From: Rufibacter ruber
Lineage (GTDB): Bacteria > Bacteroidota > Bacteroidia > Cytophagales > Hymenobacteraceae
Length of the DNA: 64,000 nt
Assembly: GCF_001647275.1 (NCBI RefSeq)
Contig: NZ_LRMM01000007.1
Coordinates: 62,001 to 126,000, forward strand
Direction: 5' to 3'
Below are positions 1-64,000 of the stretch, piece by piece. A program made the translations under genes and the position numbers. Within the stretch, counting starts at the first letter, position 1, and each line of letters starts with the position of its first letter. Below the pieces are notes generated by a model. It saw only the letters and a program-made list of their open reading frames with translations. It was not told where the DNA came from and ran no database searches.

Positions 1-1185
1 ATTCTCAATGGACTGTTCATCGCCCATGTCCAGGAACACATCCCCAAACAGACCGGCCTCAGAACCCTCGGCCACCGGAATCAGCAGCCCGCACTGCAGC
101 ATATACTGCAGCAAGCCTACTGTTTTCATAGCCACTGATTTACCCCCGGCGTTTGGCCCTGAGATTAACAGGATACGCTGCTCCTGGTCCAGTTCCAGGC
201 TTAGGGGCACCGCCTTCTTGCCCTGAGCCTGCATGGTGAGGTGCAGAATAGGGTGGCGGGCATCTTTCCATTTGATAAACGGCCGCTTATGCAGCTCTGG
301 CATGACAGCTCCTATCTTATTGGCCACTACCGCTTTGGCTCTGATAAAGTCCAGGAGCGCCAAAAACTGGTACGCCTTTCTCAGCGACGGCAGATGGTGC
401 CGCACCTGGTTGGTCACCGCCGTCAAGAGCCTGATCAGCTCCCGGTGGTAGGCATTCTCCAGGTCTTTGATGTCGTTGTTGAGCTCAAACACGCTCTCCG
501 GCTCCAGGTACACGGTCTGGCCGGTGGCCGATTCATCATGGATCAGACCTTTGATCCGGCGTTTGTATTCGGCAATGACAGGAATTACCAGACGGCCACC
601 GCGCACGGTAGGCTCGGCATCACCGGGGGTCCAGCCCTCTTGTTTGGCATGGCGCATAATGCTGCTGATCTGCTTGCGCAGCTGTGTCTGCTGGCCAATC
701 AAATCCCGCTTTACCCGCTGCAGCTCAGGAGACGCGTCTTCTTTCACGTTTCCGGCGTCATCTACCAGTTTCTCCAGGGCCGCCACCAGCTGGCGGTCTA
801 CCTCCACGTCTTTGGTCAGGGCTTTGAGCGCCTCGTACATGCCTTCCTCAGACTCCACGAAGAACCCCAGCGCCTGCCTTATGGCCCGCAGTGACATTTT
901 GATTTCAAACACGCCCCGCACCTCCAGGAACGCCCCCTCTAAGGCGGCGCGGCTCAAATGCTCAGTCACGTCAAAATAGTAGCTGGACGGAAAATCTTCC
1001 CCGGCCCGTAAGATGTTGGCAAATTCATGCGTTTGCTGCAACAGGCGCTGCACCAGGTCAAAGCGGTCCAGAAACTGCACGCGCTCCACAAACCGGCGGC
1101 CCAGCGCACTTAGACAGGCTTCTGCCAGCATCTCTCTGATCTGGCCAAACCCTATCTTCTGTTCAAAATTAGTTGGATATATCAA
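1..1185 (-). CDS. mutS2: Endonuclease MutS2, N-terminal half (partial, runs off window start)
   Basis: Reading leftward, 395 codons are visible before the window ends. The protein opens MIYPTNFEQKIGF, the usual start of bacterial MutS2, followed by the MutS core/lever helical region and then the ATPase domain with Walker A GPNAGGKS about 50 residues before the edge. The C-terminal ATPase half and Smr nuclease domain would lie outside. Family knowledge: MutS2 is a DNA-binding ATPase implicated in suppressing recombination and in ribosome rescue. The start is taken as TTG at 1185: the only in-frame codons upstream before a stop (TAA) contain no ATG or GTG, and the MIYP start matches the family. 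A four-codon ATG mini-ORF ends at that stop and is probably chance. Confidence 0.93.
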   Translation of the reverse strand, partial: MIYPTNFEQKIGFGQIREMLAEACLSALGRRFVERVQFLDRFDLVQRLLQQTHEFANILRAGEDFPSSYYFDVTEHLSRAALEGAFLEVRGVFEIKMSLRAIRQALGFFVESEEGMYEALKALTKDVEVDRQLVAALEKLVDDAGNVKEDASPELQRVKRDLIGQQTQLRKQISSIMRHAKQEGWTPGDAEPTVRGGRLVIPVIAEYKRRIKGLIHDESATGQTVYLEPESVFELNNDIKDLENAYHRELIRLLTAVTNQVRHHLPSLRKAYQFLALLDFIRAKAVVANKIGAVMPELHKRPFIKWKDARHPILHLTMQAQGKKAVPLSLELDQEQRILLISGPNAGGKSVAMKTVGLLQYMLQCGLLIPVAEGSEAGLFGDVFLDMGDEQSIEN

Positions 1186-1380
1186 GCTTACTTGTTTGTT
1201 CTGTTGTTGTTCTTTTTACTTGTCTACCATCTGCCTATTCTGCTACGAAGTCTCAGAATAGCTTGCCCCGGCTGTTTTACCACCCCACGTCTGCCTTCAT
1301 CACAAACCGCACAGGGTGCACCTTCTCCTGCCTTTTCACGGACAGATAGTTATTTCAGCTGGATGTAGCTGAGGTTGTTT

Positions 1381-1418
1381 CTGTTTTCAGGCTGTTTTCG
1401 CAAAAGTAGCTTAAAAAC
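1381..1418. repeat. Palindromic intergenic repeat, copy 1 (degenerate)
   Basis: CTGTTTTCAGGCTGTTTTC followed by an imperfect right arm with the AAAGTAG variant. Second repeat downstream of the TIGR02757 gene. Confidence 0.6.
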
Positions 1419-1604
1419 GCTATTGCCCAGCATTGTAGAACAGATTGCCGCGGCGGCTTGTTCCGGCAGGGGGAAAGAAATTTGTTATAATTTTGATCTT
1501 TAGTAAACATATTGTTACAGATAAAGACCCGTCTGTGCTTTCACGTTTTTTCTTTAGTAACCATTCTTTCGCACTCTGCTGAAAATCCTCCCTTAGCAGG
1601 TCTG

Positions 1605-1649
1605 TTCCTGTTTTTGGCCTGTTTTCAGAAAAGTAGGCCGAAAACGGAA
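1605..1649. repeat. Palindromic intergenic repeat, copy 2
   Basis: Left arm CTGTTTTTGGCCTGTTTTC, right arm GAAAAGTAGGCCGAAAACGG. It lies 7 bases past the stop of the leftward TIGR02757 gene. Confidence 0.8.
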
Positions 1650-1656
1650 AAGGCTC

Positions 1657-2436
1657 CTAAAACTTCTCCTCCACCCCCAGACCAAAGAGGGCGTAATCAT
1701 ATTTCACCGGATCTACCGGGTCAAAGGCTCTCAGGTGCTGGGTCAGTTCTTCGGCCATGGCCCAGTCTGACTGCGTGCGCTGAAGGAGCCCCAGCTTTCG
1801 GGCCACCCGCTGCACATGCACATCACAGGGGCAGACCAGGTCTGCGGTGGGAATTCTGCCCCAGATCCCGAAATCAACGCCGTGGCTGTCTTTCCTGACC
1901 ATCCAGCGCAGGTACATATTGATGCGCTTACACGCTGATTTCCTGGCGGGCGTAGAAATGTGTTTGCGCGTGCGGGGCGGGGCGTCAGGCAGGGAGAAAA
2001 CCAGTTGGAAGAAATTCTCCAGCCTCTGCTTCTGGTTCACGGCTTCTCTCTCAGGACTGCCCAGAAAAGCCACCTCCAGGCTCTCGTGCTGCTCATAAAA
2101 CCACCGGAAGAAGTACACCAGGTACAGCAAATCAGTGTCATTGAAAGTGCGGTGCTTAAACCCGAGCAACTGCTTCAGGTCATTCTCCTGGTGCTGCAGA
2201 ATGAATTGGTACGGCGCGTGGTCCATGCGCTGCAGCAGCTCCCTGCACTTGTTAATGATGGTCTTGCGCTGTCCCCAGGCCAAAATGGAGGCAAAAAAAC
2301 CGGCAATCTCCACATCCTGCCTGCGAGAGAACAGGTGCGGAATAGACACCGGGTCATTTGGAATAAAGTCTGGGGTGTTGTACCGCTGGTACCGGTCATC
2401 TAACAGGGCTTTGACTTGGGCGTGGGAATAAGACAC
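1657..2436 (-). CDS. TIGR02757 family protein (DUF2400)
   Basis: A 259-residue protein recognised as the TIGR02757/DUF2400 family, widespread in Bacteroidota and of unknown function. Recognisable parts are the N-terminal YxxHAQVKALLDDRYQRYN-like segment, the FASILAWGQRKTI region and the C-terminal GIWGRIPTADLVCPCDVHVQRVARKLGL segment, which resembles the helix-hairpin-helix DNA-glycosylase fold. That resemblance is an inference. The length is typical. The start is GTG at 2436, the first start codon after an in-frame TAA. It stands alone, with mutS2 well downstream and a lysM gene upstream in the same direction. A palindromic repeat follows its stop closely. Confidence 0.85.
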   Translation of the reverse strand: MSYSHAQVKALLDDRYQRYNTPDFIPNDPVSIPHLFSRRQDVEIAGFFASILAWGQRKTIINKCRELLQRMDHAPYQFILQHQENDLKQLLGFKHRTFNDTDLLYLVYFFRWFYEQHESLEVAFLGSPEREAVNQKQRLENFFQLVFSLPDAPPRTRKHISTPARKSACKRINMYLRWMVRKDSHGVDFGIWGRIPTADLVCPCDVHVQRVARKLGLLQRTQSDWAMAEELTQHLRAFDPVDPVKYDYALFGLGVEEKF

Positions 2437-2504
2437 CTTATTTTAATTAGGGATTGGGAAGTAAGAATTGATACTTTTTAGGGCTCTATGAACGCGGTAA
2501 AGAC

Positions 2505-2555
2505 AAAAGAGGCGAAAAGCGGGAGCTGCGGCAGCTTTCCGTTTTTCGCCTCTTT
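2505..2555 (-). terminator. Intrinsic terminator of the LysM gene
   Basis: Long hairpin with AAAAGAGGCGAAAA at one end and TTTTTCGCCTCTTTT at the other, plus an inner AGCTGC/GCAGCT stem. Read on the minus strand the stem ends in a T run. It begins 27 bases past the stop of the leftward LysM gene. Confidence 0.7.
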
Positions 2556-2580
2556 TCCGGAAAACAAGCCGGAAACAGGA
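2538..2580. repeat. Palindromic intergenic repeat, copy 3
   Basis: CCGTTTTTCGCCTCTTTTC paired imperfectly with GAAAACAAGCCGGAAACAGG. It abuts the LysM stop codon (2 bases) and overlaps the terminator stem. Confidence 0.65.
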
Positions 2581-2581
2581 T

Positions 2582-3556
2582 TTAAGGCATGTAAGACACC
2601 TCTACCCTGAACCGTTTGTCAACCGCGCCAATTTGTTGGCAGGCCTTTTTTGAAAGCTTCAGCACCAGTTTGTCATTGTCACCGGTTGCGGGCAATTTGC
2701 CTATCACGCGCACATACACGGTCTGGTCGTTCATGGGGTTTTTTACCGCCATGATGGTCCCCACCGGGGCTGTTTTGTGCAGCGCAAGGAACTTGTTGGC
2801 ATCTGATCTCGTGTCAATCTGCTCTGCCATCCCGCTCTCATTGATGCGCGATACATACTCAGTGGTTCTGGCGATAGTCTTCTCCTCTTCAGGTTCTGCT
2901 TTAGGACTGGGCTTGGCGGTGGTAGCGGTCACCGGAGCAGAGTTGGCGGGCGGGGTAGAAGCGGCGGGTGCCTCCGGGGTTTTAGCGGCAACCACGGCAT
3001 CATCTTTTTCAGGAACGTAGATGTCAGCCTTGCCAGATGCTGTATTGGCGCCAACCCCCACAACCAGGTTCTGCCCCACTACCACATTGTTGCTTGTAAG
3101 TTTATTCCATTTCTTGATGTCCTCAACGGTTACCTCATGCAGCCTTGAAATGGAGAACAGGGTCTGGCCCGCTTTCACGGCATGCATTTTATTGCCTTTG
3201 CCATCAACGGCGTACGTGCGGCTGGCCGCAGGGCTGGCGGTGGTAGCGGGTGAAGGTTTGGCGGGCGTGGCAGCGGTGCTGGTGGCAGCTTTTGCCCCTG
3301 CCACGGGGATCAGGACAATCTGGCCCACCATGATAGACTTTTCAATGTTCTTGTTGGCTGCCACAATCTTGTCAACGGCCACCCCGTATTTGCGCGACAA
3401 CGCATACAAGGTTTCATTGGGTTCTACCTTATGGGTGATGTAGGTTTTGCCATTCTGGGTTTTTACACCAACAGAATCCCGCACAGCCATGGTACCAGCT
3501 GAAGCAGTTCCCCCCAATGCCAGGCATACTCCCAATCCAAACACAAACTTCTTCAT
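2582..3556 (-). CDS. LysM peptidoglycan-binding protein with RlpA-like C-terminal domain
   Basis: A 324-residue exported protein. A signal peptide covers about residues 1-20 (GLGVCLALGGTASA). Two LysM domains lie near 41-85 and 124-168, separated by an Ala/Pro/Thr linker. A second low-complexity Ala/Pro/Thr stretch spans about 185-225, and a C-terminal 80-residue region (GTIMAVKNPMNDQTVYVRVIGKLP) fits the double-psi beta-barrel of RlpA. Family knowledge: LysM binds peptidoglycan glycan strands, and RlpA-like barrels occur in cell-wall proteins, some of them lytic transglycosylases. Here the role is probably periplasmic wall binding or maintenance; enzymatic activity is not shown. Monocistronic, with its own terminator. 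The ATG at 3556 is supported by the signal peptide. Confidence 0.85.
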   Translation of the reverse strand: MKKFVFGLGVCLALGGTASAGTMAVRDSVGVKTQNGKTYITHKVEPNETLYALSRKYGVAVDKIVAANKNIEKSIMVGQIVLIPVAGAKAATSTAATPAKPSPATTASPAASRTYAVDGKGNKMHAVKAGQTLFSISRLHEVTVEDIKKWNKLTSNNVVVGQNLVVGVGANTASGKADIYVPEKDDAVVAAKTPEAPAASTPPANSAPVTATTAKPSPKAEPEEEKTIARTTEYVSRINESGMAEQIDTRSDANKFLALHKTAPVGTIMAVKNPMNDQTVYVRVIGKLPATGDNDKLVLKLSKKACQQIGAVDKRFRVEVSYMP

Positions 3557-3921
3557 TATGAACTCTTAACTCTTAGTAGTAAACGTTGATCAAAGGCAAG
3601 TGCAAAAAAAAGTGCAATGACTACCGTACCTCCCCACCCTTCAAAAATCAGACCCGTTTTTTTAACCTCTTTCGGAACAAAAAAAAGAATTTGCGGTTCC
3701 AATTACGGTGTAAGTTATCAAAAAACTGCGGGTTCTCCAATTTATACAGAGGCAGGATCTGTTGGCTTAAGGCTTTTTGGCAGCCGCTTTTGGTTTATTC
3801 TTCAGGTTTCCTTCTTTTCTTTTTCCCTCTACCGGTACCTGGCTGCCAAACGGAAGAACGGCTTTAAGTTGTATCTTTGAAACCGAAGAACCGGATCAAC
3901 TTTAACCAAACGCAACTGCCT
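3557..3921. other. Divergent intergenic region lysM / kdsB
   Basis: Separates the leftward LysM gene from the rightward kdsB gene. Only the kdsB -7 box is recognised. Short open frames here are AT-rich and not protein-like. Confidence 0.5.
3872..3879 (+). promoter_or_regulatory. kdsB promoter -7 box
   Basis: TATCTTTG matches the Bacteroidota TAnnTTTG box. It overlaps the upstream ATG at 3877, so that ATG would lie at or before the transcript start, which favours the kdsB start at 3922. No clear -33 box was found. Confidence 0.5.
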
Positions 3922-4668
3922 ATGAAAGCCCTTGGCATACTACCTGCCCGCTACGCCTCCACCAGATTTCCGGGAAAGCCGCTGGTTGAAATAGGCGGAA
4001 AATCAATGATTCAACGGGTGTATGAGCAGGCGCAGAAATCTACCCTTGACGGGGTGGTGGTAGCCACAGATGATGCCAGGATTTTTGACCACGTCATGGC
4101 CTTTGGCGGAACTGCGGTGATGACCTCTCCTGACCACCAAAGCGGTACTGACCGGTGCTACGAGGCGCTCCAACAGGTACAGGAGCCGTTTGAGGTAGTG
4201 GTGAACATACAGGGGGATGAGCCTTTTATTCAGCCGGAGCAAATAGACAAGGTACTCGCCTGTTTTGCCCAACCCGAGGCGCAGCTGGCTACCCTCATAA
4301 AGGTGGTGCAGAGCCAGGAGGAGCTCTTCAACCCCAACAGCCCCAAGGTGGTGGTGGGCGAGCAGGGGCAGGCCCTCTATTTTAGCCGGCAGCCAATCCC
4401 GTATCTGCGCGGTGTGGAAGAGCAGCAGTGGCTAGATCAGCACACGTATTTTAAACACATTGGCATTTATGGGTACCGCAGTACAGTACTCGCTGAAATC
4501 ACGCAACTCCCCCCCTCTTCTTTAGAGAAGGCAGAATCTCTGGAACAGCTGCGTTGGCTGCAAAACGGCTACCGTATTGTCACCGCCATCACAGACAAAG
4601 AAACCATTGGCATTGACACTCCCGCAGACCTGGAAAAAGCTTTGTCGTACTTGCAGAATAAGTCCTAA
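3922..4668 (+). CDS. kdsB: 3-deoxy-manno-octulosonate cytidylyltransferase
   Basis: A 248-residue cytoplasmic enzyme that activates Kdo with CTP to form CMP-Kdo for lipopolysaccharide inner-core synthesis. The N-terminal nucleotide-binding signature PARYASTRFPGKPL is followed by GVVVATDD and the VVNIQGDEPFI motif that holds the metal-binding aspartate. The C-terminal half (QPIPYLRG, HIGIYGYR, TDKETIGIDTPADL) is standard KdsB. The start is placed at 3922 rather than the in-frame ATG at 3877: the extra 15 residues are not conserved in the family and overlap a promoter box. The gene is convergent with the yciH-like gene, with a perfect palindromic repeat between them. Confidence 0.95.
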   Translation: MKALGILPARYASTRFPGKPLVEIGGKSMIQRVYEQAQKSTLDGVVVATDDARIFDHVMAFGGTAVMTSPDHQSGTDRCYEALQQVQEPFEVVVNIQGDEPFIQPEQIDKVLACFAQPEAQLATLIKVVQSQEELFNPNSPKVVVGEQGQALYFSRQPIPYLRGVEEQQWLDQHTYFKHIGIYGYRSTVLAEITQLPPSSLEKAESLEQLRWLQNGYRIVTAITDKETIGIDTPADLEKALSYLQNKS

Positions 4669-4701
4669 AAGCAGCGGTAACCAATGCCATTGGTGGCATT
4701 T

Positions 4702-4741
4702 CTGTTTTGGGGCTGTTTTCTGAAAAACAGCCCCAAAACAG
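4702..4741. repeat. Palindromic intergenic repeat, copy 4 (perfect)
   Basis: Perfect arms CTGTTTTGGGGCTGTTTT and AAAACAGCCCCAAAACAG around a short centre, between the convergent ends of kdsB and the YciH-like gene. Confidence 0.9.
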
Positions 4742-4756
4742 GAAAAGCTACTTTCT

Positions 4757-5101
4757 TTACCCGCCCGCTTTCTTAGCTTTGTAACCTTGGTCTACCAGCA
4801 GTTGGAGAACCTTGTCCCTGAAATCCCCCTGGATAAAGATTTCGCCGTCTTTGGCACTCCCCCCTACCGCACATTTATTTTTCAGGAGTTTCCCCAGTGC
4901 CTGCAGGTCTTCGTCCTGCCCCACAAACCCGGTGACCAAGGTCACCTGCTTGCCGCTCCTTGCTTTCTTGTCTAACTGCACCCTGAGGTTCTGCTGCTGA
5001 GGCGGCAACGTAGTCACCTGCCCCTCCTGCTGGTAATCATATTCAAAGTCTGGGTTGGTGGAATACACCACCCCCTCCCGGTTTTTCTTGTTTTTGCTCA
5101 T
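4757..5101 (-). CDS. Translation initiation factor, SUI1/YciH family
   Basis: A 114-residue protein of the SUI1/eIF1 fold. The basic N-terminus leads into the SUI1 core: [20 protein letters not shown], then [30 protein letters not shown], ending near [16 protein letters not shown]. Family knowledge: YciH-type proteins bind the small ribosomal subunit and affect start-codon fidelity, but their role in Bacteroidota is not settled. It is 3 bases downstream of the lipid kinase gene in the same direction, so the two are probably co-transcribed. Length is normal for the family. Confidence 0.9.
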
Positions 5102-5104
5102 ACC

Positions 5105-6001
5105 TTATATTAATTGGTCAGCGGGCGCCACTACTTCTAGGGATGTAGGGAACATTTGTACTTCAAACGCATTCGCCAGCCCCACAAATTCCCCATCTGC
5201 GTGAAAATGCAGGGGCTGCTCACTGTGCACCGACACCGTGGCGCACGTGTGGAACTCTGCCAGGTTTGAATGGGCTATCTGTTTAGTCAGCAGGCCATAC
5301 CCCAGCTGCAGGGCCTCTGCCAACCCCACGTGCCTAATCAGACAAACGTCTAATAATCCGTCTTGTATATTGGCCATTGGCGCAATATAGGCGTTGTTCC
5401 CATATTGGGACGCGTTGGCAAATGCCACTACAAAGAAATCAGACGTTAGTTCATGGTCATTGACCCGCACGGTAGCCATCTGTGATTGATAGCTCCTGAA
5501 TTCTTTCACCACCAGTTGAATATAGCTGCTCAAGCCCCGCTTGGTGCTGTTGGCAAACGCAGAGCTCACCACCCCGTCAAAGCCAATACCGGCAGTACAG
5601 AAAAACGGATGGCCGTTAATGGCGCAGGAGTCTATTCTTCCAAATGTGGGTTTATTGAGCAGGGCCAATGCCTGCGGGAGAACCAGCGGAATCCCCAGGT
5701 GGCGCGCCAGCCCGTTGCCAGACCCTTTGGGGAGAATTCCCAGCGCCGCGGATGTTTGAAGAAGCCCCCTGGCCACTTCATTCACCGTACCGTCTCCCCC
5801 TACCGCCACCACCAGCCTGGCCCCCTGGGCAGCGGCTTCCCGGGCTAGTTGGGTGGCATGTCCGGCGTGCTCTGTCAACAGCAGCTCATACTTCCAGCGC
5901 GAATGGTCAAGATGTGCCTCAATCAACGCTGGAACGTTCACACTGCTCTTTACCCCAGATTTGGGATTCAGGATAAAATATGCTTTCTCTGGTATGCCCA
6001 T
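5105..6001 (-). CDS. Diacylglycerol kinase family lipid kinase
   Basis: A 298-residue DagK/YegS/sphingosine-kinase family protein. The N-terminal AYFILNPKSG and the catalytic-domain nucleotide motif VVAVGGDGTVNEVARGL are followed by LPKGSGNGLARHLGIP and the C-terminal beta-sandwich (CTAGIGFDGVVSSAF; DGLLDVCLIR). Family knowledge: these soluble or membrane-associated kinases phosphorylate lipid alcohols such as diacylglycerol with ATP. The exact substrate is unknown. The start at 6001 (MGIPEKAYFILNP) is preferred over an ATG 15 codons upstream because the added residues are basic, Trp/Cys-containing and not family-like. It lies upstream of the YciH-like gene with a 3-base gap. Confidence 0.88.
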   Translation of the reverse strand: MGIPEKAYFILNPKSGVKSSVNVPALIEAHLDHSRWKYELLLTEHAGHATQLAREAAAQGARLVVAVGGDGTVNEVARGLLQTSAALGILPKGSGNGLARHLGIPLVLPQALALLNKPTFGRIDSCAINGHPFFCTAGIGFDGVVSSAFANSTKRGLSSYIQLVVKEFRSYQSQMATVRVNDHELTSDFFVVAFANASQYGNNAYIAPMANIQDGLLDVCLIRHVGLAEALQLGYGLLTKQIAHSNLAEFHTCATVSVHSEQPLHFHADGEFVGLANAFEVQMFPTSLEVVAPADQLI

Positions 6002-6117
6002 GACTAACTTCTGCGCTTGGCGGGTTGGCCAACAGCCCCTTTTCACCCGCCCCCATTGCCTGGCACCATAGTGCCATGGCCTTTGGGCCGGAATGCGACT
6101 GTTGAGGTAAAACTACA

Positions 6118-6153
6118 TAAAAAAAGTGGTGCCGCCCTGAGGCAGCACCACTT
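6118..6153 (-). terminator. gapA intrinsic terminator
   Basis: Hairpin AAGTGGTGC / GCACCACTT with an inner GCC/GGC pair. Read on the minus strand it is followed by a run of seven T. It starts 19 bases past the gapA stop. Confidence 0.85.
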
Positions 6154-6172
6154 CAAAATGCTATTTGCCTGG

Positions 6173-7183
<1,011 letters not shown>

Positions 7184-7300
7184 TTATTACTCGTTTAACC
7201 CCGGCAATTTACATGTTCCCTCAGGTAAAACAAACTAAAAATTTTTCCCGCTCATTTTGAGCATTTTATCCATTACTACGAATTATTTTAAAACGAGGGC

Positions 7301-7331
7301 TTGGCAAATAAAAAACAGCCTTCTATATTTG
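7301..7331 (+). promoter_or_regulatory. tRNA-Glu promoter (Bacteroidota type)
   Basis: TTGG at 7301-7304 and TATATTTG at 7324-7331 are separated by 19 bases and match the -33/-7 consensus of the Bacteroidota primary sigma factor. The tRNA 5' end is 21 bases downstream. Confidence 0.8.
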
Positions 7332-7351
7332 CACCATCAAAACCGAAAGAT

Positions 7352-7426
7352 GGTCCGTTCGTCTAGGGGTTAGGACACCAGATTTTCATTCTGGTAACAG
7401 GGGTTCGATTCCCCTACGGACTACCA
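7352..7426 (+). tRNA. tRNA-Glu (anticodon TTC)
   Basis: Complete cloverleaf: acceptor arms GGTCCGT and ACGGACT, anticodon stem CCAGA/TCTGG around loop TTTTCAT (anticodon TTC), and T arm with GGTTCGATTCC. CCA is encoded at 7424-7426. Confidence 0.97.
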
Positions 7427-7428
7427 GA

Positions 7429-7470
7429 GGGGAAAAGCAGGAAATATCCAGCTTTTCCCCTTTTTTCTTT
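7429..7470 (+). terminator. tRNA-Glu terminator
   Basis: GGGGAAAAGC paired with GCTTTTCCCC across a 12-base loop, followed by TTTTTTCTTT. It begins three bases after the tRNA CCA. Confidence 0.92.
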
Positions 7471-7613
7471 TTCAGCATTTTAGAAAAGTAAAATCCATCT
7501 GTCCCCAAAACGATTTGACACGCTCAATTCTCCAGTAAATAATTTCTTCCACTTGCCGGATTGTCATTTCACTTGTTATAAAATTGTAATAAACCACTCA
7601 CTATTAAAAGGAA

Positions 7614-7647
7614 CTTCCCTTCCATTAATTCTTCCCTTCCATTAATT
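7614..7647. repeat. Tandem 17-bp direct repeat
   Basis: CTTCCCTTCCATTAATT occurs twice back to back (7614-7630 and 7631-7647), just outside the efflux-operon terminator. Confidence 0.8.
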
Positions 7648-7709
7648 AAAAAGTGCCAAATAAAGCAGTCCCATGTGCAAATTGCACATAGGACTGCTTT
7701 ATTTGGCAC
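7646..7709 (-). terminator. Very long hairpin terminator of the RND efflux operon
   Basis: Arms GTGCCAAATAAAGCAGTCC (7653-7671) and its exact complement (7691-7709) enclose a second 8-bp stem ATGTGCAA/TTGCACAT after one mismatch. On the minus strand the stem is followed by TTTTTAATTAA, and it begins 33 bases past the repaired end of the outer-membrane efflux gene. Confidence 0.8.
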
Positions 7710-7741
7710 CGGAAGGGTATTACTCTGGTTGGTCTTTTCTG

Positions 7742-9171
7742 TTATTTCCAGCCGCCGCCAAGCGCCCGGTAAATATTCACTACGGCCTGCATCTGCTGCA
7801 TCTTAGTTTCCACCAGATCAAATCTAGATTCCAGCGCATCGCGTTGGTCATGAGCACTTCCATGTAATCGGCCCGGGCTGAGTTGAAGAGCGTGTTGGAA
7901 ATCTCGATGGACTGCGTGAGTGCTTCCACTTCTCTGGCTTTCAGGTCATAGCTTTTCTCCAGATTGCTGATCTTGACTAACTGATTCGCCACTTCTATGT
8001 ACGCGTTCAGGATAGTGCGTTCATAGTTGTACACCGCCTGAATCTGCTTCGCGTTGGCGCTGTAATAGACAGCCTTGATCGCGTTTCTATTCACCAGCGG
8101 AGCGGTGATGTCACCGGCAAGGGAGTACAGCAAGGACTCTGGCTTTAACAGAAACGTTGGGTTGAACGCCTGGTAGCCAATTCCCGCCGAAATCCCTAAA
8201 GAAGGATAGAACCGCGCTCTGGCCACTTGTACATCCAGCTTGGAGGCTGCCAGATCCAACTCGGCCTGCTTGATGTCTGGCCGGTTGGCAAGCAGCTGCG
8301 CCGGAACTCCGGCCTGAATGGCTTGTGGCGTCAGGTTCTCTAACGGCTGGGTGTTTCTCTGTACCGGTTGCGGAAATCTGCCAATCAGGAAGTTGATACG
8401 GTTCTCGGCTTCGGTGATCTTCTGCTGAATGTCATACTGCAGGCTTTGGGTGTTGAGCACCTGGGCCTGGAAGCGGCGCACCGGCAACTCGGTTACCCGG
8501 GCCGCCTCTTTCTGCAGCTTCACAATTTTCAGGACATTGTTCTGCAGCGCTATGTTCTGCTTGACAATGGCCAGTTGGTTGTCCAGGGCCAGCAGCTCAT
8601 AGTAGTTCTCGGCAATCTCAGAGATCAGGTTGGTCACCATAAAGTTTCGGCCTTCCACCGAGGCAAGATACCGGCTAACCGCCGATTTTTTGGCATTCCG
8701 CAGCTTCCGCCAGATATCCACCTCCCAGGTAGCATACGCGCCTACCATATAATCCTGCAGCGGCTCCGGCATTTCCTTGCCCGGCTTGATGTCCGTGGTC
8801 GCTTCTAGGGCCCCAATGTTGGTGAACCGGGCCACCTTGTCAACCCCAGCAGCCCCGCGCAGCCCCACAGAAGGCAGGAATTCGCCTTTTCTGGCTCTTA
8901 CTTCGTTTCTGGTGATCTCAATTTCCTGTTGGGTGATGTTCAACTCTTGGTTGTTCTGCAAGGCTGTGTCAATCAGCGCCGTCAGGTAAGGATCGGTGAA
9001 GAAATCCATCCACTTCACCTGCGCGGTGCTGGTGGTATCCTGCGAGTTAGAATAACTCGCGGGCACGGCCGCATTCGCTGACTTCTGGATTAACTCAGGG
9101 GTTTTACAGGCTGAATAGGTGAGGGCGATAAGCGCTATCCCCAACCAATTCCATCTTCTATTCTTAAACAT
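7742..9171 (-). pseudogene. RND efflux outer-membrane lipoprotein (TolC/NodT family), one frameshift
   Basis: An outer-membrane channel subunit of a tripartite RND pump. The lipobox LTYSAC puts the lipid cysteine at residue 22. Two TolC-like helical repeats follow (ELNITQQEIEITRNEVRARKGEFLPSVGL; RPDIKQAELDLAASKLDVQVARARFYPSLGI). The frame breaks near 7841-7845. As deposited the protein ends in an unrelated tail (MRWNLDLIWWKLRC...) at 7780. Restoring one missing base gives the normal family end (RDALESRFDLVETKMQQMQ... YRALGGGWK) stopping at 7742, for 476 residues. Its ATG overlaps the permease stop (ATGTTTAA), showing translational coupling. It may be an intact gene with a sequence error or a recent mutation. 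Confidence 0.85.
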
Positions 9172-12100
9172 TTACTTCGGTGTCTACAGGTTGGGGAAAA
9201 TTGTCAATGGAATGGACATAGTCCTCGGTTAAAGTGGTCTCCTCTTCATTTCTGATCAGCTGACGTCCATCGGCCAGATGGCCGAAGATGAAGTACAGCC
9301 CCGGCACGATGATGACCCCGAAGACAGTCCCGAACAGCATTCCGCCCATGGCGGAGGCTCCAATGGTCCGGTTCCCGATGGCCCCGGCCCCGGTGGCGAT
9401 TACCAACGGAATCAAACCGGCGATAAAGGCGAACGAAGTCATCAGAATTGGCCGGAAACGCACTTTAGCTCCTTCAATGGCGGCATCGAGAATTGTGGCT
9501 CCCTGCAGGCGCTTGAGCACGGCAAATTCCACAATCAACACGGCATTTTTACCCAGGAGACCCACCAGCATGATGAGCCCGATCTGGGCGTAGATGTTGT
9601 TCTCCAGCCCCATGAGTTGGAGCACCAGGAAGGAACCGAAAATCCCCACGGGCAGGGAAAACACCACCGCCAACGGAATAATAAAGCTCTCATATTGGGC
9701 GGCCAGCACAAAGTAGACGAACGCCAACACAATGGCGAAGACGTAAATGGATTCGTTGCCGCGGGTAGCCTCATCGTACGAAAGACCTTCCCAGGCAATG
9801 TCATAGCCTTTAGGCAACGACTTAGCTGCTACTTCCTGAATGGCCTGGATGGCGTCTGCGGTGGTATAGCCTTTGGCCGGTTGCCCCTGAATGGCCGCTG
9901 AGTTATACAGGTTGAAACGGGTAATCTCATTGGGCCCCTGCGTCTTCTTCAGCTTCATGAACGCCGAATACGGCACCATTTCGCCCGCTTCGTTCTTCAC
10001 ATACAGATTCAACAAATCAGAGGGAAGTCTTCTGTATTTAGGGTCAGACTGCACGTACACTTTGAAGAACTGGTTGAACTTGGTGAAACCTTGCTCATAG
10101 GTACTCCCAATCAGGATGTTGAGATTATCCATGGCTTTGCCAATAGACACTCCTTTCTGCATAGCCATGTTGTTGTCAATCTGCAGTTCGTACTGCGGAT
10201 AATTGGCGGCAAAGAAGGTGAACAAGCCCGAGAGCTCTTTCCGCTTGCCCAGATTATCCATGAACTCTTGATTCACTTTGTCGAACTCGTGGTAGTCGGT
10301 CTCGGAGTTTTTGTCCAGAAGACGCATGGAGAAACCTCCGGAAGAACCAAAACCGGGGATTGCGGGCGGCTCAAAGAACTCGATCACCGCGCCCAGTCCT
10401 TTGGATCGTTCCTCCAGCTCTTCCATGATCTCTTTCACGTTGTGCCTGCGGTCTGACCAGTCTTTCAGGTTGATCAGACACGTCCCCGCGTTGGAGCCCC
10501 GGCCTTCGGTCATGATCTCGTACCCAGCCAGCGAAGACACTGATTCCACGCCGTCAATCTCTTCACAGATTTTCTGGAGTCTTTGAGACACCTGGTTCGT
10601 TTTCTCCAGCGTAGAGCCCGGCGGTGTCTGGATGATGGCGTAGATGGTGCTCTGGTCCTCGTTCGGGATAAAGCCGGACGGCACAATCTGGTTTTCATAG
10701 AAGATACCGGCCCCAAAGGCGATCAACACCCCAAACGTCACCCATCTTCTGCTCACAATAGAAGTCAGCAAGCTTACGTATTTTCCGGTTAGTTTCTCAA
10801 AACCACGGTTAAAACGGTCCAGGGCCTGGAGAGGATATTGCTTTTCTTGGCGTGCCCGTGGTGGTTTTTCAGCAGCATGGCGCACAGCACCGGCGTAAGG
10901 GTAAGCGCAATCAGCGCCGAAATCACGATGGAACTGGCCATGGTAATGGAGAATTGGCGATAAAAAGTACCCACCGGACCCGTCATGAAGGAGATAGGCA
11001 GGAATACCGACACCATCACGGCGGTAATGGCGATAATAGCACCACTGATCTCGCCAAGTACTTTTTTCACCGCGCTGTAGGGTGAGAGATGCGGCTCTTC
11101 CTCCATTTTGGCATGCACGGCTTCCACCACTACAATGGCGTCATCCACCACAATCCCGATGGCCAGCACCAGGGCAAAGAGCGTCACCATGTTGATGGAA
11201 ATGCCCAGGAACTGAATGATAAAGAACGCCCCAATCAAAGAGACCGGAACCGCCAGGATGGGAATCAGGGTAGAGCGCCAATCGCCCAGGAAGATGAACA
11301 CCACAATGGCCACCAGAATAAACGCGTCGCGGAGGGTATGCACTACCTGCTCAATAGAGGCATCCAGGAATTTGGAGACGTCATAGCTGATTTTATAATC
11401 CATGCCCGGCGGAAAGTACGGACGCATCTCCTCCAGCTGCGCCTTCACATTGGCAATCACTTCACTGGCGTTACTGCCGTAGTTCTGCCGCAACACAATA
11501 GCCGCCGACGACGGCCGTCCAGGTTGGAATAGATGTCAAAGAATTCACTGCCCAGTTCCACTTTGGCAATGTCTCTCAGGTGAATGCTTTCCCCTTCGGC
11601 GTTCGCCCGGATGATCACATCATTGTATTCCTCCGGCTTGTTATACCGGCCTTTGTAGGTGAGCACGTATTCCAGCGACTGAGCGGCTATCCCTGAGCTT
11701 TGGCCTAACCGGCCCGGCCGGCCGATGATGCTTTGTTCCCCCAAGGCTTTCATCACTTCCTCCACTGAGATGTTGTAGGCGCGCATCCGGTCGGGGTTCA
11801 GCCAGATGCGCATGGCGTAGCGGCGGCTACCCAGAATCTGTGCCCGGGCAACCCCTTTGATCCGCTGGATTTCGGGGATCATCTTCACGGTGGCGTAGTT
11901 GAACAGGAACTTCTCGTCCATGCTCTTTTCCTTGGAATAGAGGTTGACGTACATGAGCATGCTGGGCTGTACCGGGGAGATCACCACGCCTTCGCGCTGC
12001 ACCAGTTCCGGCAAAAGGGGCATGACCTGGTCTACCCGGGTTTTTACCCGCACCACCGCGTCATTGGGATCGGTTCCGGGCTCAAAGATGATCCTGAGCG

Positions 12101-12365
12101 TCGCCTCGCCGGCGCTGGTAGCATCTGAGGCGATGTACCGCATGCCCTCCACGCCATTAATGGCCTGTTCCAGGGTAATCAAGGTAGACTTCACCAGCAC
12201 ATCGGCACTGGAGCCCGGGTAGGCAATGAAGATGTTGACCGTGGTGGGAGCAATGTCCGGGAACTGGGAAATAGGCAGCTTTTTGATGGCCAGGCCGCCC
12301 ACAAAAACAATCATGATCGATATTACAATTGCGAATACCGGTCTTCTTATGAATTTACTAAACAT
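9164..12365 (-). pseudogene. RND efflux permease (AcrB/HAE1 family), two frameshifts
   Basis: The inner-membrane proton-driven pump subunit of the efflux operon. The whole sequence is present but split in three frames, 11457-12365, 10789-11496 and 9164-10885. The N-terminus FIRRPVFAIVISIMIVFVGGLA, the porter domains, and the TM4 segment LVLAIGIVVDDAIVVVE with the adjacent aspartates for proton relay are recognisable. So are the second half (RWVTFGVLIAFGAG; SGFIPNEDQ) and the C-terminal membrane block. One base is missing near 11508-11517 (restores SNLDGRPSAAIVLRQNYG) and one in the A-run near 10842-10847 (restores HGHAKKKQYPLQALDRFNRGFE). The repaired length is 1067 residues, normal for AcrB. 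Nothing else looks decayed, so consensus error and recent inactivation are both possible. Confidence 0.87.
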
Positions 12366-12391
12366 GTCTTCTGCTTTTTAGGACCCCTCCA

Positions 12392-13480
12392 CTATTCCGC
12401 ATATAAATTCAATTGCGCTAGGACAGACTTCGGCTCCACGTATTTTGAGTGTATTTTTTCGTTTTCGCGCACTAAACGCAAGCCTTCCAGCAAGATTCTG
12501 TCGTCTTTGGAAAGCCCTTCCTGCACCACATAGATGTGCGGCAGCTCCGCGGCCACGGTGATTTCCCTTGACTTGATCTTGTTGTCATTACCCACCACGT
12601 ACACGTATTTCTTGTCCAGGACTTCAAAGGTGGCTTTCTGCGGAATAAGCAGGGCATTTTTCATAGGCACCTCCATCAGGATATTCCCCGTCTCGCCGTG
12701 CCGAAGCAGCCCTTTGGGGTTGGGGAAAGTAGCCCGGAAGGCGATGTTCCCGGTCTCGTTGTTGAAATCGGCTTCAATGGTCTGTACTTCGCCGGGGTAG
12801 TCAAATACCTGGTGGTTGGCCATTTCCAACTTCACTTTGGTGGTGTGGTCGTTTTTGAGGTTGGTTTTGTAATCCAGGTACTCGGCCTCGGGCACGTTGA
12901 AGTACACCCACATCTTGCTATTGTCAGAAAGAGTGGTCAGCAGGTCGCCTTCGTCCACCAAACTGCCCAGCCGTACCTGGAAATGATCCATGATGCCGTC
13001 AAACGGGGCTTTGATCTGGGTGAAGCCTAAGTGCACCTGCGCCATGGAGACTTCGGCCTTAGCCTTGTTCAGTTTAGCTTTGGCCATGGCCAGTTCGTTG
13101 GGAGACACCACGTTGCCGGAGGCCAGCTTCTTCGTGTTCTGGTACTCAATCTCCGCGAAACTGGCTTCGGCCTGGGCTTTCTGCAGCTCGGCCTCGTACA
13201 TGGCTGGCATGATCTGAAACATGAGCTGGCCTTTTCTGACCGTTTGCCCTTCGTCTACATAAATCTTCTGCAGGTAACCTTTCTCTAAGGCTCTGATTTC
13301 AATATGACTGATGGCGTGGATCTGACTCACGTATTCTTTGGTGATTAAGGTGTCCTTCACCAAGGGACTGCTTACCAGAAACTGGGTGGCCTCTTCCTTT
13401 TCTTCTTTTTTGGATTCGCAGCCTGTATGGCACAACAAGACATACAAACCCAAAACCATGGGCATGAGAATTCTCTTCAT
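12392..13480 (-). CDS. RND efflux periplasmic adaptor (membrane fusion protein)
   Basis: A 362-residue AcrA-type adaptor linking permease and outer-membrane channel. It starts at 13480 (MKRILMPMVLGLYVLLCHTGC), giving a lipobox with Cys21. An ATG 24 codons upstream would put non-signal residues in front and is rejected. The domains run as a lipoyl half-motif (IEIRALEKGYLQKIYVDEGQTVRKGQLMFQI), a coiled-coil hairpin (about 85-140), the second lipoyl half (LGFTQIKAPFDGIMDHFQVRLGSLVDEGDLL), and beta-barrel and membrane-proximal domains. First gene of the operon, 26 bases before the permease. Substrate not predictable; RND pumps of this type commonly export drugs or other hydrophobic compounds. Confidence 0.9.
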   Translation of the reverse strand: MKRILMPMVLGLYVLLCHTGCESKKEEKEEATQFLVSSPLVKDTLITKEYVSQIHAISHIEIRALEKGYLQKIYVDEGQTVRKGQLMFQIMPAMYEAELQKAQAEASFAEIEYQNTKKLASGNVVSPNELAMAKAKLNKAKAEVSMAQVHLGFTQIKAPFDGIMDHFQVRLGSLVDEGDLLTTLSDNSKMWVYFNVPEAEYLDYKTNLKNDHTTKVKLEMANHQVFDYPGEVQTIEADFNNETGNIAFRATFPNPKGLLRHGETGNILMEVPMKNALLIPQKATFEVLDKKYVYVVGNDNKIKSREITVAAELPHIYVVQEGLSKDDRILLEGLRLVRENEKIHSKYVEPKSVLAQLNLYAE

Positions 13481-13740
13481 GATACTTGAATTGATAGTAA
13501 TTAGGGATGTGTAAAACGATATACTGGTGCGCCCTTTCAGCAGTAGACACAAGGGCGCGGTGCAGTAAATACAAGGAAAGGCAATATGACTTGCCTGTTG
13601 AATAACTTAACTTATTTCTGAAAACCTGAGACAGGTGTTGCTATGGTTTCTTTACAAAGCATACCGATACATTACGCCCCTCAAGTGGCAACGAAATGAT
13701 TAACAAACCGGCACGGCACGAAAGAAAAAAAGCGAAGGAA

Positions 13741-13755
13741 TAGGCGAATCGCCTA
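13741..13755. repeat. Short inverted repeat after a hypothetical gene
   Basis: TAGGCGA / TCGCCTA with one central base, 16 bases past the stop of the leftward hypothetical gene. On the minus strand a T run follows about 10 bases later, so weak terminator activity is possible. Confidence 0.35.
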
Positions 13756-13771
13756 AAGAGGGAATGGTAAA

Positions 13772-14194
13772 CTAGATCCGGAAGACCCGGAAGAGAAGAT
13801 AGAATCTTAAAGGGGAGAAAGAGAAAAAGTCCTTACAGTACGTGAGGTTCTTTTTCAGAAAGAAAAGTAGAAAGGCTAGTACCTGGGCGTAGAAAACCGT
13901 GGCGAGAAAGGGGCCGGTCGCCTGGTTTTTCTTTAGAAGGGATTCGGTTTCCTCAATCTCCGTTTCAGCGACATATTTGTCAAAAGGGGTTTTTTCTGCG
14001 CTGGGGGAGGAATATGCTACTAGTAAGGAAAGGTCTTGGTGAACAGTGCCAACGGCGGTTTGTACTGTCCGTTGATTATTTCCGGAAGAAGCAATGTAAA
14101 GGCTTCCCTTATTCGCGTGGGCGTAGAGAAAACTATATCCGCTCAGCAGGAGGATACACAGGGAAAGAAGATAGTTCAGGAAAGCCTTTGGCAT
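13772..14194 (-). CDS. Hypothetical protein with N-terminal signal/TM segment
   Basis: A 140-residue protein of no family I recognise. The start at 14194 (MPKAFLNYLLSLCILLLSGYSFLYAHA) gives a clean signal peptide or anchor; an ATG 13 codons upstream would bury it. A polar region with YVAETEIEETESLLKKN follows, then a second hydrophobic segment (ATVFYAQVLAFLLFFL) and a short basic/aromatic tail ending FRVFRI. Topology suggests a small inner-membrane or periplasmic protein. Its 5' part lies in a 182-bp duplication repeated at 20787-20968, where the gene is truncated. It sits next to a transposase remnant. Confidence 0.55.
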   Translation of the reverse strand: MPKAFLNYLLSLCILLLSGYSFLYAHANKGSLYIASSGNNQRTVQTAVGTVHQDLSLLVAYSSPSAEKTPFDKYVAETEIEETESLLKKNQATGPFLATVFYAQVLAFLLFFLKKNLTYCKDFFSFSPLRFYLLFRVFRI

Positions 14195-14234
14195 CTTGGG
14201 CGTAAAAGTAGAACAGTCTATCAATATAGACAAC
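14053..14234. repeat. 182-bp direct duplication, copy A
   Basis: Matches 20787-20968 with four mismatches I can count by eye and no gaps. It covers the start and first ~47 codons of the hypothetical gene plus 40 bases upstream. Identity stops abruptly at both edges. Confidence 0.9.
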
Positions 14235-14242
14235 GAAGCTCT

Positions 14243-14823
14243 TTAGAGTTTTTCAATTTTATTGATTTTTCGGATAAACAGGACTGTGAAAGCGAGTAAA
14301 TGTAAAGCCATCCAGTGCAGCGCCTTTGTCTCGAATCTAACCAAAAGTGCCTTGAAGCTGTCATGCCAGGCGTTGGCGTGCTCTATCACTGTCCTGCCTT
14401 TGAAGAGTTCTTCATCGAAACACACATACGCCCCGTCATATCTGCCATTCCTGGGGTTGAAGGCAATATTTGACTCAATCTTCATCTCTGCGCACAGGCA
14501 CCTGAAGCTTTCCGAGTCTAAACAGAGGTCCGCGTTCAGAAACCGCCCTTCGGTCTCAATGCCTGCCTCCTGGATCAGAGACCGCACAGCTGCCTGAACA
14601 CCGCCTCTATCTCAAACAGGTCATGGTGGGCCCCCTATACCGGCTCGCTGCAGGCAAGCAGCACTCCCTTGCTGTCAGACAGAAATAGGCTGTTGCAGGT
14701 TCTGGCGGCTTTCCTGGCCTGGTAGCCTACGCACTCCCCACCGTTCTTGCAAAGCGTCTGGCTTCTGTCCAGTTGCATTGAGGAGAGGTTAAGCAGCCTG
14801 CGCTTGCTGTGCAAAAGCTGCAT
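14243..14823 (-). pseudogene. IS5-type DDE transposase remnant
   Basis: Pieces of an IS4/IS5-superfamily transposase lie in different frames. Near 14635-14823 the fragment has LLNLSSMQLDRSQTLCKNGGECVGYQARKAARTCNSLFLSDSKG, ending in an in-frame TAG followed by GAHHDLFEIEAVFRQLCGL and another stop. The 14243-14587 fragment has LNADLCLDSESFRCLCAE and the C-terminal FDEELFKGRTVIEHANAWHDSFKALLVRFETKALHWMALHLLAF, which includes the conserved glutamate region. Stops, a frameshift and the missing N-terminus mark it as dead. Terminal inverted repeats were not found. It borders the duplicated segment and the kai cluster, marking a past insertion site. Confidence 0.75.
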
Positions 14824-14957
14824 CCATACCTTTTTCGGCCATGTTTTGTAATGCTTGATGTCTTGATTTTTGCATGTTTCTGTAGTTGAACATGAGGTTC
14901 AGGCTTGCTTGTGGTCCCAAGCCCACAACCTCATCAATTTTAGCTAAATTCTATTTC

Positions 14958-15350
14958 TCAGACATAGCCTACGATACCTGCCAAGGTTTCAAGTGTGAGC
15001 GGCTTTGGGAAGAAGGCAACTGAAGGGACCTCAGCGGGCCAGTTCAGGTTAGAGTAGCTGGCCTTCCCGCTGTTCAGGATAACCTTAGTGTGGCGGTAGT
15101 CCACCAGCCCGAGTTTGGCGAGCTCCTTTATGAAGTCCAGCCCGTTCATGCCCGGCATCTCGATGTCTGTGATGATCACCTGGGGAAGTGCTCCCATCTC
15201 AGCATCCCTTTTCAGCATCGCCAACGCCTCCGTACCTTCCTTGGCGGAGACAACCTCCACAAGCGGACTGTGTTTCCTGAGCAGTCGGGTCAGAATGAAA
15301 ATATAGACACTATCGTCATCCACTAGCAGCACTTTCTTATTCGGATCCAT
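14958..15350 (-). CDS. Single-domain response regulator (CheY-like)
   Basis: A 130-residue stand-alone receiver. It has acidic residues D11-D13 (LLVDDD), phospho-acceptor D62 in VIITDIEMPGMNG, a conserved Ser/Thr-position region (VILNSGKAS) and K/P near the end (AFFPKPLTLETL). There is no output domain, so it probably acts by protein contact or in a phosphorelay. Downstream of a PAS histidine kinase, with kaiB and kaiC further upstream, all leftward. A perfect 28-bp palindrome sits 8 bases before the start codon and may control it. A partner kinase is likely 15618-16724 by proximity (inference). Confidence 0.85.
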   Translation of the reverse strand: MDPNKKVLLVDDDSVYIFILTRLLRKHSPLVEVVSAKEGTEALAMLKRDAEMGALPQVIITDIEMPGMNGLDFIKELAKLGLVDYRHTKVILNSGKASYSNLNWPAEVPSVAFFPKPLTLETLAGIVGYV

Positions 15351-15358
15351 CGTTTTCT

Positions 15359-15386
15359 ACATTATGTCACTACAGTGACATAATGT
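15359..15386. promoter_or_regulatory. Perfect palindrome in the response regulator leader
   Basis: ACATTATGTCACT, 2 bases, then the exact reverse complement AGTGACATAATGT. It ends 8 bases upstream of the start codon, so it could be an operator or an mRNA hairpin over the translation start. No T run follows. Confidence 0.6.
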
Positions 15387-15420
15387 CATTGCTTTTGAAG
15401 TCTCCTCCCCCGTCAGTGTT

Positions 15421-15456
15421 GGCAAAGGAGCAGCAGCCATCCAGGCCTCCTTTGCC
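15421..15456. repeat. Inverted repeat between kinase and response regulator
   Basis: GGCAAAGGAG and CTCCTTTGCC enclose a 16-base loop. No T run follows on either strand; function unknown. Confidence 0.45.
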
Positions 15457-15617
15457 CAGGAGGTTAGTTCCCGTGATCGGAACATATACCTTCTATACGT
15501 TTCCAGGGGAAGAACGAACTGGAATACCTGGAGCCAGCTCTATTACCATGGCTGGCCCTGCCTTACACCCTACCGCGGGAATTAGCAACGGTCAGCAAGG
15601 GAGGAACGGGAAAGGAA

Positions 15618-16724
15618 TTATTTTTGGGTGGGGTTCTGCCTGAAATAGACCCTGAAGGTGGAACCTTCCCCCACGGTGCTCTCCACCTCGATCCTGCCCC
15701 CCGTGTCCTCCACCATGTTTTTGACGATGAACAGGCCGATGCCGCTACCTTCCACATCGTCCCGCAGCCTGGTGTAGCGGGCGAAGATTGCCTCCTTTTT
15801 ATCCTCCAGTATACCCATCCCGTTGTCGCGGACGGTAAGCACGACGGTGTCATTCGCCCGCTCGGTCCTGATAAGCACCTCGGGCAACCTTTCCGGAGAC
15901 CTGTACTTGATGGCGTTGCCGAGCAGGTTGTAAATGATACTCCGGATGGTTTTCCTGGGAATCCCGATCTCCGCCTCCCTGATCTCGGAGGTGATCTTTG
16001 CCTCGGACTCGGTAATCTTGTCCTTAAGGGAGAGGATGGCGTCTTCGATAACGTTCCCGAAGTTCACCCGCTCCGTGGCATTGGCGAAATCCATCTCCGC
16101 CTCCCCGATGTCCACCAGATCCTCCACCGTCTCGCGGAGCTTGGCCACGGAGAGTTTGAGCATCTCCATCACCTCCTTTGCCTCTGCCTCCGAGTTTCCC
16201 CCTTCGCCCATTGCCTCGTCCATGATATTCACCAGCGCCTCTATGTTGGACATGGGGCCCTTGATGTCGTGGTAGAGGGCGTGGATGACGACCTCGTGAT
16301 TCCTGTTGAGCCGCTCGTACCCCTTCAGGATTTGGATGCGGTCATTGATATCGATGAAGGTGATGATGACGCCGTTGCTCCTGTTCTCCCTCCGGACGAT
16401 GTAGGGCAATATATTCATCTGATACCAGACATTGTCGGTGGTCTGTATCTCCTTTTCCAGGCTTTTATTGCTACCGATCACCTCATGGATGTTCTCGATG
16501 ATCGTGGGAAAGCGGATGTTATTGGATACTTCATCTATGTGTCGGCCAACGTCACTGTCAGAGAGTTTGAAATGTGTCATGGCCGCGGGAGTGAACTTGC
16601 GCAGGATCATATCTCCATCCACGAAAAGCTGAGGGATGATGGTGTTACTGAAGTAGTTCTCCAGCTCCTCGTTCAGCTCCGTGAGCTTATCCAGTTTATA
16701 GGTGTTCCCAGGTGAGTTTCCCAT
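15618..16724 (-). CDS. PAS-domain histidine kinase
   Basis: A 368-residue soluble kinase. An N-terminal coiled-coil start is followed by a PAS domain (about 25-135, IIPQLFVDGDMILRKFTPAAMTHFKL... MNILPYI), a HisKA helix pair with H152 in LYHDIKGP, and a HATPase_c domain. The latter has N266/N270 (IIYNLLGNAIKY), G1 box DNGMG and G2 box GSGIGLF. The PAS part resembles that of CheR/CheB-PAS fusion kinases. There are no membrane segments, so it senses a cytoplasmic signal. The ATG at 16724 is used; the TTG just before it is less likely. It sits between kaiB and the receiver gene, suggesting clock-style output or an independent two-component pair; which one is inference. Confidence 0.85.
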   Translation of the reverse strand: MGNSPGNTYKLDKLTELNEELENYFSNTIIPQLFVDGDMILRKFTPAAMTHFKLSDSDVGRHIDEVSNNIRFPTIIENIHEVIGSNKSLEKEIQTTDNVWYQMNILPYIVRRENRSNGVIITFIDINDRIQILKGYERLNRNHEVVIHALYHDIKGPMSNIEALVNIMDEAMGEGGNSEAEAKEVMEMLKLSVAKLRETVEDLVDIGEAEMDFANATERVNFGNVIEDAILSLKDKITESEAKITSEIREAEIGIPRKTIRSIIYNLLGNAIKYRSPERLPEVLIRTERANDTVVLTVRDNGMGILEDKKEAIFARYTRLRDDVEGSGIGLFIVKNMVEDTGGRIEVESTVGEGSTFRVYFRQNPTQK

Positions 16725-17550
16725 CAATAAAGGCGGCTAAGGTTATTAAATTCTAGAAGGATGGTATATAAAGGTGTTTCCCAGGACCCTACAATTGCTT
16801 TTCCTAAAATCATGCGGCAGGCCATCTTCTGGCTGAGCCATTTGGGTCAAGGGTTGCACGCCACGTCCACGGGTAGCCCTCTTCCATGGTGGAGGAGTGG
16901 TTCTCCAGGGAAGCTGCAGTGGCTGATATGCAGTTACCCCTCCTGTTTTTGGGTTTACATCATTCAACCCTCCTATACGGGAAAGGGTGATTCCCGACCA
17001 TCTCCAGGCTTAAAGGCGTCTTGTTCTGAATCGGTCTGGGCAAGGTTCATTACTGCTTTCCGGTATCCCCACCGTTTATAGCGATTAGTCCTCCCTTATG
17101 AGCAGATAGGTAGTGGAGAGGATGGAGTCTTGCCTGGACCCCTCTTCTATGCCGGGGCTTATCTGTGTGGATACGCTCTGGATACGGAAACCGTGACCCA
17201 GTAAGTGAGTGACCTGATGAGCGGTATCATTCGATGTCACATGGTTGTTGTCGGGTCCGGGGCACCCCAACCTACTCAGCACTGTGATGACTCTCTGTTC
17301 CATGGTTTCACTGCAAGGTGTTGTTTCCGCAAGGTCCTGCTAATAAACGGTACCGCAAAGCTGACCGGGAAAAAGTTTCAGGGGAGAGAACGGGCTGTTG
17401 GAGATGCCGAATAGATAGGATCTTTCCCATCCATCCAAACAGAACTTTAGAGGAAATATACAGTGGGCATATCGTCAAATACATGGGTTTATCAATTGAG
17501 CAGGTCACCTCACTGCCGGATGATATACGCTGAATGATTAGCTGATCTTT
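16725..17550. other. Gene-poor stretch between histidine kinase and kaiB
   Basis: About 820 bases with at most one small plausible gene (17085-17303, listed separately). A rightward open frame at 17318-17533 ends in a protein-like tail (NRTLEEIYSGHIVKYMGLSIEQVTSLPDDIR) and may be the 3' relic of a decayed gene. The rest shows nothing recognisable. Confidence 0.45.
17085..17303 (-). CDS. Small hypothetical protein
   Basis: A 72-residue open frame in the same direction as the kai genes, with protein-like composition and no low complexity (begins MEQRVITVLSRLG, ends ILSTTYLLIRED). I recognise no family. It has no signal peptide or membrane segment and would be soluble. The position between kaiB and the histidine kinase is suggestive only. 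Confidence 0.4.
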   Translation of the reverse strand: MEQRVITVLSRLGCPGPDNNHVTSNDTAHQVTHLLGHGFRIQSVSTQISPGIEEGSRQDSILSTTYLLIRED

Positions 17551-17844
17551 TTACTGCCGTTGTAAATGGTCTACGTTAGCGATGCCCAAACCTGTCAGCA
17601 CGCGGGTCTGCACGGTTAAGGCGCCAATCAGACGTACCTCCGGCTGGGGCCATTTCCTGATCAGGGTGGGGATAGCCAGGATACCGGCTTCCTCTGCCTT
17701 ATCCGGGTGTTCCTGGATGTCGATAATCTCGAGCTGGTAGTCACCAGGGTAATATTTCTTGAGGATAGCATTCAGATTTTCCTCAGCCCCTACAGAAGTG
17801 GTGCTGTTTCTATTGATGAATAGTTGTATCCAATAATTAGTCAT
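17551..17844 (-). CDS. kaiB: KaiB-like protein
   Basis: A 97-residue thioredoxin-like protein of the KaiB family. It starts YWIQLFINRNSTTSVGAEENLNAILKKYY, with LEIIDIQEHPDKAEEAGILAIPTLIRKWPQPEVRLIGAL as the family core, including the cis-proline-type IPTLI turn and the PxPxxRLIG segment. Family knowledge: in cyanobacteria KaiB binds the KaiC CI ring and switches fold; in other bacteria KaiB-KaiC pairs have been linked to stress or timing responses. It is 63 bases downstream of kaiC in the same direction, so probably co-transcribed. KaiA is absent from the window. Confidence 0.9.
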   Translation of the reverse strand: MTNYWIQLFINRNSTTSVGAEENLNAILKKYYPGDYQLEIIDIQEHPDKAEEAGILAIPTLIRKWPQPEVRLIGALTVQTRVLTGLGIANVDHLQRQ

Positions 17845-17907
17845 TTTTCTTGTCCTTGGTACTTGGATTCCCTTTATGCCCGGGAAGTTTTCTTTTTTAA
17901 ACTTCCC

Positions 17908-19359
17908 TTAGGCCACTATCGGGGTGTTTGAGAGCAGGCCGCTTATACCGGTGATGGGCTGGCCTATCTGCATGCCTTCCTCGTTTATCAAGATCTGGCG
18001 GATGGAGGCGTCATGCCGGGAGCCGCGCATCTTGAGTACTGTGATGCTCCGCTGCATCTCGCCGGTCAGCTCCACATACCTCAAAAGAATGATGGTGTCG
18101 GTGATGGTGGCAATGTCACCCTCGGTGATGGAGGCGCCCCCGGTGAGCATGTGCGTGGTGGCGGTCAACATCGTGGTGACCCCATCGTGCTTCAGGAAAT
18201 TGGTGAGTGCCACCACGAACTCCTGGAACCCTTTCTCTGACGGGTTGCGGGTCAGGGCCGAGATGCTGTCAAGGGCAATGCGATCAGGCTTAAATTCCTT
18301 TACCAGTTCCTGTATGTTGATGAGGTGGTCTTCCAGCGAGCAGACCTCCGGATAGGTGGAGACCACCTTCAGCAAACCGTCGGCCTCCAGTTGCCCCAGG
18401 TCCTGTCCCCAACCCTTGGCATTCCTGAAGATCTGTTCTCTGCTCTCCTCGAAGGCCAGGAGAAGGCACCGCTCTTGGCTTTCCTTGGCGCCATTGATGA
18501 AATTCGAGGCCAGCAGGGTTTTGCCGGCTCCCGTGGCCCCAGATACCAGGACGATGGAGCCTTTGAAAAACCCGCCGCCGCACATCTGGTCCAATTCCCG
18601 CACCCCCGAGGAGACGCGCTGGCCCGATGCCTGCTGGGTCAGTTTCATGGCTGAGATAGGGACAATCACCACCGCCTGCATAGGCACAATGGTAAAGGGG
18701 CTTTCCCCTTTCACGTGGTTGCTGCCCCTGAATTTCAGGATCTCGATGGTGCGCCGACGACGCTCGTTCGTGAGCACATTACGCAGGATCATGACATTGT
18801 CCGCCAGGAACTCCTCCACCCCGTACCGGGAAATGGCCCCGTATTCTTCGGTGCGCTCAGTGGTGATGAGGGCTGTGGCTTTCACCCGCCTGAGCGTCAT
18901 GGTCACTTTGGACATTTCCTGTCGGATGATGTTATGCTCAGGAAAGTGGGTGAAGATGCTGCCGATGGAGTCAATGACTACCCGTTGAGCGTTGTTTTTG
19001 GCGATGGCCCTCTCCAGCCTTATCCTGAAGGCACTCAAATCGAATTCACCAATGGTGATTACGTCTTCCTCTTTGGGGGAGGCGTCTATAAACGTCCATT
19101 TCCCCTCTGATTCCCATAGGTCTATGTCCCAGCCGAACCCTTTCAGGTCATTCCTGATGTCCTCCACCTGTTCCTCAAAGGTCACGAACACTCCGTTCTG
19201 GTTGAACTTAAGGATTCCCATGGCCAAAAACTGGGCCGCGAATAGCGTTTTGGCGCTCCCGGAACTGCCAGCCAGCAAGGTGGTCCGGCCCATGGGCAAG
19301 CCGCCCTCGGAGATAAGGTCAAAGGCAACAATGCCTGTCTGAAGTTTGGGAATGCTCAT
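17908..19359 (-). CDS. kaiC: KaiC-like dual RecA ATPase
   Basis: A 483-residue protein with tandem KaiC domains. CI has Walker A GSSGSAKT (31-38) and catalytic E62-E63. CII has Walker A GATGAGKT (274-281) and E304-E305. Both ATPase sites look intact. The CII phospho-site region reads GASITEGDIATITDTIILLRYVE (408-430): compared with cyanobacterial KaiC, the T426 equivalent is T412, S431 is replaced by A417 and T432 is kept as T418. The long C-terminal KaiA-binding tail is short or absent. Family knowledge: KaiC autophosphorylation and ATPase form the clock core. Here a reduced or altered phospho-cycle is inferred. It heads the kaiC-kaiB unit and lies in a rearranged region. Confidence 0.93.
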   Translation of the reverse strand: MSIPKLQTGIVAFDLISEGGLPMGRTTLLAGSSGSAKTLFAAQFLAMGILKFNQNGVFVTFEEQVEDIRNDLKGFGWDIDLWESEGKWTFIDASPKEEDVITIGEFDLSAFRIRLERAIAKNNAQRVVIDSIGSIFTHFPEHNIIRQEMSKVTMTLRRVKATALITTERTEEYGAISRYGVEEFLADNVMILRNVLTNERRRRTIEILKFRGSNHVKGESPFTIVPMQAVVIVPISAMKLTQQASGQRVSSGVRELDQMCGGGFFKGSIVLVSGATGAGKTLLASNFINGAKESQERCLLLAFEESREQIFRNAKGWGQDLGQLEADGLLKVVSTYPEVCSLEDHLINIQELVKEFKPDRIALDSISALTRNPSEKGFQEFVVALTNFLKHDGVTTMLTATTHMLTGGASITEGDIATITDTIILLRYVELTGEMQRSITVLKMRGSRHDASIRQILINEEGMQIGQPITGISGLLSNTPIVA

Positions 19360-20365
19360 AAAAGGTTAACTATGAAGGGGTGGGGTGATGGAAAGATACC
19401 AAACGCGCTATAGGTGAATGGCACTGTTTTTCAGGCGTCTGGAGGTAAAGGTAGGGGAAGGTAGTCAATAAAAGAACAGCAATGGAATAAATAGTAGCCT
19501 GCAAGAGGTTTATGCTTGTTGGGCCTTTCAATATAGGTGACCTCTTTTGATCCTTATAAAGTCTAAAAAACCATTGGATAGAGGCACGCCACCCCGTCCT
19601 TAAAGGGTATATCATGAATGGAACTGATTCCGCTTTGCATTAGACATTGGTCTAATGCAAATTCGCTTTGTATAAAACCCTCTTATGAAAGCCAATAACG
19701 GACAATATAATAAATGTGACCCTTGAATTTACTAAGTCGGGAACTTAAACAGCTATTATCAGATCCCCTATACTCCGGGTGCAAATTCTCCACCCTTGTT
19801 CAAATAAATACCACAGAGTAGGCTCTTTTCAATTTAGGGAACACGCAAAGTGTCCGGCAAGATGTGTTTTTGTCCACAGAATTACCCTCCTCCCCCAAAT
19901 GGGCGAGTGCGGAAACCGCTGCGGAACTTGCGGTTTCAGTTTTCATTAAAGAGAGCATACCAGCTACGCGGAAAGGCATAACTCCTGGCTACTCCCAACT
20001 GATAGGCTACCCAAAAAACGCACCTTCCATTAGCTTTACCCCTTCCCCAACCTTTCCAGAGAAGTCTCCCCTTTTAAAAGAATCACCCATGCGATAGCTG
20101 TGGTGGCTGATATCGGCAGTATAAAGTTGCCTTAGACCTTTCCCAGTAGCAGACAATTCCTATGGCTTCTAAGTGAGAGGAAAGGGCATTCATTCCGGCG
20201 TGAAGGTAGCCCGCAGGTCCGGACACGGGACAAGGTAGTACTGACAAAATGGGTATCCCCTGCCGGGGTCCCTCCGCATTTTCACTGTCTCCACCTTGCC
20301 CTCAGTCCTCCCGCGGGCTGGGTGGGCACCATAATCAATTCCCTAACCTCCAAACATGAACGATT
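19360..20365. other. One-kilobase gene-free region upstream of kaiC
   Basis: No open frame here has convincing protein character. It carries the kaiC leader and the 11-bp inverted repeat at 19635-19660. Probably relic DNA of the rearranged region. Confidence 0.5.
19635..19660. repeat. Perfect 11-bp inverted repeat upstream of kaiC
   Basis: TTGCATTAGAC, ATTG, GTCTAATGCAA. It lies about 275 bases upstream of the kaiC start. No T run follows on the plus strand; possible operator. Confidence 0.4.
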
Positions 20366-20786
20366 ATGGAAACGACAGCCAAGAAAACCGTGAACTGCAG
20401 AGTGGCCCAGGTGAAACTGACTTACCGCTACAAGGTAAAACCAGCCAAGAGCCCAGGGATTACCTGCTCCTCCGACACACACGACTTACTCAAGAGAAAC
20501 TGGGACGACGGGAAGCTGGAGTTCCTGGAGCAGTTCAAGGTGTGCTGCTCAACAGAGCCAACAGGGTGCTGGGCCTCTACGAGCTCTCCACCGGCGGCGT
20601 GGCTGCCCCAAGCTGATCTTCGTGGCCACGCTCAAATCGTGCGCCTCAGCCATCGTCCTCTGCCATAACCACCCCTCCGGGAACCTCTCCCCCAGCTCAG
20701 CGGACATACAGCTCTCCAAGAAGCTGAAAGAGGGCGGCAGCTTGCTGGGCCATATCATCAACACCAGCGAGGGGGTATTACTCCTG
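20366..20786 (+). pseudogene. RadC-like JAB/MPN domain protein, broken
   Basis: Three frames together spell a RadC-family protein. It begins METTAKKTVNCRVAQVKLTYRYKV with DDGKLEFLEQFKV, then LLNRANRVLGLYELSTGGVA, then LIFVATLKSCASAIVLCHNHPSGNLSPSSADIQLSKKLKE, which holds the JAMM metal motif (HxHPSG...SxxD). Frameshifts occur near 20545 and 20605 (with a small deletion), and an extra base in a G run near 20775 precedes TSEGYYS. The 3' end is cut where the 182-bp duplication begins. Such genes are often on mobile elements in Bacteroidota. Clearly nonfunctional. Confidence 0.8.
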
Positions 20787-20928
20787 CGGCGGTTTGTACT
20801 GTACGTTGATTATTTCCGGAAGAAGCAATGTAAAGGCTTCCCTTATTCGCGTGGGCGTAGAGAAAACTATATCCGCTCAGCAAGAGGATACACAGGGAAA
20901 GGAGATAGTTCAGGAAAGCCTTTGGCAT
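20787..20928 (-). pseudogene. 5' fragment of duplicated hypothetical membrane protein gene
   Basis: Encodes the first ~46 residues of the protein at 13772-14194 (MPKAFLNYLLSLCILLL..., SSGNNQRTVQTA). It then runs into radC-derived sequence (AGVIPPRWC) and stops. It keeps the start region but no complete product. Confidence 0.75.
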
Positions 20929-20968
20929 CTTGGGCGTAAAAGTAGAACAGTCCATCAATATAGACAAC
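20787..20968. repeat. 182-bp direct duplication, copy B
   Basis: Second copy of the segment at 14053-14234, same orientation, four mismatches, no gaps. It replaces the 3' end of the radC-like gene, so the copy event or a deletion between copies broke that gene. Confidence 0.9.
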
Positions 20969-21298
20969 TGTTGGAACTCAAATAGTTGATAGACCAGAGA
21001 ATTACCCCTCTTACTTTTTACTGCATTTCTGTTTCAGCCTCTGCGGAGCAGGATATACACCGGGTTGCCCCTCCCCTTTTTCAACAGAAGTGAGAGTATT
21101 TCAATAGTACACTCACCTATACATTTCTGCAATAAATTTCCGTAGCGTATGCGTCTCACCGTGCCCTCAGCCTGCAATCTTTAACAGGTTCAAAACCCCA
21201 ACCCGCATTAAAGGCATGTCTTCTGCCTTTCCCTTCTCAGGTATGGGAGAAAATGTTATATTTACTTTAGCAGACTACTCCCTTACCGCACAAGTTAT
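20969..21298. other. Intergenic region before the HD-domain gene
   Basis: No gene seen. TATATTTA at 21257-21264 is one base off the TAnnTTTG box and lies 35 bases before the HD gene start, so it is a candidate -7 element. Confidence 0.4.
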
Positions 21299-21895
21299 AT
21301 GTCAATTTCATTGGAGCCGCTTTATGAACACATAGTTGCCAAGTTACGTGAAGGGTTGTCTAAAGACTTAACCTATCATTCGCTGCACCATACCTTAGAT
21401 GTATTTGAGCAGGTAAGCCTAATAGCCCTGAAAGAAGGAGTTACCGCTCCTCAAGAACTTTTGCTGCTACAGGTGGCAGCCCTGTACCATGACGCAGGTT
21501 TTTTATACACCTACCAGCAGCACGAAGAAAGAAGCTGTACTCTGGCCAAGGAGGAACTTCCCGGTTTTGGGTTCACCCCGGAGGAAATAACCATTATCTG
21601 CCGTTTGATCATGGCCACCCAGGTACCGCAGGCCCCGCAAAACAAGCTGCAGGAAATTATTTGTGACGCTGATCTGGATTATCTGGGGCGTGATGACTTT
21701 TTCCCAATCGGGCAAACGCTCTTTCAGGAATTCACCTGCTACGGGGTGGTGCAGAATGAGGAACAATGGAACCAGCTGCAGGTCAGGTTTCTGGAAAGCC
21801 ACACGTTTTTCACCTCTTTTTCAAAAAACAGCCGGGAAACGCAAAAGCAGCAGCACCTGGCACTGATCAAGGCAAAGCTTAATCAGCGGCCGTAG
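21299..21895 (+). CDS. HD-domain metal-dependent phosphohydrolase
   Basis: A 198-residue cytoplasmic HD-superfamily protein. Metal-binding residues are visible as H30/H31 in YHSLHHTLDV, the HD pair H64-D65 in ALYHDAGFLY, and the distal aspartate D125 in ICDADLDYLG. A histidine region (QQHEERSC) lies between them. Family knowledge: HD proteins hydrolyse nucleotides or phosphate esters, and the substrate is not predictable here. It is convergent with the cyclic-nucleotide-binding gene and the two reading frames overlap by 17 bases at their 3' ends. A role in degrading a signalling nucleotide is tempting but unproven. Confidence 0.82.
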   Translation: MSISLEPLYEHIVAKLREGLSKDLTYHSLHHTLDVFEQVSLIALKEGVTAPQELLLLQVAALYHDAGFLYTYQQHEERSCTLAKEELPGFGFTPEEITIICRLIMATQVPQAPQNKLQEIICDADLDYLGRDDFFPIGQTLFQEFTCYGVVQNEEQWNQLQVRFLESHTFFTSFSKNSRETQKQQHLALIKAKLNQRP

Positions 21896-22325
21896 CGGCT
21901 CTGCTTTCCACCAGCAGGATGTCCATCTGCCGTAGGCGCTTGCAGAGCGTTTTCAAGATGCCTTTTAAAACTTCTGCGTTAGAGATCATGATTTCATAAA
22001 ACGGCTCCCGCTCCAGTTTGAGCAGAATGGTTTGCTCTGTGGTGGTGGCAGTAGCTGAGCGGGGCTCGGCATCCAGAATAGACAGCTCCCCCAGAATCTC
22101 ATTTTCTCCCAGGTTGGCAAACGTGTGCTCTTCATCATGAATGCGAACATTGCCTTTGTACACAAAGTACATGCTGTCTCCGTGGTCCCCTTTGGCGAAC
22201 AGTTGAACATCTGCGTCTAAATGCAGCTCCTCCAGTGCGCCTGCCAGTTCCACTAAGTCAGACTCTGGAGTGTCATGAAAGATACGCGAAGAATGCAAAG
22301 TGAGGACCTTCTCAATCAATAACAT
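21879..22325 (-). CDS. Cyclic-nucleotide-binding domain protein
   Basis: A 148-residue protein that is essentially one CNBD/Crp-type beta-roll. The phosphate-binding cassette GELSILDAEPRSATATTTE keeps the glycine-glutamate and the Pro-Arg-Ser-Ala-Thr residues that contact the cyclic phosphate, so ligand binding is likely. There is no helix-turn-helix. The start at 22325 (MLLIEKVLTLHSSRIF) is chosen because residues from an upstream ATG (22460) do not fit a CNBD and overlap the transporter. It overlaps the Npt-like gene end by 14 bases, so translational coupling is likely. In an alternative reading the two form one fused polypeptide split by an extra base. Confidence 0.83.
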   Translation of the reverse strand: MLLIEKVLTLHSSRIFHDTPESDLVELAGALEELHLDADVQLFAKGDHGDSMYFVYKGNVRIHDEEHTFANLGENEILGELSILDAEPRSATATTTEQTILLKLEREPFYEIMISNAEVLKGILKTLCKRLRQMDILLVESRAATAAD

Positions 22326-25062
22326 AAGCAGATTTGGTAAGCTGTGATAAAACGAACCCGCGGGTCTCTGAGTATAACGCGTCTTGAACCGGTACTGGTT
22401 GGGCGGCCAAAACGTCTTTAAGGCCGGAAAAAGGAGTTTGCAGTAGGCTATAGCATGCAACAGACCTGGTCCAGGAGGAGCAGCTGGCTGAATTGGCGGT
22501 GATCAGGTCTTTGAGAATGGAAGCCGTATCTAACCGCTGCAATTCGGCGGGGCGGGCCAGTTGTTTTTCCGGGTCTAAAGTTACGTCCAGGAGCGCTTCC
22601 AGAGGCAGGAAATATTTCTTGGGTACTACTTGTTCCAGCATTTCAATGGCGTTGGCCACTTTCTCTGGGGAGCCAATGGCCAGCATCTCCATCACCCGGT
22701 TAACCTGAGCCCGGTCAAATAACAGTGCCAGGCTTTCCATCATACGCTGCAGGTCCTGCTTTCCTTCGGCGTCCAGTGCTTCTTTTAGTAGGGGGAGGGT
22801 ATTCTGTTGGCTCAGGAACTGGCTGTAAAGGGCTTTCTGCCTGCCCTGCCCCAGCTTTGTTTTCAAAAATGCCTCAACCTGTTGCTTTGCCTCAGAACCC
22901 AGTTCGGCATTTTTGTTCCAGAGGGCTTCTACCAAGGCACCCTGCCGCGCCAGACCTGTAGCAAACAGCCGGGTTAGAAAATGGGTAGAATGCTCGCCCC
23001 GCACCTTGCCCGCTGCTTTAATGGCGGCCAACTGCAACCCGGCAGGAAGTTGTTGCAGGGGCAGGTTTTGCGCCGTAAAAGCCTCATCCCCTAAATGCAC
23101 GAAGGCAGCTTGCAGGGCATAGGGGGCGTCTTTGGTATGCGCCACCTCCAACACAGTAGGGAAGAGCCCAAAGTCTTTTACTTTTCCCACCACCTCCATG
23201 GCTCTTTTATACACAGCGGCTTTCCTGTCTAGCAAAAGATCTTTCAAAAGGGGCCGGAACTCTTTACGGTAAGTTCTGGAAATAACCTCTAATGCCATTG
23301 CCTGTTCTGACTCAGAGCCTTGCACCAGCTCCTGCAGGTGCTGCAACACCAACTGTAACGCTGCTGCCTCTGCTCTCAGGGCCAGCCCAGTCAAAGCCGC
23401 TGTTTTCATGTGTGGGGATTGGGCCGCCTGCAGGTCCGGCAGCACCGGATTCAGAAAAAAGGCGGCTCTTATAAATTCAGGCTTCGCCTTATCTTCCGGG
23501 TAACGCCCCAGCGCCTGCTCTATCAACGGAAAAGCCTGCGGCCACCTCAGGTCTACCACCTTGGAGAGCACATATTTCCTGATGGTGGCCGAAGGGCTCT
23601 GCAGCAAAGGCAGCATCTGCTTCTCCAGGTGGCGGTAGCCGGAGCGCTCCAGTAACTCCAGCGCCAGAATCACCTCTTTTGCCTTGCCGCTGCCCAGCTT
23701 CTCCAGCAACAGCTTTCTAACGGGTTCATCATTGAGAAAGAGCTCGGTTCCGGTAAAATACCCCTTCTTCAACGCCTGCACCAAAGAATGCACATACTCT
23801 TTTTTAATCAGGTAAACAGTAGCCACCCAGAGCACTATCAGGGAAACCAGAATCTGGCAAACCAGGGTGATGGAGATGCTTCCGCCATTGTAATGTTTAT
23901 AGATGGCCAGGAACAAACCAGTGGCCAGCAGCGCCAGGGGCATGGTATAGCCTTTTGACACCAGATGCCCCTTTAATCTGGAGTGGGGATCCAGTGGCTG
24001 GAAAAGCACAAAGAAGGCCGGTTCCTGCACGGCAGATTTCAACACCTCAGACAGCAGCACCATCACCCCAAAAGTATAGAGAATGGTTTTCTCACTCTCC
24101 CCGGGTATCAGCATAAACCCTGAAATGACCAGAAGCACCACCGGCGCAATTAAAAGGGAATTAGACAGCCCCAGCCTACTGATCACGCGGCTGCTGAACA
24201 ACAGCTTGACCAGCAGGGCCAGCACGCGGCCTACCGCAAAGAACACCCCAATGAACGTAGCCAGATCTGGGCTGCTGGTAAACTTTGACTTCACCTCTGC
24301 CAGCAGGGTATAATCAATGAGGGAGTAGACGGTAAACGCCGCCAGAGAGAAAAGCGTGATGGCGAAAATAAGGCGGTTCTGAAAGTACTTCTTCAGGAAA
24401 GAGGTCTCTGCCGGGTGGCCATGACCGTGTGAGGCGTCATGCCCATGGCTTTCAGGGTGGCCAGAGATGGCATGGTGCTCAAAGCGTTTCAGAAAGTAAT
24501 AGGCCAGTACAAAACCGCCAATAGAAAACCACAGCAGGTTCTCAACCCCCAGCAACGGCGCCAGTACTGAAACGGCGGTGTAGCCCATCAATTTAGCCGG
24601 AATGTCTCCCGCCCCCACTACAGAGAAGAGACGCTTACTTTCCCGCACGTTAAAAATGATTGCAGCCATGCCCCAGAAGGCATATCCCACCAACATGTAC
24701 ACCACCATGTTCCAGGAAGACAGCACCAACGGCAGCCATTTGGCGGCCAGAAAAGAAACCCCCGCCCAGGTGAGCAGAATTGAAAACGCGGAGAACAGGA
24801 TAATGGTCTGCAGAAGCCGCTTGGCCGGGAGTTTCGCCTCTAGTTTGGCATAAAAGGCATTGGCCACCAACAATAATCCTGCAGACAGGATGTACACCCG
24901 GGGAATCTCCCGCACCTCAAAAGAATGCAGGAACATGGCCAGCGTACAGGTAAACAGGAAGGCGGTGGCAACGCCCAGGAAGAACTGCACCAGAAACAAC
25001 TGCCGCACCAGTTTGGCCTCAGCAGGTTTTATGTTCAACAGCAAATTGATTTTGCTATTCAT
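22312..25062 (-). CDS. Npt1/Npt2-like or MFS transporter with C-terminal HEAT repeats
   Basis: A 916-residue protein. The N-terminal half (about 15-430) has about 12 hydrophobic helices in an MFS-like layout resembling the ATP/ADP translocase (Npt/Tlc) group. A His-rich loop (HPESHGHDASHGHGHP) follows helix 6. The soluble C-terminal half (about 450-880) is made of helical HEAT-like repeats (LEKQMLPLLQSPSATIRKYVLSKVVDLRWPQAF). Family knowledge: Npt-type carriers exchange nucleotides; in free-living Bacteroidota their cargo is unknown. The coupled CNBD gene suggests control by a cyclic nucleotide. It precedes that gene in the same transcript, and the cyclase genes are just upstream. Confidence 0.75.
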   Translation of the reverse strand: MNSKINLLLNIKPAEAKLVRQLFLVQFFLGVATAFLFTCTLAMFLHSFEVREIPRVYILSAGLLLVANAFYAKLEAKLPAKRLLQTIILFSAFSILLTWAGVSFLAAKWLPLVLSSWNMVVYMLVGYAFWGMAAIIFNVRESKRLFSVVGAGDIPAKLMGYTAVSVLAPLLGVENLLWFSIGGFVLAYYFLKRFEHHAISGHPESHGHDASHGHGHPAETSFLKKYFQNRLIFAITLFSLAAFTVYSLIDYTLLAEVKSKFTSSPDLATFIGVFFAVGRVLALLVKLLFSSRVISRLGLSNSLLIAPVVLLVISGFMLIPGESEKTILYTFGVMVLLSEVLKSAVQEPAFFVLFQPLDPHSRLKGHLVSKGYTMPLALLATGLFLAIYKHYNGGSISITLVCQILVSLIVLWVATVYLIKKEYVHSLVQALKKGYFTGTELFLNDEPVRKLLLEKLGSGKAKEVILALELLERSGYRHLEKQMLPLLQSPSATIRKYVLSKVVDLRWPQAFPLIEQALGRYPEDKAKPEFIRAAFFLNPVLPDLQAAQSPHMKTAALTGLALRAEAAALQLVLQHLQELVQGSESEQAMALEVISRTYRKEFRPLLKDLLLDRKAAVYKRAMEVVGKVKDFGLFPTVLEVAHTKDAPYALQAAFVHLGDEAFTAQNLPLQQLPAGLQLAAIKAAGKVRGEHSTHFLTRLFATGLARQGALVEALWNKNAELGSEAKQQVEAFLKTKLGQGRQKALYSQFLSQQNTLPLLKEALDAEGKQDLQRMMESLALLFDRAQVNRVMEMLAIGSPEKVANAIEMLEQVVPKKYFLPLEALLDVTLDPEKQLARPAELQRLDTASILKDLITANSASCSSWTRSVACYSLLQTPFSGLKDVLAAQPVPVQDALYSETRGFVLSQLTKSAYVID

Positions 25063-25230
25063 GTAAAAGCGTATATCTCAGTTTCAACCTCCCCCCTTAC
25101 CCCTTGCAACAGCGCGATAGACGCTTCACTTGTACCGGTTACTTCTGTTCCAGGGGGGAATTCAATTTTTTATTCTCAACAGACATTCTGGGAACGTCTT
25201 CGTTTCTCCTTAATCTGGACGGGAGCGTTT

Positions 25231-25262
25231 CTGGCCTGTTTTTAGGAAAACAGCTCTAAAAC
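25231..25262. repeat. Palindromic intergenic repeat, copy 5 (degenerate)
   Basis: CTGGCCTGTTTTTAGG followed by AAAACAGCTCTAAAAC; imperfect stem. Confidence 0.55.
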
Positions 25263-25326
25263 ACACCCAACAACCAGCAGCTTCACCAGAGAAAACACAA
25301 AACCGCTTCAAGCCAACGCACATAAG

Positions 25327-25364
25327 CTGTTTTAGGCCTGATTTCAGAAAAACAGGCCTAAACC
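25327..25364. repeat. Palindromic intergenic repeat, copy 6
   Basis: CTGTTTTAGGCCTGATTTC with right arm AAAAACAGGCCTAAAC. It touches the stop of the adenylate cyclase gene. Confidence 0.8.
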
Positions 25365-25365
25365 G

Positions 25366-26409
25366 CTATTCCAGCACTTCAAAAACCGTTACCGGTTTGG
25401 CTTTGTTCTTAAGAGACACCTCCCCTATTTTCTGGCACTTGAAAGACTCTTTGGCTTTTTCATAGGTGGCCTCTGAAATCAGCAGCTGCCCCGCTTTGGC
25501 AGTTGACTGGAGCCGTTGCGCCAGGTTTACCACATCACCAATCACGGTGTAGTCCAGCCTGCGCAAAGACGCTGACCCAATGTTGCCCGAGACCATCTCA
25601 CCGGTGTTAATGCCAATAGACACCTGTGGTTTAAACGCCACCCCATCCATGTCTACCTCGTCCATCTCCTGAAAGTGCTGCCGCACCGCCAGCCCGGCGT
25701 CCATGGCCCGGTCCAGGTGGTACTCGCCTTTAAAGACCGCCATCACGGCGTCTCCCATGAACTTGTCTACGTGGCCTCCCTGGGCAATAATCTCTTTCAC
25801 CATAAGGTCGAAGAAATTATTGAGCAGCTTCACCACGGTATTGGCCTGCACTTTCTCTGTAATGGAGGTAAAGCCGCAGATATCCATGAACAGAACGGTG
25901 CCGTCAAGGGTCTCATTGGCCATAAGGCTGTGCTCAAACTCCTTGTGGGTCATAAAGTTGAGCACGTTCTCATCTACGTACATGCGCAGAATGTTATTCT
26001 CTTTGATGGCCTGTACCGTCTCCCTGATTTGGCTTACGTGCTGCACGGTTTTCTCCATTGTCAGTTCCAGGTCCTCAAAGTTCACGGGCTTGCACACAAA
26101 GTCAAAGGCGCCGCGGTTCATGGCCATTCTAATGTTGTCCATGTCGCCGTAGGCGGAAACCATCACAGCCTTCACAATGGGGTTGGCCTCTGGCAGTTTG
26201 GTGAGCAGCGTCAGGCCATCCATCTCCGGCATGTTGATGTCACTCAAGATGATGTCCATGTCTGGGTGTTCAGCCAGTCTCTCCAGCGCCTCTACGCCGT
26301 TATGGGCAAAAACAAATTCGTACGCGTTCTCCCTGATTTTCTTCCGAAACTTCTGCTTAATCAGGAGCTCTAAATCAGTCTCGTCGTCCACCACCAAAAT
26401 TTTGGCCAT
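25366..26409 (-). CDS. Response regulator fused to class III adenylate cyclase
   Basis: A 347-residue cytoplasmic protein. The receiver domain (1-120) has phospho-acceptor D57 (IILSDINMPEMDG). A helical linker leads to a class III cyclase domain (about 168-347). All canonical catalytic residues are visible: metal aspartates D176 (LFMDICGF) and D220 (FMGDAVMAVF), base-recognition K216 and D286, and transition-state N295 and R299 (GDVVNLAQRL). The Lys/Asp pair predicts ATP rather than GTP as substrate, so the product is cAMP. Phosphorylation of the receiver probably gates activity. Its ATG overlaps the previous receiver gene stop (TAATG), so the two are coupled. A CNBD gene lies downstream. Confidence 0.92.
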   Translation of the reverse strand: MAKILVVDDETDLELLIKQKFRKKIRENAYEFVFAHNGVEALERLAEHPDMDIILSDINMPEMDGLTLLTKLPEANPIVKAVMVSAYGDMDNIRMAMNRGAFDFVCKPVNFEDLELTMEKTVQHVSQIRETVQAIKENNILRMYVDENVLNFMTHKEFEHSLMANETLDGTVLFMDICGFTSITEKVQANTVVKLLNNFFDLMVKEIIAQGGHVDKFMGDAVMAVFKGEYHLDRAMDAGLAVRQHFQEMDEVDMDGVAFKPQVSIGINTGEMVSGNIGSASLRRLDYTVIGDVVNLAQRLQSTAKAGQLLISEATYEKAKESFKCQKIGEVSLKNKAKPVTVFEVLE

Positions 26410-26786
26410 TAGGAAGCAAAAGTTTTAAGTTTATCTTTTAACGCACTAAAGTCTAAGGGTTTGGTCAGGAAATCATCGGCGCCAAACTGCATGGCCTGCT
26501 GGTAATTCTCCTCATCGCCGTAGGCGGTGACCATCATGTAAGTGGGCGGGGCTGAGTCATGTTTGGCCCTGATTTGCTGCAACAGCTCTAACCCGCTCAT
26601 GCCCGGCATGTTGATGTCTGAGAGAATGAGTACAATCTCTGAGAAATGGTCTTCCAGGTAGCTGAAGGCCTCCTCCCCAGACTGGGCAAACGTAAACTCC
26701 ACCTCACCGCTCCTGATCTCCCTTCTAAACCGCTGTAGGAACAAAGGCTGCACATCTGCCTCATCATCTACCACTAAAACTTTCAT
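26409..26786 (-). CDS. Single-domain response regulator
   Basis: A 125-residue stand-alone receiver with VLVVDDEAD at the start, phospho-acceptor D57 (LILSDINMPGMSG), MMVTAYGDEE and the KP pair (FLTKPLDF). No output domain. It closely resembles the receiver of the cyclase protein, pointing to a local duplication. The stop and the cyclase ATG share a base (TAATG). The histidine kinase 27103-28515 upstream in the same direction is the likely phosphodonor (inference). Confidence 0.88.
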   Translation of the reverse strand: MKVLVVDDEADVQPLFLQRFRREIRSGEVEFTFAQSGEEAFSYLEDHFSEIVLILSDINMPGMSGLELLQQIRAKHDSAPPTYMMVTAYGDEENYQQAMQFGADDFLTKPLDFSALKDKLKTFAS

Positions 26787-27102
26787 GCACGTTATTTTGA
26801 ATTCAAATTAGAACTTCTTTCCCGTTTATGCTAGGGTTACCGCTGATAAATTCATTTGGAGGCCCCTGAACAGAATGCTGATACTGGTTTGCGACTTCCT
26901 CACCCTGGCGCTGGCCAGCTGCCGGCATTTCTGTTTTCGCCTGTTTTTGGGAAATCAGGCCGAAAACAGAAGTGGGAGTTTTTAAAACTGCCCACCAAGG
27001 TGTAAGGCACAGAAATGCTCAGTAGTTTTCTTAGAAAAGGCCGCCTGGCCGGCACCGTTGCCTTGTGCATGACCTGTGAGGCTGCCCCCTCCCTGCCCTG
27101 GG
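26787..27102. other. Intergenic region with one palindromic repeat
   Basis: No gene. It contains repeat copy 7, downstream of the histidine kinase. Confidence 0.55.
26931..26969. repeat. Palindromic intergenic repeat, copy 7
   Basis: CTGTTTTCGCCTGTTTTTGG with right arm CAGGCCGAAAACAG; the outer CTGTTTTCG/CGAAAACAG stem is perfect. Confidence 0.8.
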
Positions 27103-28515
27103 TTAGACACGTACTTTCTCCCCCTTTACCTGCCCGGAACCGGACGCAACGCCCTCCTGCAGCGGAAGCGTGATGATAAACTCGGCGAACTCCCCCTCCC
27201 GGGTATTGATTTTCAGCTCACCGCCGTGGCCTTTGGTGATGATGTCATAACTCAGCGACAAGCCCAGCCCGGTTCCCTGCCCGGTGGGTTTGGTGGTAAA
27301 GAAAGGCTGGAAGATCTTATCCAGCACCTGCTGCGGCACCCCCAGCCCGTTATCCTGCACGGTGATCTCCAGGGAGTTGCCCACCCTTCTGGTGCTCACC
27401 TTCACGGTTGGCGTAAAACTACCGTTCAGCTTCTTCTTTTTCTCAGACACAGAGTAGAAGGCGTTGTTATACAGGTTCAGCAACACCCGGCCCATGTCCT
27501 GCGGAATCACAGAGATGGCCTGTAAGTCAGCCCCGAAGTCAGTGACCAGGCTGGCGTTAAACGTTTTGTCTTTTGCCCGGAGGCCGTGGTACGAGAGACG
27601 CAGGTATTCGTCTGCCAGGGCATTGAGATCGGTGGCTTCTTTCTGCCCGGTACTGATGCGGGAGTGCTGTAGCATTCCTTTCACAATTGAATCAGCGCGT
27701 TTGCCGTGGTGGGTGATCTTCTCCAGATTTTGGGTGAGGTCCTGCAGGATTTCTGCGGCGTTTTCCTGTTCAGCAGCCGGCAGATGCTGAAAAACCTCTT
27801 CTTTCAGCTCCTCCAGCAGCTCAATGCTTACTTCTGAGAAGTTGTTCACAAAATTAAGCGGGTTCTGAATCTCATGGGCAATACCGGCGGTCAACTCCCC
27901 TAACGACGCCAGCTTCTCCTGCTGAATGAGTTGGGCCTGGGTGGCCTGCAGCTCCTCTACGGTATGCAGGAGCTCTTCTTTCTGTTTGGTCAGCTCAGCG
28001 GTACGCTGGGCCACCTGCCGCTCTAGCTCCTCTTTGTGCGCCTCAATGATTTTGCGCTGCTTCTCTTCTACAATTCTTTTCTCCCGCTCCACCTCCAGCG
28101 CCTTCTGCCCCTTGTTGAAGCTCATCCAGGCGGCAAAGATGTACACAAACCCCGCCAGTGCCGCCATGGTGATATAATCATCCCAATCATTGTGCAGTTC
28201 TGGGGAGATGAGTTTCAGGAGCAGGCTTAGCAGGCAAATGACCACATACGGGTAAAAGGACTGCAAAAGTGACCGTACCATTTTAAAATCCTTCTCCTTG
28301 TACACCAACGTCAGCACCAGGATCAGGTAGGCAATGCCCACCACATCTTCCCAGAACTCGCTTATCCAGTTGCTGAAGATGATGAACGCCCCTAATGATA
28401 CCCAGCTGGCAATGTTCAGGGTTTTATCCCATTTAGCCCCCTGGTCTGTCAGGAGCATAGATTTCCGCAGTCTTCTCAGGAGCAGGAAGGCGGCCAGGAA
28501 AGAGAAAAAATACAT
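27103..28515 (-). CDS. Membrane sensor histidine kinase
   Basis: A 470-residue kinase. The N-terminal 130 residues hold about four to five hydrophobic segments (1-15, 38-50, 58-72, 88-103, 115-130). A long coiled coil (about 140-200) and a HisKA domain with H214 in LTAGIAHEIQNPLNFVNNFSE follow, the typical Bacteroidota form of this box. HATPase_c has N350/N351 in LLNLYNNAFYS, DNGLG (388-392) and GTGLGLSLSYDIITKGHGG. It senses a signal at or in the membrane and probably feeds the adjacent receiver and receiver-cyclase, which would make cAMP synthesis its output (inference from gene order). The gene stands alone with about 315 bases on its 3' side. Confidence 0.88.
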   Translation of the reverse strand: MYFFSFLAAFLLLRRLRKSMLLTDQGAKWDKTLNIASWVSLGAFIIFSNWISEFWEDVVGIAYLILVLTLVYKEKDFKMVRSLLQSFYPYVVICLLSLLLKLISPELHNDWDDYITMAALAGFVYIFAAWMSFNKGQKALEVEREKRIVEEKQRKIIEAHKEELERQVAQRTAELTKQKEELLHTVEELQATQAQLIQQEKLASLGELTAGIAHEIQNPLNFVNNFSEVSIELLEELKEEVFQHLPAAEQENAAEILQDLTQNLEKITHHGKRADSIVKGMLQHSRISTGQKEATDLNALADEYLRLSYHGLRAKDKTFNASLVTDFGADLQAISVIPQDMGRVLLNLYNNAFYSVSEKKKKLNGSFTPTVKVSTRRVGNSLEITVQDNGLGVPQQVLDKIFQPFFTTKPTGQGTGLGLSLSYDIITKGHGGELKINTREGEFAEFIITLPLQEGVASGSGQVKGEKVRV

Positions 28516-29091
28516 AAGCAGGAAATACCTTAATCTTTTATGAGAGCTTTTTTAAAACGGTCTTTGATGCGGCCCGGGCCCATGGTCCAGCGCCAGCCTG
28601 TTCCCTTTTTACACTCTAGCAGCGCAGCAGGGAAGGCGTACACCACCCCTGGAGAACCTGACAGGGCCCATCTTATTGACAAAGCCTCCTGTTAAACCGG
28701 CTCTAAAGTAATTCTTTAAATGGAAACTGTTCTGCCCGCTCTGATAAAATTATTTGCCGCTTGCTCACAGCCAGGGGCGCAAGTGCTGCAGACCAGTATT
28801 TTCTCCCGTATTTCCGGCTTCATGACGGTGTATCACGGCAGAAAAACAGGCAATGGGCTTAGCCCCGGCTTCCGTTTGAGGTTGCGCGGCAAGCGGGCGG
28901 CAAACCTTCCTTCCCTAGTTTCGCTCAAGAGCCTTGCCGGATCCCTTAAAGATATTTGCACCAGCATCTTTCGCTCCCCTGGTTGGCGGGCCAAACCTCC
29001 CGGATTCAGGCTCTTCTCCCAAGAAGTTGTTTAGAGTTTTCTTTTTAGTTCCGGGCGCAAGCGTCTGGGTGACTTTTAGGAGGGTGAGCTT

Positions 29092-29130
29092 CTGTTTCTG
29101 GGCTGTTTTTGTGAAAGTAGGCCCAAACCG
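29092..29130. repeat. Palindromic intergenic repeat, copy 8
   Basis: CTGTTTCTGGGCTGTTTTTG with right arm GAAAGTAGGCCCAAACCG (GTAG variant). Confidence 0.7.
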
Positions 29131-29237
29131 TGGCCCAGCCGGACGCTCGCGCCAGCCCAGATCCTCAAGTGCTGAAAAAGGGAAATGTTAAGCAGCTTCT
29201 GGCACAACACCAGTAAATGCACTGCACAGAGGTGTTT

Positions 29238-29275
29238 CTGTTTTCGGCCTGTTTTCTGAAAAACAGCGAAAACAG
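29238..29275. repeat. Palindromic intergenic repeat, copy 9
   Basis: CTGTTTTCGGCCTGTTTTC with right arm GAAAAACAGCGAAAACAG; the outer stem is perfect, with two to three bases deleted on the right. Confidence 0.8.
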
Positions 29276-29390
29276 AAATCTGGGCACACAGCGCCAACCT
29301 GGCTTGTGGAATTCTTCAAAGGTTAACCCCTATCTCACCCCCATTTTACGCCTGGCAGTTTCTTTGTCTGGAAAGCGAATGGCAATGCAC

Positions 29391-31589
29391 TTAGGCGTAG
29401 AGCGGGAGGTGCACCAGAAAGGTGGTTCCCTCGCCTACCCGGGTTTCTACCTCCACTCGCCCGCCCATGGCATCCAGGTGGCTCTTGATCAGGAAAAGGC
29501 CTATGCCTCTCCCCTCCTGTACCGTATGGAACCGTTTGTAGAGTTTAAATAGGTTTTTCTTTGCCTTCTCCAGGTTGAAGCCAGAGCCGTTGTCAGTGAA
29601 GGAGATGAGCACTTCCTGCGTATGCGGCACGGGGTGGCAGGTCACCTTGATCTGGAGCGCGCGCCCATCTGCCTTGTACTTGATGGAGTTAGACAGCAGA
29701 TTGTAAAAAATACTGTGCAGATACGCTTTGTTCGCCCGCACCAGACAGCCCTCCTCTATCTCCAAAACCACCTTGGCCTCGGTCTGGACCAATGGCTCTT
29801 TGAAAGAGGACAAAGCAAGCTCCACCACCTCCTGTATGGCAACAGGCTCCAGTTCCAGGTTAGCGGTGGTATCTCTGATACTCAGCAGGGTGGTCAAATC
29901 CATGAGCACATCATCTAGCTTGACCACGCTTTGCCGCAGAAATGTGAGTGATTTTTGGAAATTCTCAGTAGCCGCGTCTTCCATGACCAGTAGTTGGGTT
30001 AACCCCAACAAGTTAGCCACCGGCCCCCTCAGGTTGTGCGAAATGATGTACGTAAACTCCTGTAGGTCCCTTTTCTGTTTGTAAAGATCTTTGGCCAGCT
30101 TTTCCAGGTCCAGTTCAGAGTTCTTCAGCTTGGTGATGTCTGTTTGAACGGCAATGTACCGGTAGACCTCTCCCTCCTCGTTCACTACCGGGGTGATGTC
30201 TACCGTCATCCAAACCTCCTCGCCGCCCTTGGTGACATTTAAAATCTCAAAGAATATGTCTTCGCCCTGCATTAACTTCCCCCAGAGCTTCTCATATGAA
30301 GACGTATCCGTTTTGGCGTTATGCAGCACCTGCGACGGGCGTTTTCCTTTCACCTCTTCCACCCGGTAGCCAAACAGCCGGGAGAAGCCTTCGTTCACCC
30401 ATTCAATGCGCCAGTCTTTGTCAACCAGCATTACGCAGTTGTTGGTCTTGCTGGCCACCAGGGAGAGCTTCTCCAGTTCCTGCCTGGACACCACCTGCTC
30501 CGTGACATCCTCAAAATAGACAGATACACCTTCGGCAGAGGGGTAGGCTTTCACACTCAGCCAGAGCTCCTTGCTATGCACCTTGGTGGTCAGGTAGGCG
30601 GGGGTGTCTGCCGCAAGCATGTGGCAGTAGTGGGCATAGAGTTCGCCCTCTACCTCCTGCGGGAATATTTCCCAGATATTCTTCCCCAGATCTTTTTGTT
30701 TGTCAAGCCCTACCAGCCGCTCTGCCTCGTTGTTGATGTAGGTGAGGCAGCCGTCTCTGTCAAGCATGATCACCGCATCTGAGATGCTTTCAAAGATGGT
30801 ATTGAGCTTGTTGGCCTGCTGCTGAATGGTTTTATAGGCCTGTGCAGCGGCAGTCACATCTTTGGCTATTGTTTGAGCGCCCACCACTTGGCCATTGACT
30901 TTAATAGGGAACTTGATGGTGTCATACATCCGCTCCTCTCCGCCCACGTTGATTTCCAGCATATGCCTGAGCGTATTTCCCTGCAGTACCTCTTGCAACG
31001 CCTGTTGGGTGGCAGCCTCCATGGTTGCCGGGAAAAAAGAGGCCGCCGACCTGCTGAGGGCTTCCTCCAGGGTCACCCCCCATTTCTCACAGAACGCCTC
31101 ATTCACCTCGGTGATCATACCCGTCCGGTTTTCCAGAAATATCACATCGGGGTTATGCTGGAACAGGCCCTTATAGCGTTGCTCGCTCTCAGCCAGCCGC
31201 TGCCGGGTGGCCACCAGTTCAGTAATATCCCGGGCCACGCTGTACATTTTCCCATCTTCATGAGACCAGGAGCTGGACCACATCACATGTACGGTTCTGC
31301 CTGATTTGTGCAGGAGCCTGTTCTCAAAATTATGGGGGGCCCCGTGGGTTAGGAGTTGCTGGACCGCCAACGTGGTACGCTCCACATCTTCCGGGTGCAA
31401 AAGGCTCAGGTAATGCTTGCCCACCATTTCACTGCTGGTGTACCCAAGCATCAAGAGGCTGGCATCACTGGCGAAGGTGTAATACCCGTCATTGTCAATG
31501 GTGCAGATCATGTCAAGTGATACCTGGGCCAGCTTTTCCCAGTAAATAGGACTTTGGCTTTTAGAAGGGGGCAGGGGTTGGTTCCTCAC
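29391..31589 (-). CDS. Multi-PAS histidine kinase
   Basis: A 732-residue soluble sensor kinase with four PAS modules, at about 15-125, 135-248, 260-365 and 372-488. The first and last carry PAC-like tails (YSVARDITELV; YIAVQTDITKLKNSE). The kinase core has H518 in IISHNLRGPVANLLGL, HATPase with FYNLLSNSIKYK, DNGSGFNLEK and GRGIGLFLIKSHLDAMGG. There are no membrane segments, so sensing is cytoplasmic, perhaps redox or small ligands through PAS. The apparent start is GTG at 31589, with no closer ATG fitting the PAS start. No receiver gene is adjacent on its 3' side within 850 bases, so its partner is uncertain. Confidence 0.87.
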   Translation of the reverse strand: MRNQPLPPSKSQSPIYWEKLAQVSLDMICTIDNDGYYTFASDASLLMLGYTSSEMVGKHYLSLLHPEDVERTTLAVQQLLTHGAPHNFENRLLHKSGRTVHVMWSSSWSHEDGKMYSVARDITELVATRQRLAESEQRYKGLFQHNPDVIFLENRTGMITEVNEAFCEKWGVTLEEALSRSAASFFPATMEAATQQALQEVLQGNTLRHMLEINVGGEERMYDTIKFPIKVNGQVVGAQTIAKDVTAAAQAYKTIQQQANKLNTIFESISDAVIMLDRDGCLTYINNEAERLVGLDKQKDLGKNIWEIFPQEVEGELYAHYCHMLAADTPAYLTTKVHSKELWLSVKAYPSAEGVSVYFEDVTEQVVSRQELEKLSLVASKTNNCVMLVDKDWRIEWVNEGFSRLFGYRVEEVKGKRPSQVLHNAKTDTSSYEKLWGKLMQGEDIFFEILNVTKGGEEVWMTVDITPVVNEEGEVYRYIAVQTDITKLKNSELDLEKLAKDLYKQKRDLQEFTYIISHNLRGPVANLLGLTQLLVMEDAATENFQKSLTFLRQSVVKLDDVLMDLTTLLSIRDTTANLELEPVAIQEVVELALSSFKEPLVQTEAKVVLEIEEGCLVRANKAYLHSIFYNLLSNSIKYKADGRALQIKVTCHPVPHTQEVLISFTDNGSGFNLEKAKKNLFKLYKRFHTVQEGRGIGLFLIKSHLDAMGGRVEVETRVGEGTTFLVHLPLYA

Positions 31590-31948
31590 TTTTCTCTGAT
31601 TATACTATAAATCTAAGAAAAAGTAATGGTAAACATAATATAACTAAAAGGAAAGCGGTTAGGGTCAAGGCGATCATGGGGAACGGTAAAATTTATCACT
31701 CCGCCTCTATACCATACCCGTTGCCCAAAAATCTTTCTTCTTTTCAAGGCTCCTGGTGCCAACGCCTGCCACTGTTCCCCATTTTCTGTTTTTGGCCTGT
31801 TTTCCTGAAAGTAGCTCCAAAACAACCCTCCCGGTCTTTTCCCCATGAGAGGAATTACGGCCCCAAGCCTACCTGGGCACCACCTTGACCCAGGAACCAG
31901 ACACCGGTAAAAAATGCGTAATTTGCCGGTTCATTAAGAAAGTCAGAC
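31590..31948. other. Divergent region between multi-PAS kinase and truC
   Basis: No gene. It contains repeat copy 10, the one copy not clearly at a gene 3' end. AT-rich sequence next to the kinase start probably holds its promoter, but no clean box was seen. Confidence 0.5.
31786..31823. repeat. Palindromic intergenic repeat, copy 10
   Basis: CTGTTTTTGGCCTGTTTTCC with right arm GAAAGTAGCTCCAAAACA (GTAG variant). It lies between divergent genes. Confidence 0.7.
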
Positions 31949-32683
31949 GTGTTGCTGGAGATTATCTATGAAGATGCGCAGTATGTAGCCATCAATAAGC
32001 CGAACGGGCTGTTGGTCCATAGAACCCGCATTGCCGAGGAGAAGATAGAATTTGCCCTGCAGTTGCTGCGCGACCAGCTAGGGTACCGCCTCTACCCGTT
32101 GCACCGGCTGGACCGGGGCACCTCGGGCGTGTTGCTCTTCGCCAAAACGCCCGAGGCGGCAGCCCCACTGGTGCAGGCTTTTGCCGAGCGCCAGCCCGAC
32201 AAGACGTATTTTGCCATAGTGCGGGGATATGCCCCTGAGGCCGGCACCATAGACAGCCCTATTCGGCCTGACCGGGACAACGGGCTCAAAGAGCCTCAGG
32301 AAGCCGTTACCCATTTCCAACGACTGGCCACGGTGGAGCTCCCCATTCCGGTGGGCCGCTACCAGACCGCCCGCTACAGCCTGGTGAAGGTCAAACCAGA
32401 AACGGGCCGCATGCACCAGATCAGGAAACACTTCGCCCACCTCAGGCATTACATCATTGGGGACAAAAAGCACGGCGACTGGCGCCATAACCTCATGTTT
32501 CTGGAACAGCAGCAGAGCCCCTTCCTGCTCCTGCACGCCGCCTCGCTGGTGTTCACCCATCCGTTTACCCGGCAGCGCGTGGAAATCAAAGCCGCCCTGC
32601 CCCAGAACATGCGGCGGTTGTGTGACCAATTCTCCTGGGGCGCCGTGCTGGCAGCGCAGGCAGAACTGGCAGGTTCTTTCTAA
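31949..32683 (+). CDS. truC: tRNA pseudouridine synthase, TruC-like (RluA family)
   Basis: A 244-residue RluA-family pseudouridine synthase. Catalytic D55 lies in PLHRLDRGTSGVLLFAK, followed by KTYFAIVRG, TGRMHQIRKHFAHLRHYIIGDKKHGD and LLLHAASLVFTHP. The length and lack of an S4 domain fit TruC, which isomerises U65 in some tRNAs. The exact target is inferred from family similarity. The start is GTG at 31949 or the adjacent TTG; the IIYEDAQYVAINKPNGLLVH strand follows directly. The gene is monocistronic, with a palindromic repeat about 110 bases past its stop. Confidence 0.88.
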   Translation: MLLEIIYEDAQYVAINKPNGLLVHRTRIAEEKIEFALQLLRDQLGYRLYPLHRLDRGTSGVLLFAKTPEAAAPLVQAFAERQPDKTYFAIVRGYAPEAGTIDSPIRPDRDNGLKEPQEAVTHFQRLATVELPIPVGRYQTARYSLVKVKPETGRMHQIRKHFAHLRHYIIGDKKHGDWRHNLMFLEQQQSPFLLLHAASLVFTHPFTRQRVEIKAALPQNMRRLCDQFSWGAVLAAQAELAGSF

Positions 32684-33031
32684 AGTGTTCCCTTCTGGTG
32701 TAGCGTACAGATAATTTGAACTACAGCCCTCTTGCGGCAGGGATGCCGTGCTTAGTACGCACGTTAAAAAATGGTCACTCCTGGCTAAATCCGTTTCTGT
32801 TTTTAGCCTCTTTTCTTAAAAACAGGCCAAAAACAGAAGCCAAAGGACAAATCCTTTTCTGCCTGCTTCTTCAGGCACTCCTCTTGTTTCTGCCACTTAC
32901 GGTGAATCTTCCTGAGCAGCAGTTGCCTCTGGCGTACCTAAAACAGACTCAGTGCTACTTATCGCTAAGAAAATACTACCTCCCATCCTGTAAATTTTGC
33001 TTTCTTTGCGCAAAGCCAAACTTAACGCACT
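32684..33031. other. Intergenic region upstream of first GH5 gene
   Basis: No gene. It contains repeat copy 11, a palindromic CTTTGCGCAAAG at 33004-33015 and the TAACGCACTA motif touching the GH5 start codon. A loose -7 box (TAAATTTTG, 32991-32999) is possible. Confidence 0.5.
32797..32836. repeat. Palindromic intergenic repeat, copy 11
   Basis: CTGTTTTTAGCCTCTTTTC with right arm AAAAACAGGCCAAAAACAG; a few internal mismatches. Confidence 0.75.
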
Positions 33032-34129
33032 ATGTTCAAACAAAACCCGTTAAACCTTCTATTCTTTTTTTTCGCCCTGCTCCTGCTTTCTCCCGTAGCC
33101 TCTGCCCAGCCTGGCCTGCAGAGCAATGAGGTAAAGCGGGAATGGTGGCATATTGAGCGGCTGAAGCCTTTCAAAGTAGATCCCAGCTATAAGAAAATGT
33201 CTTTCATTAGCGTGAAGGGCAATGCATTTGTAGATGAGAAGGGAAAGACAATAGTCTTTAAAGGCGTCTCCATCTCAGACCCTGATAAGCTGGTCAAGGA
33301 CGGCCAATGGGGCAAGAAGCACTTTGAAGTGATCAAGAGCTGGGGCGCCAACATCATCCGGATTCCGGTACACCCCATTGCCTGGCACCAGCGCGGCGTG
33401 GAGGAGTACATGCGCCTGCTGGACCAGGCTGTGGACTGGTGCTCTGAACTGGGCATCTACGTGATCATTGACTGGCACTCCATTGGGAACCTGGACATGG
33501 AGATCCTGGCCCATGACATGCACAACACCACCAAGAAAGAAACCTTCAACTTCTGGAGAACCATTGCCGCCCACTACAAAGAGGCGCCCGCCGTGGCTTT
33601 CTACGAGATCTTCAACGAGCCCACCCTCTATGACGGCCAGTACGGCAATACTACCTGGGCAGAGTGGAAAGGGCTGATGGAGCAGATCATTGATGTCATC
33701 TACGCCCAGAACAAAAAGGCGGTGCCGCTGGTGGCGGGCTTCAACTGGGCTTATGACCTGACGCCGGTGCGCCAGAACCCCATCGCCCGCGAGGGCATAG
33801 GCTATGTGGTGCACCCCTACCCCGGCAAGCGCCCCATTCCGCGGGAGCCAAAGTGGGAGCAGGACTTCGGGTTTGTGGCAGATAAATATCCGGTAATAGC
33901 CACTGAGATTGGCTTCATGAAGGGCGGTGAGGATGAGAACCTGCATGATGACGGCAAGTACGGCCCTTCTATTATGAACTACTTCCACAAGAAAGGCATC
34001 TCATGGGTGGTGTGGGTGTTTGACCCGGTGTGGGTGCCCCAGATGATCAAAAACTGGGAGTACGAGCCCACCGACCAGGGAAAGTTCTTCCGGGAGGTGA
34101 TGCAGGGTAAGTTCAAGTACGAAAAATAA
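33032..34129 (+). CDS. Glycoside hydrolase family 5 (cellulase-like)
   Basis: A 365-residue secreted (beta/alpha)8 glycosidase with a signal peptide at 1-26 (LLFFFFALLLLSPVASA). GH5 landmarks are SWGANIIRIPVHP (strand 2), YVIIDWHS, acid/base E196 in AFYEIFNEPT, HPYPGK, and nucleophile E292 in YPVIATEIGF, ending with the WVVWVFDP strand. Family knowledge: retaining endo-glycosidases acting on beta-glucans, mannans and others; the subfamily cannot be set by eye. It differs clearly from the three mutually similar GH5 domains later in the locus. It starts the rightward half of the polysaccharide locus, with the LamG gene downstream after a palindromic repeat. Confidence 0.9.
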   Translation: MFKQNPLNLLFFFFALLLLSPVASAQPGLQSNEVKREWWHIERLKPFKVDPSYKKMSFISVKGNAFVDEKGKTIVFKGVSISDPDKLVKDGQWGKKHFEVIKSWGANIIRIPVHPIAWHQRGVEEYMRLLDQAVDWCSELGIYVIIDWHSIGNLDMEILAHDMHNTTKKETFNFWRTIAAHYKEAPAVAFYEIFNEPTLYDGQYGNTTWAEWKGLMEQIIDVIYAQNKKAVPLVAGFNWAYDLTPVRQNPIAREGIGYVVHPYPGKRPIPREPKWEQDFGFVADKYPVIATEIGFMKGGEDENLHDDGKYGPSIMNYFHKKGISWVVWVFDPVWVPQMIKNWEYEPTDQGKFFREVMQGKFKYEK

Positions 34130-34179
34130 TCCCTTTGCCTACATACAGACTGGTCATTTCCCAAGGCCAGTCTGCCTTT

Positions 34180-34219
34180 CTGTTTTTGGGCTGTTTTGGC
34201 CAAAACAGCCAAAAAACAG
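34180..34219. repeat. Palindromic intergenic repeat, copy 12
   Basis: CTGTTTTTGGGCTGTTTTGG with right arm CCAAAACAGCCAAAAAACAG, 50 bases past the GH5 stop. Confidence 0.85.
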
Positions 34220-34282
34220 AAAGGCTTTTAAGTGAATCATCTAGCCGCTTGCTTGAAAAGCGGTACCAAACCCAATACCGGT

Positions 34283-37200
34283 ATGAGATTTAACTTTTTT
34301 CGTCTGGCAGGTTTACTCCTCCTCTGCACCCTGTCTGTGCAGGCACAGACCCAACCAGAAACGGCCCCTCCCACCCTGTTCCATTTGAGCTTTGAGAAAG
34401 GCTTCGCCGCGCAGGCCAAAGGGAAAAATACCCCTGAAAATAAAAACCTGCCCGCATTAGTAGACGGAATCAGGGGCAAAGCAGCCTATTTTGGAAAAGG
34501 ACAGACGCTGCAGTTCCAGTCCTTACACAACCTGAACAAGCAACAAGGCACCCTTTCCCTCTGGGTCAAAATGCCGGCCAGACAGGAAGGGAAAAAAGGC
34601 GGCCCGTTTGTGCTGTTCAATGAAAATGGCCCCGGCACCAAGGGCAGCCTGCACTACACCTGGGACATGCTGAACCAGCGTATGCGGTTCCAGTTGCGCG
34701 ACCCGCGGGAAAGCATTGTGTATTACAGCAAACTCCTGCCTTCAGACCAGCCAGAGTGGCACCACCTGGCCATTACCTGGAACGAGAAGAAAGGGGTTTC
34801 GCTTTACGTAGACGGCCAGCAGGCCTCCACCGGCTGGATGCCCAACTGGAAGCACCAGAACCATCCCTTCTTCTTTCTGGGTGCCCTGAATGAAAAAGGA
34901 GAGCAGGCCTGGAACGGCGCTCTGGACGAAATTTACATTTACAGCCGCGAGATCACTGAGGCAGAGGCCCGTCAGGCGTACCTCCAGTACCGGCGCTTCA
35001 CGGCAGAGGTCTCCATCAAAGACCCTTTTCTTTCTTCCGGCAAAGCCGAATTTGTACATGTGGCGTTACATAACCCGGGTGAGCAGGAGATACAGTTACA
35101 ACAACTGGCCTATCAGCTCAGCGGCCCCAACGGCAATGTTCTGGAGTCCGGTAATCTACCCAACCATACCCTGCCCGGTTTGAAGAGAGGCTTTGTAAAG
35201 ATTCCGTTGTTAGTGCAAGCGGCGGGCGAGTACTCCTTAATGGTGACGTATTCTGAAGGTCAGAAGACAAAATTGGTTACCTCTCCGCTGCACGTCCTCT
35301 CCACCCAAAGCAGTACCCACTCCGCCCCAGCCACCCAAAAATTAGTAGCGCAAATAGACGCCGCCACCAGGCACCCTATTGCGCAGGCGGGCAGCAGCAC
35401 CGTTGTCACCTCCCCGCTGGGCAAGTACCGTGAATCTGGCCCCGCCCGCCATAACCGTTTTGTGCTGGACTTTGAAGTGCAAGACGTGAATGAGCCGCAC
35501 GTGGCCTTCATTACGTTTCCAGATGACAAGGAGCGAACCATGGAGGTGTTGCTGCAGGACTTTGCCAATACCCGGGACTACCAGGCCCATACCGGCATTT
35601 ATACCGGTGGCGAGTTCCCGCTGTCCAATAGAATGCAGGAGCACCGCATAGTCTTCTGGCCACGGTCTAAGCGGCAGGCCTTCATCTTTATGACCGCAGA
35701 AACCGCCAAACCTGCGGCCGTGAAAGAAATTAAGATCTACCGGGTGAGCCATCTGGAGGCGAACCAGCCCCCAACGGTGTTCAAAGGAAGCGCCCCCGCC
35801 CGCCGCACCGGCCTGTATTATGAAGACCCGGTGTTGAACCTGAGCTTTGGCACGTCTGCCCAGCTAGATGGTTTCTCCCAAACCACTGACCGGTTGATTA
35901 GCTACCTGAAATCTTTTGGACAGACCGAATTTGAGTATCCCATTGCCTGGTATGCCGGTCCGTTGTACGGCACCTGGGCAGAACCGTTCCAACCAGACAT
36001 TGACGGGGCCCAGGGCGGTACCCGTCCGCACCCAGACGGGTTCCCGGCCTATCTCTTAAAACGGCTGGACCAGGAGGGCATGAAGTTCAATGCCGGTCTT
36101 CACATACACACCCTTCCCAGCCTGAACAAATATGCCCTGGCAGACTCGGCAAAAGTCATGCAGGGCGAAGAAACCGTGATCAACGTGAACAAAGACGGGA
36201 AGCTCTGGTACGGCTACTGGCACGGGGCGGACCCCAACTACAATGCGGCAGACCCACGGGTTATGCAGGCGGTACAGGAGGTAGTGTCTGAGGTCTGCGA
36301 ACGGTACGGGCAGGAGCCCGCCCTGAAAGCAGTTTCACTGGTGATCACCCGTCCGAAGCTGTACACCTTCGCCTCCCTGGAGTCTGGCTACAATGACATT
36401 AACCTGACCCGTTTTCAGCAGGAAAGCAACATTAAGATTCCCGGGTATGTGGCGGGAGACCCAAAGAGGTTCAGCAACAGCTACAACTGGCTCATGGCCA
36501 ACCCTGCGGCCAAGAAAGCCTGGATTGACTGGCGGTGCAAAGTCCTGTATGAGCATTACAACCAAATGGGAAACCTGGTGGCAGCCCACCGGTCTGACCT
36601 GAAACTCATCCTGAACCTGTTTGTACACCTGACCCACAACAACCGGTTGGCAGACTACCTGAACCAAAACCCGGTAGAGGTGCTGCGCGAGATGGGGATA
36701 GACCCGGCCTTGTACAAAGATAACCCCAACCTCCAGCTCAACTACACCTTTGTTCCGGCAGATTTGCGTTGGAAACGGGTTAACTATGAGCCAGACACCC
36801 ATGAGGTAAACCGTACTATCATGACCGCCCCAGAGGTGGTGGCCTCTCTACAGCCGTTAAAAAATGTGGGCGTGACTATTCATGACCGTTATTGGGAAGA
36901 CCCGGTAGGCAGAACCCACCAGATGGACGGCCTTCAGAAGCTGGGCGTGCAGGAATTCACCTGGCGGGTGACCACCTTCAACCCTGTGAGTTACCATAGC
37001 CTTGAACCTTATGTGCTCGCGCTAAACAACCTGGAGGCTACCACCATCACCAAAGGAGGCTATTTGATTGGCACCTTCGGGATGGAGAAAGAGATTCAGC
37101 GGTTCTCAGATGCGTTCCATGCGTTGCCCGCTGTTAAGTTTGAAGACGTGGCCACGGCCACAGATCCCGTACGGATCAGGCAACAAGTGGTAGATGGCCA

Positions 37201-37624
37201 ACTCTACTTCTACGTGCTCAATCTGCTCCCCACGGCTGTAGAGACCGAGGTGCGCCTGCTGGAGAAAGGCGAATTGGCCAACCCAGTGACCGCCGCTAAA
37301 ACTAAGAGGAAAGACAAGCTAACGGTTCGGCTTCAGCCGTATGATTTGCAGGTGTTCACCAGCTCCTCCTCCACCCAACGGGTCTCTTCCGCCAGGGCGG
37401 AAGTAGATGAGGCGTGGGTGAAGAAACTGGAGGAAGACCTGAAAAAGTTGCAGTTTGAAGCCAATCAAAAAGGGGTGGCTACCGGAAAATATGCTCCCTA
37501 CCTTCAATTAGCGCAAGACAGCTGGCGCCAGAAACATTACTCCCGCCTGTACTTCCTGCTGCAGGAGCACTGGGTGCGGGAGATTTCAGAAGCCGGGCAA
37601 CAGAAAACTGTTCCTGCTCAATAA
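34283..37624 (+). CDS. LamG-domain protein with putative glycosidase region
   Basis: A 1113-residue exported protein. The start at 34283 gives a signal peptide (FFRLAGLLLLCTLSVQAQ); an ATG 17 codons upstream would mask it. An N-terminal LamG/concanavalin-like domain (about 30-235, ending WNGALDEIYIYSREITEAEARQAY) and a beta-rich linker (about 240-500) come first. A long region (about 520-960) follows with features of a TIM-barrel glycosidase: SYLKSFGQTEFEYPIAWYAGP, GMKFNAGLHIH, LKAVSLVITRP, GVTIHDRYWEDPVGR and VQEFTWRVTTF. The C-terminus is a helical tail. I cannot place it in a known GH family. Directly downstream of a GH5 gene, so a role in the same glycan breakdown is likely. Confidence 0.7.
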   Translation: MRFNFFRLAGLLLLCTLSVQAQTQPETAPPTLFHLSFEKGFAAQAKGKNTPENKNLPALVDGIRGKAAYFGKGQTLQFQSLHNLNKQQGTLSLWVKMPARQEGKKGGPFVLFNENGPGTKGSLHYTWDMLNQRMRFQLRDPRESIVYYSKLLPSDQPEWHHLAITWNEKKGVSLYVDGQQASTGWMPNWKHQNHPFFFLGALNEKGEQAWNGALDEIYIYSREITEAEARQAYLQYRRFTAEVSIKDPFLSSGKAEFVHVALHNPGEQEIQLQQLAYQLSGPNGNVLESGNLPNHTLPGLKRGFVKIPLLVQAAGEYSLMVTYSEGQKTKLVTSPLHVLSTQSSTHSAPATQKLVAQIDAATRHPIAQAGSSTVVTSPLGKYRESGPARHNRFVLDFEVQDVNEPHVAFITFPDDKERTMEVLLQDFANTRDYQAHTGIYTGGEFPLSNRMQEHRIVFWPRSKRQAFIFMTAETAKPAAVKEIKIYRVSHLEANQPPTVFKGSAPARRTGLYYEDPVLNLSFGTSAQLDGFSQTTDRLISYLKSFGQTEFEYPIAWYAGPLYGTWAEPFQPDIDGAQGGTRPHPDGFPAYLLKRLDQEGMKFNAGLHIHTLPSLNKYALADSAKVMQGEETVINVNKDGKLWYGYWHGADPNYNAADPRVMQAVQEVVSEVCERYGQEPALKAVSLVITRPKLYTFASLESGYNDINLTRFQQESNIKIPGYVAGDPKRFSNSYNWLMANPAAKKAWIDWRCKVLYEHYNQMGNLVAAHRSDLKLILNLFVHLTHNNRLADYLNQNPVEVLREMGIDPALYKDNPNLQLNYTFVPADLRWKRVNYEPDTHEVNRTIMTAPEVVASLQPLKNVGVTIHDRYWEDPVGRTHQMDGLQKLGVQEFTWRVTTFNPVSYHSLEPYVLALNNLEATTITKGGYLIGTFGMEKEIQRFSDAFHALPAVKFEDVATATDPVRIRQQVVDGQLYFYVLNLLPTAVETEVRLLEKGELANPVTAAKTKRKDKLTVRLQPYDLQVFTSSSSTQRVSSARAEVDEAWVKKLEEDLKKLQFEANQKGVATGKYAPYLQLAQDSWRQKHYSRLYFLLQEHWVREISEAGQQKTVPAQ

Positions 37625-37663
37625 CGTGCAATTCTACCCCCTGTTTAAGCCTGCCTCAAATTT

Positions 37664-37701
37664 CTGTTTTCGCTGTTTTTCTAAAAACAGGCCGAAAACA
37701 G
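37664..37701. repeat. Palindromic intergenic repeat, copy 13
   Basis: CTGTTTTCGCTGTTTTTC with right arm AAAAACAGGCCGAAAACAG, 39 bases past the LamG gene stop. Confidence 0.8.
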
Positions 37702-38136
37702 ACTACCCAATAGAGCGCGCGCATGGCCCGCACCTCTTTTCATGGGTAGGTAATCAGCAGCATTTGCAATTTCAAGATGAACTCAGGAAATATGTTCCAT
37801 TTTTGCCCCTTCCTTGAAAGGGGTAGAAGCTTACAAGGGCGCAAGAAGACCAATGAAGTGGAATAATAACATGATCAGGAATAATGCCTGGAAATGTTCA
37901 ACTCAGCACAAGTCATCATCCCCTGTCCCCTACCCTGGGCATGGATTTCTATCCTAAAACAGTGCGGGACTACCAACAACATAGGCAGAATGATTTTCAA
38001 AGGTGCGGGTGCATCGTCAGATGTTCTTGTCTATTTTTTCTATTAGAAAGGACTGCAGAGAACAAGTTGAGTTCTCATTTTTCCGCCGCTGTTCGCCACC
38101 CAGAACCTTTCTAGAGGACACACAAAAAAATGTTTA

Positions 38137-38297
38137 GAGCTTGTTTAATTTTTGATTTTGCAAGCGAAAACGGGGAGCGAAAGGTTCTGGCGAAGCGTTT
38201 TTTGAGCAGCATACGCCCCGCTATGGTGCGAGTCAACTGCAAAGTCTGGTTCTTTTGATACCCGTTTGCAGCACAAAAAGCAAATTTAAACATGCTC
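38137..38297. mobile_element. 161-bp MITE-like element, copy 1
   Basis: Ends GAGCTTGTTTAA and TTTAAACATGCTC form terminal inverted repeats with one mismatch. A 161-bp copy of the same length lies at 62001-62161, nearly identical in sequence. No coding capacity. It is flanked on both sides by TA (TTTA on the left, TAGG on the right), a possible target duplication. Confidence 0.75.
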
Positions 38298-38323
38298 TAG
38301 GTGTTTCTGTCCATTCACTTGGT

Positions 38324-39688
38324 TTACTTGACCGGGTATTTCTTTCTGGTGTCATCCAGCACTAAAACCCAGTCCTGATCTGCTCCCTGCGTGGGCGGGG
38401 TAAAACGCCTTGTCCCGGTGTTCTTGAAGGTGCCGGCTTTGGTATAGGTTCCAGTTCTGGGGTCATACCAGTGGGCCTTGACTTTTTTACCAGAGATCTT
38501 GCCCAAGCTAACTTCCGGGGGGATACCGGAGGCCGTATAGACAAAAGCATAGTCCAGGCCGCGGGTGGCTTGAATACGGGTACTGAAATCATCTGAGGTT
38601 TGCACCACCAGTGACTGGTCTGGCACCCGCTCTAACAGCGGCCGTGACTCCATCAGTTTCCGTACAAAGGTCATCTGCTGGGCGCCGGGCAGGTCCAGGG
38701 ATTCATACCACGGCAGGTTGGCCTCCACTGCTTTTGTGCGGCCCGGCTGCCACATCTGCCAAATGTTGTTGCAGCCATAGGTGTGGCCGTGCGCACCGGC
38801 AAAAAGACTGAGGTATGCCCTTCGGCGCAAATCTACCACCTGGGCCCGGCCATTCTTCAAATCAAAGCAAACCGGAATTTCCTCATACAGCGGTTCCCCG
38901 TCAAAAGTGGGTTTGGTGGGCTGCCGTTGGTAATCATGCGTGATGCGTTCCCATACTTTTATATCCGGGCAATGCCCGGTCTGCTGCATGTTAAAATCCA
39001 GCCATTCGTCTTGGTGGAACCACTCAGAGGAGTTGGTCTGGGGGTGGAACGTCATAAGCGCCTTGTCTTGCCCGCCCACGCCCTCAATAATGCCGTTGGC
39101 CAGCGCCCGCCAGATGGCGACATCAGTGGTGTCTTTTCTGGGGTTTCGGTCGCCGCCCACTACCCAGATGATGTTGGGCTGATGCTTGTACCGGTTTCCC
39201 AGGTACTTGCCATAAGTAAAGGCATTCTCCTGGTTGAACACCTCAGGGCCCACCCCCCAGGTGTTTTTAAAAATCTTATCTCCCCAGGTAGGCAGCAGGG
39301 CCATGTGCAGCCCAAGCTCCTGTGCTTTTTTGATGATGAAATCTACGTGCTCAAAATATGCCTCATTGGGCGTGGCCGGGTTATTGTTGAGAAGCGGGGT
39401 GTTCCCGTAGGGATTGGGGTCTTCCAGCCCGTTATGCTCGGCCAGCACCACCGCCTGAATGACCGTGAACCCTTTCTGGGCCCGGTTGGTCAGGTAGCGG
39501 GCGGCCTCCTCGCGGTTCAGGCGGTGAAACAGCTCCCACGCGGTATCTCCCAGGTAGAAGAAAGGCTTTCCGTTTTGATACACCAGGTACCGTTGGTTGG
39601 CGCTCACCTTCACATCTGACTGTGCGTAGACTACCAGTTGAGTGATAAAAAGCACCAGAAACAAAAAAGAAGGGAATAATTTACGCAT
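38324..39688 (-). CDS. DUF4038/GH140-like glycosidase
   Basis: A 454-residue exported protein with a signal peptide at 1-22. A TIM-barrel typical of DUF4038/GH140 follows: GKPFFYLGDTAWELFHRLNREEAARYL, VIQAVVLAEHNGLEDPNPYGNTPL, LGLHMALLPTWGDK and IIWVVGGDRNP with D180. Then come TFDGEPLYEE with E265 and YGCNNIWQMWQPGR. The C-terminal beta domain (about 365-450, AFVYTASGIPPEVSLGKISGKKVKAHWYDPRTG) matches the putative collagen-binding domain often attached. D180 and E265 are the probable catalytic pair by analogy with GH140. Known GH140 members remove apiose from rhamnogalacturonan II, but activity here is inferred. Divergent from the GntR gene. Confidence 0.85.
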   Translation of the reverse strand: MRKLFPSFLFLVLFITQLVVYAQSDVKVSANQRYLVYQNGKPFFYLGDTAWELFHRLNREEAARYLTNRAQKGFTVIQAVVLAEHNGLEDPNPYGNTPLLNNNPATPNEAYFEHVDFIIKKAQELGLHMALLPTWGDKIFKNTWGVGPEVFNQENAFTYGKYLGNRYKHQPNIIWVVGGDRNPRKDTTDVAIWRALANGIIEGVGGQDKALMTFHPQTNSSEWFHQDEWLDFNMQQTGHCPDIKVWERITHDYQRQPTKPTFDGEPLYEEIPVCFDLKNGRAQVVDLRRRAYLSLFAGAHGHTYGCNNIWQMWQPGRTKAVEANLPWYESLDLPGAQQMTFVRKLMESRPLLERVPDQSLVVQTSDDFSTRIQATRGLDYAFVYTASGIPPEVSLGKISGKKVKAHWYDPRTGTYTKAGTFKNTGTRRFTPPTQGADQDWVLVLDDTRKKYPVK

Positions 39689-39726
39689 AAATATAACTTA
39701 CTTGTTAATAAAGGAGTAACAGGCAA

Positions 39727-39745
39727 GTGGCGCCAAAAGCGCCAC
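39727..39745. promoter_or_regulatory. Inverted repeat between GH140-like and gntR genes
   Basis: GTGGCGC, CAAAA, GCGCCAC: a perfect 7-bp inverted repeat 38 bases upstream of the GH140-like start and 147 upstream of the regulator. It may be an operator or leader hairpin. Confidence 0.4.
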
Positions 39746-39846
39746 AGCCAATAGATCTTAATGGCTCTCTAGGGCCCCGCTCCTACCTCATACCGAAAAA
39801 ACACAAATTCATACCCTGAAAAAGCGGGTAGATTGCATTTAAATTT

Positions 39847-39854
39847 TAATTTTG
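39847..39854 (+). promoter_or_regulatory. gntR-type regulator -7 box
   Basis: TAATTTTG fits TAnnTTTG and lies 37 bases before the chosen ATG at 39892. Confidence 0.5.
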
Positions 39855-39891
39855 TAATAGTAGTCCAATTCTACCGTTGCCATTCAATCAT

Positions 39892-40641
39892 ATGAAGCCA
39901 AAGTTTATTTCTATCAGCGAAGAAATAATAGAAAAAATCAAAAGCGGTGAGTTGCTTCCAGGAGACAAGGTTCCCTCTGAGAACGAGCTCATCAAAACCT
40001 ACCACATCAGCAACACCACAGCCCGCAAAACCCTCCTGGAAGTAGAGAACAACGGCTGGGCGAGGCGAATCAAAGGCAAAGGCACCTTTGTGCTCAACCG
40101 GTCTTCTGACCACCACGTGATGCGCACCCTTGGCTCCCTGGACATGACCCGCCGCGGGTTCAATGAGAACCTTAAAGCCGAAGGGTTCACCCCAAAGAAC
40201 ATCATCATAGAAAAAACCATCTTAAAGGAAGGCATCTCCTCTGACATAGTGGGCAAGCACCTCATCATGGAAGGCCCCGTACTCAAAATACACCAGTTGC
40301 GCTACGCAGATGACGACCTGATGAAAGATGAGATCAAATACATCTCCCTCACGCTCTGCCCTAAAATTGACCGCCTTTCCACTGAAATCTCATACTTTAA
40401 GGTGTATGAAGACAACTACAACCTGAAAATTTCTGACATCAAGCAAACGCTGAGTGTTGACATTATGCAGCCCTCTGCGCCCAACAACAACTTTGACACC
40501 AAAGCCCCTATTCCCATCTTTGTGTTAGACAGCGCCGTGATGGCAGACACTGGCAAGGTCATTGAGATTGAAAGGTCTCTTTACCGGGGCGACAAGTATA
40601 AGTTTGCCATTGCAGTGAACCCGGAATACCAAAGCAAATAA
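39892..40641 (+). CDS. GntR family transcriptional regulator (GntR-UTRA)
   Basis: A 249-residue regulator. The N-terminal winged helix reads FISISEEIIEKIKSGELLPGDKVPSENELIKTYHISNTTARKTLLEVENNGW, then GKGTFVLN, the classic GntR/HutC DNA-binding fold. The C-terminal UTRA-like domain (about 85-245) binds a small ligand, usually a sugar phosphate or related metabolite. The start at 39892 (MKPKFISIS) is preferred to an ATG five codons earlier. It is divergent from the GH140-like gene and convergent with the SGNH-GH5 gene. It is the only DNA-binding regulator in the glycan locus, so it is the likely controller (inference). Confidence 0.9.
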   Translation: MKPKFISISEEIIEKIKSGELLPGDKVPSENELIKTYHISNTTARKTLLEVENNGWARRIKGKGTFVLNRSSDHHVMRTLGSLDMTRRGFNENLKAEGFTPKNIIIEKTILKEGISSDIVGKHLIMEGPVLKIHQLRYADDDLMKDEIKYISLTLCPKIDRLSTEISYFKVYEDNYNLKISDIKQTLSVDIMQPSAPNNNFDTKAPIPIFVLDSAVMADTGKVIEIERSLYRGDKYKFAIAVNPEYQSK

Positions 40642-40721
40642 ATTACCGCCAGGCTGCTTCTGGTTTACTTGTTCCTGAAGGGATTCTCTCATCCCTCTGC
40701 CCAACAGAGAAGGTGGTTTTC

Positions 40722-40761
40722 CTGTTTTGGGGCTATTTTTCAGAAAACAGCCCCAAAACAG
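40722..40761. repeat. Palindromic intergenic repeat, copy 14
   Basis: CTGTTTTGGGGCTATTTTTC with right arm GAAAACAGCCCCAAAACAG, between the convergent ends of the regulator and the SGNH-GH5 gene. Confidence 0.88.
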
Positions 40762-40787
40762 GAAACCACCTCCTCTAGCAGCAACCG

Positions 40788-43700
40788 TTACTCTTTGATA
40801 AACCGTTTATACAGACGCTGCTCTTTCTTCACTACCACCAGCAGATACGTACCGGCTGGCAACGCCTTAACGTCTATGGTTCTTTCCTTCACCGTTCCAT
40901 TCAGCACTGTTCTCCCTAACAAATCTGTAATGGTTACCTGACCGCCATTGAAGTTTGGGGTATCCAGGAAAAGCTCATGGCGGGATGGGTTAGGGAACAA
41001 TACGTATTTCTTAGAGGCTTCCAAATCTTCTTTGATACCGGTCAGGGTAGAACAGTTATTGCTGGCAAACTGGTATTTCTGGAGCGTTGGTAATTGCGGC
41101 CGGTCCACCCCTCCCCTGGGCTCCACCGCAAGTTTGTAGGTATTCCACCAGGGGCCGGCAGCCCAATACGTACCGTTCACACAGTTAACAGACAGGTAGT
41201 TGAGCATATTGTCTAAGGTCACCAACCACCTGGGGTCATCATCTGGCACCCCGTACTCTCCAACAAAGCCTTTGAAATTGTTCTGCTTGAGCCAGGCCAC
41301 AAACGGTGTCACCCGTTCTACACCCGTGGTTGGGGTGGTTCCTTCAGTGTCATAGGTACCGGCGTAGCTACCAGAGGCATCTCTGTCAAAGTACTGATGG
41401 GCTTCAAACATCAGCTTTTTTGACGGGTCTGACAGGGTTTTTAAATTATCACTGGCGGTTTGCCATCTGGCAGCAGAACTCCAGCTGTCACCGGCCACTA
41501 CAATGGTAGTTTGGGTATCTACCTCCCGTATTTTGGTGATCAGGGCTTGGGCAATGTTCTTCCAGGGCGTGGAGGCCAGCATGTCATGGGGCTCATTCAT
41601 GAGGCCGTAACCCCAGATGTTGCCGTAGTCTTTGAATTCAGCCGCCAGCTTGCCCCAGGCATCTGCCACATGCGCAATGGTGAGTTCAGGCGCGCCAATA
41701 ATGTATTCGGTGCCGTTGATCTTGCGGCGCCCGTAGTTGTGCATGTCAAGCAGCACCCAGATTCCCCTCACCCGGGCCGCCTCTACAAATTTTTTCATTC
41801 GTCCCAACTCCGCCTGGTCCAGGGCACCGCCCAGCGTTAACTGAATTCGTTCCCATTTGAATGGAAGCCTAATCAACGTAAGCCCTTTTGATTTGAAATA
41901 GTCCAATTCAGGGATAGTGGGGTAGGTATAGTCCGTATTGACGACACCCGGCATGTTTGAGCCAAATTCGGCCCCTGCCAGATTCACCCCAAAGGGCGCC
42001 GGGGTGCGGTCTGGCATGTCTGGGAACGTGTACAGGCGTACATTGTCTACGCTGATCTGCTTGGTGTACTCAGAAGCACTGAGGGAGGCAGGAATATCAA
42101 ACCTGATGATTTTAATACCACCCGCCCAGCGGGGATCTCTGCTTAAATCAATGATGTACTCCTTGAAATCAGTATCATTGGCCGAAATATCAAATTCAAT
42201 AAAGGCAGCATCATGGGTAGGGTTGGAGGACCACCAGTAGAAACGGGCTTTGTTGTGGATGGTCTCATTCTTTAGCCTGATCACAGCCACCTTAGACACC
42301 GCGGGGTCAATAGAACCAACCGGTGCGTCATATCTGATGAGGTTATTGGCCCTGGTGCCAAACAGTTTCAAAATGCCGTTCTCAGTGGTGGCGGGGCTGT
42401 AGTTGACTATGGTCCATCCCTGAATGGTGTTGTTTACTATAGGGCTATCAAAGTCCCAGATGTGGGTCTGGGTCTGGAAGCTGCGTAAGATCTGATACGT
42501 ATGCTCTACCGGTTTATTGAGGACATATATCTGATCAGCAAGGTCTGTTAGCTGCTGCTCCAGCGCCTGCTCCTGCGGCTTGTTTACCAGGTAACTATCA
42601 AACAAGGCTTTATTTGCCGTGTATTTGACATCATTGGTACTGATGAGTTGATTGATGTACGCCTCTATCTCAGAATACGGCTTGCCCAAAAGATCGCGGG
42701 GCAGGTAACTGAATTCCACCCGTTTCAGGTCTCGCACTTTTATCTGTACGGTTCTGTAGAGGGAGGTTTGCCCCTGTACCTGAAGCGCTTGTTTGTACTG
42801 GGGGGTATTTTGTATGGTGGCCAGATTCACACCGGCCTGCAGTTGCTCATGGGTGAACTCAGAAGCCACCGTGCCGTCTATCAGCAGGGTGTACTTGCCC
42901 GGGCTCAGGGGGGAAACCTGCAAAAATTCCTCATTGAACTCCCTTATAAACGGAACCCACGCCAGAGCGGGGGCGGCATCTGAGGCAACCGGATACGGCA
43001 GGCTGTTGGCTTTAACTTTGAACTCTACCTTACCCATGGCCATGTTGACGTCACGGGCGGTGCAGTTGGCACACTCTTTTACAGCGCCGTTTTCTATCAC
43101 CGTTTTAGATACATACCTGGGGGCATTGGTCTCCTTGAGGAACTGGTATGCCATGACCAGATGCCCTGGGGCACCGGGGTGAATGCGGTCATTGCTCACA
43201 ATGGTGGCGGCCGGGTTGGTAGCCTGAAGCTGGGCATTGATGGTGTTTAAGATGGTGTAATAGTCCACCGTCTTCAGGTTGTACTTCTGGGCCAGCTCAT
43301 CAATGATAACGGTGGCCTTCTGCAAGGCTCCGTTTACGCCCGGCATGTTGGGGGCGGGCAGGGTACCGGTCTCATCATAAATGGTAGGCTTCTGCAAGAT
43401 AACTTTTAGGTTGGCGGCCAGTAATTTCTGAATTACCTGCTCATAATAGCCTTTGTAGTCTGTTAGGGCGCGTGCCTTTTTGGTCTCTATGTCAGCTTCA
43501 TTCTGGCGGGCCGGGTCATAGAGGCTGCGGTTTACGTCATTCATTCCGGCCATAACCACGGCGTATTCTGCCGGTTTGCTCAGAATATCAGCGTCCATGC
43601 GCTGCAGGAAACTGTTGGCATTGTCTCCCCAGATGCCTGAGTTGTAGAAGACTACTTTCTGGTTGGGAAAACGGGTGGCATAAAACAACAACAGGTAATT

Positions 43701-43850
43701 ATGGAAGTACCCGCCGTGCGTGATGCTGTTGCCAACAAAGTTCACCCTCTCCCCTTCCTTGAAGAAGGGCTCAGGAGTACTTTGCGCCTTAGTCTGAAAA
43801 ATACCCCAGCTTAAGGTGAACAAAAGGAGTAGTAAAAGTTTATGTTTCAT
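40788..43850 (-). CDS. SGNH esterase - GH5 fusion with T9SS sorting domain
   Basis: A 1020-residue multi-domain secreted enzyme with a signal peptide at 1-22. The SGNH hydrolase (about 30-245) has S42 (GNSITHGG), N104 (GMNDVNR) and the D221/H224 pair (SNDRIHPG). A linker region (250-455) is shared with the gene at 62688. A beta-rich module (461-607) resembles the three in the next gene. The GH5 barrel (about 618-925) has acid/base E753 (LMNEPHD) and nucleophile E865 (GFVGEYG). A type IX secretion C-terminal domain spans 948-1020 (VLFPNPS... AGTYLLVV). It probably removes ester groups and cuts the same glycan chain while attached to or released from the cell surface. Confidence 0.92.
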   Translation of the reverse strand: MKHKLLLLLLFTLSWGIFQTKAQSTPEPFFKEGERVNFVGNSITHGGYFHNYLLLFYATRFPNQKVVFYNSGIWGDNANSFLQRMDADILSKPAEYAVVMAGMNDVNRSLYDPARQNEADIETKKARALTDYKGYYEQVIQKLLAANLKVILQKPTIYDETGTLPAPNMPGVNGALQKATVIIDELAQKYNLKTVDYYTILNTINAQLQATNPAATIVSNDRIHPGAPGHLVMAYQFLKETNAPRYVSKTVIENGAVKECANCTARDVNMAMGKVEFKVKANSLPYPVASDAAPALAWVPFIREFNEEFLQVSPLSPGKYTLLIDGTVASEFTHEQLQAGVNLATIQNTPQYKQALQVQGQTSLYRTVQIKVRDLKRVEFSYLPRDLLGKPYSEIEAYINQLISTNDVKYTANKALFDSYLVNKPQEQALEQQLTDLADQIYVLNKPVEHTYQILRSFQTQTHIWDFDSPIVNNTIQGWTIVNYSPATTENGILKLFGTRANNLIRYDAPVGSIDPAVSKVAVIRLKNETIHNKARFYWWSSNPTHDAAFIEFDISANDTDFKEYIIDLSRDPRWAGGIKIIRFDIPASLSASEYTKQISVDNVRLYTFPDMPDRTPAPFGVNLAGAEFGSNMPGVVNTDYTYPTIPELDYFKSKGLTLIRLPFKWERIQLTLGGALDQAELGRMKKFVEAARVRGIWVLLDMHNYGRRKINGTEYIIGAPELTIAHVADAWGKLAAEFKDYGNIWGYGLMNEPHDMLASTPWKNIAQALITKIREVDTQTTIVVAGDSWSSAARWQTASDNLKTLSDPSKKLMFEAHQYFDRDASGSYAGTYDTEGTTPTTGVERVTPFVAWLKQNNFKGFVGEYGVPDDDPRWLVTLDNMLNYLSVNCVNGTYWAAGPWWNTYKLAVEPRGGVDRPQLPTLQKYQFASNNCSTLTGIKEDLEASKKYVLFPNPSRHELFLDTPNFNGGQVTITDLLGRTVLNGTVKERTIDVKALPAGTYLLVVVKKEQRLYKRFIKE

Positions 43851-44160
43851 GTAGGTGGTTAGGTATGCGTATAAAATTGAAAATCCTTTTGGTCTGATCA
43901 GGCAGTGGCAGCTTCACCGTTTCTTATTGTTCTTTTACCCTGCCTTCTGTTTTTGACCTGTTTTCCTAAAAACAGGCCCAAAACAGAAAACTCAGGAAAG
44001 TCATGCGTACCCCTTTGAATCCTACTGAAATACAGCAGGAAGGAAAGGGGGCTGCTGAACTGCCCCCTCCCGTTGTAAGAAATAGTCTCTTTTTCAGAAA
44101 ATGGCCTCCCTTCCTGACCTTGTCTGGAAAAAGCCAAACCAGGTCAGGAATATTCAGAGG
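43851..44160. other. Intergenic region with one palindromic repeat
   Basis: No gene. It contains repeat copy 15 downstream of the three-module GH5 gene, and the leader of the SGNH-GH5 gene. Confidence 0.55.
43947..43986. repeat. Palindromic intergenic repeat, copy 15
   Basis: CTGTTTTTGACCTGTTTTCC with right arm AAAAACAGGCCCAAAACAG. Confidence 0.82.
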
Positions 44161-46944
44161 TCAGTTGACTTTCACTTTCTGGGTGATCTTTTCCCTGCCG
44201 TTGTACCAAGTCACCACATAAATACCAGCTGCCATTCGCTTAACTTTTGCCTCCAGAACTGTTGTGCCTTTGGGAAGGGTGTGCAGTTTGGAATACAGTT
44301 TTCTACCGCTCAGGTCAGAGATAAACAGTTGTCCCCTCTCTTCCTGGGGCACCGTTGCCATGACCTGAAACACACCATCTTTAGCGCTCACTACCTGCCA
44401 TTGACGTTGATCTTTTAGAAGACCGCCTTCTGCCACCAGGAGCTGTGAGACGCTGGAGACATTTAGGGTTTGCATGGGAGACGCCGTAGCCGCCAGAGAG
44501 ATAAAATCAATGGCCACCGGGGCTCCCCACGAGGCCGCCTGTACGGGGGTGGGCACGTCAAACCTGATCTGCTTAATGGTGCCCTGACCTGCCCAGGCAG
44601 CTATTTGGCTTAAATCAACGGTATATTCTTTAAAAGTGGCGTCATTGGCAGTAATGGTGAACTCAGCATAATGTGCCGCCAGGTCTGGGCCTCTCCAGTA
44701 GAAACGGGCTTTGGTTTCGGCGGTGCCGTTTTTTAACTTGATGGTGGCATATTGATAGACAGCCGGGTCAATGGGAGATGCTGCAGGCACATCTAACTTG
44801 ATGTGGTTATAAGTCACCGGGGCAATGAGGTTCAAAATCCCGTTAGCGGTACTGGCATTGGTGTAGTTCACAATTACCCAGTTCTCTACCATATTATTGG
44901 TAACCGGGGCATCAAAATTCCAGGTCAAAGGCTGCGGGGCCGGGGCTACGGCCGAAAGAAGCTTTACCTGGTCTACCCGCACTATTTTACCTATGGCGCT
45001 GGCACTGGAAGGGCTGGGCAGATCAAACCTAATCTCCTTAATGGTGCTCTGCCCGCTCCAATTGGTGTTCTGGGTCAGGTTCACCACATACTCTTTGAAC
45101 TGGGTATCATTGGCCGTGATGGTGAATTCCACAAAGTGGGCCGCCAGGTCAGCTCCCCGCCAGTAGAACCGCGCTTTGGTGTCTGGGGTCTCATTCTTCA
45201 GCCTGATCACCGCATACTTGCTTACCGCCGGGTTGATGGCATTGGCAGCCGTGGGCTGATGCTTCATGTGGTTGTAGGTCTGGGACACCGTCAACGAAAG
45301 AATGCCGTTGGCGGCGCTTACGCTCCCGTACTGCACAAAAGACCAATTATCTACCAGTCCGTTGGTGAGGGAACCGTTAAAATCCCAGACGTGGGTCTGG
45401 TTGGTAGGGCTGCCGGTAGGCACTACATCTGCTGTTAAATAGTTCTGCAGCACGGTCATCTGGGGCCTGTCTACTCCACCCAAAGGCTCTACAGCCATTC
45501 GGTTGGCTCCCCACCGGGGTCCCGCCGCCCAATAGGTGCCGTTCACGCCGTTGGCTTTCATGTAAGCCAGCATGTTGTCAAGGGTGACGCGCCAACGGCT
45601 AAGATCTGCAGCGTCATCTGGAATACTGTATTCCCCCACAAAGCCTTTCAGGTTGTTCTGTTTGAGCCAGTTGACAAAGGGGGCAATGCGGTCAACGCCG
45701 GTGGTGGGGGTTACCTGGTCAGCATCATAGCTGTTGGCATAGAGGCCCGAAAAGTTGGCGTCAAAGTACTGGTGCGCCTCAAAGATGAGCTTATTAGATG
45801 GATCATAGAGGTTCTTCAAGTTATCACTGTAACTGGGCCAGTGATAACCGGAGCTCCACCGGTCGCCGCCCACCACAATGGGGGTATGGGTATCTACGTC
45901 CCTGATCTCCTCTATAAGATCTTGTGCAATTTCAAACCACGGGTGGGTGGGCAGCATGTCATGTGGTTCATTCATGATGCCGTAGCCCCAGATGTTGTCA
46001 TAGTCTTTGAACACCAAAGCCAGTTTTCGCCAGACATCTGTCACCGTAGCCACCGGCAAACCAGAGGCCCCAAGAATGACTTCATTGCCGTTGATCACCC
46101 GCCTGCCGTAGTTGTGGAAGTCAAGCAGCACCCACATGCCGCGGGCCCGGGCTTCGTCTACAAACCGTTTCATCTGGGTCAGCTCAAAGTTATCCAGCGG
46201 CCCGTTCAAACTTTTCTGAATGCGTTCCCAAACAAAGGAAAACCGCACCAGGTTCAAGCCTTTCGCCTTCCAGTAATCCAGCTCGGCCTTGGTGGGGTAC
46301 TCATAGTGCTGCATGTACACGCCCGGCATATTCTGCTTTTCACCAAAGCCAGCCCCGGCCAGGTTGATGCCAAACGGAGCAGGCTCCCGGGCGGGCATGG
46401 TGGGTTTAGGCAACGGTGCGGGCGGAGGCAACACTTCAGTACTCAGCTTTACATAGTCTACCTTCACCTGTTGGCCGTAATAAGCCGTTTGCAAGGTGGT
46501 AGGCACATCAAACCTGATGGCGCTGATGGTACCGGTCCAGGCGGTGTCACGGCTCAGGTCTATTTTGTACTCCCTGAACTGGGAATCATTGGGGGTTATG
46601 TCAAAATCAATAAAAACCGCACTGGCTTGGCTGCCCCAGAAATAGAGGCGGCCTACCGTTTCTGACGTCTCGTTCTTGAGCCGAATGATAGCCGTTTTGC
46701 TTTGCGAGGGGTTAATGGTGACCCCAGAAGGCACATTGTACCTGATGTGGTTGAACCGGGCGCTGCCCGTCAGGCTCAGAATACCGTTGGCCGTGTTGGC
46801 GTTGGTAAAATTCACAATGTTCCAACCGTCTACCTGGTTGTTGACCACTGAGCTATTAAAGTCCCAGGCGTGGGTGATGGTTTGGGCGGCTGCTGATAGG
46901 TAGAGGCCGAATACTAGGAGAATAAGGGGGAATATTCTTGTCAT
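44161..46944 (-). CDS. GH5 enzyme with three repeated beta modules and T9SS sorting domain
   Basis: A 927-residue secreted enzyme with a signal peptide at 1-20. Module A (22-168) precedes the GH5 barrel (about 189-505), which has acid/base E326 (IMNEPHD) and nucleophile E438 (GFVGEYS). Modules B (516-663) and C (673-818) follow, then a C-terminal sorting domain (about 850-927, GQLFISDLSGRKLYSKL... AAGIYVVTWYN). Each module shows the pattern WDFN...VxxWxxV...NGILxL...IRLKNxTxxxKARFYWxG...NDxxFKEYxxDL...IRFDxP. They are probably carbohydrate-binding but match no family I can name. The GH5 domain is close to those at 40788 and 59777. Confidence 0.9.
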   Translation of the reverse strand: MTRIFPLILLVFGLYLSAAAQTITHAWDFNSSVVNNQVDGWNIVNFTNANTANGILSLTGSARFNHIRYNVPSGVTINPSQSKTAIIRLKNETSETVGRLYFWGSQASAVFIDFDITPNDSQFREYKIDLSRDTAWTGTISAIRFDVPTTLQTAYYGQQVKVDYVKLSTEVLPPPAPLPKPTMPAREPAPFGINLAGAGFGEKQNMPGVYMQHYEYPTKAELDYWKAKGLNLVRFSFVWERIQKSLNGPLDNFELTQMKRFVDEARARGMWVLLDFHNYGRRVINGNEVILGASGLPVATVTDVWRKLALVFKDYDNIWGYGIMNEPHDMLPTHPWFEIAQDLIEEIRDVDTHTPIVVGGDRWSSGYHWPSYSDNLKNLYDPSNKLIFEAHQYFDANFSGLYANSYDADQVTPTTGVDRIAPFVNWLKQNNLKGFVGEYSIPDDAADLSRWRVTLDNMLAYMKANGVNGTYWAAGPRWGANRMAVEPLGGVDRPQMTVLQNYLTADVVPTGSPTNQTHVWDFNGSLTNGLVDNWSFVQYGSVSAANGILSLTVSQTYNHMKHQPTAANAINPAVSKYAVIRLKNETPDTKARFYWRGADLAAHFVEFTITANDTQFKEYVVNLTQNTNWSGQSTIKEIRFDLPSPSSASAIGKIVRVDQVKLLSAVAPAPQPLTWNFDAPVTNNMVENWVIVNYTNASTANGILNLIAPVTYNHIKLDVPAASPIDPAVYQYATIKLKNGTAETKARFYWRGPDLAAHYAEFTITANDATFKEYTVDLSQIAAWAGQGTIKQIRFDVPTPVQAASWGAPVAIDFISLAATASPMQTLNVSSVSQLLVAEGGLLKDQRQWQVVSAKDGVFQVMATVPQEERGQLFISDLSGRKLYSKLHTLPKGTTVLEAKVKRMAAGIYVVTWYNGREKITQKVKVN

Positions 46945-47044
46945 AGTACATGGGGTTAGAGGTTAACTAATCACTTAAAGAATGAAAGCTTTACAGCGCT
47001 GTACTCTGGGAACACAAGGTGTCAATCTGTATCCTTATGGCTTT

Positions 47045-47084
47045 CTGTTTTTGGCCTGTTTTCTGAAAATCAAGCCAAAAACAG
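47045..47084. repeat. Palindromic intergenic repeat, copy 16
   Basis: CTGTTTTTGGCCTGTTTTC with right arm GAAAATCAAGCCAAAAACAG, about 150 bases past the SGNH gene stop. Confidence 0.78.
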
Positions 47085-47232
47085 CGGTAGTTCCTAAAAT
47101 GGGTAAGCTATAAATCCCCCTTTTTCATTCAAGAATAGGCCTCGTTCCTGTTCCTCCAGGTAAGTGCTAGAGGAGCCGGACAGTCTTCTGCCAGGGTTGT
47201 ATTTTTATCTCATGGGGTCAATGGGTTATCTT

Positions 47233-47994
47233 CTATTTCTTCACCAGCCACTTGGCCAGCTCTGTGGCAATCAGGTCATGGCCTTTTTTGTTGGGGTGGT
47301 TCACGTGTGACATGTACTGCTCCACGCTGCCTCTCTCCCTGGCCAACTTTACAAACTCGGCGTAAGGGTCTGCCAGCCCCACGTGGTATTTGGCAGCCAG
47401 TTCGCGCACCTGCTGGGCGTGTTTAGATAATTGGTCATTGGGATCAGTGATGTTCTGGCGTTTGTCAGGAGACGGCGTTACCAGCACCACTTTGAGGTTA
47501 TTCCGCAACGCTTCTTCAATCATCTTCTCCCAGGCAGCCCTGGCTCTCTCCAGCCCTATACCCTGGTCATTCAAGGCGTAGTCAATAAACAGCACATCTG
47601 GCCTGTGCGGCAATACTTCTGTGGCCAGTCTGGGGGCACCCTTCTCTGAGTATTCCCCGCCAATGGCCGTCGTGATCACATTCACCACGGCGTGCGGGTA
47701 CGCCTCTTTCACTTTGCCCAGCAGCAGGTACGGGTATGACTCCAGCGTATGCACCTCAGAGTTGGCCCAATATCCCGCCGGCACCGAGTGCCCATGAAAC
47801 ACCAGGTTAATGGTGCGGTTGTTCGGCCATTTCACCGTGAGCTCCTGCATGAGATCAGCCAGATACGTGTTAGGGTGAGCCACCCCGGCTGGCACCCTTA
47901 CAGAGGCCGCAGTAGTTTTCTTCACGGTTTGGCACTGTGAGGCCAAACCCATGAACACAGCCAACAGAAGCAAAAAAGTTTGTTTCATTTTCAT
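47233..47994 (-). CDS. SGNH/GDSL hydrolase (secreted esterase)
   Basis: A 253-residue exported protein with a signal peptide of about 1-21. SGNH blocks are LVFHGHSVPAG with nucleophile S70, ITTAIGGEYSEKGAP (block II glycine) and IDYALNDQG with N142. The last block is SHVNHPNKKGHD, where the histidine H233 is present but the usual DxxH aspartate position is H230. That change may still allow a Ser-His dyad. It lies 12 bases downstream of the large lipoprotein gene in the same direction, so they form one unit. It probably deacylates the target glycan; substrate unknown. Confidence 0.82.
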   Translation of the reverse strand: MKMKQTFLLLLAVFMGLASQCQTVKKTTAASVRVPAGVAHPNTYLADLMQELTVKWPNNRTINLVFHGHSVPAGYWANSEVHTLESYPYLLLGKVKEAYPHAVVNVITTAIGGEYSEKGAPRLATEVLPHRPDVLFIDYALNDQGIGLERARAAWEKMIEEALRNNLKVVLVTPSPDKRQNITDPNDQLSKHAQQVRELAAKYHVGLADPYAEFVKLARERGSVEQYMSHVNHPNKKGHDLIATELAKWLVKK

Positions 47995-48006
47995 GTTCCT
48001 ACGCCT

Positions 48007-50591
48007 TTACCAAGATACTACCACGTCTCCCGTCACATTCTTCACCACGTAATGTTTCCCCAGGGCCGGGTCTCCCTTTTCAAAGCCCAGTTTCCCTTCC
48101 TTCCAGGGGTAGGTGGTGTTTAAATAAAAGTGGATGCTCTCATCTGTGGTCTCCTCAGTGGGGTACACCCGTACGGTGGCATTTTTGAGGCCACTGATGG
48201 CCAATCTTCTGCTAATGCCCAGCTCCCCGGAGTGCATCTCCTTGCAGGACACAATGCCGTCTTGCTGCTCCACAAACACCCGCACCTCGCGGTGGAAAGC
48301 GGTGGGCAACGAGTAGATGGCGTAGCCGTTCCGGAGACGGGTATCATAACCCAGCAACACCGGGGCGCCCTGCGGAAACTTGAAACGGTGCTGCACAGAG
48401 GTATTGGGCACGTAGCCGGAGAACTGGAACCCGTTATCATTTCTGGCAATGGTTAACACTGGGTTTTTGACCGTGGGCGCATACTTGTCTACGCTGTACT
48501 CCATGCCAAACTCCTTCAGCACATAGCGCAGGTACGCCGGCCCAATGAAATACTCATTTGCATCATCTGGCTTGAGCAGACGGCCTCCCTCAAAGTGGCT
48601 GGAGTTGGTGCCGCGTACATAAGCCACTTTGCCGCCTTTCCAATCTGGGAGGGCTCTGGTCCAGACCGCATCACGGGTTTGCTGCCCCTGCTTCATGGTT
48701 ACCTGCACTGTGGTATGGGCGTCTTTGGTATTCTTCACCTTGGTGCGCAAGCCGCCGCCCGAAAACAGCGCCTGGTGTCTGATCTTCTTTGGGAAACCTG
48801 TCTCCACCTGATCTGGCATGTAGTGGTTCACAATCTGCAGCTCGCCATCAATGGGGCTGGCATTTTGCAGATTCAGCAGCTCTGCAAAGGCAGGGCTGAT
48901 ATAATCGGCGGGGCCGAAGACAATCAATTTTCCGCCGTTTTTCACGTGGCTGATCAAGGCTTTCTCATACTCAGAACCAGCCTCCGGCACTATGGCCAAC
49001 AAAGTAGATTCCTTGAACAGCCCCGGCTTGTTTTTCACCGCAGGCGCCAGGTATTTAGTAGAGATGACCGTGTTCAGTGGGAAGCCGTTGTTGATGGCCT
49101 GCCGGATAAACCAGTCACCGTAGTAGATTTCTGGTAAACGCTGGGGCTGGTTCTTTGCCCAGTCATGGTACTCCTCAAACGGATACACCCACACCACCGG
49201 CCCCGGCGAGGTGGGGCTGTCATAACGGGCTTTCAGGATATGCGGCGTCACCTCATCTGGCACCTGCGTGGGCATGTTCCCGAAGGAGTCATCAATGGTC
49301 AGGAAATTGAGGTGGGTAGGCAGGTGCATCTCCCCTTTCTCATTGATTCTGGCCACGGCCATGGGCAGGTAGATGTCATGCGGCTCGCGGCCGTAGCGGT
49401 CCAGCCAGGGGCTGTTGAGCCACCACGGGTCATGGGTGTAGTACCTGAAAATATAGCGGTCATCTGGCAGTTGCGCCATGCGGGACATGTAGCCAATCAT
49501 CTCCAGCCCAAAATCCCCATCTAAGGCCGCCCACGGCGAATTGGGGGGCGGCAGAATGTTGAACCCGCCCCCATAGATGGCTTGCAGGTCCACCCCGTCC
49601 TTGGCCAGGTCAATACCGGTAGAGAGGTTGGTGCCGCGGGTTTCAATCCTGAACTCAGGGCACTCATTTCTGAAAAGGCTCCAGAAATTGATGATCTTCT
49701 CCTTGGTTTCGGCCAGCTTCTCCTCATTGAATCCTTTGCCGGTGAAAATGACCCCGGTAGAGGCCCAGGGTTCCATACCAAAGCCGAACCCGTTGCTGAA
49801 CCAGATATAGTCATAGCCCAGGTCCTTTAAAAAGTGCTGGCTCTGCCGCCCGAAAAACGTCCCGAAAGGGGTGTTGTCCGGAATACCGTTCGGGAAGCCC
49901 GCGTACGGGGTTTTGTCTGCGTTGAGGGTGGCGTAGCTGAACACAAATGATTTTTCGCCCATGGCGCTGCCTTCCAGAATCTCGGGGTGTTTCTTGTATT
50001 TGAACTCAGACTTGGCAAACTCCGGGCCCGGTCAAAGGTGGCGCCAATTCTGATGGGTTTGCCCGTAATGGCCTTGCCCATCTCCTTGAGCGTCTGAATG
50101 ATGAACTTAAGGTCCTTGTAGGTGTACTGCGGCGGATTCTCCAGGTACAGGTACGCCCGCTCATGCAGCGACAGCTCTTTAGGACCGGAATTCACTGCAT
50201 GTTCTGTGTTGGGGTTCCCAATGTACTTTGACCATTCCAGGCTCTGGCCCAAGTCTCCGCTGTAATCCAGAATCTCAGACCCATCTGAGGTCCAGAGCAT
50301 CACAGAGACGGTATCAGCGTGCCGAAGCAGGGAATGCCATTGGGTGAACATCTCAGCGGCAGCTCTTCTGATGGCCGCCGGGCTGTTCTCTTTGAAAGGT
50401 TTGAGGGAGGCTTCTAGGGTGATATTATGGAAACGCTTGCCCTTCAGATTGGCATCTTCCAGGGGCAAGGGCGCTACTTCAGCGGTAGCGGCGGCAGTAG
50501 TTGGGGCCGCCGCGGGCGTTGAGGTACGGCCCGCACAACCAAAGATGACCGGGACTAAGACAGAAAGGAACAGGTTACTTTTAAGATTCAT
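48007..50591 (-). pseudogene. Large lipoprotein of unknown family, one frameshift
   Basis: Two overlapping frames (49827-50591 and 48007-49962) join into one 861-residue protein if one base is restored near 50023-50031. The first frame reads GKPIRIGATFDRARS and then nonsense. With the missing base it continues GATFDPGPEFAKSEFKYKKHPEILEG into MGEKSFVFSYATLNADK. The lipobox IFGC gives lipid Cys19. The body looks like a TIM-barrel enzyme (LKFIIQTLKEMGKAITG; YDYIWFSNGFGFGMEPW; FRIETRGTNLSTGIDLAKDGVD; FRYYTHDPWW) with a beta-rich C-terminus (about 700-861). I recognise no GH family. Its position, with an esterase 12 bases downstream in a Sus locus, supports a surface glycan-active role. Confidence 0.7.
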
Positions 50592-50691
50592 TCGCTACTG
50601 GTTTACTAAGAGTGTTTCATGCCACTTGCCGCCCTTACGGCAGGTAAAATAACCACTAAACACTTGCACTGGCCAAGGCTTTTCTGCATTT

Positions 50692-50731
50692 CTGTTTTGG
50701 GGCTGTTTTCAGAAAAACAGCCCCAAAACAG
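50692..50731. repeat. Palindromic intergenic repeat, copy 17 (perfect)
   Basis: CTGTTTTGGGGCTGTTTTC with right arm AAAAACAGCCCCAAAACAG. Confidence 0.9.
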
Positions 50732-50838
50732 AAAATTGTTACTTATAGATGGGCTACCACAGCTTACTGTCTGCCAGTCGCCAGGTTAACCCAAAAGCTT
50801 GTCTGTGAAGACAGAAAACAAGATGACAACCTAGATTG

Positions 50839-50876
50839 TGTTTTCGACCTGTTTTTGTAAAAACAGGCCGAAAACA
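50839..50876. repeat. Palindromic intergenic repeat, copy 18
   Basis: TGTTTTCGACCTGTTTTTG with right arm AAAAACAGGCCGAAAACA, 43 bases past the isomerase stop. Confidence 0.85.
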
Positions 50877-50918
50877 ACAGACAACAGACAACAGACAACC
50901 TAATCACTAAAAAACTAC

Positions 50919-52427
50919 TTATTCTACAATCACCGCTTCTATTCCCAGATAGTCGCCAATCTTCTTAATGGTCTGGGCGTGGTGGCCAATCCCCAGGGCA
51001 AAGTGGTGGGTAGGCCCTTCTTTCACCCATTTCTTCAGGAAGGTTCTCACATCTGGCTTGAAATAGCCACGGGTGTTGGTGTTCCCGGTGGGCGGGATAG
51101 GGCCTTCTACAGATTCGCCCTCGGCGATGACAAATTTGAATTTCCCCTCATAGGTTGAGGTAATGCTGAGCATGGTGATAGGCCCTTCCTGTATCTTGAA
51201 CTCCACCCCTGCCCCAAAGCCCGGTTTGCCGTGGTATTTCTTGAGGCTCCGCAACACCGGTTTGCCCTGGGCAATGGTCACGTTGTGCGGTCCGTCATGC
51301 CCTACCAGAATGAAATTCTCCTTGAAATCAACCGGGTGGAATTCAGCGAAGCTCCCGCCAATGCCCAGACGTTCCATGATGAGCATGGCAATGCAGCACT
51401 TCAGGTCAGACTCGCCGCACATAGGGAAGCCCGCACCGGTCAGCAGGGAGTTGCCCACAATCAGGTTGGTCATGACTTGCTGGGTCTCGCTGTTAGGGCT
51501 GCCTTCATAGTAGTAGGCCAGACCGGTCAATTGCTTCTCCTCTACAAACTTCTCCAGGGCCACAGAAACCTTGGCGGCCACCTCCAGATCAGTATCGCGC
51601 AGCTTTTCAGAAATGGGGTCAGAAACGGGGTCTGGCGTATCAAAGAAATCTAAGATGCGGCTTTTCTCATCTTCCAGCTCCTGAAACCCCACCTCCTGCA
51701 CTTTGCTGACGATCTCATGCGCCTCACACTGCACAATGTGCAGCCCGAAGTGGGCGGTGAGCATGGTGGCGTCTGAGTGCATGTCCAGCATAGCCTCAAT
51801 AGGGTGGCCAATGTGGCCAATACGGGCGGTTTTGAGGTCATGCAGCACGCGGGCTATGTTACAGTACTCGGCTATCTCGGCTTCAGCGGCCGGGTCATCA
51901 TGCAAGGTGCCGATGATGACATCTGGCACCCGCTTGCCCATGCGTACCGCTACCCCGGTAAACTCAGGCAGAGAACAGATATCATCATTGTACAGCTGCT
52001 GGTGGGTAGAGGCTTTCTCATAGTTCAAAGCCTTGTCTGGCTGCAGCGCCACTAATACCATGGGCACATCCAGGCTTTTGATGATGACGCCAAAGGTGCT
52101 GGATGTGGCGTAAGTGAGCATGTCACAGAACACCAGGTCCAGGTTGGCGCCTTTTAGTTTAGGCAGTAGTTCATAGGCACCGGTCACGTCATCTACCATG
52201 CCAAAGTCCAGCACTTCCACCTCGTTTTTCTCCACAAGTTTCAGAAGCACCTCCTGCTTTTCCAGCATCTGGTCATACAGGCCTTCAAACTGGCTCCAGT
52301 ACTTCTTGTACCCAACCCCAAAAACCCCAATTCTTGGCACTGTTCTCTTTCTTGTATGTATTTGCGCTCCTTTTGCTGCGGTAGCAACCAGTTCTCCGTT
52401 CAATGCTTCTTCCACGATCTGAGTCAT
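50919..52427 (-). CDS. L-fucose/L-arabinose isomerase family protein
   Basis: A 502-residue cytoplasmic protein of the L-fucose/L-arabinose isomerase-like superfamily. The N-terminal Rossmann-type domain (IGVFGVGYKKYWSQFEGL; LDLVFCDMLTYATSSTFG) is followed by a central ARIGHIGHPIEAMLDMHSD region. The C-terminal domain has GAGFPMCGESDLKCCIAMLIMERLG and EFHPVDFKENFILVGHDGPHN, where the glutamates and histidines of the metal site lie. Such enzymes interconvert aldoses and ketoses; the exact sugar is unclear. It is upstream of the large lipoprotein and downstream of the MFS transporter, so it is likely the first intracellular step for the imported sugar. No sugar kinase is in the window. Confidence 0.82.
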   Translation of the reverse strand: MTQIVEEALNGELVATAAKGAQIHTRKRTVPRIGVFGVGYKKYWSQFEGLYDQMLEKQEVLLKLVEKNEVEVLDFGMVDDVTGAYELLPKLKGANLDLVFCDMLTYATSSTFGVIIKSLDVPMVLVALQPDKALNYEKASTHQQLYNDDICSLPEFTGVAVRMGKRVPDVIIGTLHDDPAAEAEIAEYCNIARVLHDLKTARIGHIGHPIEAMLDMHSDATMLTAHFGLHIVQCEAHEIVSKVQEVGFQELEDEKSRILDFFDTPDPVSDPISEKLRDTDLEVAAKVSVALEKFVEEKQLTGLAYYYEGSPNSETQQVMTNLIVGNSLLTGAGFPMCGESDLKCCIAMLIMERLGIGGSFAEFHPVDFKENFILVGHDGPHNVTIAQGKPVLRSLKKYHGKPGFGAGVEFKIQEGPITMLSITSTYEGKFKFVIAEGESVEGPIPPTGNTNTRGYFKPDVRTFLKKWVKEGPTHHFALGIGHHAQTIKKIGDYLGIEAVIVE

Positions 52428-52458
52428 TGTGTTTCTAGTTTAATATAAATGGTATATC

Positions 52459-52485
52459 CTAACGCACTAAGTTAAAAAATTTAAC
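52459..52485. promoter_or_regulatory. CTAACGCACTAAG motif plus inverted repeat upstream of isomerase
   Basis: CCTAACGCACTAAG is followed directly by the palindrome GTTAAA-AAA-TTTAAC (52471-52485). The same 14-mer occurs upstream of the GH5 lipoprotein gene at 61029-61042. It starts 31 bases before the isomerase start codon; candidate operator. Confidence 0.45.
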
Positions 52486-52542
52486 AAGCTTCTGCCTAGT
52501 TTATTTAAAATATCATGAGAAAACTTATAGGATAGGTGATCC

Positions 52543-53793
52543 TTAGGCAACTGCCCTGGCGTCTGGCTTAGGTTGTTTCTGTTTCAGGAGCAATGGCTCA
52601 ATGCGCGGGATACAGAGCATCAACAGGACAAAAGCCAGAGGGTACATAAGTCCGCAGACGATCCACAGCGGGTCATAGGAATATTTCTGCACCACTATCC
52701 CTATAAGCGGGTTAATGATGATACCGGCAATGGCACCGGCCGTTCCAGACAAGCCCACCACGGTAGAAGTGGCCATATCCCCAAATACATCTGAGATGGC
52801 GGTAATGTAGTTGGTGATCCAGAAGCCATGGGCAAACAGGAGCACAGACATCAGAAAGATAGCCATATGCACGGTAGACACGCTCTCTACCATCATAGCT
52901 GAAACCGTTAACGCGGCGGCAACTCCCATAACCATTTTGCGGGCTTTGTTAACGCCCCAGTTGCTTCTCACCAGACGGTCTGAGATCCAGCCGCCCAACA
53001 TGTTGGAAAGCCCCAGGGCCAGGAAAGGAATCCACAGCAGTTTTCCTACTTCATCAAAAGACACCCCGCGCTCCTCATTGAGGTATTTGGGAATCCAGAA
53101 CATGATGAAGTAAAAGACAGGGTCTAATAAAAACCGGATGGCAATAAACACCAGTGCTTTGGGGTTGGTGAGCACACTCCAGAAGGATGGCTTACTACTC
53201 ACCGCCTGGGGCACAGCTGCTTCTTTGGCCTCCTGCTTGCGCTTCCAGGGCATACTGACCCATGCCAGCACCCATACCACTCCTATTATCCCGGGAATGA
53301 TGAAGGCCCAACGCCACCCGTATTCATTGGAGATCAGGATGGTGAGTGGCGGTGCCAGTACCGCCCCTAACGCAGACCCTCCTATGGCAATGCCATTGGC
53401 AAAGGCCCGGTCTTTCTTGGCAAACAGCTCATTCACCGTTTTGGCCGCGGCTGGAAAGCAACCGCCCTCCCCCAGCCCCAGCAAAAACCTAAATGCAACC
53501 AAGTGGTAGAAGGAAGTCATTAACCCGTGTAAACCACTGGCCACAGACCAAACCCCTACTGACAGCGCCAACCCTATTTTCCCACCCCACTTATCTGTAA
53601 GACGGCCGCCCACGGTAAACATAAGCGCGTAGCTGATCAGGAAACTGGTGTTGATCATCCCATACTGCACATCTGAGAGGTTGAATTCCTTCTGTATCTT
53701 GATAATGGTAATGGACAGCACCTGCCTGTCTAAAAAATTAAGACCGGTGGCAATGAATACCAGAAAGAGGATAATCCAGTTGGCTTTTTTCAA
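52543..53793 (-). CDS. MFS transporter (ACS family-like)
   Basis: A 416-residue inner-membrane carrier with 12 predicted helices. MFS signatures: first helix WIILFLVFIATGLNFLDRQVLS, loop 2-3 GGRLTDKWGGKIG, and RFLLGLGEGGCFPAAAKTVNELF, which is typical of the anion:cation symporter group for hexuronates and related sugars. The central loop is about residues 190-220, and the second half repeats the loop motif as GGWISDRLVRSN. The start codon is TTG at 53793: an in-frame TAA lies 11 codons upstream with no ATG or GTG between. It is downstream of the SusCD-DUF5017 genes and upstream of the isomerase, so it probably imports the monomer or short product released in the periplasm. Confidence 0.9.
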   Translation of the reverse strand: MKKANWIILFLVFIATGLNFLDRQVLSITIIKIQKEFNLSDVQYGMINTSFLISYALMFTVGGRLTDKWGGKIGLALSVGVWSVASGLHGLMTSFYHLVAFRFLLGLGEGGCFPAAAKTVNELFAKKDRAFANGIAIGGSALGAVLAPPLTILISNEYGWRWAFIIPGIIGVVWVLAWVSMPWKRKQEAKEAAVPQAVSSKPSFWSVLTNPKALVFIAIRFLLDPVFYFIMFWIPKYLNEERGVSFDEVGKLLWIPFLALGLSNMLGGWISDRLVRSNWGVNKARKMVMGVAAALTVSAMMVESVSTVHMAIFLMSVLLFAHGFWITNYITAISDVFGDMATSTVVGLSGTAGAIAGIIINPLIGIVVQKYSYDPLWIVCGLMYPLAFVLLMLCIPRIEPLLLKQKQPKPDARAVA

Positions 53794-53945
53794 AACAATA
53801 AAATTGACGTTGACTTTCTTCTGTTATTCCAAAATAAGCATTCTGCCGGGAGATCTCCTTCCCCAATATCACACGAATAAAGAATAACCCCTCAGATGCA
53901 CCTTCCCTTCGGCTAGCCAGATAAAGAAGTGGTCATCCAAAACTA

Positions 53946-54860
53946 TTACTTCACCGTTATAGTAAGTTGTTTTACAACAGACTTTTGCTCGTCTACTGTC
54001 ACATTTGAGGCTAGAAAAGTGACCTTATACGTTCCAGCCTTATTATATACATGCCCATAAGTAGTCAAGGCATTGGTTCCAATACTCTGAATAGGCAAGC
54101 CTGTATCTGGTGGCACTTTGGTAAAGTACAACGGGTTAGATATATACCAGTCTTCACTAGGCTCTGCATTTTTACCTCCAGCCGCCAACAATAAATCTGG
54201 TTGAGCCAGGGTGCTTCTGGTGGTCCAATTAGTGGCATCATTTAAAACGTTTACTGGCCTCCAACCTGCCGTGAGAAGTGTTGCTACTGGTATGGCTGAA
54301 CCATCTGGCGTTAACGTTTCGGCTACGAAATTGTGCACAATCATGGTTCCCGCGGCACGGTCCGGGTCTTTCACAGACTGAAATTTATACGCGATATAGA
54401 TGGGTTTGCCTGGCAATGCAATGTCTGAAAGATCTATGATACCTGATGCAATGAGTGTGGCATTTGTTGCAATGGTGGCCCTACTGGTGATATCTGTCCA
54501 TTGGGTAGCTGCCACCCCCTCTTTCGTATACCCTTGCAGATCTGTGGTCACCATAATTTTTAAGGGATTGATCTGCGTTCCCCCGCCTCCGTACTGGCTT
54601 GTAAACCGGAACTGCGGTTTACCTCCTGTTATCTCTGTGCGGTTTCTGTAATCATAATCTGAGCCGGCCACGCCAGAGTAGAACGTGATGTAGTGGGCTT
54701 GTCCGGAGAAGGAGAATTTAACTGTATCTCCTACATCATACGTTAACTCTGCATTATCTGCTTTAACATCAAACGAGGGGGCATCAACTTCTAAGTCTGT
54801 AGTACATGACGTGAAGGCAAAAGCCCCCAACAGTAGAATTAGGATCTTTTTCATGGTCAT
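53946..54860 (-). CDS. DUF5017 surface lipoprotein
   Basis: A 304-residue lipoprotein with lipobox FTSC (Cys19) and a DUF5017-type beta-rich body (SFSGQAHYITFYSGVAGSDYDYRNRTE, the characteristic N-terminal segment). A C-terminal PKD-like strand region follows (LTTYGHVYNKAGTYKVTFLASNV). DUF5017 proteins are frequent third members of SusCD units and are thought to be surface glycan-binding proteins (SusE-like role). It is 6 bases after susD, in the same transcript. No catalytic motif. Confidence 0.85.
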   Translation of the reverse strand: MTMKKILILLLGAFAFTSCTTDLEVDAPSFDVKADNAELTYDVGDTVKFSFSGQAHYITFYSGVAGSDYDYRNRTEITGGKPQFRFTSQYGGGGTQINPLKIMVTTDLQGYTKEGVAATQWTDITSRATIATNATLIASGIIDLSDIALPGKPIYIAYKFQSVKDPDRAAGTMIVHNFVAETLTPDGSAIPVATLLTAGWRPVNVLNDATNWTTRSTLAQPDLLLAAGGKNAEPSEDWYISNPLYFTKVPPDTGLPIQSIGTNALTTYGHVYNKAGTYKVTFLASNVTVDEQKSVVKQLTITVK

Positions 54861-54866
54861 TTAGAG

Positions 54867-56486
54867 TTAATATCCAGGATTTTGCGTTAAGGCTTTATTC
54901 AGAGAAAGGTCTGCCGTAGGTATGGGCAATAATACATGGTTAGGGGCTACGTTGGTGGGAGCCAACACCAAACCCGCCGCATACCCCGGTTGTATCATTG
55001 CCCAGGCCCTGTACTCCTTTAACCGCTCATATAAGATACCCCACCGTATGAGGTCAGGCCTCCTTAACGCCTCAAAGGCCAGCTCCCGGGCTCTTTCCTC
55101 TTTAATGGCCTGGAAAAACTCATCTGGATTCAGATTAGGGGTTAAGTCTGCGTTTACCCCCGGATTAGGCGGTACTGGTAAATAAAGCCCATATGCCCTT
55201 CTTCTCACTTCATTGATTGCCTCATAGGCCACACTGGTAGGACCGTTCACCGCATTCTCTGCCTCAGCCAGCATCAAAAGAACATCAGAGTACCGCAAAA
55301 TTGGGAAGTTCTGGTCTGACACGGTACGGTCCTTGCCCGAAGCTTCATACTCCCGGCGCCATTTACCCATGGTTTTACGCCATACATCATTGTCTTGTAC
55401 TTTCACACCGGCCGCCGAAATTATATAAGGCGCAATAGTCCAGTCCCGGCGTAAATCCAGAGATTTTTGCGGCACCGGAACAGTAGCGGGGGGTGTAGGC
55501 GGGGTTGTAGTGCTGTTGGGGTCCAGCGCATACAGGTCCCATAGGTATTTGGTTGCCCTAATGGCCCCGCCACTAAAGCCCAATGCCTCATTTTCTGAGT
55601 ATAAACCCGCACGTTGCCCAATGAAATAATTGAACTCTGCACTGTTTTCAGACAAACGGCCATAGAATTCTACCTCCCAAATGCTTTCCTTGATATCATA
55701 CTTGTTTTGGGCGTAATTGATGAACACCTGAGAATAGTCTGGGTTAAGCTGGTGAAAATTTTGGTCTTTCACTTTCTTCGCCCACTTTAAAGCTTCTGCG
55801 TAGCTGGATTCTATACGCAGAGGGGCACCCGCCATTGTGAGATGCACGCGGGCCAAAATTCCCTGTACCGCAGACTTTGACACTCTCCCGCCTCCGGCAA
55901 GCTTGGAAGCGTCTATCACCAGTTGCTCTGCCGCTTCCATGTCTTTCACAATCATGGCATATATTTCACGGCTGGGGGTACGGGGCACGTTTACATTGTC
56001 TATGCTGGGTTTATCTGTTTGCAACAAAGGCACATCTCCAAAGTTACTTACCAACATAAAGTAGTAGTAGGCGCGCAAGAACAGCGCCTGACCCTTTATT
56101 TCATTCCGGCGGGTTTCGTCCAGGCTGGGGTTATCTACCCTTGCCAACACCAGGTTTGCCCTAAATATACCCTGGTATAATGTTTTCCAGAATTCAGTGA
56201 CATACCTGTCACCGGGGGTAATCACGTAGGCGGTAATATCCTGGCTACCGTATCTGGAATAGCCCAGGTCTGTGCCTACATTCAGGAAGAAGGGCCAGTT
56301 ATCACCGTAAAACATTCTGCTGCCCAGCACGTCATAGACCCCAGTAAGACCGGTTTCCAGTTCAGCTATTGTATTATAGGTAGGGGCAACAAAGTTGGTG
56401 GGTTCTGTGCTCAGGAAGTCCTCACAGGAAGAAGAGCCCACGCTTATCAAAAAAGCTGCTATGTAATGTCTTATTTTCATATCCAT
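54867..56486 (-). CDS. SusD/RagB family nutrient-binding outer-membrane lipoprotein
   Basis: A 539-residue protein. Lipobox SSSC gives lipid Cys21. SusD-like N-terminal region (EDFLSTEPTNFVAPTYNTIAELETGLTGVYDVLG), tetratricopeptide-like helices (GQALFLRAYYYFMLVSNFGDVPLL is the hallmark), and the C-terminal RagB segment (FPILRYSDVLLMLAEAENAV; EERARELAFEALRRPDLIRWG). It caps the SusC barrel and binds oligosaccharide at the cell surface. Ten bases after susC and six before the DUF5017 gene, a tight operon. Confidence 0.95.
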   Translation of the reverse strand: MDMKIRHYIAAFLISVGSSSCEDFLSTEPTNFVAPTYNTIAELETGLTGVYDVLGSRMFYGDNWPFFLNVGTDLGYSRYGSQDITAYVITPGDRYVTEFWKTLYQGIFRANLVLARVDNPSLDETRRNEIKGQALFLRAYYYFMLVSNFGDVPLLQTDKPSIDNVNVPRTPSREIYAMIVKDMEAAEQLVIDASKLAGGGRVSKSAVQGILARVHLTMAGAPLRIESSYAEALKWAKKVKDQNFHQLNPDYSQVFINYAQNKYDIKESIWEVEFYGRLSENSAEFNYFIGQRAGLYSENEALGFSGGAIRATKYLWDLYALDPNSTTTPPTPPATVPVPQKSLDLRRDWTIAPYIISAAGVKVQDNDVWRKTMGKWRREYEASGKDRTVSDQNFPILRYSDVLLMLAEAENAVNGPTSVAYEAINEVRRRAYGLYLPVPPNPGVNADLTPNLNPDEFFQAIKEERARELAFEALRRPDLIRWGILYERLKEYRAWAMIQPGYAAGLVLAPTNVAPNHVLLPIPTADLSLNKALTQNPGY

Positions 56487-56496
56487 GTATGTTGTC

Positions 56497-59400
56497 TTAG
56501 AAGCTGGTGGTCAGACCAAATGTAACGGTCCTTGCCAACGGATAAGCTGAAAAATCAAACCCTGGGGTTAAAGCAGAGTGACGGGTAGATACGTCTGGGT
56601 TAGAACCTGAATAGTTGGTCCATGTGTAAATGTTTTGAGCGGAAGCATACACCCTCAGCGTCTTCAATTTGATTCTGTGAAGAAGGGCTTCACTAAAGTT
56701 GTACCCCAATGAAACAGTTTTTAAGCGCAGGAACGATCCATCTTCCACTTCTCTACTGGAGTAATACAGGTCCCTTTTCCCTCCGGTGCGGAAGTAAGTG
56801 TTGCTAGGGTTTTCGGGGGTCCAACGTTCTGCAACTTCAGCGTATTGGTTTAAGCCCACCATCCGTTTGGCATTGCCCTCAAAGAACAGCCTGTTGGCAT
56901 TGATGATGTCATTTCCGTAAGACCACTGAAAGAATACATTCAGGTCAAACCCTTTATAAGTAATGTTATTGGAGAACCCACCTGTGTGCAACGGAATACC
57001 TCTGCCAATCACCGCGAAATCAAGTTCATTCACCACAAGGTCCCCATTGATGTCTTTATACTTGATATCTCCAGGTTGTATGTTCTGTCTGGGCTGGGAG
57101 TTGTTAGGCACCGTTGACTTTAACACATATGCGCCGTTTGTTGACACATCAAAATCTTCCAGCTGGTAAACACCATCCCAGATCAACCCGTACATCTGCC
57201 CAATGGGTTGCCCAAGGGTAGCAATATAGGCGGGTGTGTTGGCAAAATCCTGATCAAACCGTACGGTTTGCAACAACGAGGTTTGTCCTTCATTCAGCCC
57301 CAGCACTTTATTCTTATTGAAGCTGATGTTAAAATTGGTGCTCCACTCAAAGGTGTTCTTCCGGAGATTGATGGTATTGATGGTGAACTCCAGACCGTCA
57401 TTCTGCACCTTACCAATATTTTTGAAGGCAGTGGCCTGCTCGCTGGTGTTCACCAGACCTGTAGTGTAAGGCAAGTTGGCATTGAGCAATACATCTTTGG
57501 TTGTTTTTCTGTAGAAATCAACTACCATGTCTACCCGGTGGTTGAAGAATGCCAGGTCTACGCCTATGTTAGATTGCACAGTGGTTTCCCATTTAAGATT
57601 TGGGTTCCCATAGCTTTCAAGAATAGCCCCTCTGGTGGGTGAACTGTTGTTAAATGAATACCCGCTTGTTCTGGGTACCACCAGCGTAGACATATAGGCA
57701 AAATCTGAAACACGGTTGTTTCCAGTGGCGCCATAGCTCGCCCTCACTTTAGCATCTGAGAGTAAGCTGATGTTTTTCATAAAGTTTTCTTCAATCACTC
57801 GCCAGGCAAGGCCAACCGATGGGAAAACACCCCAACGGTTTCCGGGGGCAAACTTGGAGGAGCCATCATACCGAAGGGTCCCGGTTACAATGTATCTGTT
57901 TTTATAGCTGTAGTTTACCCGACCCAGGAACGAAGCCATACTCCAACGGGAAGAACCAGAGGTTCCAAAATTTGCTTCCGCCTCATCTAAACCATCTACT
58001 CCGGTCTGCTCGTTCAATGCCTGTATAGCCTGGAAACCATAGTTGCCATCTTCCTGCTTTTGGATCACAGTTCCTACTACCGCTGTAACCGCATGGTCCG
58101 TTTTAAAGGTTTTGCGGTACGTTAAGGTATTGGTGTTATTCCAGTTGGTCACTGGCCGGTGGTAGATATACCCGTTCAGCTTTTCATCCCGTCTAAAGTT
58201 ACCGCGGGCGGTGCTGGAGTTGAAGAAGCCTTGTCTTTCCATCATGATATTGGTGGCGCCACCTGCAATACGCAATGTAAGGCTTGGAATAATGGTGTAC
58301 TCTACATAGGCATTGGCCCTGAAGTTATTCACCAATACCTGCAAAAAGTCGTTTTTGGCAGAGACTACTGGATTCACCCTGAAATCAGACTCAGGCAAGG
58401 TTGGGTCAAACAACTGGTCTCCCGCCGTTTCATTAGGTCTGTTCACTGGCCGGTGCCCCCAAACTGAGAAAAGAAGACTGAGGTTGCTGTACATTAACCG
58501 CGTGGTGTTGGCATCAGTGGCGATAGTCCCGTTTGTCTTCTCATTACTATAGTTGAGGTCAACGCCTACTTTAATCTTCTTACCTAATTTCTGATCAAGC
58601 GTAATTCTCCCCTGGTAACGTCTAAAACTGGAATTAACAATGATCCCATCCTGATCAATGATGTTGCCTGAAATTGAGTAAATGGTATTATCATTCCCCC
58701 CCCTTACCGATATCTCATGGTTCTGCACTGGAGACCGTTGGTAGATCTGATCCTGCAAGTCAATAGTAGGGGCATTGCGGTAAGACTCTAAATCACGTCC
58801 CTCTACAAAAAAAGCCTTCTCAGCAAACTCAGCATTTAGCTCAGACTGGTATTTTACATATTCATAAGCATTTAGCAGCTTAAGAGATTTGGGGTTTTCA
58901 GAGAATCCGTAGTAGGCGTTATAGGTAACCACAGGGGCACCCTTTTTACCACGTTTGGTAGTGATCAATATGACACCGTTGGCTCCCCTGGCACCATAAA
59001 TAGCCGTTGCCGAGGCGTCTTTCAAAATATCAATTGACTCAATATCATTAGGGCTCAACGAGTTGCTGTAAGACTCCTCCATGGGGAAACCGTCAATCAC
59101 ATATAAGGGCGCTGAGCTTCCTGTAATAGACCCCACCCCTCTGATGACAATATTCTGATTTGAGCCTGGCTGCCCGTCATTGGCAGAAACCAATACGCCG
59201 GCCACCCTGCCTGCAAGGGCCTCATCTACTGATTTCACGGGCGCTTTATAAATATCCTGCATGTTGGCCATACCCACAGAACCTGTCAGTTCCTGCCGTG
59301 TGGCGGTACCATAACCAATCTCCACCTCCTGCAGGAGCTTCGCATCTGTCTGCAAGGCCACATTCACTTCGCCAGAGGCGGGAATTGCCATTTCCCTGGG

Positions 59401-59655
59401 CTTGTAGCCAATAAAGGAAATAACCAAAGTACCTTCCCGGTTAGGAACTGTAAAGGAGAAAGTACCGTCAACACCCGTTGACGCACCGTTGGTTGTCCCT
59501 TTTACCATGACAGTGACGCCAGGAAGCCCTTCCCCTTTTTCATCAGTGATCCGGCCTCTTACGTTCAGCCCTTGCGCAAAGAGTTCTGAAACAGAGAGGA
59601 GAACCAATAGAAGCATTAAGAGATAACTCACCCTACTCAGTAAATTGTTTTTCAT
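56497..59655 (-). CDS. SusC/RagA TonB-linked outer-membrane transporter
   Basis: A 1052-residue beta-barrel importer for oligosaccharides driven by TonB. The start at 59655 (MKNNLLSRVSYLLMLLLVLLSVSELFAQ) gives the signal peptide; an upstream ATG adds unrelated residues. A carboxypeptidase-regulatory-like domain (GLNVRGRITDEKGEGLPGVTVMVKGTTNGASTGVDG) precedes the plug with the SusC hallmarks SVDEALAGRVAGVLV, GQPGSNQNIVIRGVGS and DIESIDILKDASATAIYGARGANGVILITTKRG. The barrel then runs to the terminal aromatic strand (TVTFGLTTSF). First gene of the susC-susD-DUF5017 unit; the GH5 lipoprotein gene lies 121 bases upstream in the same direction. Confidence 0.96.
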   Translation of the reverse strand: MKNNLLSRVSYLLMLLLVLLSVSELFAQGLNVRGRITDEKGEGLPGVTVMVKGTTNGASTGVDGTFSFTVPNREGTLVISFIGYKPREMAIPASGEVNVALQTDAKLLQEVEIGYGTATRQELTGSVGMANMQDIYKAPVKSVDEALAGRVAGVLVSANDGQPGSNQNIVIRGVGSITGSSAPLYVIDGFPMEESYSNSLSPNDIESIDILKDASATAIYGARGANGVILITTKRGKKGAPVVTYNAYYGFSENPKSLKLLNAYEYVKYQSELNAEFAEKAFFVEGRDLESYRNAPTIDLQDQIYQRSPVQNHEISVRGGNDNTIYSISGNIIDQDGIIVNSSFRRYQGRITLDQKLGKKIKVGVDLNYSNEKTNGTIATDANTTRLMYSNLSLLFSVWGHRPVNRPNETAGDQLFDPTLPESDFRVNPVVSAKNDFLQVLVNNFRANAYVEYTIIPSLTLRIAGGATNIMMERQGFFNSSTARGNFRRDEKLNGYIYHRPVTNWNNTNTLTYRKTFKTDHAVTAVVGTVIQKQEDGNYGFQAIQALNEQTGVDGLDEAEANFGTSGSSRWSMASFLGRVNYSYKNRYIVTGTLRYDGSSKFAPGNRWGVFPSVGLAWRVIEENFMKNISLLSDAKVRASYGATGNNRVSDFAYMSTLVVPRTSGYSFNNSSPTRGAILESYGNPNLKWETTVQSNIGVDLAFFNHRVDMVVDFYRKTTKDVLLNANLPYTTGLVNTSEQATAFKNIGKVQNDGLEFTINTINLRKNTFEWSTNFNISFNKNKVLGLNEGQTSLLQTVRFDQDFANTPAYIATLGQPIGQMYGLIWDGVYQLEDFDVSTNGAYVLKSTVPNNSQPRQNIQPGDIKYKDINGDLVVNELDFAVIGRGIPLHTGGFSNNITYKGFDLNVFFQWSYGNDIINANRLFFEGNAKRMVGLNQYAEVAERWTPENPSNTYFRTGGKRDLYYSSREVEDGSFLRLKTVSLGYNFSEALLHRIKLKTLRVYASAQNIYTWTNYSGSNPDVSTRHSALTPGFDFSAYPLARTVTFGLTTSF

Positions 59656-59776
59656 ACATAAAGCGTTAGAAGTTACTATACCATTAAAACCAGCCAGCAT
59701 AGAAGGGAGTGCAGCCACAAAAGTGAGGCTATACCTACCGCTCATGCATCTGATAAAAAACTGCAGTGGTTGCAGG

Positions 59777-60862
59777 TTATTTACAGTTTGTATTAGCTAT
59801 TTTATATTTTTCAAGGATCTGCATCTGCGGTCTTTCCTCGCCGTTTCTAGGCTCCACCGCCAGTCTGTATTTCCCCCATCTGGGCCCGGCAGCCCAATAA
59901 GTGCCATTGATGCAGTTCTCCTGTAAATGTTTCAAGAACACGTCAAGGGTCACTAACCAACGGGGGTCGTCATCTGGCACCCCATATTCCCCGACAAAGC
60001 CTCTCTTATTATTGTCTTTTAACCATTTCAAGAACGGTGCGAACCGGGTAATACCAGTGGTAGGCGAGGCCAGTTCCTCTTCATAAGACATTTTATAACT
60101 TCCTGAGGCGTCATTGTCAAAATAGACATGCACCTCATACACCAGGTTGTCTGCAGGGTCTTTCAGGTCTTTCAGATTATCACTAAACTCCATCCAGCGC
60201 TCGGCAGAACTCCAACTGTCACCACCTATCAGGATAGCCGTTTCAGGATCTGCCTTTCTAATGCTGTTGATACAGGCTTGGGCAATGGTAAACCATGGGG
60301 TGGAGGGCAACATGTCATGCGGCTCATTCATAACTCCGTATCCCCAGATATTTGAATAGCCTTTAAACTCAGTGGCTAGTTTCCCCCAGGCATCTGCTAC
60401 CGCCTCTACAGACACCTCAGGCGTCTCACCTATTATATAGGTGGTGCCATTGATTTTCCGGCGGCAGTAGTTGTGCATATCCAGGATAATCCACATATCC
60501 CTATCGCGGGCAGCATCTACAAAGGTTTTCATCCGTTTCAGCTCCACCTGATCTAAAGGACCTCCTAATTCCCTTTGGATCCTTTCCCATTTAAAGGGAA
60601 ACCGTACCATCGTTAACCCTTTTGATTTCATATAATCCAGTTGCTTCTCGGTGGGGTACCCATAGTCTACATTAATAACCCCGGGCATATTCTGCCCAAA
60701 GTCCCCACCCGCCTGGTTCAACCCGAAGGGAAACGACTTATCCTTTAATTTTTTTGAAGCCACCTCAGAAGGCCCCACTAACTTACCCACCGTTGAAGTA
60801 CTGGTACACCCTACAAATGACACAGCAGAGAAAAAAACAAGGAGAATTCTGATAAATTGCAT
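59777..60862 (-). CDS. GH5 surface lipoprotein
   Basis: A 361-residue lipoprotein enzyme. The ATG at 60862 is chosen over a GTG six codons upstream because it gives MQFIRILLVFFSAVSFVGC with lipid Cys19. The GH5 barrel has acid/base E180 (VMNEPHD) and nucleophile E292 (GFVGEYG), with DMHNYCRRKINGTTYIIG, ILIGGDSWSSAERW and NGTYWAAGPRWG. It is strongly similar along its length to the GH5 domains at 40788 and 44161 but lacks their extra modules and sorting domain. Immediately upstream of susC in the same direction, so it is likely the surface endo-enzyme that feeds SusCD. A good promoter candidate lies about 190 bases upstream. Confidence 0.92.
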   Translation of the reverse strand: MQFIRILLVFFSAVSFVGCTSTSTVGKLVGPSEVASKKLKDKSFPFGLNQAGGDFGQNMPGVINVDYGYPTEKQLDYMKSKGLTMVRFPFKWERIQRELGGPLDQVELKRMKTFVDAARDRDMWIILDMHNYCRRKINGTTYIIGETPEVSVEAVADAWGKLATEFKGYSNIWGYGVMNEPHDMLPSTPWFTIAQACINSIRKADPETAILIGGDSWSSAERWMEFSDNLKDLKDPADNLVYEVHVYFDNDASGSYKMSYEEELASPTTGITRFAPFLKWLKDNNKRGFVGEYGVPDDDPRWLVTLDVFLKHLQENCINGTYWAAGPRWGKYRLAVEPRNGEERPQMQILEKYKIANTNCK

Positions 60863-61028
60863 ACTAAAATATTTTGACACGTCACCTCTCCTTAGAAAGG
60901 CTTCAATAAGAAAAAGTAAAAGAAACCTAGATCAAGTTGTGGAGAATAGAAAAACCAGAAGCAATTCTAACGAATGCAGGTGTTTATATTTCTATAATTT
61001 TCCCAATGCTCAATCTATCCAAACACCC

Positions 61029-61042
61029 CTAACGCACTAAGA
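61029..61042. promoter_or_regulatory. CCTAACGCACTAAG motif near PUL promoter
   Basis: Identical 14-mer to the one at 52459. It lies just downstream of the putative -7 box on the minus strand, near the expected transcript start, where a repressor could act. Confidence 0.45.
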
Positions 61043-61053
61043 ATTAAACATTA

Positions 61054-61085
61054 CAAACTTAGCTTATACCTTAAACTAAGACAAG
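61054..61085 (-). promoter_or_regulatory. Candidate promoter of GH5-susCD operon
   Basis: On the minus strand TAAGTTTG (61061-61054) matches TAnnTTTG. TTG lies 20 bases upstream (about 61082-61085). It sits about 190 bases before the GH5 lipoprotein start. Confidence 0.5.
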
Positions 61086-61734
61086 TACTTTTTTAACATT
61101 TTCTCAGACAAATCTGACTATTACCGCCCGAATCTCCTATTCTGAGTCACTTCACAAGAAGAAAAAAGTGGCACGGCTTCTTAAAATAGTTTTGAAATAA
61201 GCCGCAGTTAATTAACAACCTCTAATCACTTATACCAACTCCCCAACCCTATTTGCTATTTTCACAACAGGATAATCCTAGCCAAGTAGACATGAAACCA
61301 CTCCCAGATATGAGTCTACAGCATTCTGTATAATAGTTTTTTTACCAAATTCTCAAAACCATGAATCCCCGCTGCTTCTTTAGATACAGGATATTAAGAA
61401 CTAAACCACCCTTTCAGAACCCGTACAAAATTGCATTTTAACCATATACAAAACCTGATCTCCAGCCTCCGCAGCAGCAGAAACGCTCATAACCTGCCTT
61501 TTCTTAAGCCAAGAGGGTTTAAAGTATCATTCTCACATTAGAAAGGCAGTAAGAAAGTAAAGGAGACAATCATCAAACCCTTTACATAACCTAAGAATGG
61601 GTATGGTGTCAAAGGCTTAACTTTTATACCTGTACAACGTCTAATCCTGGTCTTACTAAAAAGATGCCTGATCAAAAGATTTCATCTTATTTCTGACAGA
61701 AGTTTCTTTCTGGGTCTTTGGGTAATAGGATTCT

Positions 61735-61772
61735 CTGTTTTGGAGCTGTTTTCCTGAAAGTAGCCCTAAAAC
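61735..61772. repeat. Palindromic intergenic repeat, copy 19
   Basis: CTGTTTTGGAGCTGTTTTCC with right arm GAAAGTAGCCCTAAAACG (GTAG variant). Confidence 0.7.
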
Positions 61773-62000
61773 GTCCGCACACACAAGAAGACTTATGGGC
61801 GAGGAACAGAAAGGGTGGATCTGGAAACGTTTCAAAAACTTTAAGAGCTTTCTCTAAAAAACCAGACTGAGAACCTCTCCTTTCTTTGTATCTGGGTTTT
61901 GGAGGAATAAAAGTAGGGGAAGGAAATAACGTCTCTTTCACTACTTTCTACTGCTCCCAATGTTCCTAAAGGTTCTTTCAGATAAAAGAATCTTCGTTTA

Positions 62001-62161
62001 GAGCTTGTTTAAATTATGATTTTGCAAGCGAAAACGGGGAGCGAAAGGTTCTGGCGAAGCGTTTTTTGAGCAGCATACGCCCCGCTATGGTGCGAGTCAA
62101 CCGCGAAGTCAGGTTCTTTTGATACCCGTTTGCAGCGCAAAAGGCAAATTTGAACATGCTC
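62001..62161. mobile_element. 161-bp MITE-like element, copy 2
   Basis: Same length and near-identical to 38137-38297. Ends GAGCTTGTTTAAA and TTTGAACATGCTC. Flanks read TTA on both sides (TTTA left, TTATAG right), consistent with a 3-bp target duplication. Confidence 0.75.
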
Positions 62162-62392
62162 TTATAGTATTCTGACCTGCCAAATATTTGAGAGCATCAT
62201 ATTCCTTCCTACAAGAAACTTCCTGGTGCCAAGGCTCTGAAGGAGGTAGATACAAAGTGTTCAACAGCCTGGAACAATAAAGTTTAGCTGGCGAAAAATG
62301 GGAATGAGGTTTAGGCCACGTCATCTTAGTGAGGCTAAGCACCACCAGGGGGAAAGAAAATGGCAGATTCCAATTCTATTGCTACCGTATTA

Positions 62393-62422
62393 GAGCGCAA
62401 ACGGCAAATTCAAACATGCCCT
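62393..62422. mobile_element. Solo end of the MITE-like element
   Basis: GAGCGCAAACGGCAAATTC and AAACATGCCC repeat the right end of the 161-bp element and are preceded by TTA. Probably an internally deleted copy. Confidence 0.5.
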
Positions 62423-62562
62423 AAGCATCTAAAGACTGTATACATGAGAGAGTTAACCCAGACAGATATTCCTCCCAGCAAAGTAAGGCGCACCTGTGAT
62501 CTGGGCAAATTCTTTGTCAGGTCACGGGGACATGCATGAGGGTGTGACCGAAAATAAAACTC

Positions 62563-62602
62563 CTGTTTTAGGGCTGTTTTCTTAAAAACAGCCCTAAAAC
62601 AG
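62563..62602. repeat. Palindromic intergenic repeat, copy 20 (perfect)
   Basis: CTGTTTTAGGGCTGTTTTC with right arm AAAAACAGCCCTAAAACAG, 85 bases past the SGNH gene stop. Confidence 0.9.
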
Positions 62603-62687
62603 GAGCCCGGGAAACTCTTACAGCAAATGGCTCTAACTCAGGAAAGCTGAACCTCACGGTTCCTAACCTACCAGATTTTAGAATAAA

Positions 62688-64000
62688 CTACCTTGATTTC
62701 TTTTCTAATTGGTAGGTGCGCAAAACCGGTTGACTCTCCCGCCTGATGTCCACCATGAGCTGGGCAGCCTCCTTTTCAAGCTGCCCCTCCCGGGGCTTGT
62801 TTTTCCTATAGCTCTCAAAGTAGTTCCTGATACCTAGGTAGCGGGCATCTTTTTTAGCCTGTAAATCTTGCAGAATAGCGTCCATGGCTCGCTCCAGGGC
62901 AGGCATGTCCTGGGCCCAGAGGTTTGCAGGCAGGTACCTCACCTCCACCAGCCGTATATCACGTAACTGTTTCTGCACCAACCGCCGCTGCTCCGCCAAC
63001 TGCCTCACGCGCAATGCCTGCTGGTATTGGGGGGTATTTTGCTGCAATGCCAGGTTAACTCCTTTGGCTAATTCTGCCGAGGTAAAGACCCCTACCCGGG
63101 TGCTGTCAATAAGCAACGTGTAAGTTCCCTTTTTGAGCCTGGTTACCTGCAGCACCTCCTGGTTCATTTCCTGGGTAAAGGGAACCAGGGCCAAGGCTGC
63201 CTCTGCCTCGGCGGCAACTGCAAAAGGCAAACTTCTTTCCTGTATGGCAAAACTGAGACGTCCTTTTGCTTGCCGCACTTCCTGGACCGTACAATTCTGC
63301 TCCTCCTCCACCTTTCCTTTTTTAAGGTGGAGGCGGGACACCAATGCTGGGGCGCCCGTTTCTTTCAGGAACTGGTAGGCCATAACAAAACTTCCCAGCG
63401 CCCCGGGATGGATGCGGTCATTGCTCACCACTGTAGCCGTTGGGTCAGCGGCCTGCAGTTGTCGGTTCACCTGCTGCATAAGGGTAAAGTAGTCAACCGT
63501 TTGTACCCCGTATTTCTTCGCCAGCTCATCAATTATGACCGTACATTTCTGTAGGGCGTCATTCACGCCCAGCTGGTTTTCTGCCGGAAGGTCGCCGGTT
63601 TGGTCATAGATAGACGGCTTCTGCAGAAGGATGCGGGTATCTGTTTTTTGCAGCCGCTGAATGAGTGCCTCCAGGTTGTTTCTATAGTTATTCAGATGCC
63701 GCTGCTTCTCTGCCTCCAGGTTAGGCTCTGCGCGGCGGGCGGGTGCGTACAGGGCGCGGTTCACATCATTCATGCCGGCCATGATGATTGACCAATCAGC
63801 ATCATTGGTCAAAATATCAGTGTCTAACCGCCGCAGCATGTCACTGGCATTGTCACCCCAAATACCGGAGTTGTAGAAAGTGATGTTTCTCTCCGGAAAA
63901 CGGGTGGCGTAAAACAGCAGAATATTGGTGTGGAACTCGCCGCCGTGCGTAATACTGTTGCCAATGAAATTGACTTTGTCGCCGTCTTTGAAAAGCCCGG
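62688..64000 (-). CDS. SGNH/GDSL hydrolase (partial, runs off window end)
   Basis: About 437 codons are visible; the N-terminus with its signal peptide lies beyond the window. SGNH blocks: KVNFIGNSITHGGEFH with the nucleophile serine, YNSGIWGDNA, IIMAGMNDVNRALY, and VSNDRIHPGALGS with the Asp/His pair. After it comes the same linker region found in the fusion protein at 40788 (about 250-455 there): LPFAVAAEAEAALALVPF, KKGTYTLLIDSTRVGVFT and a helical tail ending YQLEKKSR. It has no GH5 part. It appears to be the stand-alone counterpart of the fusion's first half, probably a secreted glycan esterase. Confidence 0.88.
   Translation of the reverse strand, partial: GLFKDGDKVNFIGNSITHGGEFHTNILLFYATRFPERNITFYNSGIWGDNASDMLRRLDTDILTNDADWSIIMAGMNDVNRALYAPARRAEPNLEAEKQRHLNNYRNNLEALIQRLQKTDTRILLQKPSIYDQTGDLPAENQLGVNDALQKCTVIIDELAKKYGVQTVDYFTLMQQVNRQLQAADPTATVVSNDRIHPGALGSFVMAYQFLKETGAPALVSRLHLKKGKVEEEQNCTVQEVRQAKGRLSFAIQERSLPFAVAAEAEAALALVPFTQEMNQEVLQVTRLKKGTYTLLIDSTRVGVFTSAELAKGVNLALQQNTPQYQQALRVRQLAEQRRLVQKQLRDIRLVEVRYLPANLWAQDMPALERAMDAILQDLQAKKDARYLGIRNYFESYRKNKPREGQLEKEAAQLMVDIRRESQPVLRTYQLEKKSR

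What the first reader, a model, noticed from the sequence alone, without database searches (positions are those of the whole stretch)
1381..62602. About 20 copies of a ~40-bp palindromic intergenic repeat
A palindrome of the form CTGTTTTnGGCCTGTTTTC ... AAAAACAGGCCnAAAACAG occurs about 20 times in 64 kb. Copies begin at 1381, 1605, 2538, 4702, 25231, 25327, 26931, 29092, 29238, 31786, 32797, 34180, 37664, 40722, 43947, 47045, 50692, 50839, 61735 and 62563. None lies inside a convincing gene and most sit 2-240 bases past a stop codon. Central bases differ between copies but change in pairs (GGGG/CCCC, TGGCC/GGCCA, AGGGC/GCCCT), which implies selection for a hairpin. They are not ordinary terminators: the outer arm ends in A on the 3' side rather than T. 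They could be a REP-like element, a factor-dependent 3'-end or RNA-stability element, or a protein-binding site.
Basis: seen in the sequence. Interest (0 to 1): 0.72.

Follow-up and report, generated by a model that had tools for sequence, protein, structure and literature searches.

The report
Rufibacter-specific intergenic palindromes at gene ends
A 46-letter palindrome sits in many gaps between genes in the bacterial genus Rufibacter, tends to stay in the same places as species diverge while its spelling drifts into species dialects, and behaves more like a landing site for an unknown DNA-binding protein than like a jumping repeat or an RNA hairpin.

Summary
In detail: all 20 copies exist, plus one weaker copy. 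A 1.107-Mb sample of the genome gives 527 copies, 0 in the reversed control, about 2,600 per genome by extrapolation. The genus is Rufibacter. Seven Rufibacter genomes scanned carry 300-500 per Mb, in species dialects (G006 is weakest). Sister genera show essentially none.

Copies favour gene 3' ends: in 100-300 bp gaps 81/91 convergent, 239/410 tandem, 33/112 divergent. About a tenth of 3'-oriented copies abut a stable hairpin.

It fails defining tests of a RAYT-type REP: no end tag, and one single-contig genome has it without a RAYT above cut-off. It shows no sign of selection as RNA: G·U and A·C mispairs are 122:122, against 30:9 in terminators. It is not obviously mobile: in a close species pair it is in both of 56, one of 9, neither of 50 gaps, and none of the 9 is a clean 40-50 bp insertion. 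Its T/A tracts are almost frozen there; the rest changes at near flank rate.

Best reading: a selected, DNA-level, dyad-symmetric protein site at transcription-unit boundaries, probably a bidirectional barrier aiding termination. The protein is unknown.

The parts
1381..1420 (.). palindrome copy, 4 mismatches
1608..1647 (.). palindrome copy, 3 mismatches, 9 bp past a stop
2539..2578 (.). palindrome copy, 4 mismatches, 3 bp past a stop
4702..4741 (.). palindrome copy, 0 mismatches, between convergent genes; folds at -21.9 kcal/mol as ssDNA
25225..25264 (.). palindrome copy, 4 mismatches
25327..25365 (.). palindrome copy, 4 mismatches, abuts a stop
26931..26969 (.). palindrome copy, 2 mismatches
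29092..29130 (.). degenerate copy, 6 mismatches; does not fold better than shuffles
29238..29277 (.). palindrome copy, 3 mismatches
31786..31825 (.). palindrome copy between divergent genes, 3 mismatches; does not fold better than shuffles
32797..32836 (.). palindrome copy, 1 mismatch
34180..34219 (.). palindrome copy, 0 mismatches; a hairpin lies just upstream and its U-tract straddles the element start
37662..37701 (.). palindrome copy, 3 mismatches, convergent gap
40722..40761 (.). palindrome copy, 1 mismatch, convergent gap
43947..43986 (.). palindrome copy, 0 mismatches
47045..47084 (.). palindrome copy, 2 mismatches
50692..50731 (.). palindrome copy, 0 mismatches; folds at -24.6 kcal/mol as ssDNA
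50838..50877 (.). palindrome copy, 2 mismatches
61735..61774 (.). palindrome copy, 4 mismatches, 913 bp from the next stop
62563..62602 (.). palindrome copy, 0 mismatches; folds at -24.6 kcal/mol as ssDNA

Best explanation
The element is a vertically inherited DNA site of about 46 bp under sequence-specific selection. It has four T/A-tract blocks (GTTTT and T..TT, then their mirror images) arranged as a dyad. It most likely binds a dyad-symmetric protein (dimer or tetramer) present across Rufibacter. Sitting mainly at gene 3' ends, and in part joined to intrinsic terminators (its first T-tract then serves as their U-tract), the bound site would act as a bidirectional barrier: it stalls RNA polymerase where the hairpin forms, backs up or replaces the canonical terminator, and separates neighbouring transcription units. 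SHOWN here: genus restriction, dialects, position agreement between species, the constrained blocks, 3'-end bias, terminator junctions, absence of RNA-strand bias. INFERRED: that a protein binds it, and that the outcome is a transcription barrier.
For: Close pair G017/G022: substitution rate 0-0.09 at G2, T3-6, T12, T15-16 and mirrors, 0.14-0.57 elsewhere (35 copies kept); identity 78.9% inside copies, 67.3% outside. Occupancy: both 56, one 9, neither 50 of 115 gaps; the shared count exceeds 2,000 of 2,000 length-stratified shuffles (34.5 expected), and 41 of 46 pairs agree within 15 bp (random placement 28%). G000/G048: 25 of 48 shared, 19.6 expected, 0 of 2,000 shuffles as high; 10 of 18 within 15 bp (random 27%). 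G·U:A·C 122:122 near stops, 30:9 in 31 U-tract hairpins, p=0.002. 3'-end dose effect 81/91, 239/410, 33/112 over seven genomes. A hairpin abuts the element start in 45 of 425 3'-oriented copies, 1 when shuffled; 3-19% in six other genomes. Canonical terminators in convergent gaps: Rufibacter 107/179, sister genera 25/28, p=0.003.
Against: No protein was identified. Free stem positions still co-vary (identical 4-base arms 69 of 210, 17 expected; two-sided Watson-Crick changes 20, 7.7 expected), which plain protein binding does not require; arm correction by template switching or a cruciform step may be added. 33/112 short divergent gaps carry a copy, so a pure 3'-end role is incomplete. Terminators and the element often co-occur (58 of 102 convergent gaps); Hymenobacter, without the element, also shows only 4/6. 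G006 has no convergent excess over the whole gap range (12/21, divergent 13/24), and 22 of its 89 copies fall in called genes. With the own-dialect scan, convergent gaps compared across species read 7 both, 10 own only; in G000/G048 alone 6 both, 3 own only. The barrier function itself is untested.
Confidence: 0.42

Rival explanations
1. RNA hairpin: transcribed, it folds at the 3' end of mRNAs and acts as a factor-dependent terminator or blocks 3' exonucleases.
For: 3'-end bias; the three well-kept copies folded are very stable; paired changes in well-kept copies.
Against: G·U equals A·C on the transcribed strand (122:122 near stops; 261:272 in all tandem gaps) where terminator hairpins show 30:9. 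Two degenerate copies folded do no better than shuffles. Loss of pairing is as common as gain (53 and 62 one-sided changes). The share of well-paired copies is similar in convergent (0.34), near-stop (0.31) and divergent (0.31) gaps. Copies also sit in divergent gaps.
Confidence: 0.14
2. Orphan REP/MITE-like selfish repeat: old insertions spread by a transposase, with copies homogenised within each species by recombination or re-insertion, giving dialects.
For: High copy number, species dialects, co-varying arm subfamilies with linkage inside an arm, junction with terminator U-tracts as a possible target preference.
Against: Positions agree between species. None of 9 discordant gaps is a clean 40-50 bp insertion, though two poorly aligned ones (length differences 66 and 85 bp) could be longer insertions. 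No target signal in the flanks. Fewer copies in low-GC DNA (2.17 per 10 kb below 46% GC, 5.51 at 52-55%). Two exact-pattern scans of IMG/VR gave 0. Near-zero substitution at the tracts indicates selection.
Confidence: 0.2
3. REP sequence propagated by the genome's RAYT (REP-associated tyrosine transposase) enzymes.
For: Palindromic, extragenic, hundreds to thousands of copies; RAYT genes over the cut-off in 15 of 16 Rufibacter genomes. Two of the three G000 RAYTs over the cut-off have copies of the element on both sides within 165 bp (127/164 and 38/159 bp), against 107 of 680 genes in general.
Against: Each of the three RAYTs carries its own, different palindrome on both flanks (read by eye); the third has no copy of the element within 500 bp. 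No GTAG/CGTC-type unpaired end tag. G017, a one-contig genome with 321 matches of the deep pattern, has no RAYT above cut-off (best 37 bits). Not examined: the flanking repeats of six weaker RAYT-like matches in G000.
Confidence: 0.08
4. Genome-wide self tag, analogous in distribution to DNA uptake sequences or Chi: dense, spread over the genome, species-specific in spelling, sparser in foreign-looking DNA.
For: About one per 2 kb, dialects, fewer copies in low-GC stretches.
Against: Half-sites almost never stand alone (18 of 623; the six perfect ones are at contig ends), 395 of 406 copies intergenic, tied to 3' ends; no uptake or nuclease link tested.
Confidence: 0.06

Closest known systems
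REP / BIME elements (E. coli type, GTAG- and CGTC-tagged families; PMC3733652, passages seen)
   Same: short extragenic palindromes in high copy number, with stem subfamilies made of alternative complementary residues
   Different: no unpaired end tag, symmetric ends, no RAYT dependence in G017, positions shared between species, frozen T/A tracts, no G·U preference
Intrinsic (Rho-independent) terminators
   Same: lie past stop codons, fill convergent gaps, and about a tenth abut a real hairpin
   Different: A-rich rather than U-rich 3' side, weak T/A next to the loop, G·U and A·C equal, also present in divergent gaps
DNA uptake sequence dialects of Neisseriaceae (PMC3630211, search listing and start of abstract only)
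   Same: genome-wide motif whose spelling differs by species
   Different: 46-bp palindrome, almost no solo sites, almost absent from coding DNA, no transformation link tested
Operator-like sites of nucleoid or boundary proteins (general knowledge, no call)
   Same: dyad symmetry, phased T/A tracts, position-specific constraint
   Different: far denser (about 2,600 per genome) and placed at transcription-unit ends; no protein known

Membership tests
REP / RAYT system | short palindrome, mostly extragenic, more than 100 copies per genome | tested here: met
   527 copies in 1.107 Mb; 395 of 406 intergenic
REP / RAYT system | unpaired terminal tag (GTAG or CGTC) at one end | tested here: not met
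   information falls to background within 3-4 bases beyond the 40-nt core on both sides, symmetric
REP / RAYT system | copies flank the RAYT gene as its cognate repeat | tested here: inconclusive
   three RAYTs over the NF047646 cut-off carry three other palindromes on both flanks, but two of them also have copies of this element within 165 bp on both sides (107 of 680 genes do); flanking repeats of six weaker RAYT-like matches not examined
REP / RAYT system | RAYT present in genomes that carry the repeat | tested here: not met
   15 of 16 Rufibacter over cut-off; G017 none (best 37 bits) yet 321 matches of the deep pattern
Intrinsic terminator | stable GC stem followed by a U-tract on the transcribed strand | tested here: not met
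   consensus ends in AAAACAGAAA. Of 157 terminator calls near copies, 24 start their U-tract at 0 to +5 of the element (its own first T-tract), 12 straddle its start (-5 to -2), 3 use the second tract
RNA hairpin element | G·U tolerated over A·C on the RNA strand | tested here: not met
   122:122 near stops, 261:272 in all tandem gaps; positive control 30:9
RNA hairpin element | compensatory changes in the stem | tested here: inconclusive
   strong in copies with at most 2 mismatches, weak in those with 4-7, none in excess at positions 13-14; 20 two-sided against 7.7 expected in the close pair
MITE / mobile element | presence/absence polymorphism with clean empty sites or target duplication | tested here: not met
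   9 of 115 gaps discordant between G017 and G022, none a clean 40-50 bp insertion; two poorly aligned cases could be longer insertions
MITE / mobile element | ends match a parental transposon | tested here: inconclusive
   the six perfect solo halves in 1.1 Mb are all at contig ends; the rest of the genome was not searched for parents
Protein-binding operator | position-specific purifying selection in contact blocks | tested here: met
   rates 0-0.09 at tract positions (35 aligned copies), flank identity 67.3%
Protein-binding operator | a protein that binds it | not testable with these tools
   needs pull-down or occupancy mapping

The most novel reading that the evidence does not exclude
Rufibacter marks most transcription-unit ends with a dedicated DNA boundary site read by an unknown protein that works as a bidirectional terminator and insulator. 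Site and protein co-evolve as species dialects, in effect a genus-specific layer of transcription termination added to, and partly replacing, intrinsic terminators.
Probability: 0.28. Interest if true: 0.85.

Novelty: new variant of a known kind. Interest (0 to 1): 0.62.

Why it matters
Bacterial extragenic palindromes are usually read as products of RAYT transposition or as RNA hairpins, and their function is disputed. Here the spread can be measured across the 16 held genomes of one genus. The copies look selected, vertically inherited and DNA-level, with species dialects at shared positions. That makes the old question of what such repeats do directly testable: a pull-down and a Term-seq experiment would decide much of it. 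If a boundary protein is found, bacteria have a site-specific, genome-wide way to separate neighbouring genes.

Tried and rejected
Rejected or inconclusive ideas. (1) RAYT-cognate REP: each of three RAYTs has its own palindrome, one genome lacks a RAYT above cut-off; but two RAYTs also have the element nearby, so this test alone is inconclusive, and on re-checking I raised that rival from 0.06 to 0.08. (2) RNA hairpin, by the G·U test. (3) Solo half-sites as parents of a MITE: the six perfect ones are all at contig ends. (4) Element on phages: two exact-pattern scans of IMG/VR, 0 matches. (5) A ~200-aa Y1-type protein as partner: by eye the G017 ORF looks like an ordinary RAYT-like protein; in G000 no ORF of 150 aa with a start was listed at that place; the eight loci fetched (Y1-type and weaker RAYT-like hits) show no consistent element association. 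(6) The deep tract pattern over 241 genomes of the order: outside Rufibacter, counts mostly match the control; exceptions are G252 (33, control 2), G275 (34, 0), G295 (26, 7) and G206 (95, 59); the listed matches of G252 and G275 have other sequences, those of G295 and G206 were not seen. (7) Loop inversion between G017 and G022: loop reverse-complemented in 7 of 38 pairs, 3.8 expected, largest shuffle 10, so only suggestive. (8) Matches in the orthologous r9|r10 gap near the r10 start look coding to me (a start miscall) and were not used as evidence, but they do stand in the pooled counts. (9) Rfam: no family at the element, one tRNA only. (10) Literature: no report of this element found in searches; passages of PMC12306157 and PMC13155455 searched, no Rufibacter. 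(11) Number of element-free gaps above 8 kb: 8 seen, 9 expected, so not unusual in number.

Rows left out: gaps under 60 bp (45 bp for ortholog comparisons) and, where the scripts say so, over 800-1500 bp; (covariation; mispairs), 54, 72 and 95 use only copies with the common 4-4-4 spacing; one search drops aligned copies with gaps or under 24 of 40 identities.
Full report
WHAT IS THERE. The 20 copies are real and form one family. The consensus is TTTCTGTTTTnGGsCTGTTTTynnrAAAACAGsCCnAAAACAGAAA; information falls to background outside about 46 nt, equally on both sides. In a first 825-kb sample of the same genome 422 copies have at most 8 mismatches; the reversed sequence gives 6, all at 8 mismatches. 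In 1.107 Mb, 527 copies have at most 7 mismatches, reversed 0. That extrapolates to about 2,600 per 5.5-Mb genome. The whole genome holds 944 copies of the strict 34-position pattern at up to 3 mismatches, control 0. Half-sites rarely occur alone: 18 of 623 at up to 2 mismatches, and the six perfect solo halves in the larger sample lie at contig ends, where the draft assembly breaks inside the palindrome.

WHOSE IS IT. The exact pattern is found in 13 of 16 genomes of the genus (own genome included) and in 0 of 134 other genomes of the family. The deeper pattern TTTT-N7-TTTT-N4-AAAA-N7-AAAA gives 878, 853, 321 and 47 in four Rufibacter genomes with control 0; among 25 sister-genus genomes 24 have 0 and one has 1. 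In 20-kb neighbourhoods of 15 relatives the own-dialect scan finds 4-9 copies each, control 0. Species-specific weight matrices give 300-500 copies per Mb in G000, G006, G012, G057, G048 and G017/G022; G006 is the least clear (69 copies, control 2). The dialects differ, for example tgCGTTTaGgGGCTgTTTTT in G048 and cCGTTTTTgGcCTgTTTTC in G017/G022. The same matrices, the weak G006 one apart, find 0 in Pontibacter (155 kb) and Hymenobacter (44 kb) and 0-1 in 25 other loci. In Adhaeribacter (44 kb) each of the six matrices and their mean finds one place. Only the G006 matrix rings more widely, with a control of similar size (Pontibacter 5, control 3; Adhaeribacter 1, control 3; Hymenobacter 2, control 5; the 25 loci 25, control 14).

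WHERE IT SITS. With a simple hexamer gene caller of my own, 395 of 406 copies (at most 7 mismatches) are intergenic. Over seven Rufibacter genomes, gaps of 100-300 bp carry a copy in 81/91 convergent, 239/410 tandem and 33/112 divergent cases (sums of the rows; chi-square p about 1e-16; G017 and G022 are syntenic, so not independent). The rate follows the number of gene 3' ends in the gap. G006 is the exception over the full range (12/21 convergent, 13/24 divergent; 22 of its 89 copies fall in called genes, control 5). In tandem gaps 164 of 242 copies are nearer the upstream stop than the downstream start.

LINK TO TERMINATORS. Among 422 gene 3' ends with a copy, 157 have a terminator call. 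In 39 of these the U-tract starts between -5 and +12 of the element start: 24 at 0 to +5 (the element's own first T-tract), 12 straddling its start, 3 at the second tract; another 13 lie just past the far end (+39 to +41). A stable hairpin abuts the element start in 45 of 425 3'-oriented copies, 1 in shuffled upstream sequence, and in 3-19% in six other genomes, shuffled 0 or 1 (lowest G057, 2 of 60). Canonical terminators were called in 107/179 convergent gaps in five Rufibacter genomes, and in Pontibacter 19/20, Adhaeribacter 2/2, Hymenobacter 4/6; pooled sister genera 25/28, p=0.003, Pontibacter alone p=0.001. In G000, 35 of 102 convergent gaps have only the element, 58 both, 4 only a terminator, 5 neither. 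By contrast a GC hairpin with a T-rich 3' arm follows gene r8 in all 12 species in which that gap could be compared.

RAYT TESTS. Three proteins pass the NCBIfam RAYT cut-off in G000. Their flanks carry three other palindromes, one pair per gene, read by eye. Against a simple 'not this one': two of the three also have copies of the element on both sides within 165 bp (127/164 and 38/159 bp), which 107 of 680 genes in the sample do; the third has none within 500 bp. Six further, weaker matches in G000 were not examined for flanking repeats. G017, a single-contig genome, has no RAYT above cut-off but has the element. The ends lack the GTAG or CGTC tag of the large REP families (PMC3733652, passages).

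NO SIGN OF SELECTION AS RNA. On the transcribed strand of tandem gaps G·U and A·C mispairs are equal: 122:122 within 60 bp of the stop and 261:272 overall. The same count on 31 U-tract hairpins of this genome, scored without preference for either, gives 30:9 (difference p=0.002). Paired changes exist: in the window 18 two-sided cells, 9.3 shuffled, and in the sample z about 12 at position 7 in copies with at most 2 mismatches. In copies with 4-7 mismatches the signal falls to z 2.5-3.0, and at positions 13-14 pairing is below expectation, part of which the mismatch cut-off may cause. Mutual information is strong between mirror positions 7 and 32 but also inside one arm (7-10), which points to arm subfamilies. 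Of five window copies folded, three are very stable and two do no better than shuffles.

NOT OBVIOUSLY MOBILE, BUT SELECTED. In the close pair G017/G022 (median protein identity 92%), 115 orthologous gaps have the element in both (56), one (9) or neither (50). The shared count is above all 2,000 length-stratified shuffles (34.5 expected), and 41 of 46 placeable pairs agree within 15 bp (random placement 28%). Of the 9 discordant gaps none is a clean 40-50 bp insertion: several still carry a weak or half copy, others differ by larger indels, and two with poorly aligned flanks (differences of 66 and 85 bp) could be longer insertions. In 35 aligned copies the substitution rate is 0-0.09 at G2, T3-6, T12, T15-16 (and mirrors) and 0.14-0.57 elsewhere; identity is 78.9% inside copies and 67.3% outside. 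Two-sided Watson-Crick changes are 20, 7.7 expected (largest of 200 shuffles 15), so arm-to-arm correction also occurs. For the distant pair G000/G048, 25 of 48 gaps share it, 19.6 expected (0 of 2,000 shuffles), and 10 of 18 agree within 15 bp, although each species tends to show its own dialect there. Less favourable: with the own-dialect scan, convergent gaps pooled over relatives read 7 both, 10 own only; in G000/G048 6 both, 3 own only. Density falls in low-GC stretches (2.17 per 10 kb below 46% GC, 5.51 at 52-55%); of 8 element-free gaps above 8 kb, 6 have GC at or below 0.471, but 9 such gaps are expected by chance.

READING. Constraint in four phased T/A blocks, freedom elsewhere, dyad symmetry, no strand preference, shared positions and species dialects fit a protein-binding DNA site best. 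Its place at 3' ends and its junction with terminator hairpins suggest a bidirectional barrier to RNA polymerase. The protein and the barrier effect are inference. Arm covariation is the main loose end; template-switch correction of imperfect palindromes, or a cruciform step, would explain it (general knowledge, not tested). A selfish origin with later use cannot be excluded.

LIMITS. Gene calls, terminator calls and mismatch thresholds are my own scripts. The own sample is 1.1 of 5.5 Mb; most relatives are known only from 20-kb neighbourhoods, six from 200-220 kb. A planned doubling of the close-pair sample was not possible.

Noticed in passing
window 9164-12314, minus strand: An AcrB-family RND transporter gene reads as three consecutive ORFs (profile parts 18-276, 285-499, 544-1020), so it looks frameshifted or broken. 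Described only.
   Followed up: no
window 4742-21802: A 17-kb stretch with no copy of the element at up to 7 mismatches (mean spacing 2 kb), normal GC, with a tRNA at 7352-7423.
   Followed up: partly
window 14053-14234 and 20787-20968: Direct repeat of 182 nt, 98% identical, inside the element-free stretch.
   Followed up: no
window 38132-38298 and 61996-62162: Direct repeat of 167 nt, 95% identical.
   Followed up: no
ends of contigs C13, C35, C54, C4, C80, C112 of G000: Draft contigs end inside the palindrome: all six perfect solo half-sites of the sample lie within about 40 bp of a contig end.
   Followed up: partly
L002, L003, L004 (G000 contigs C100, C97, C112): Three RAYT genes, each flanked by its own REP-like palindrome with GGCGC/GTGCC ends; near two of them copies of the present element also lie on both sides within 165 bp.
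   Followed up: partly
close pair G017/G022, orthologous copies: The 4-base loop evolves very fast (differs in 29 of 38 pairs) and is the exact reverse complement in 7 of 38, 3.8 expected: a hint of loop inversion, within the shuffled range.
   Followed up: partly
genomes G252 and G275 of the same order: 33 (control 2) and 34 (control 0) matches of the tract pattern, the listed ones with other sequences: probably unrelated repeats.
   Followed up: no
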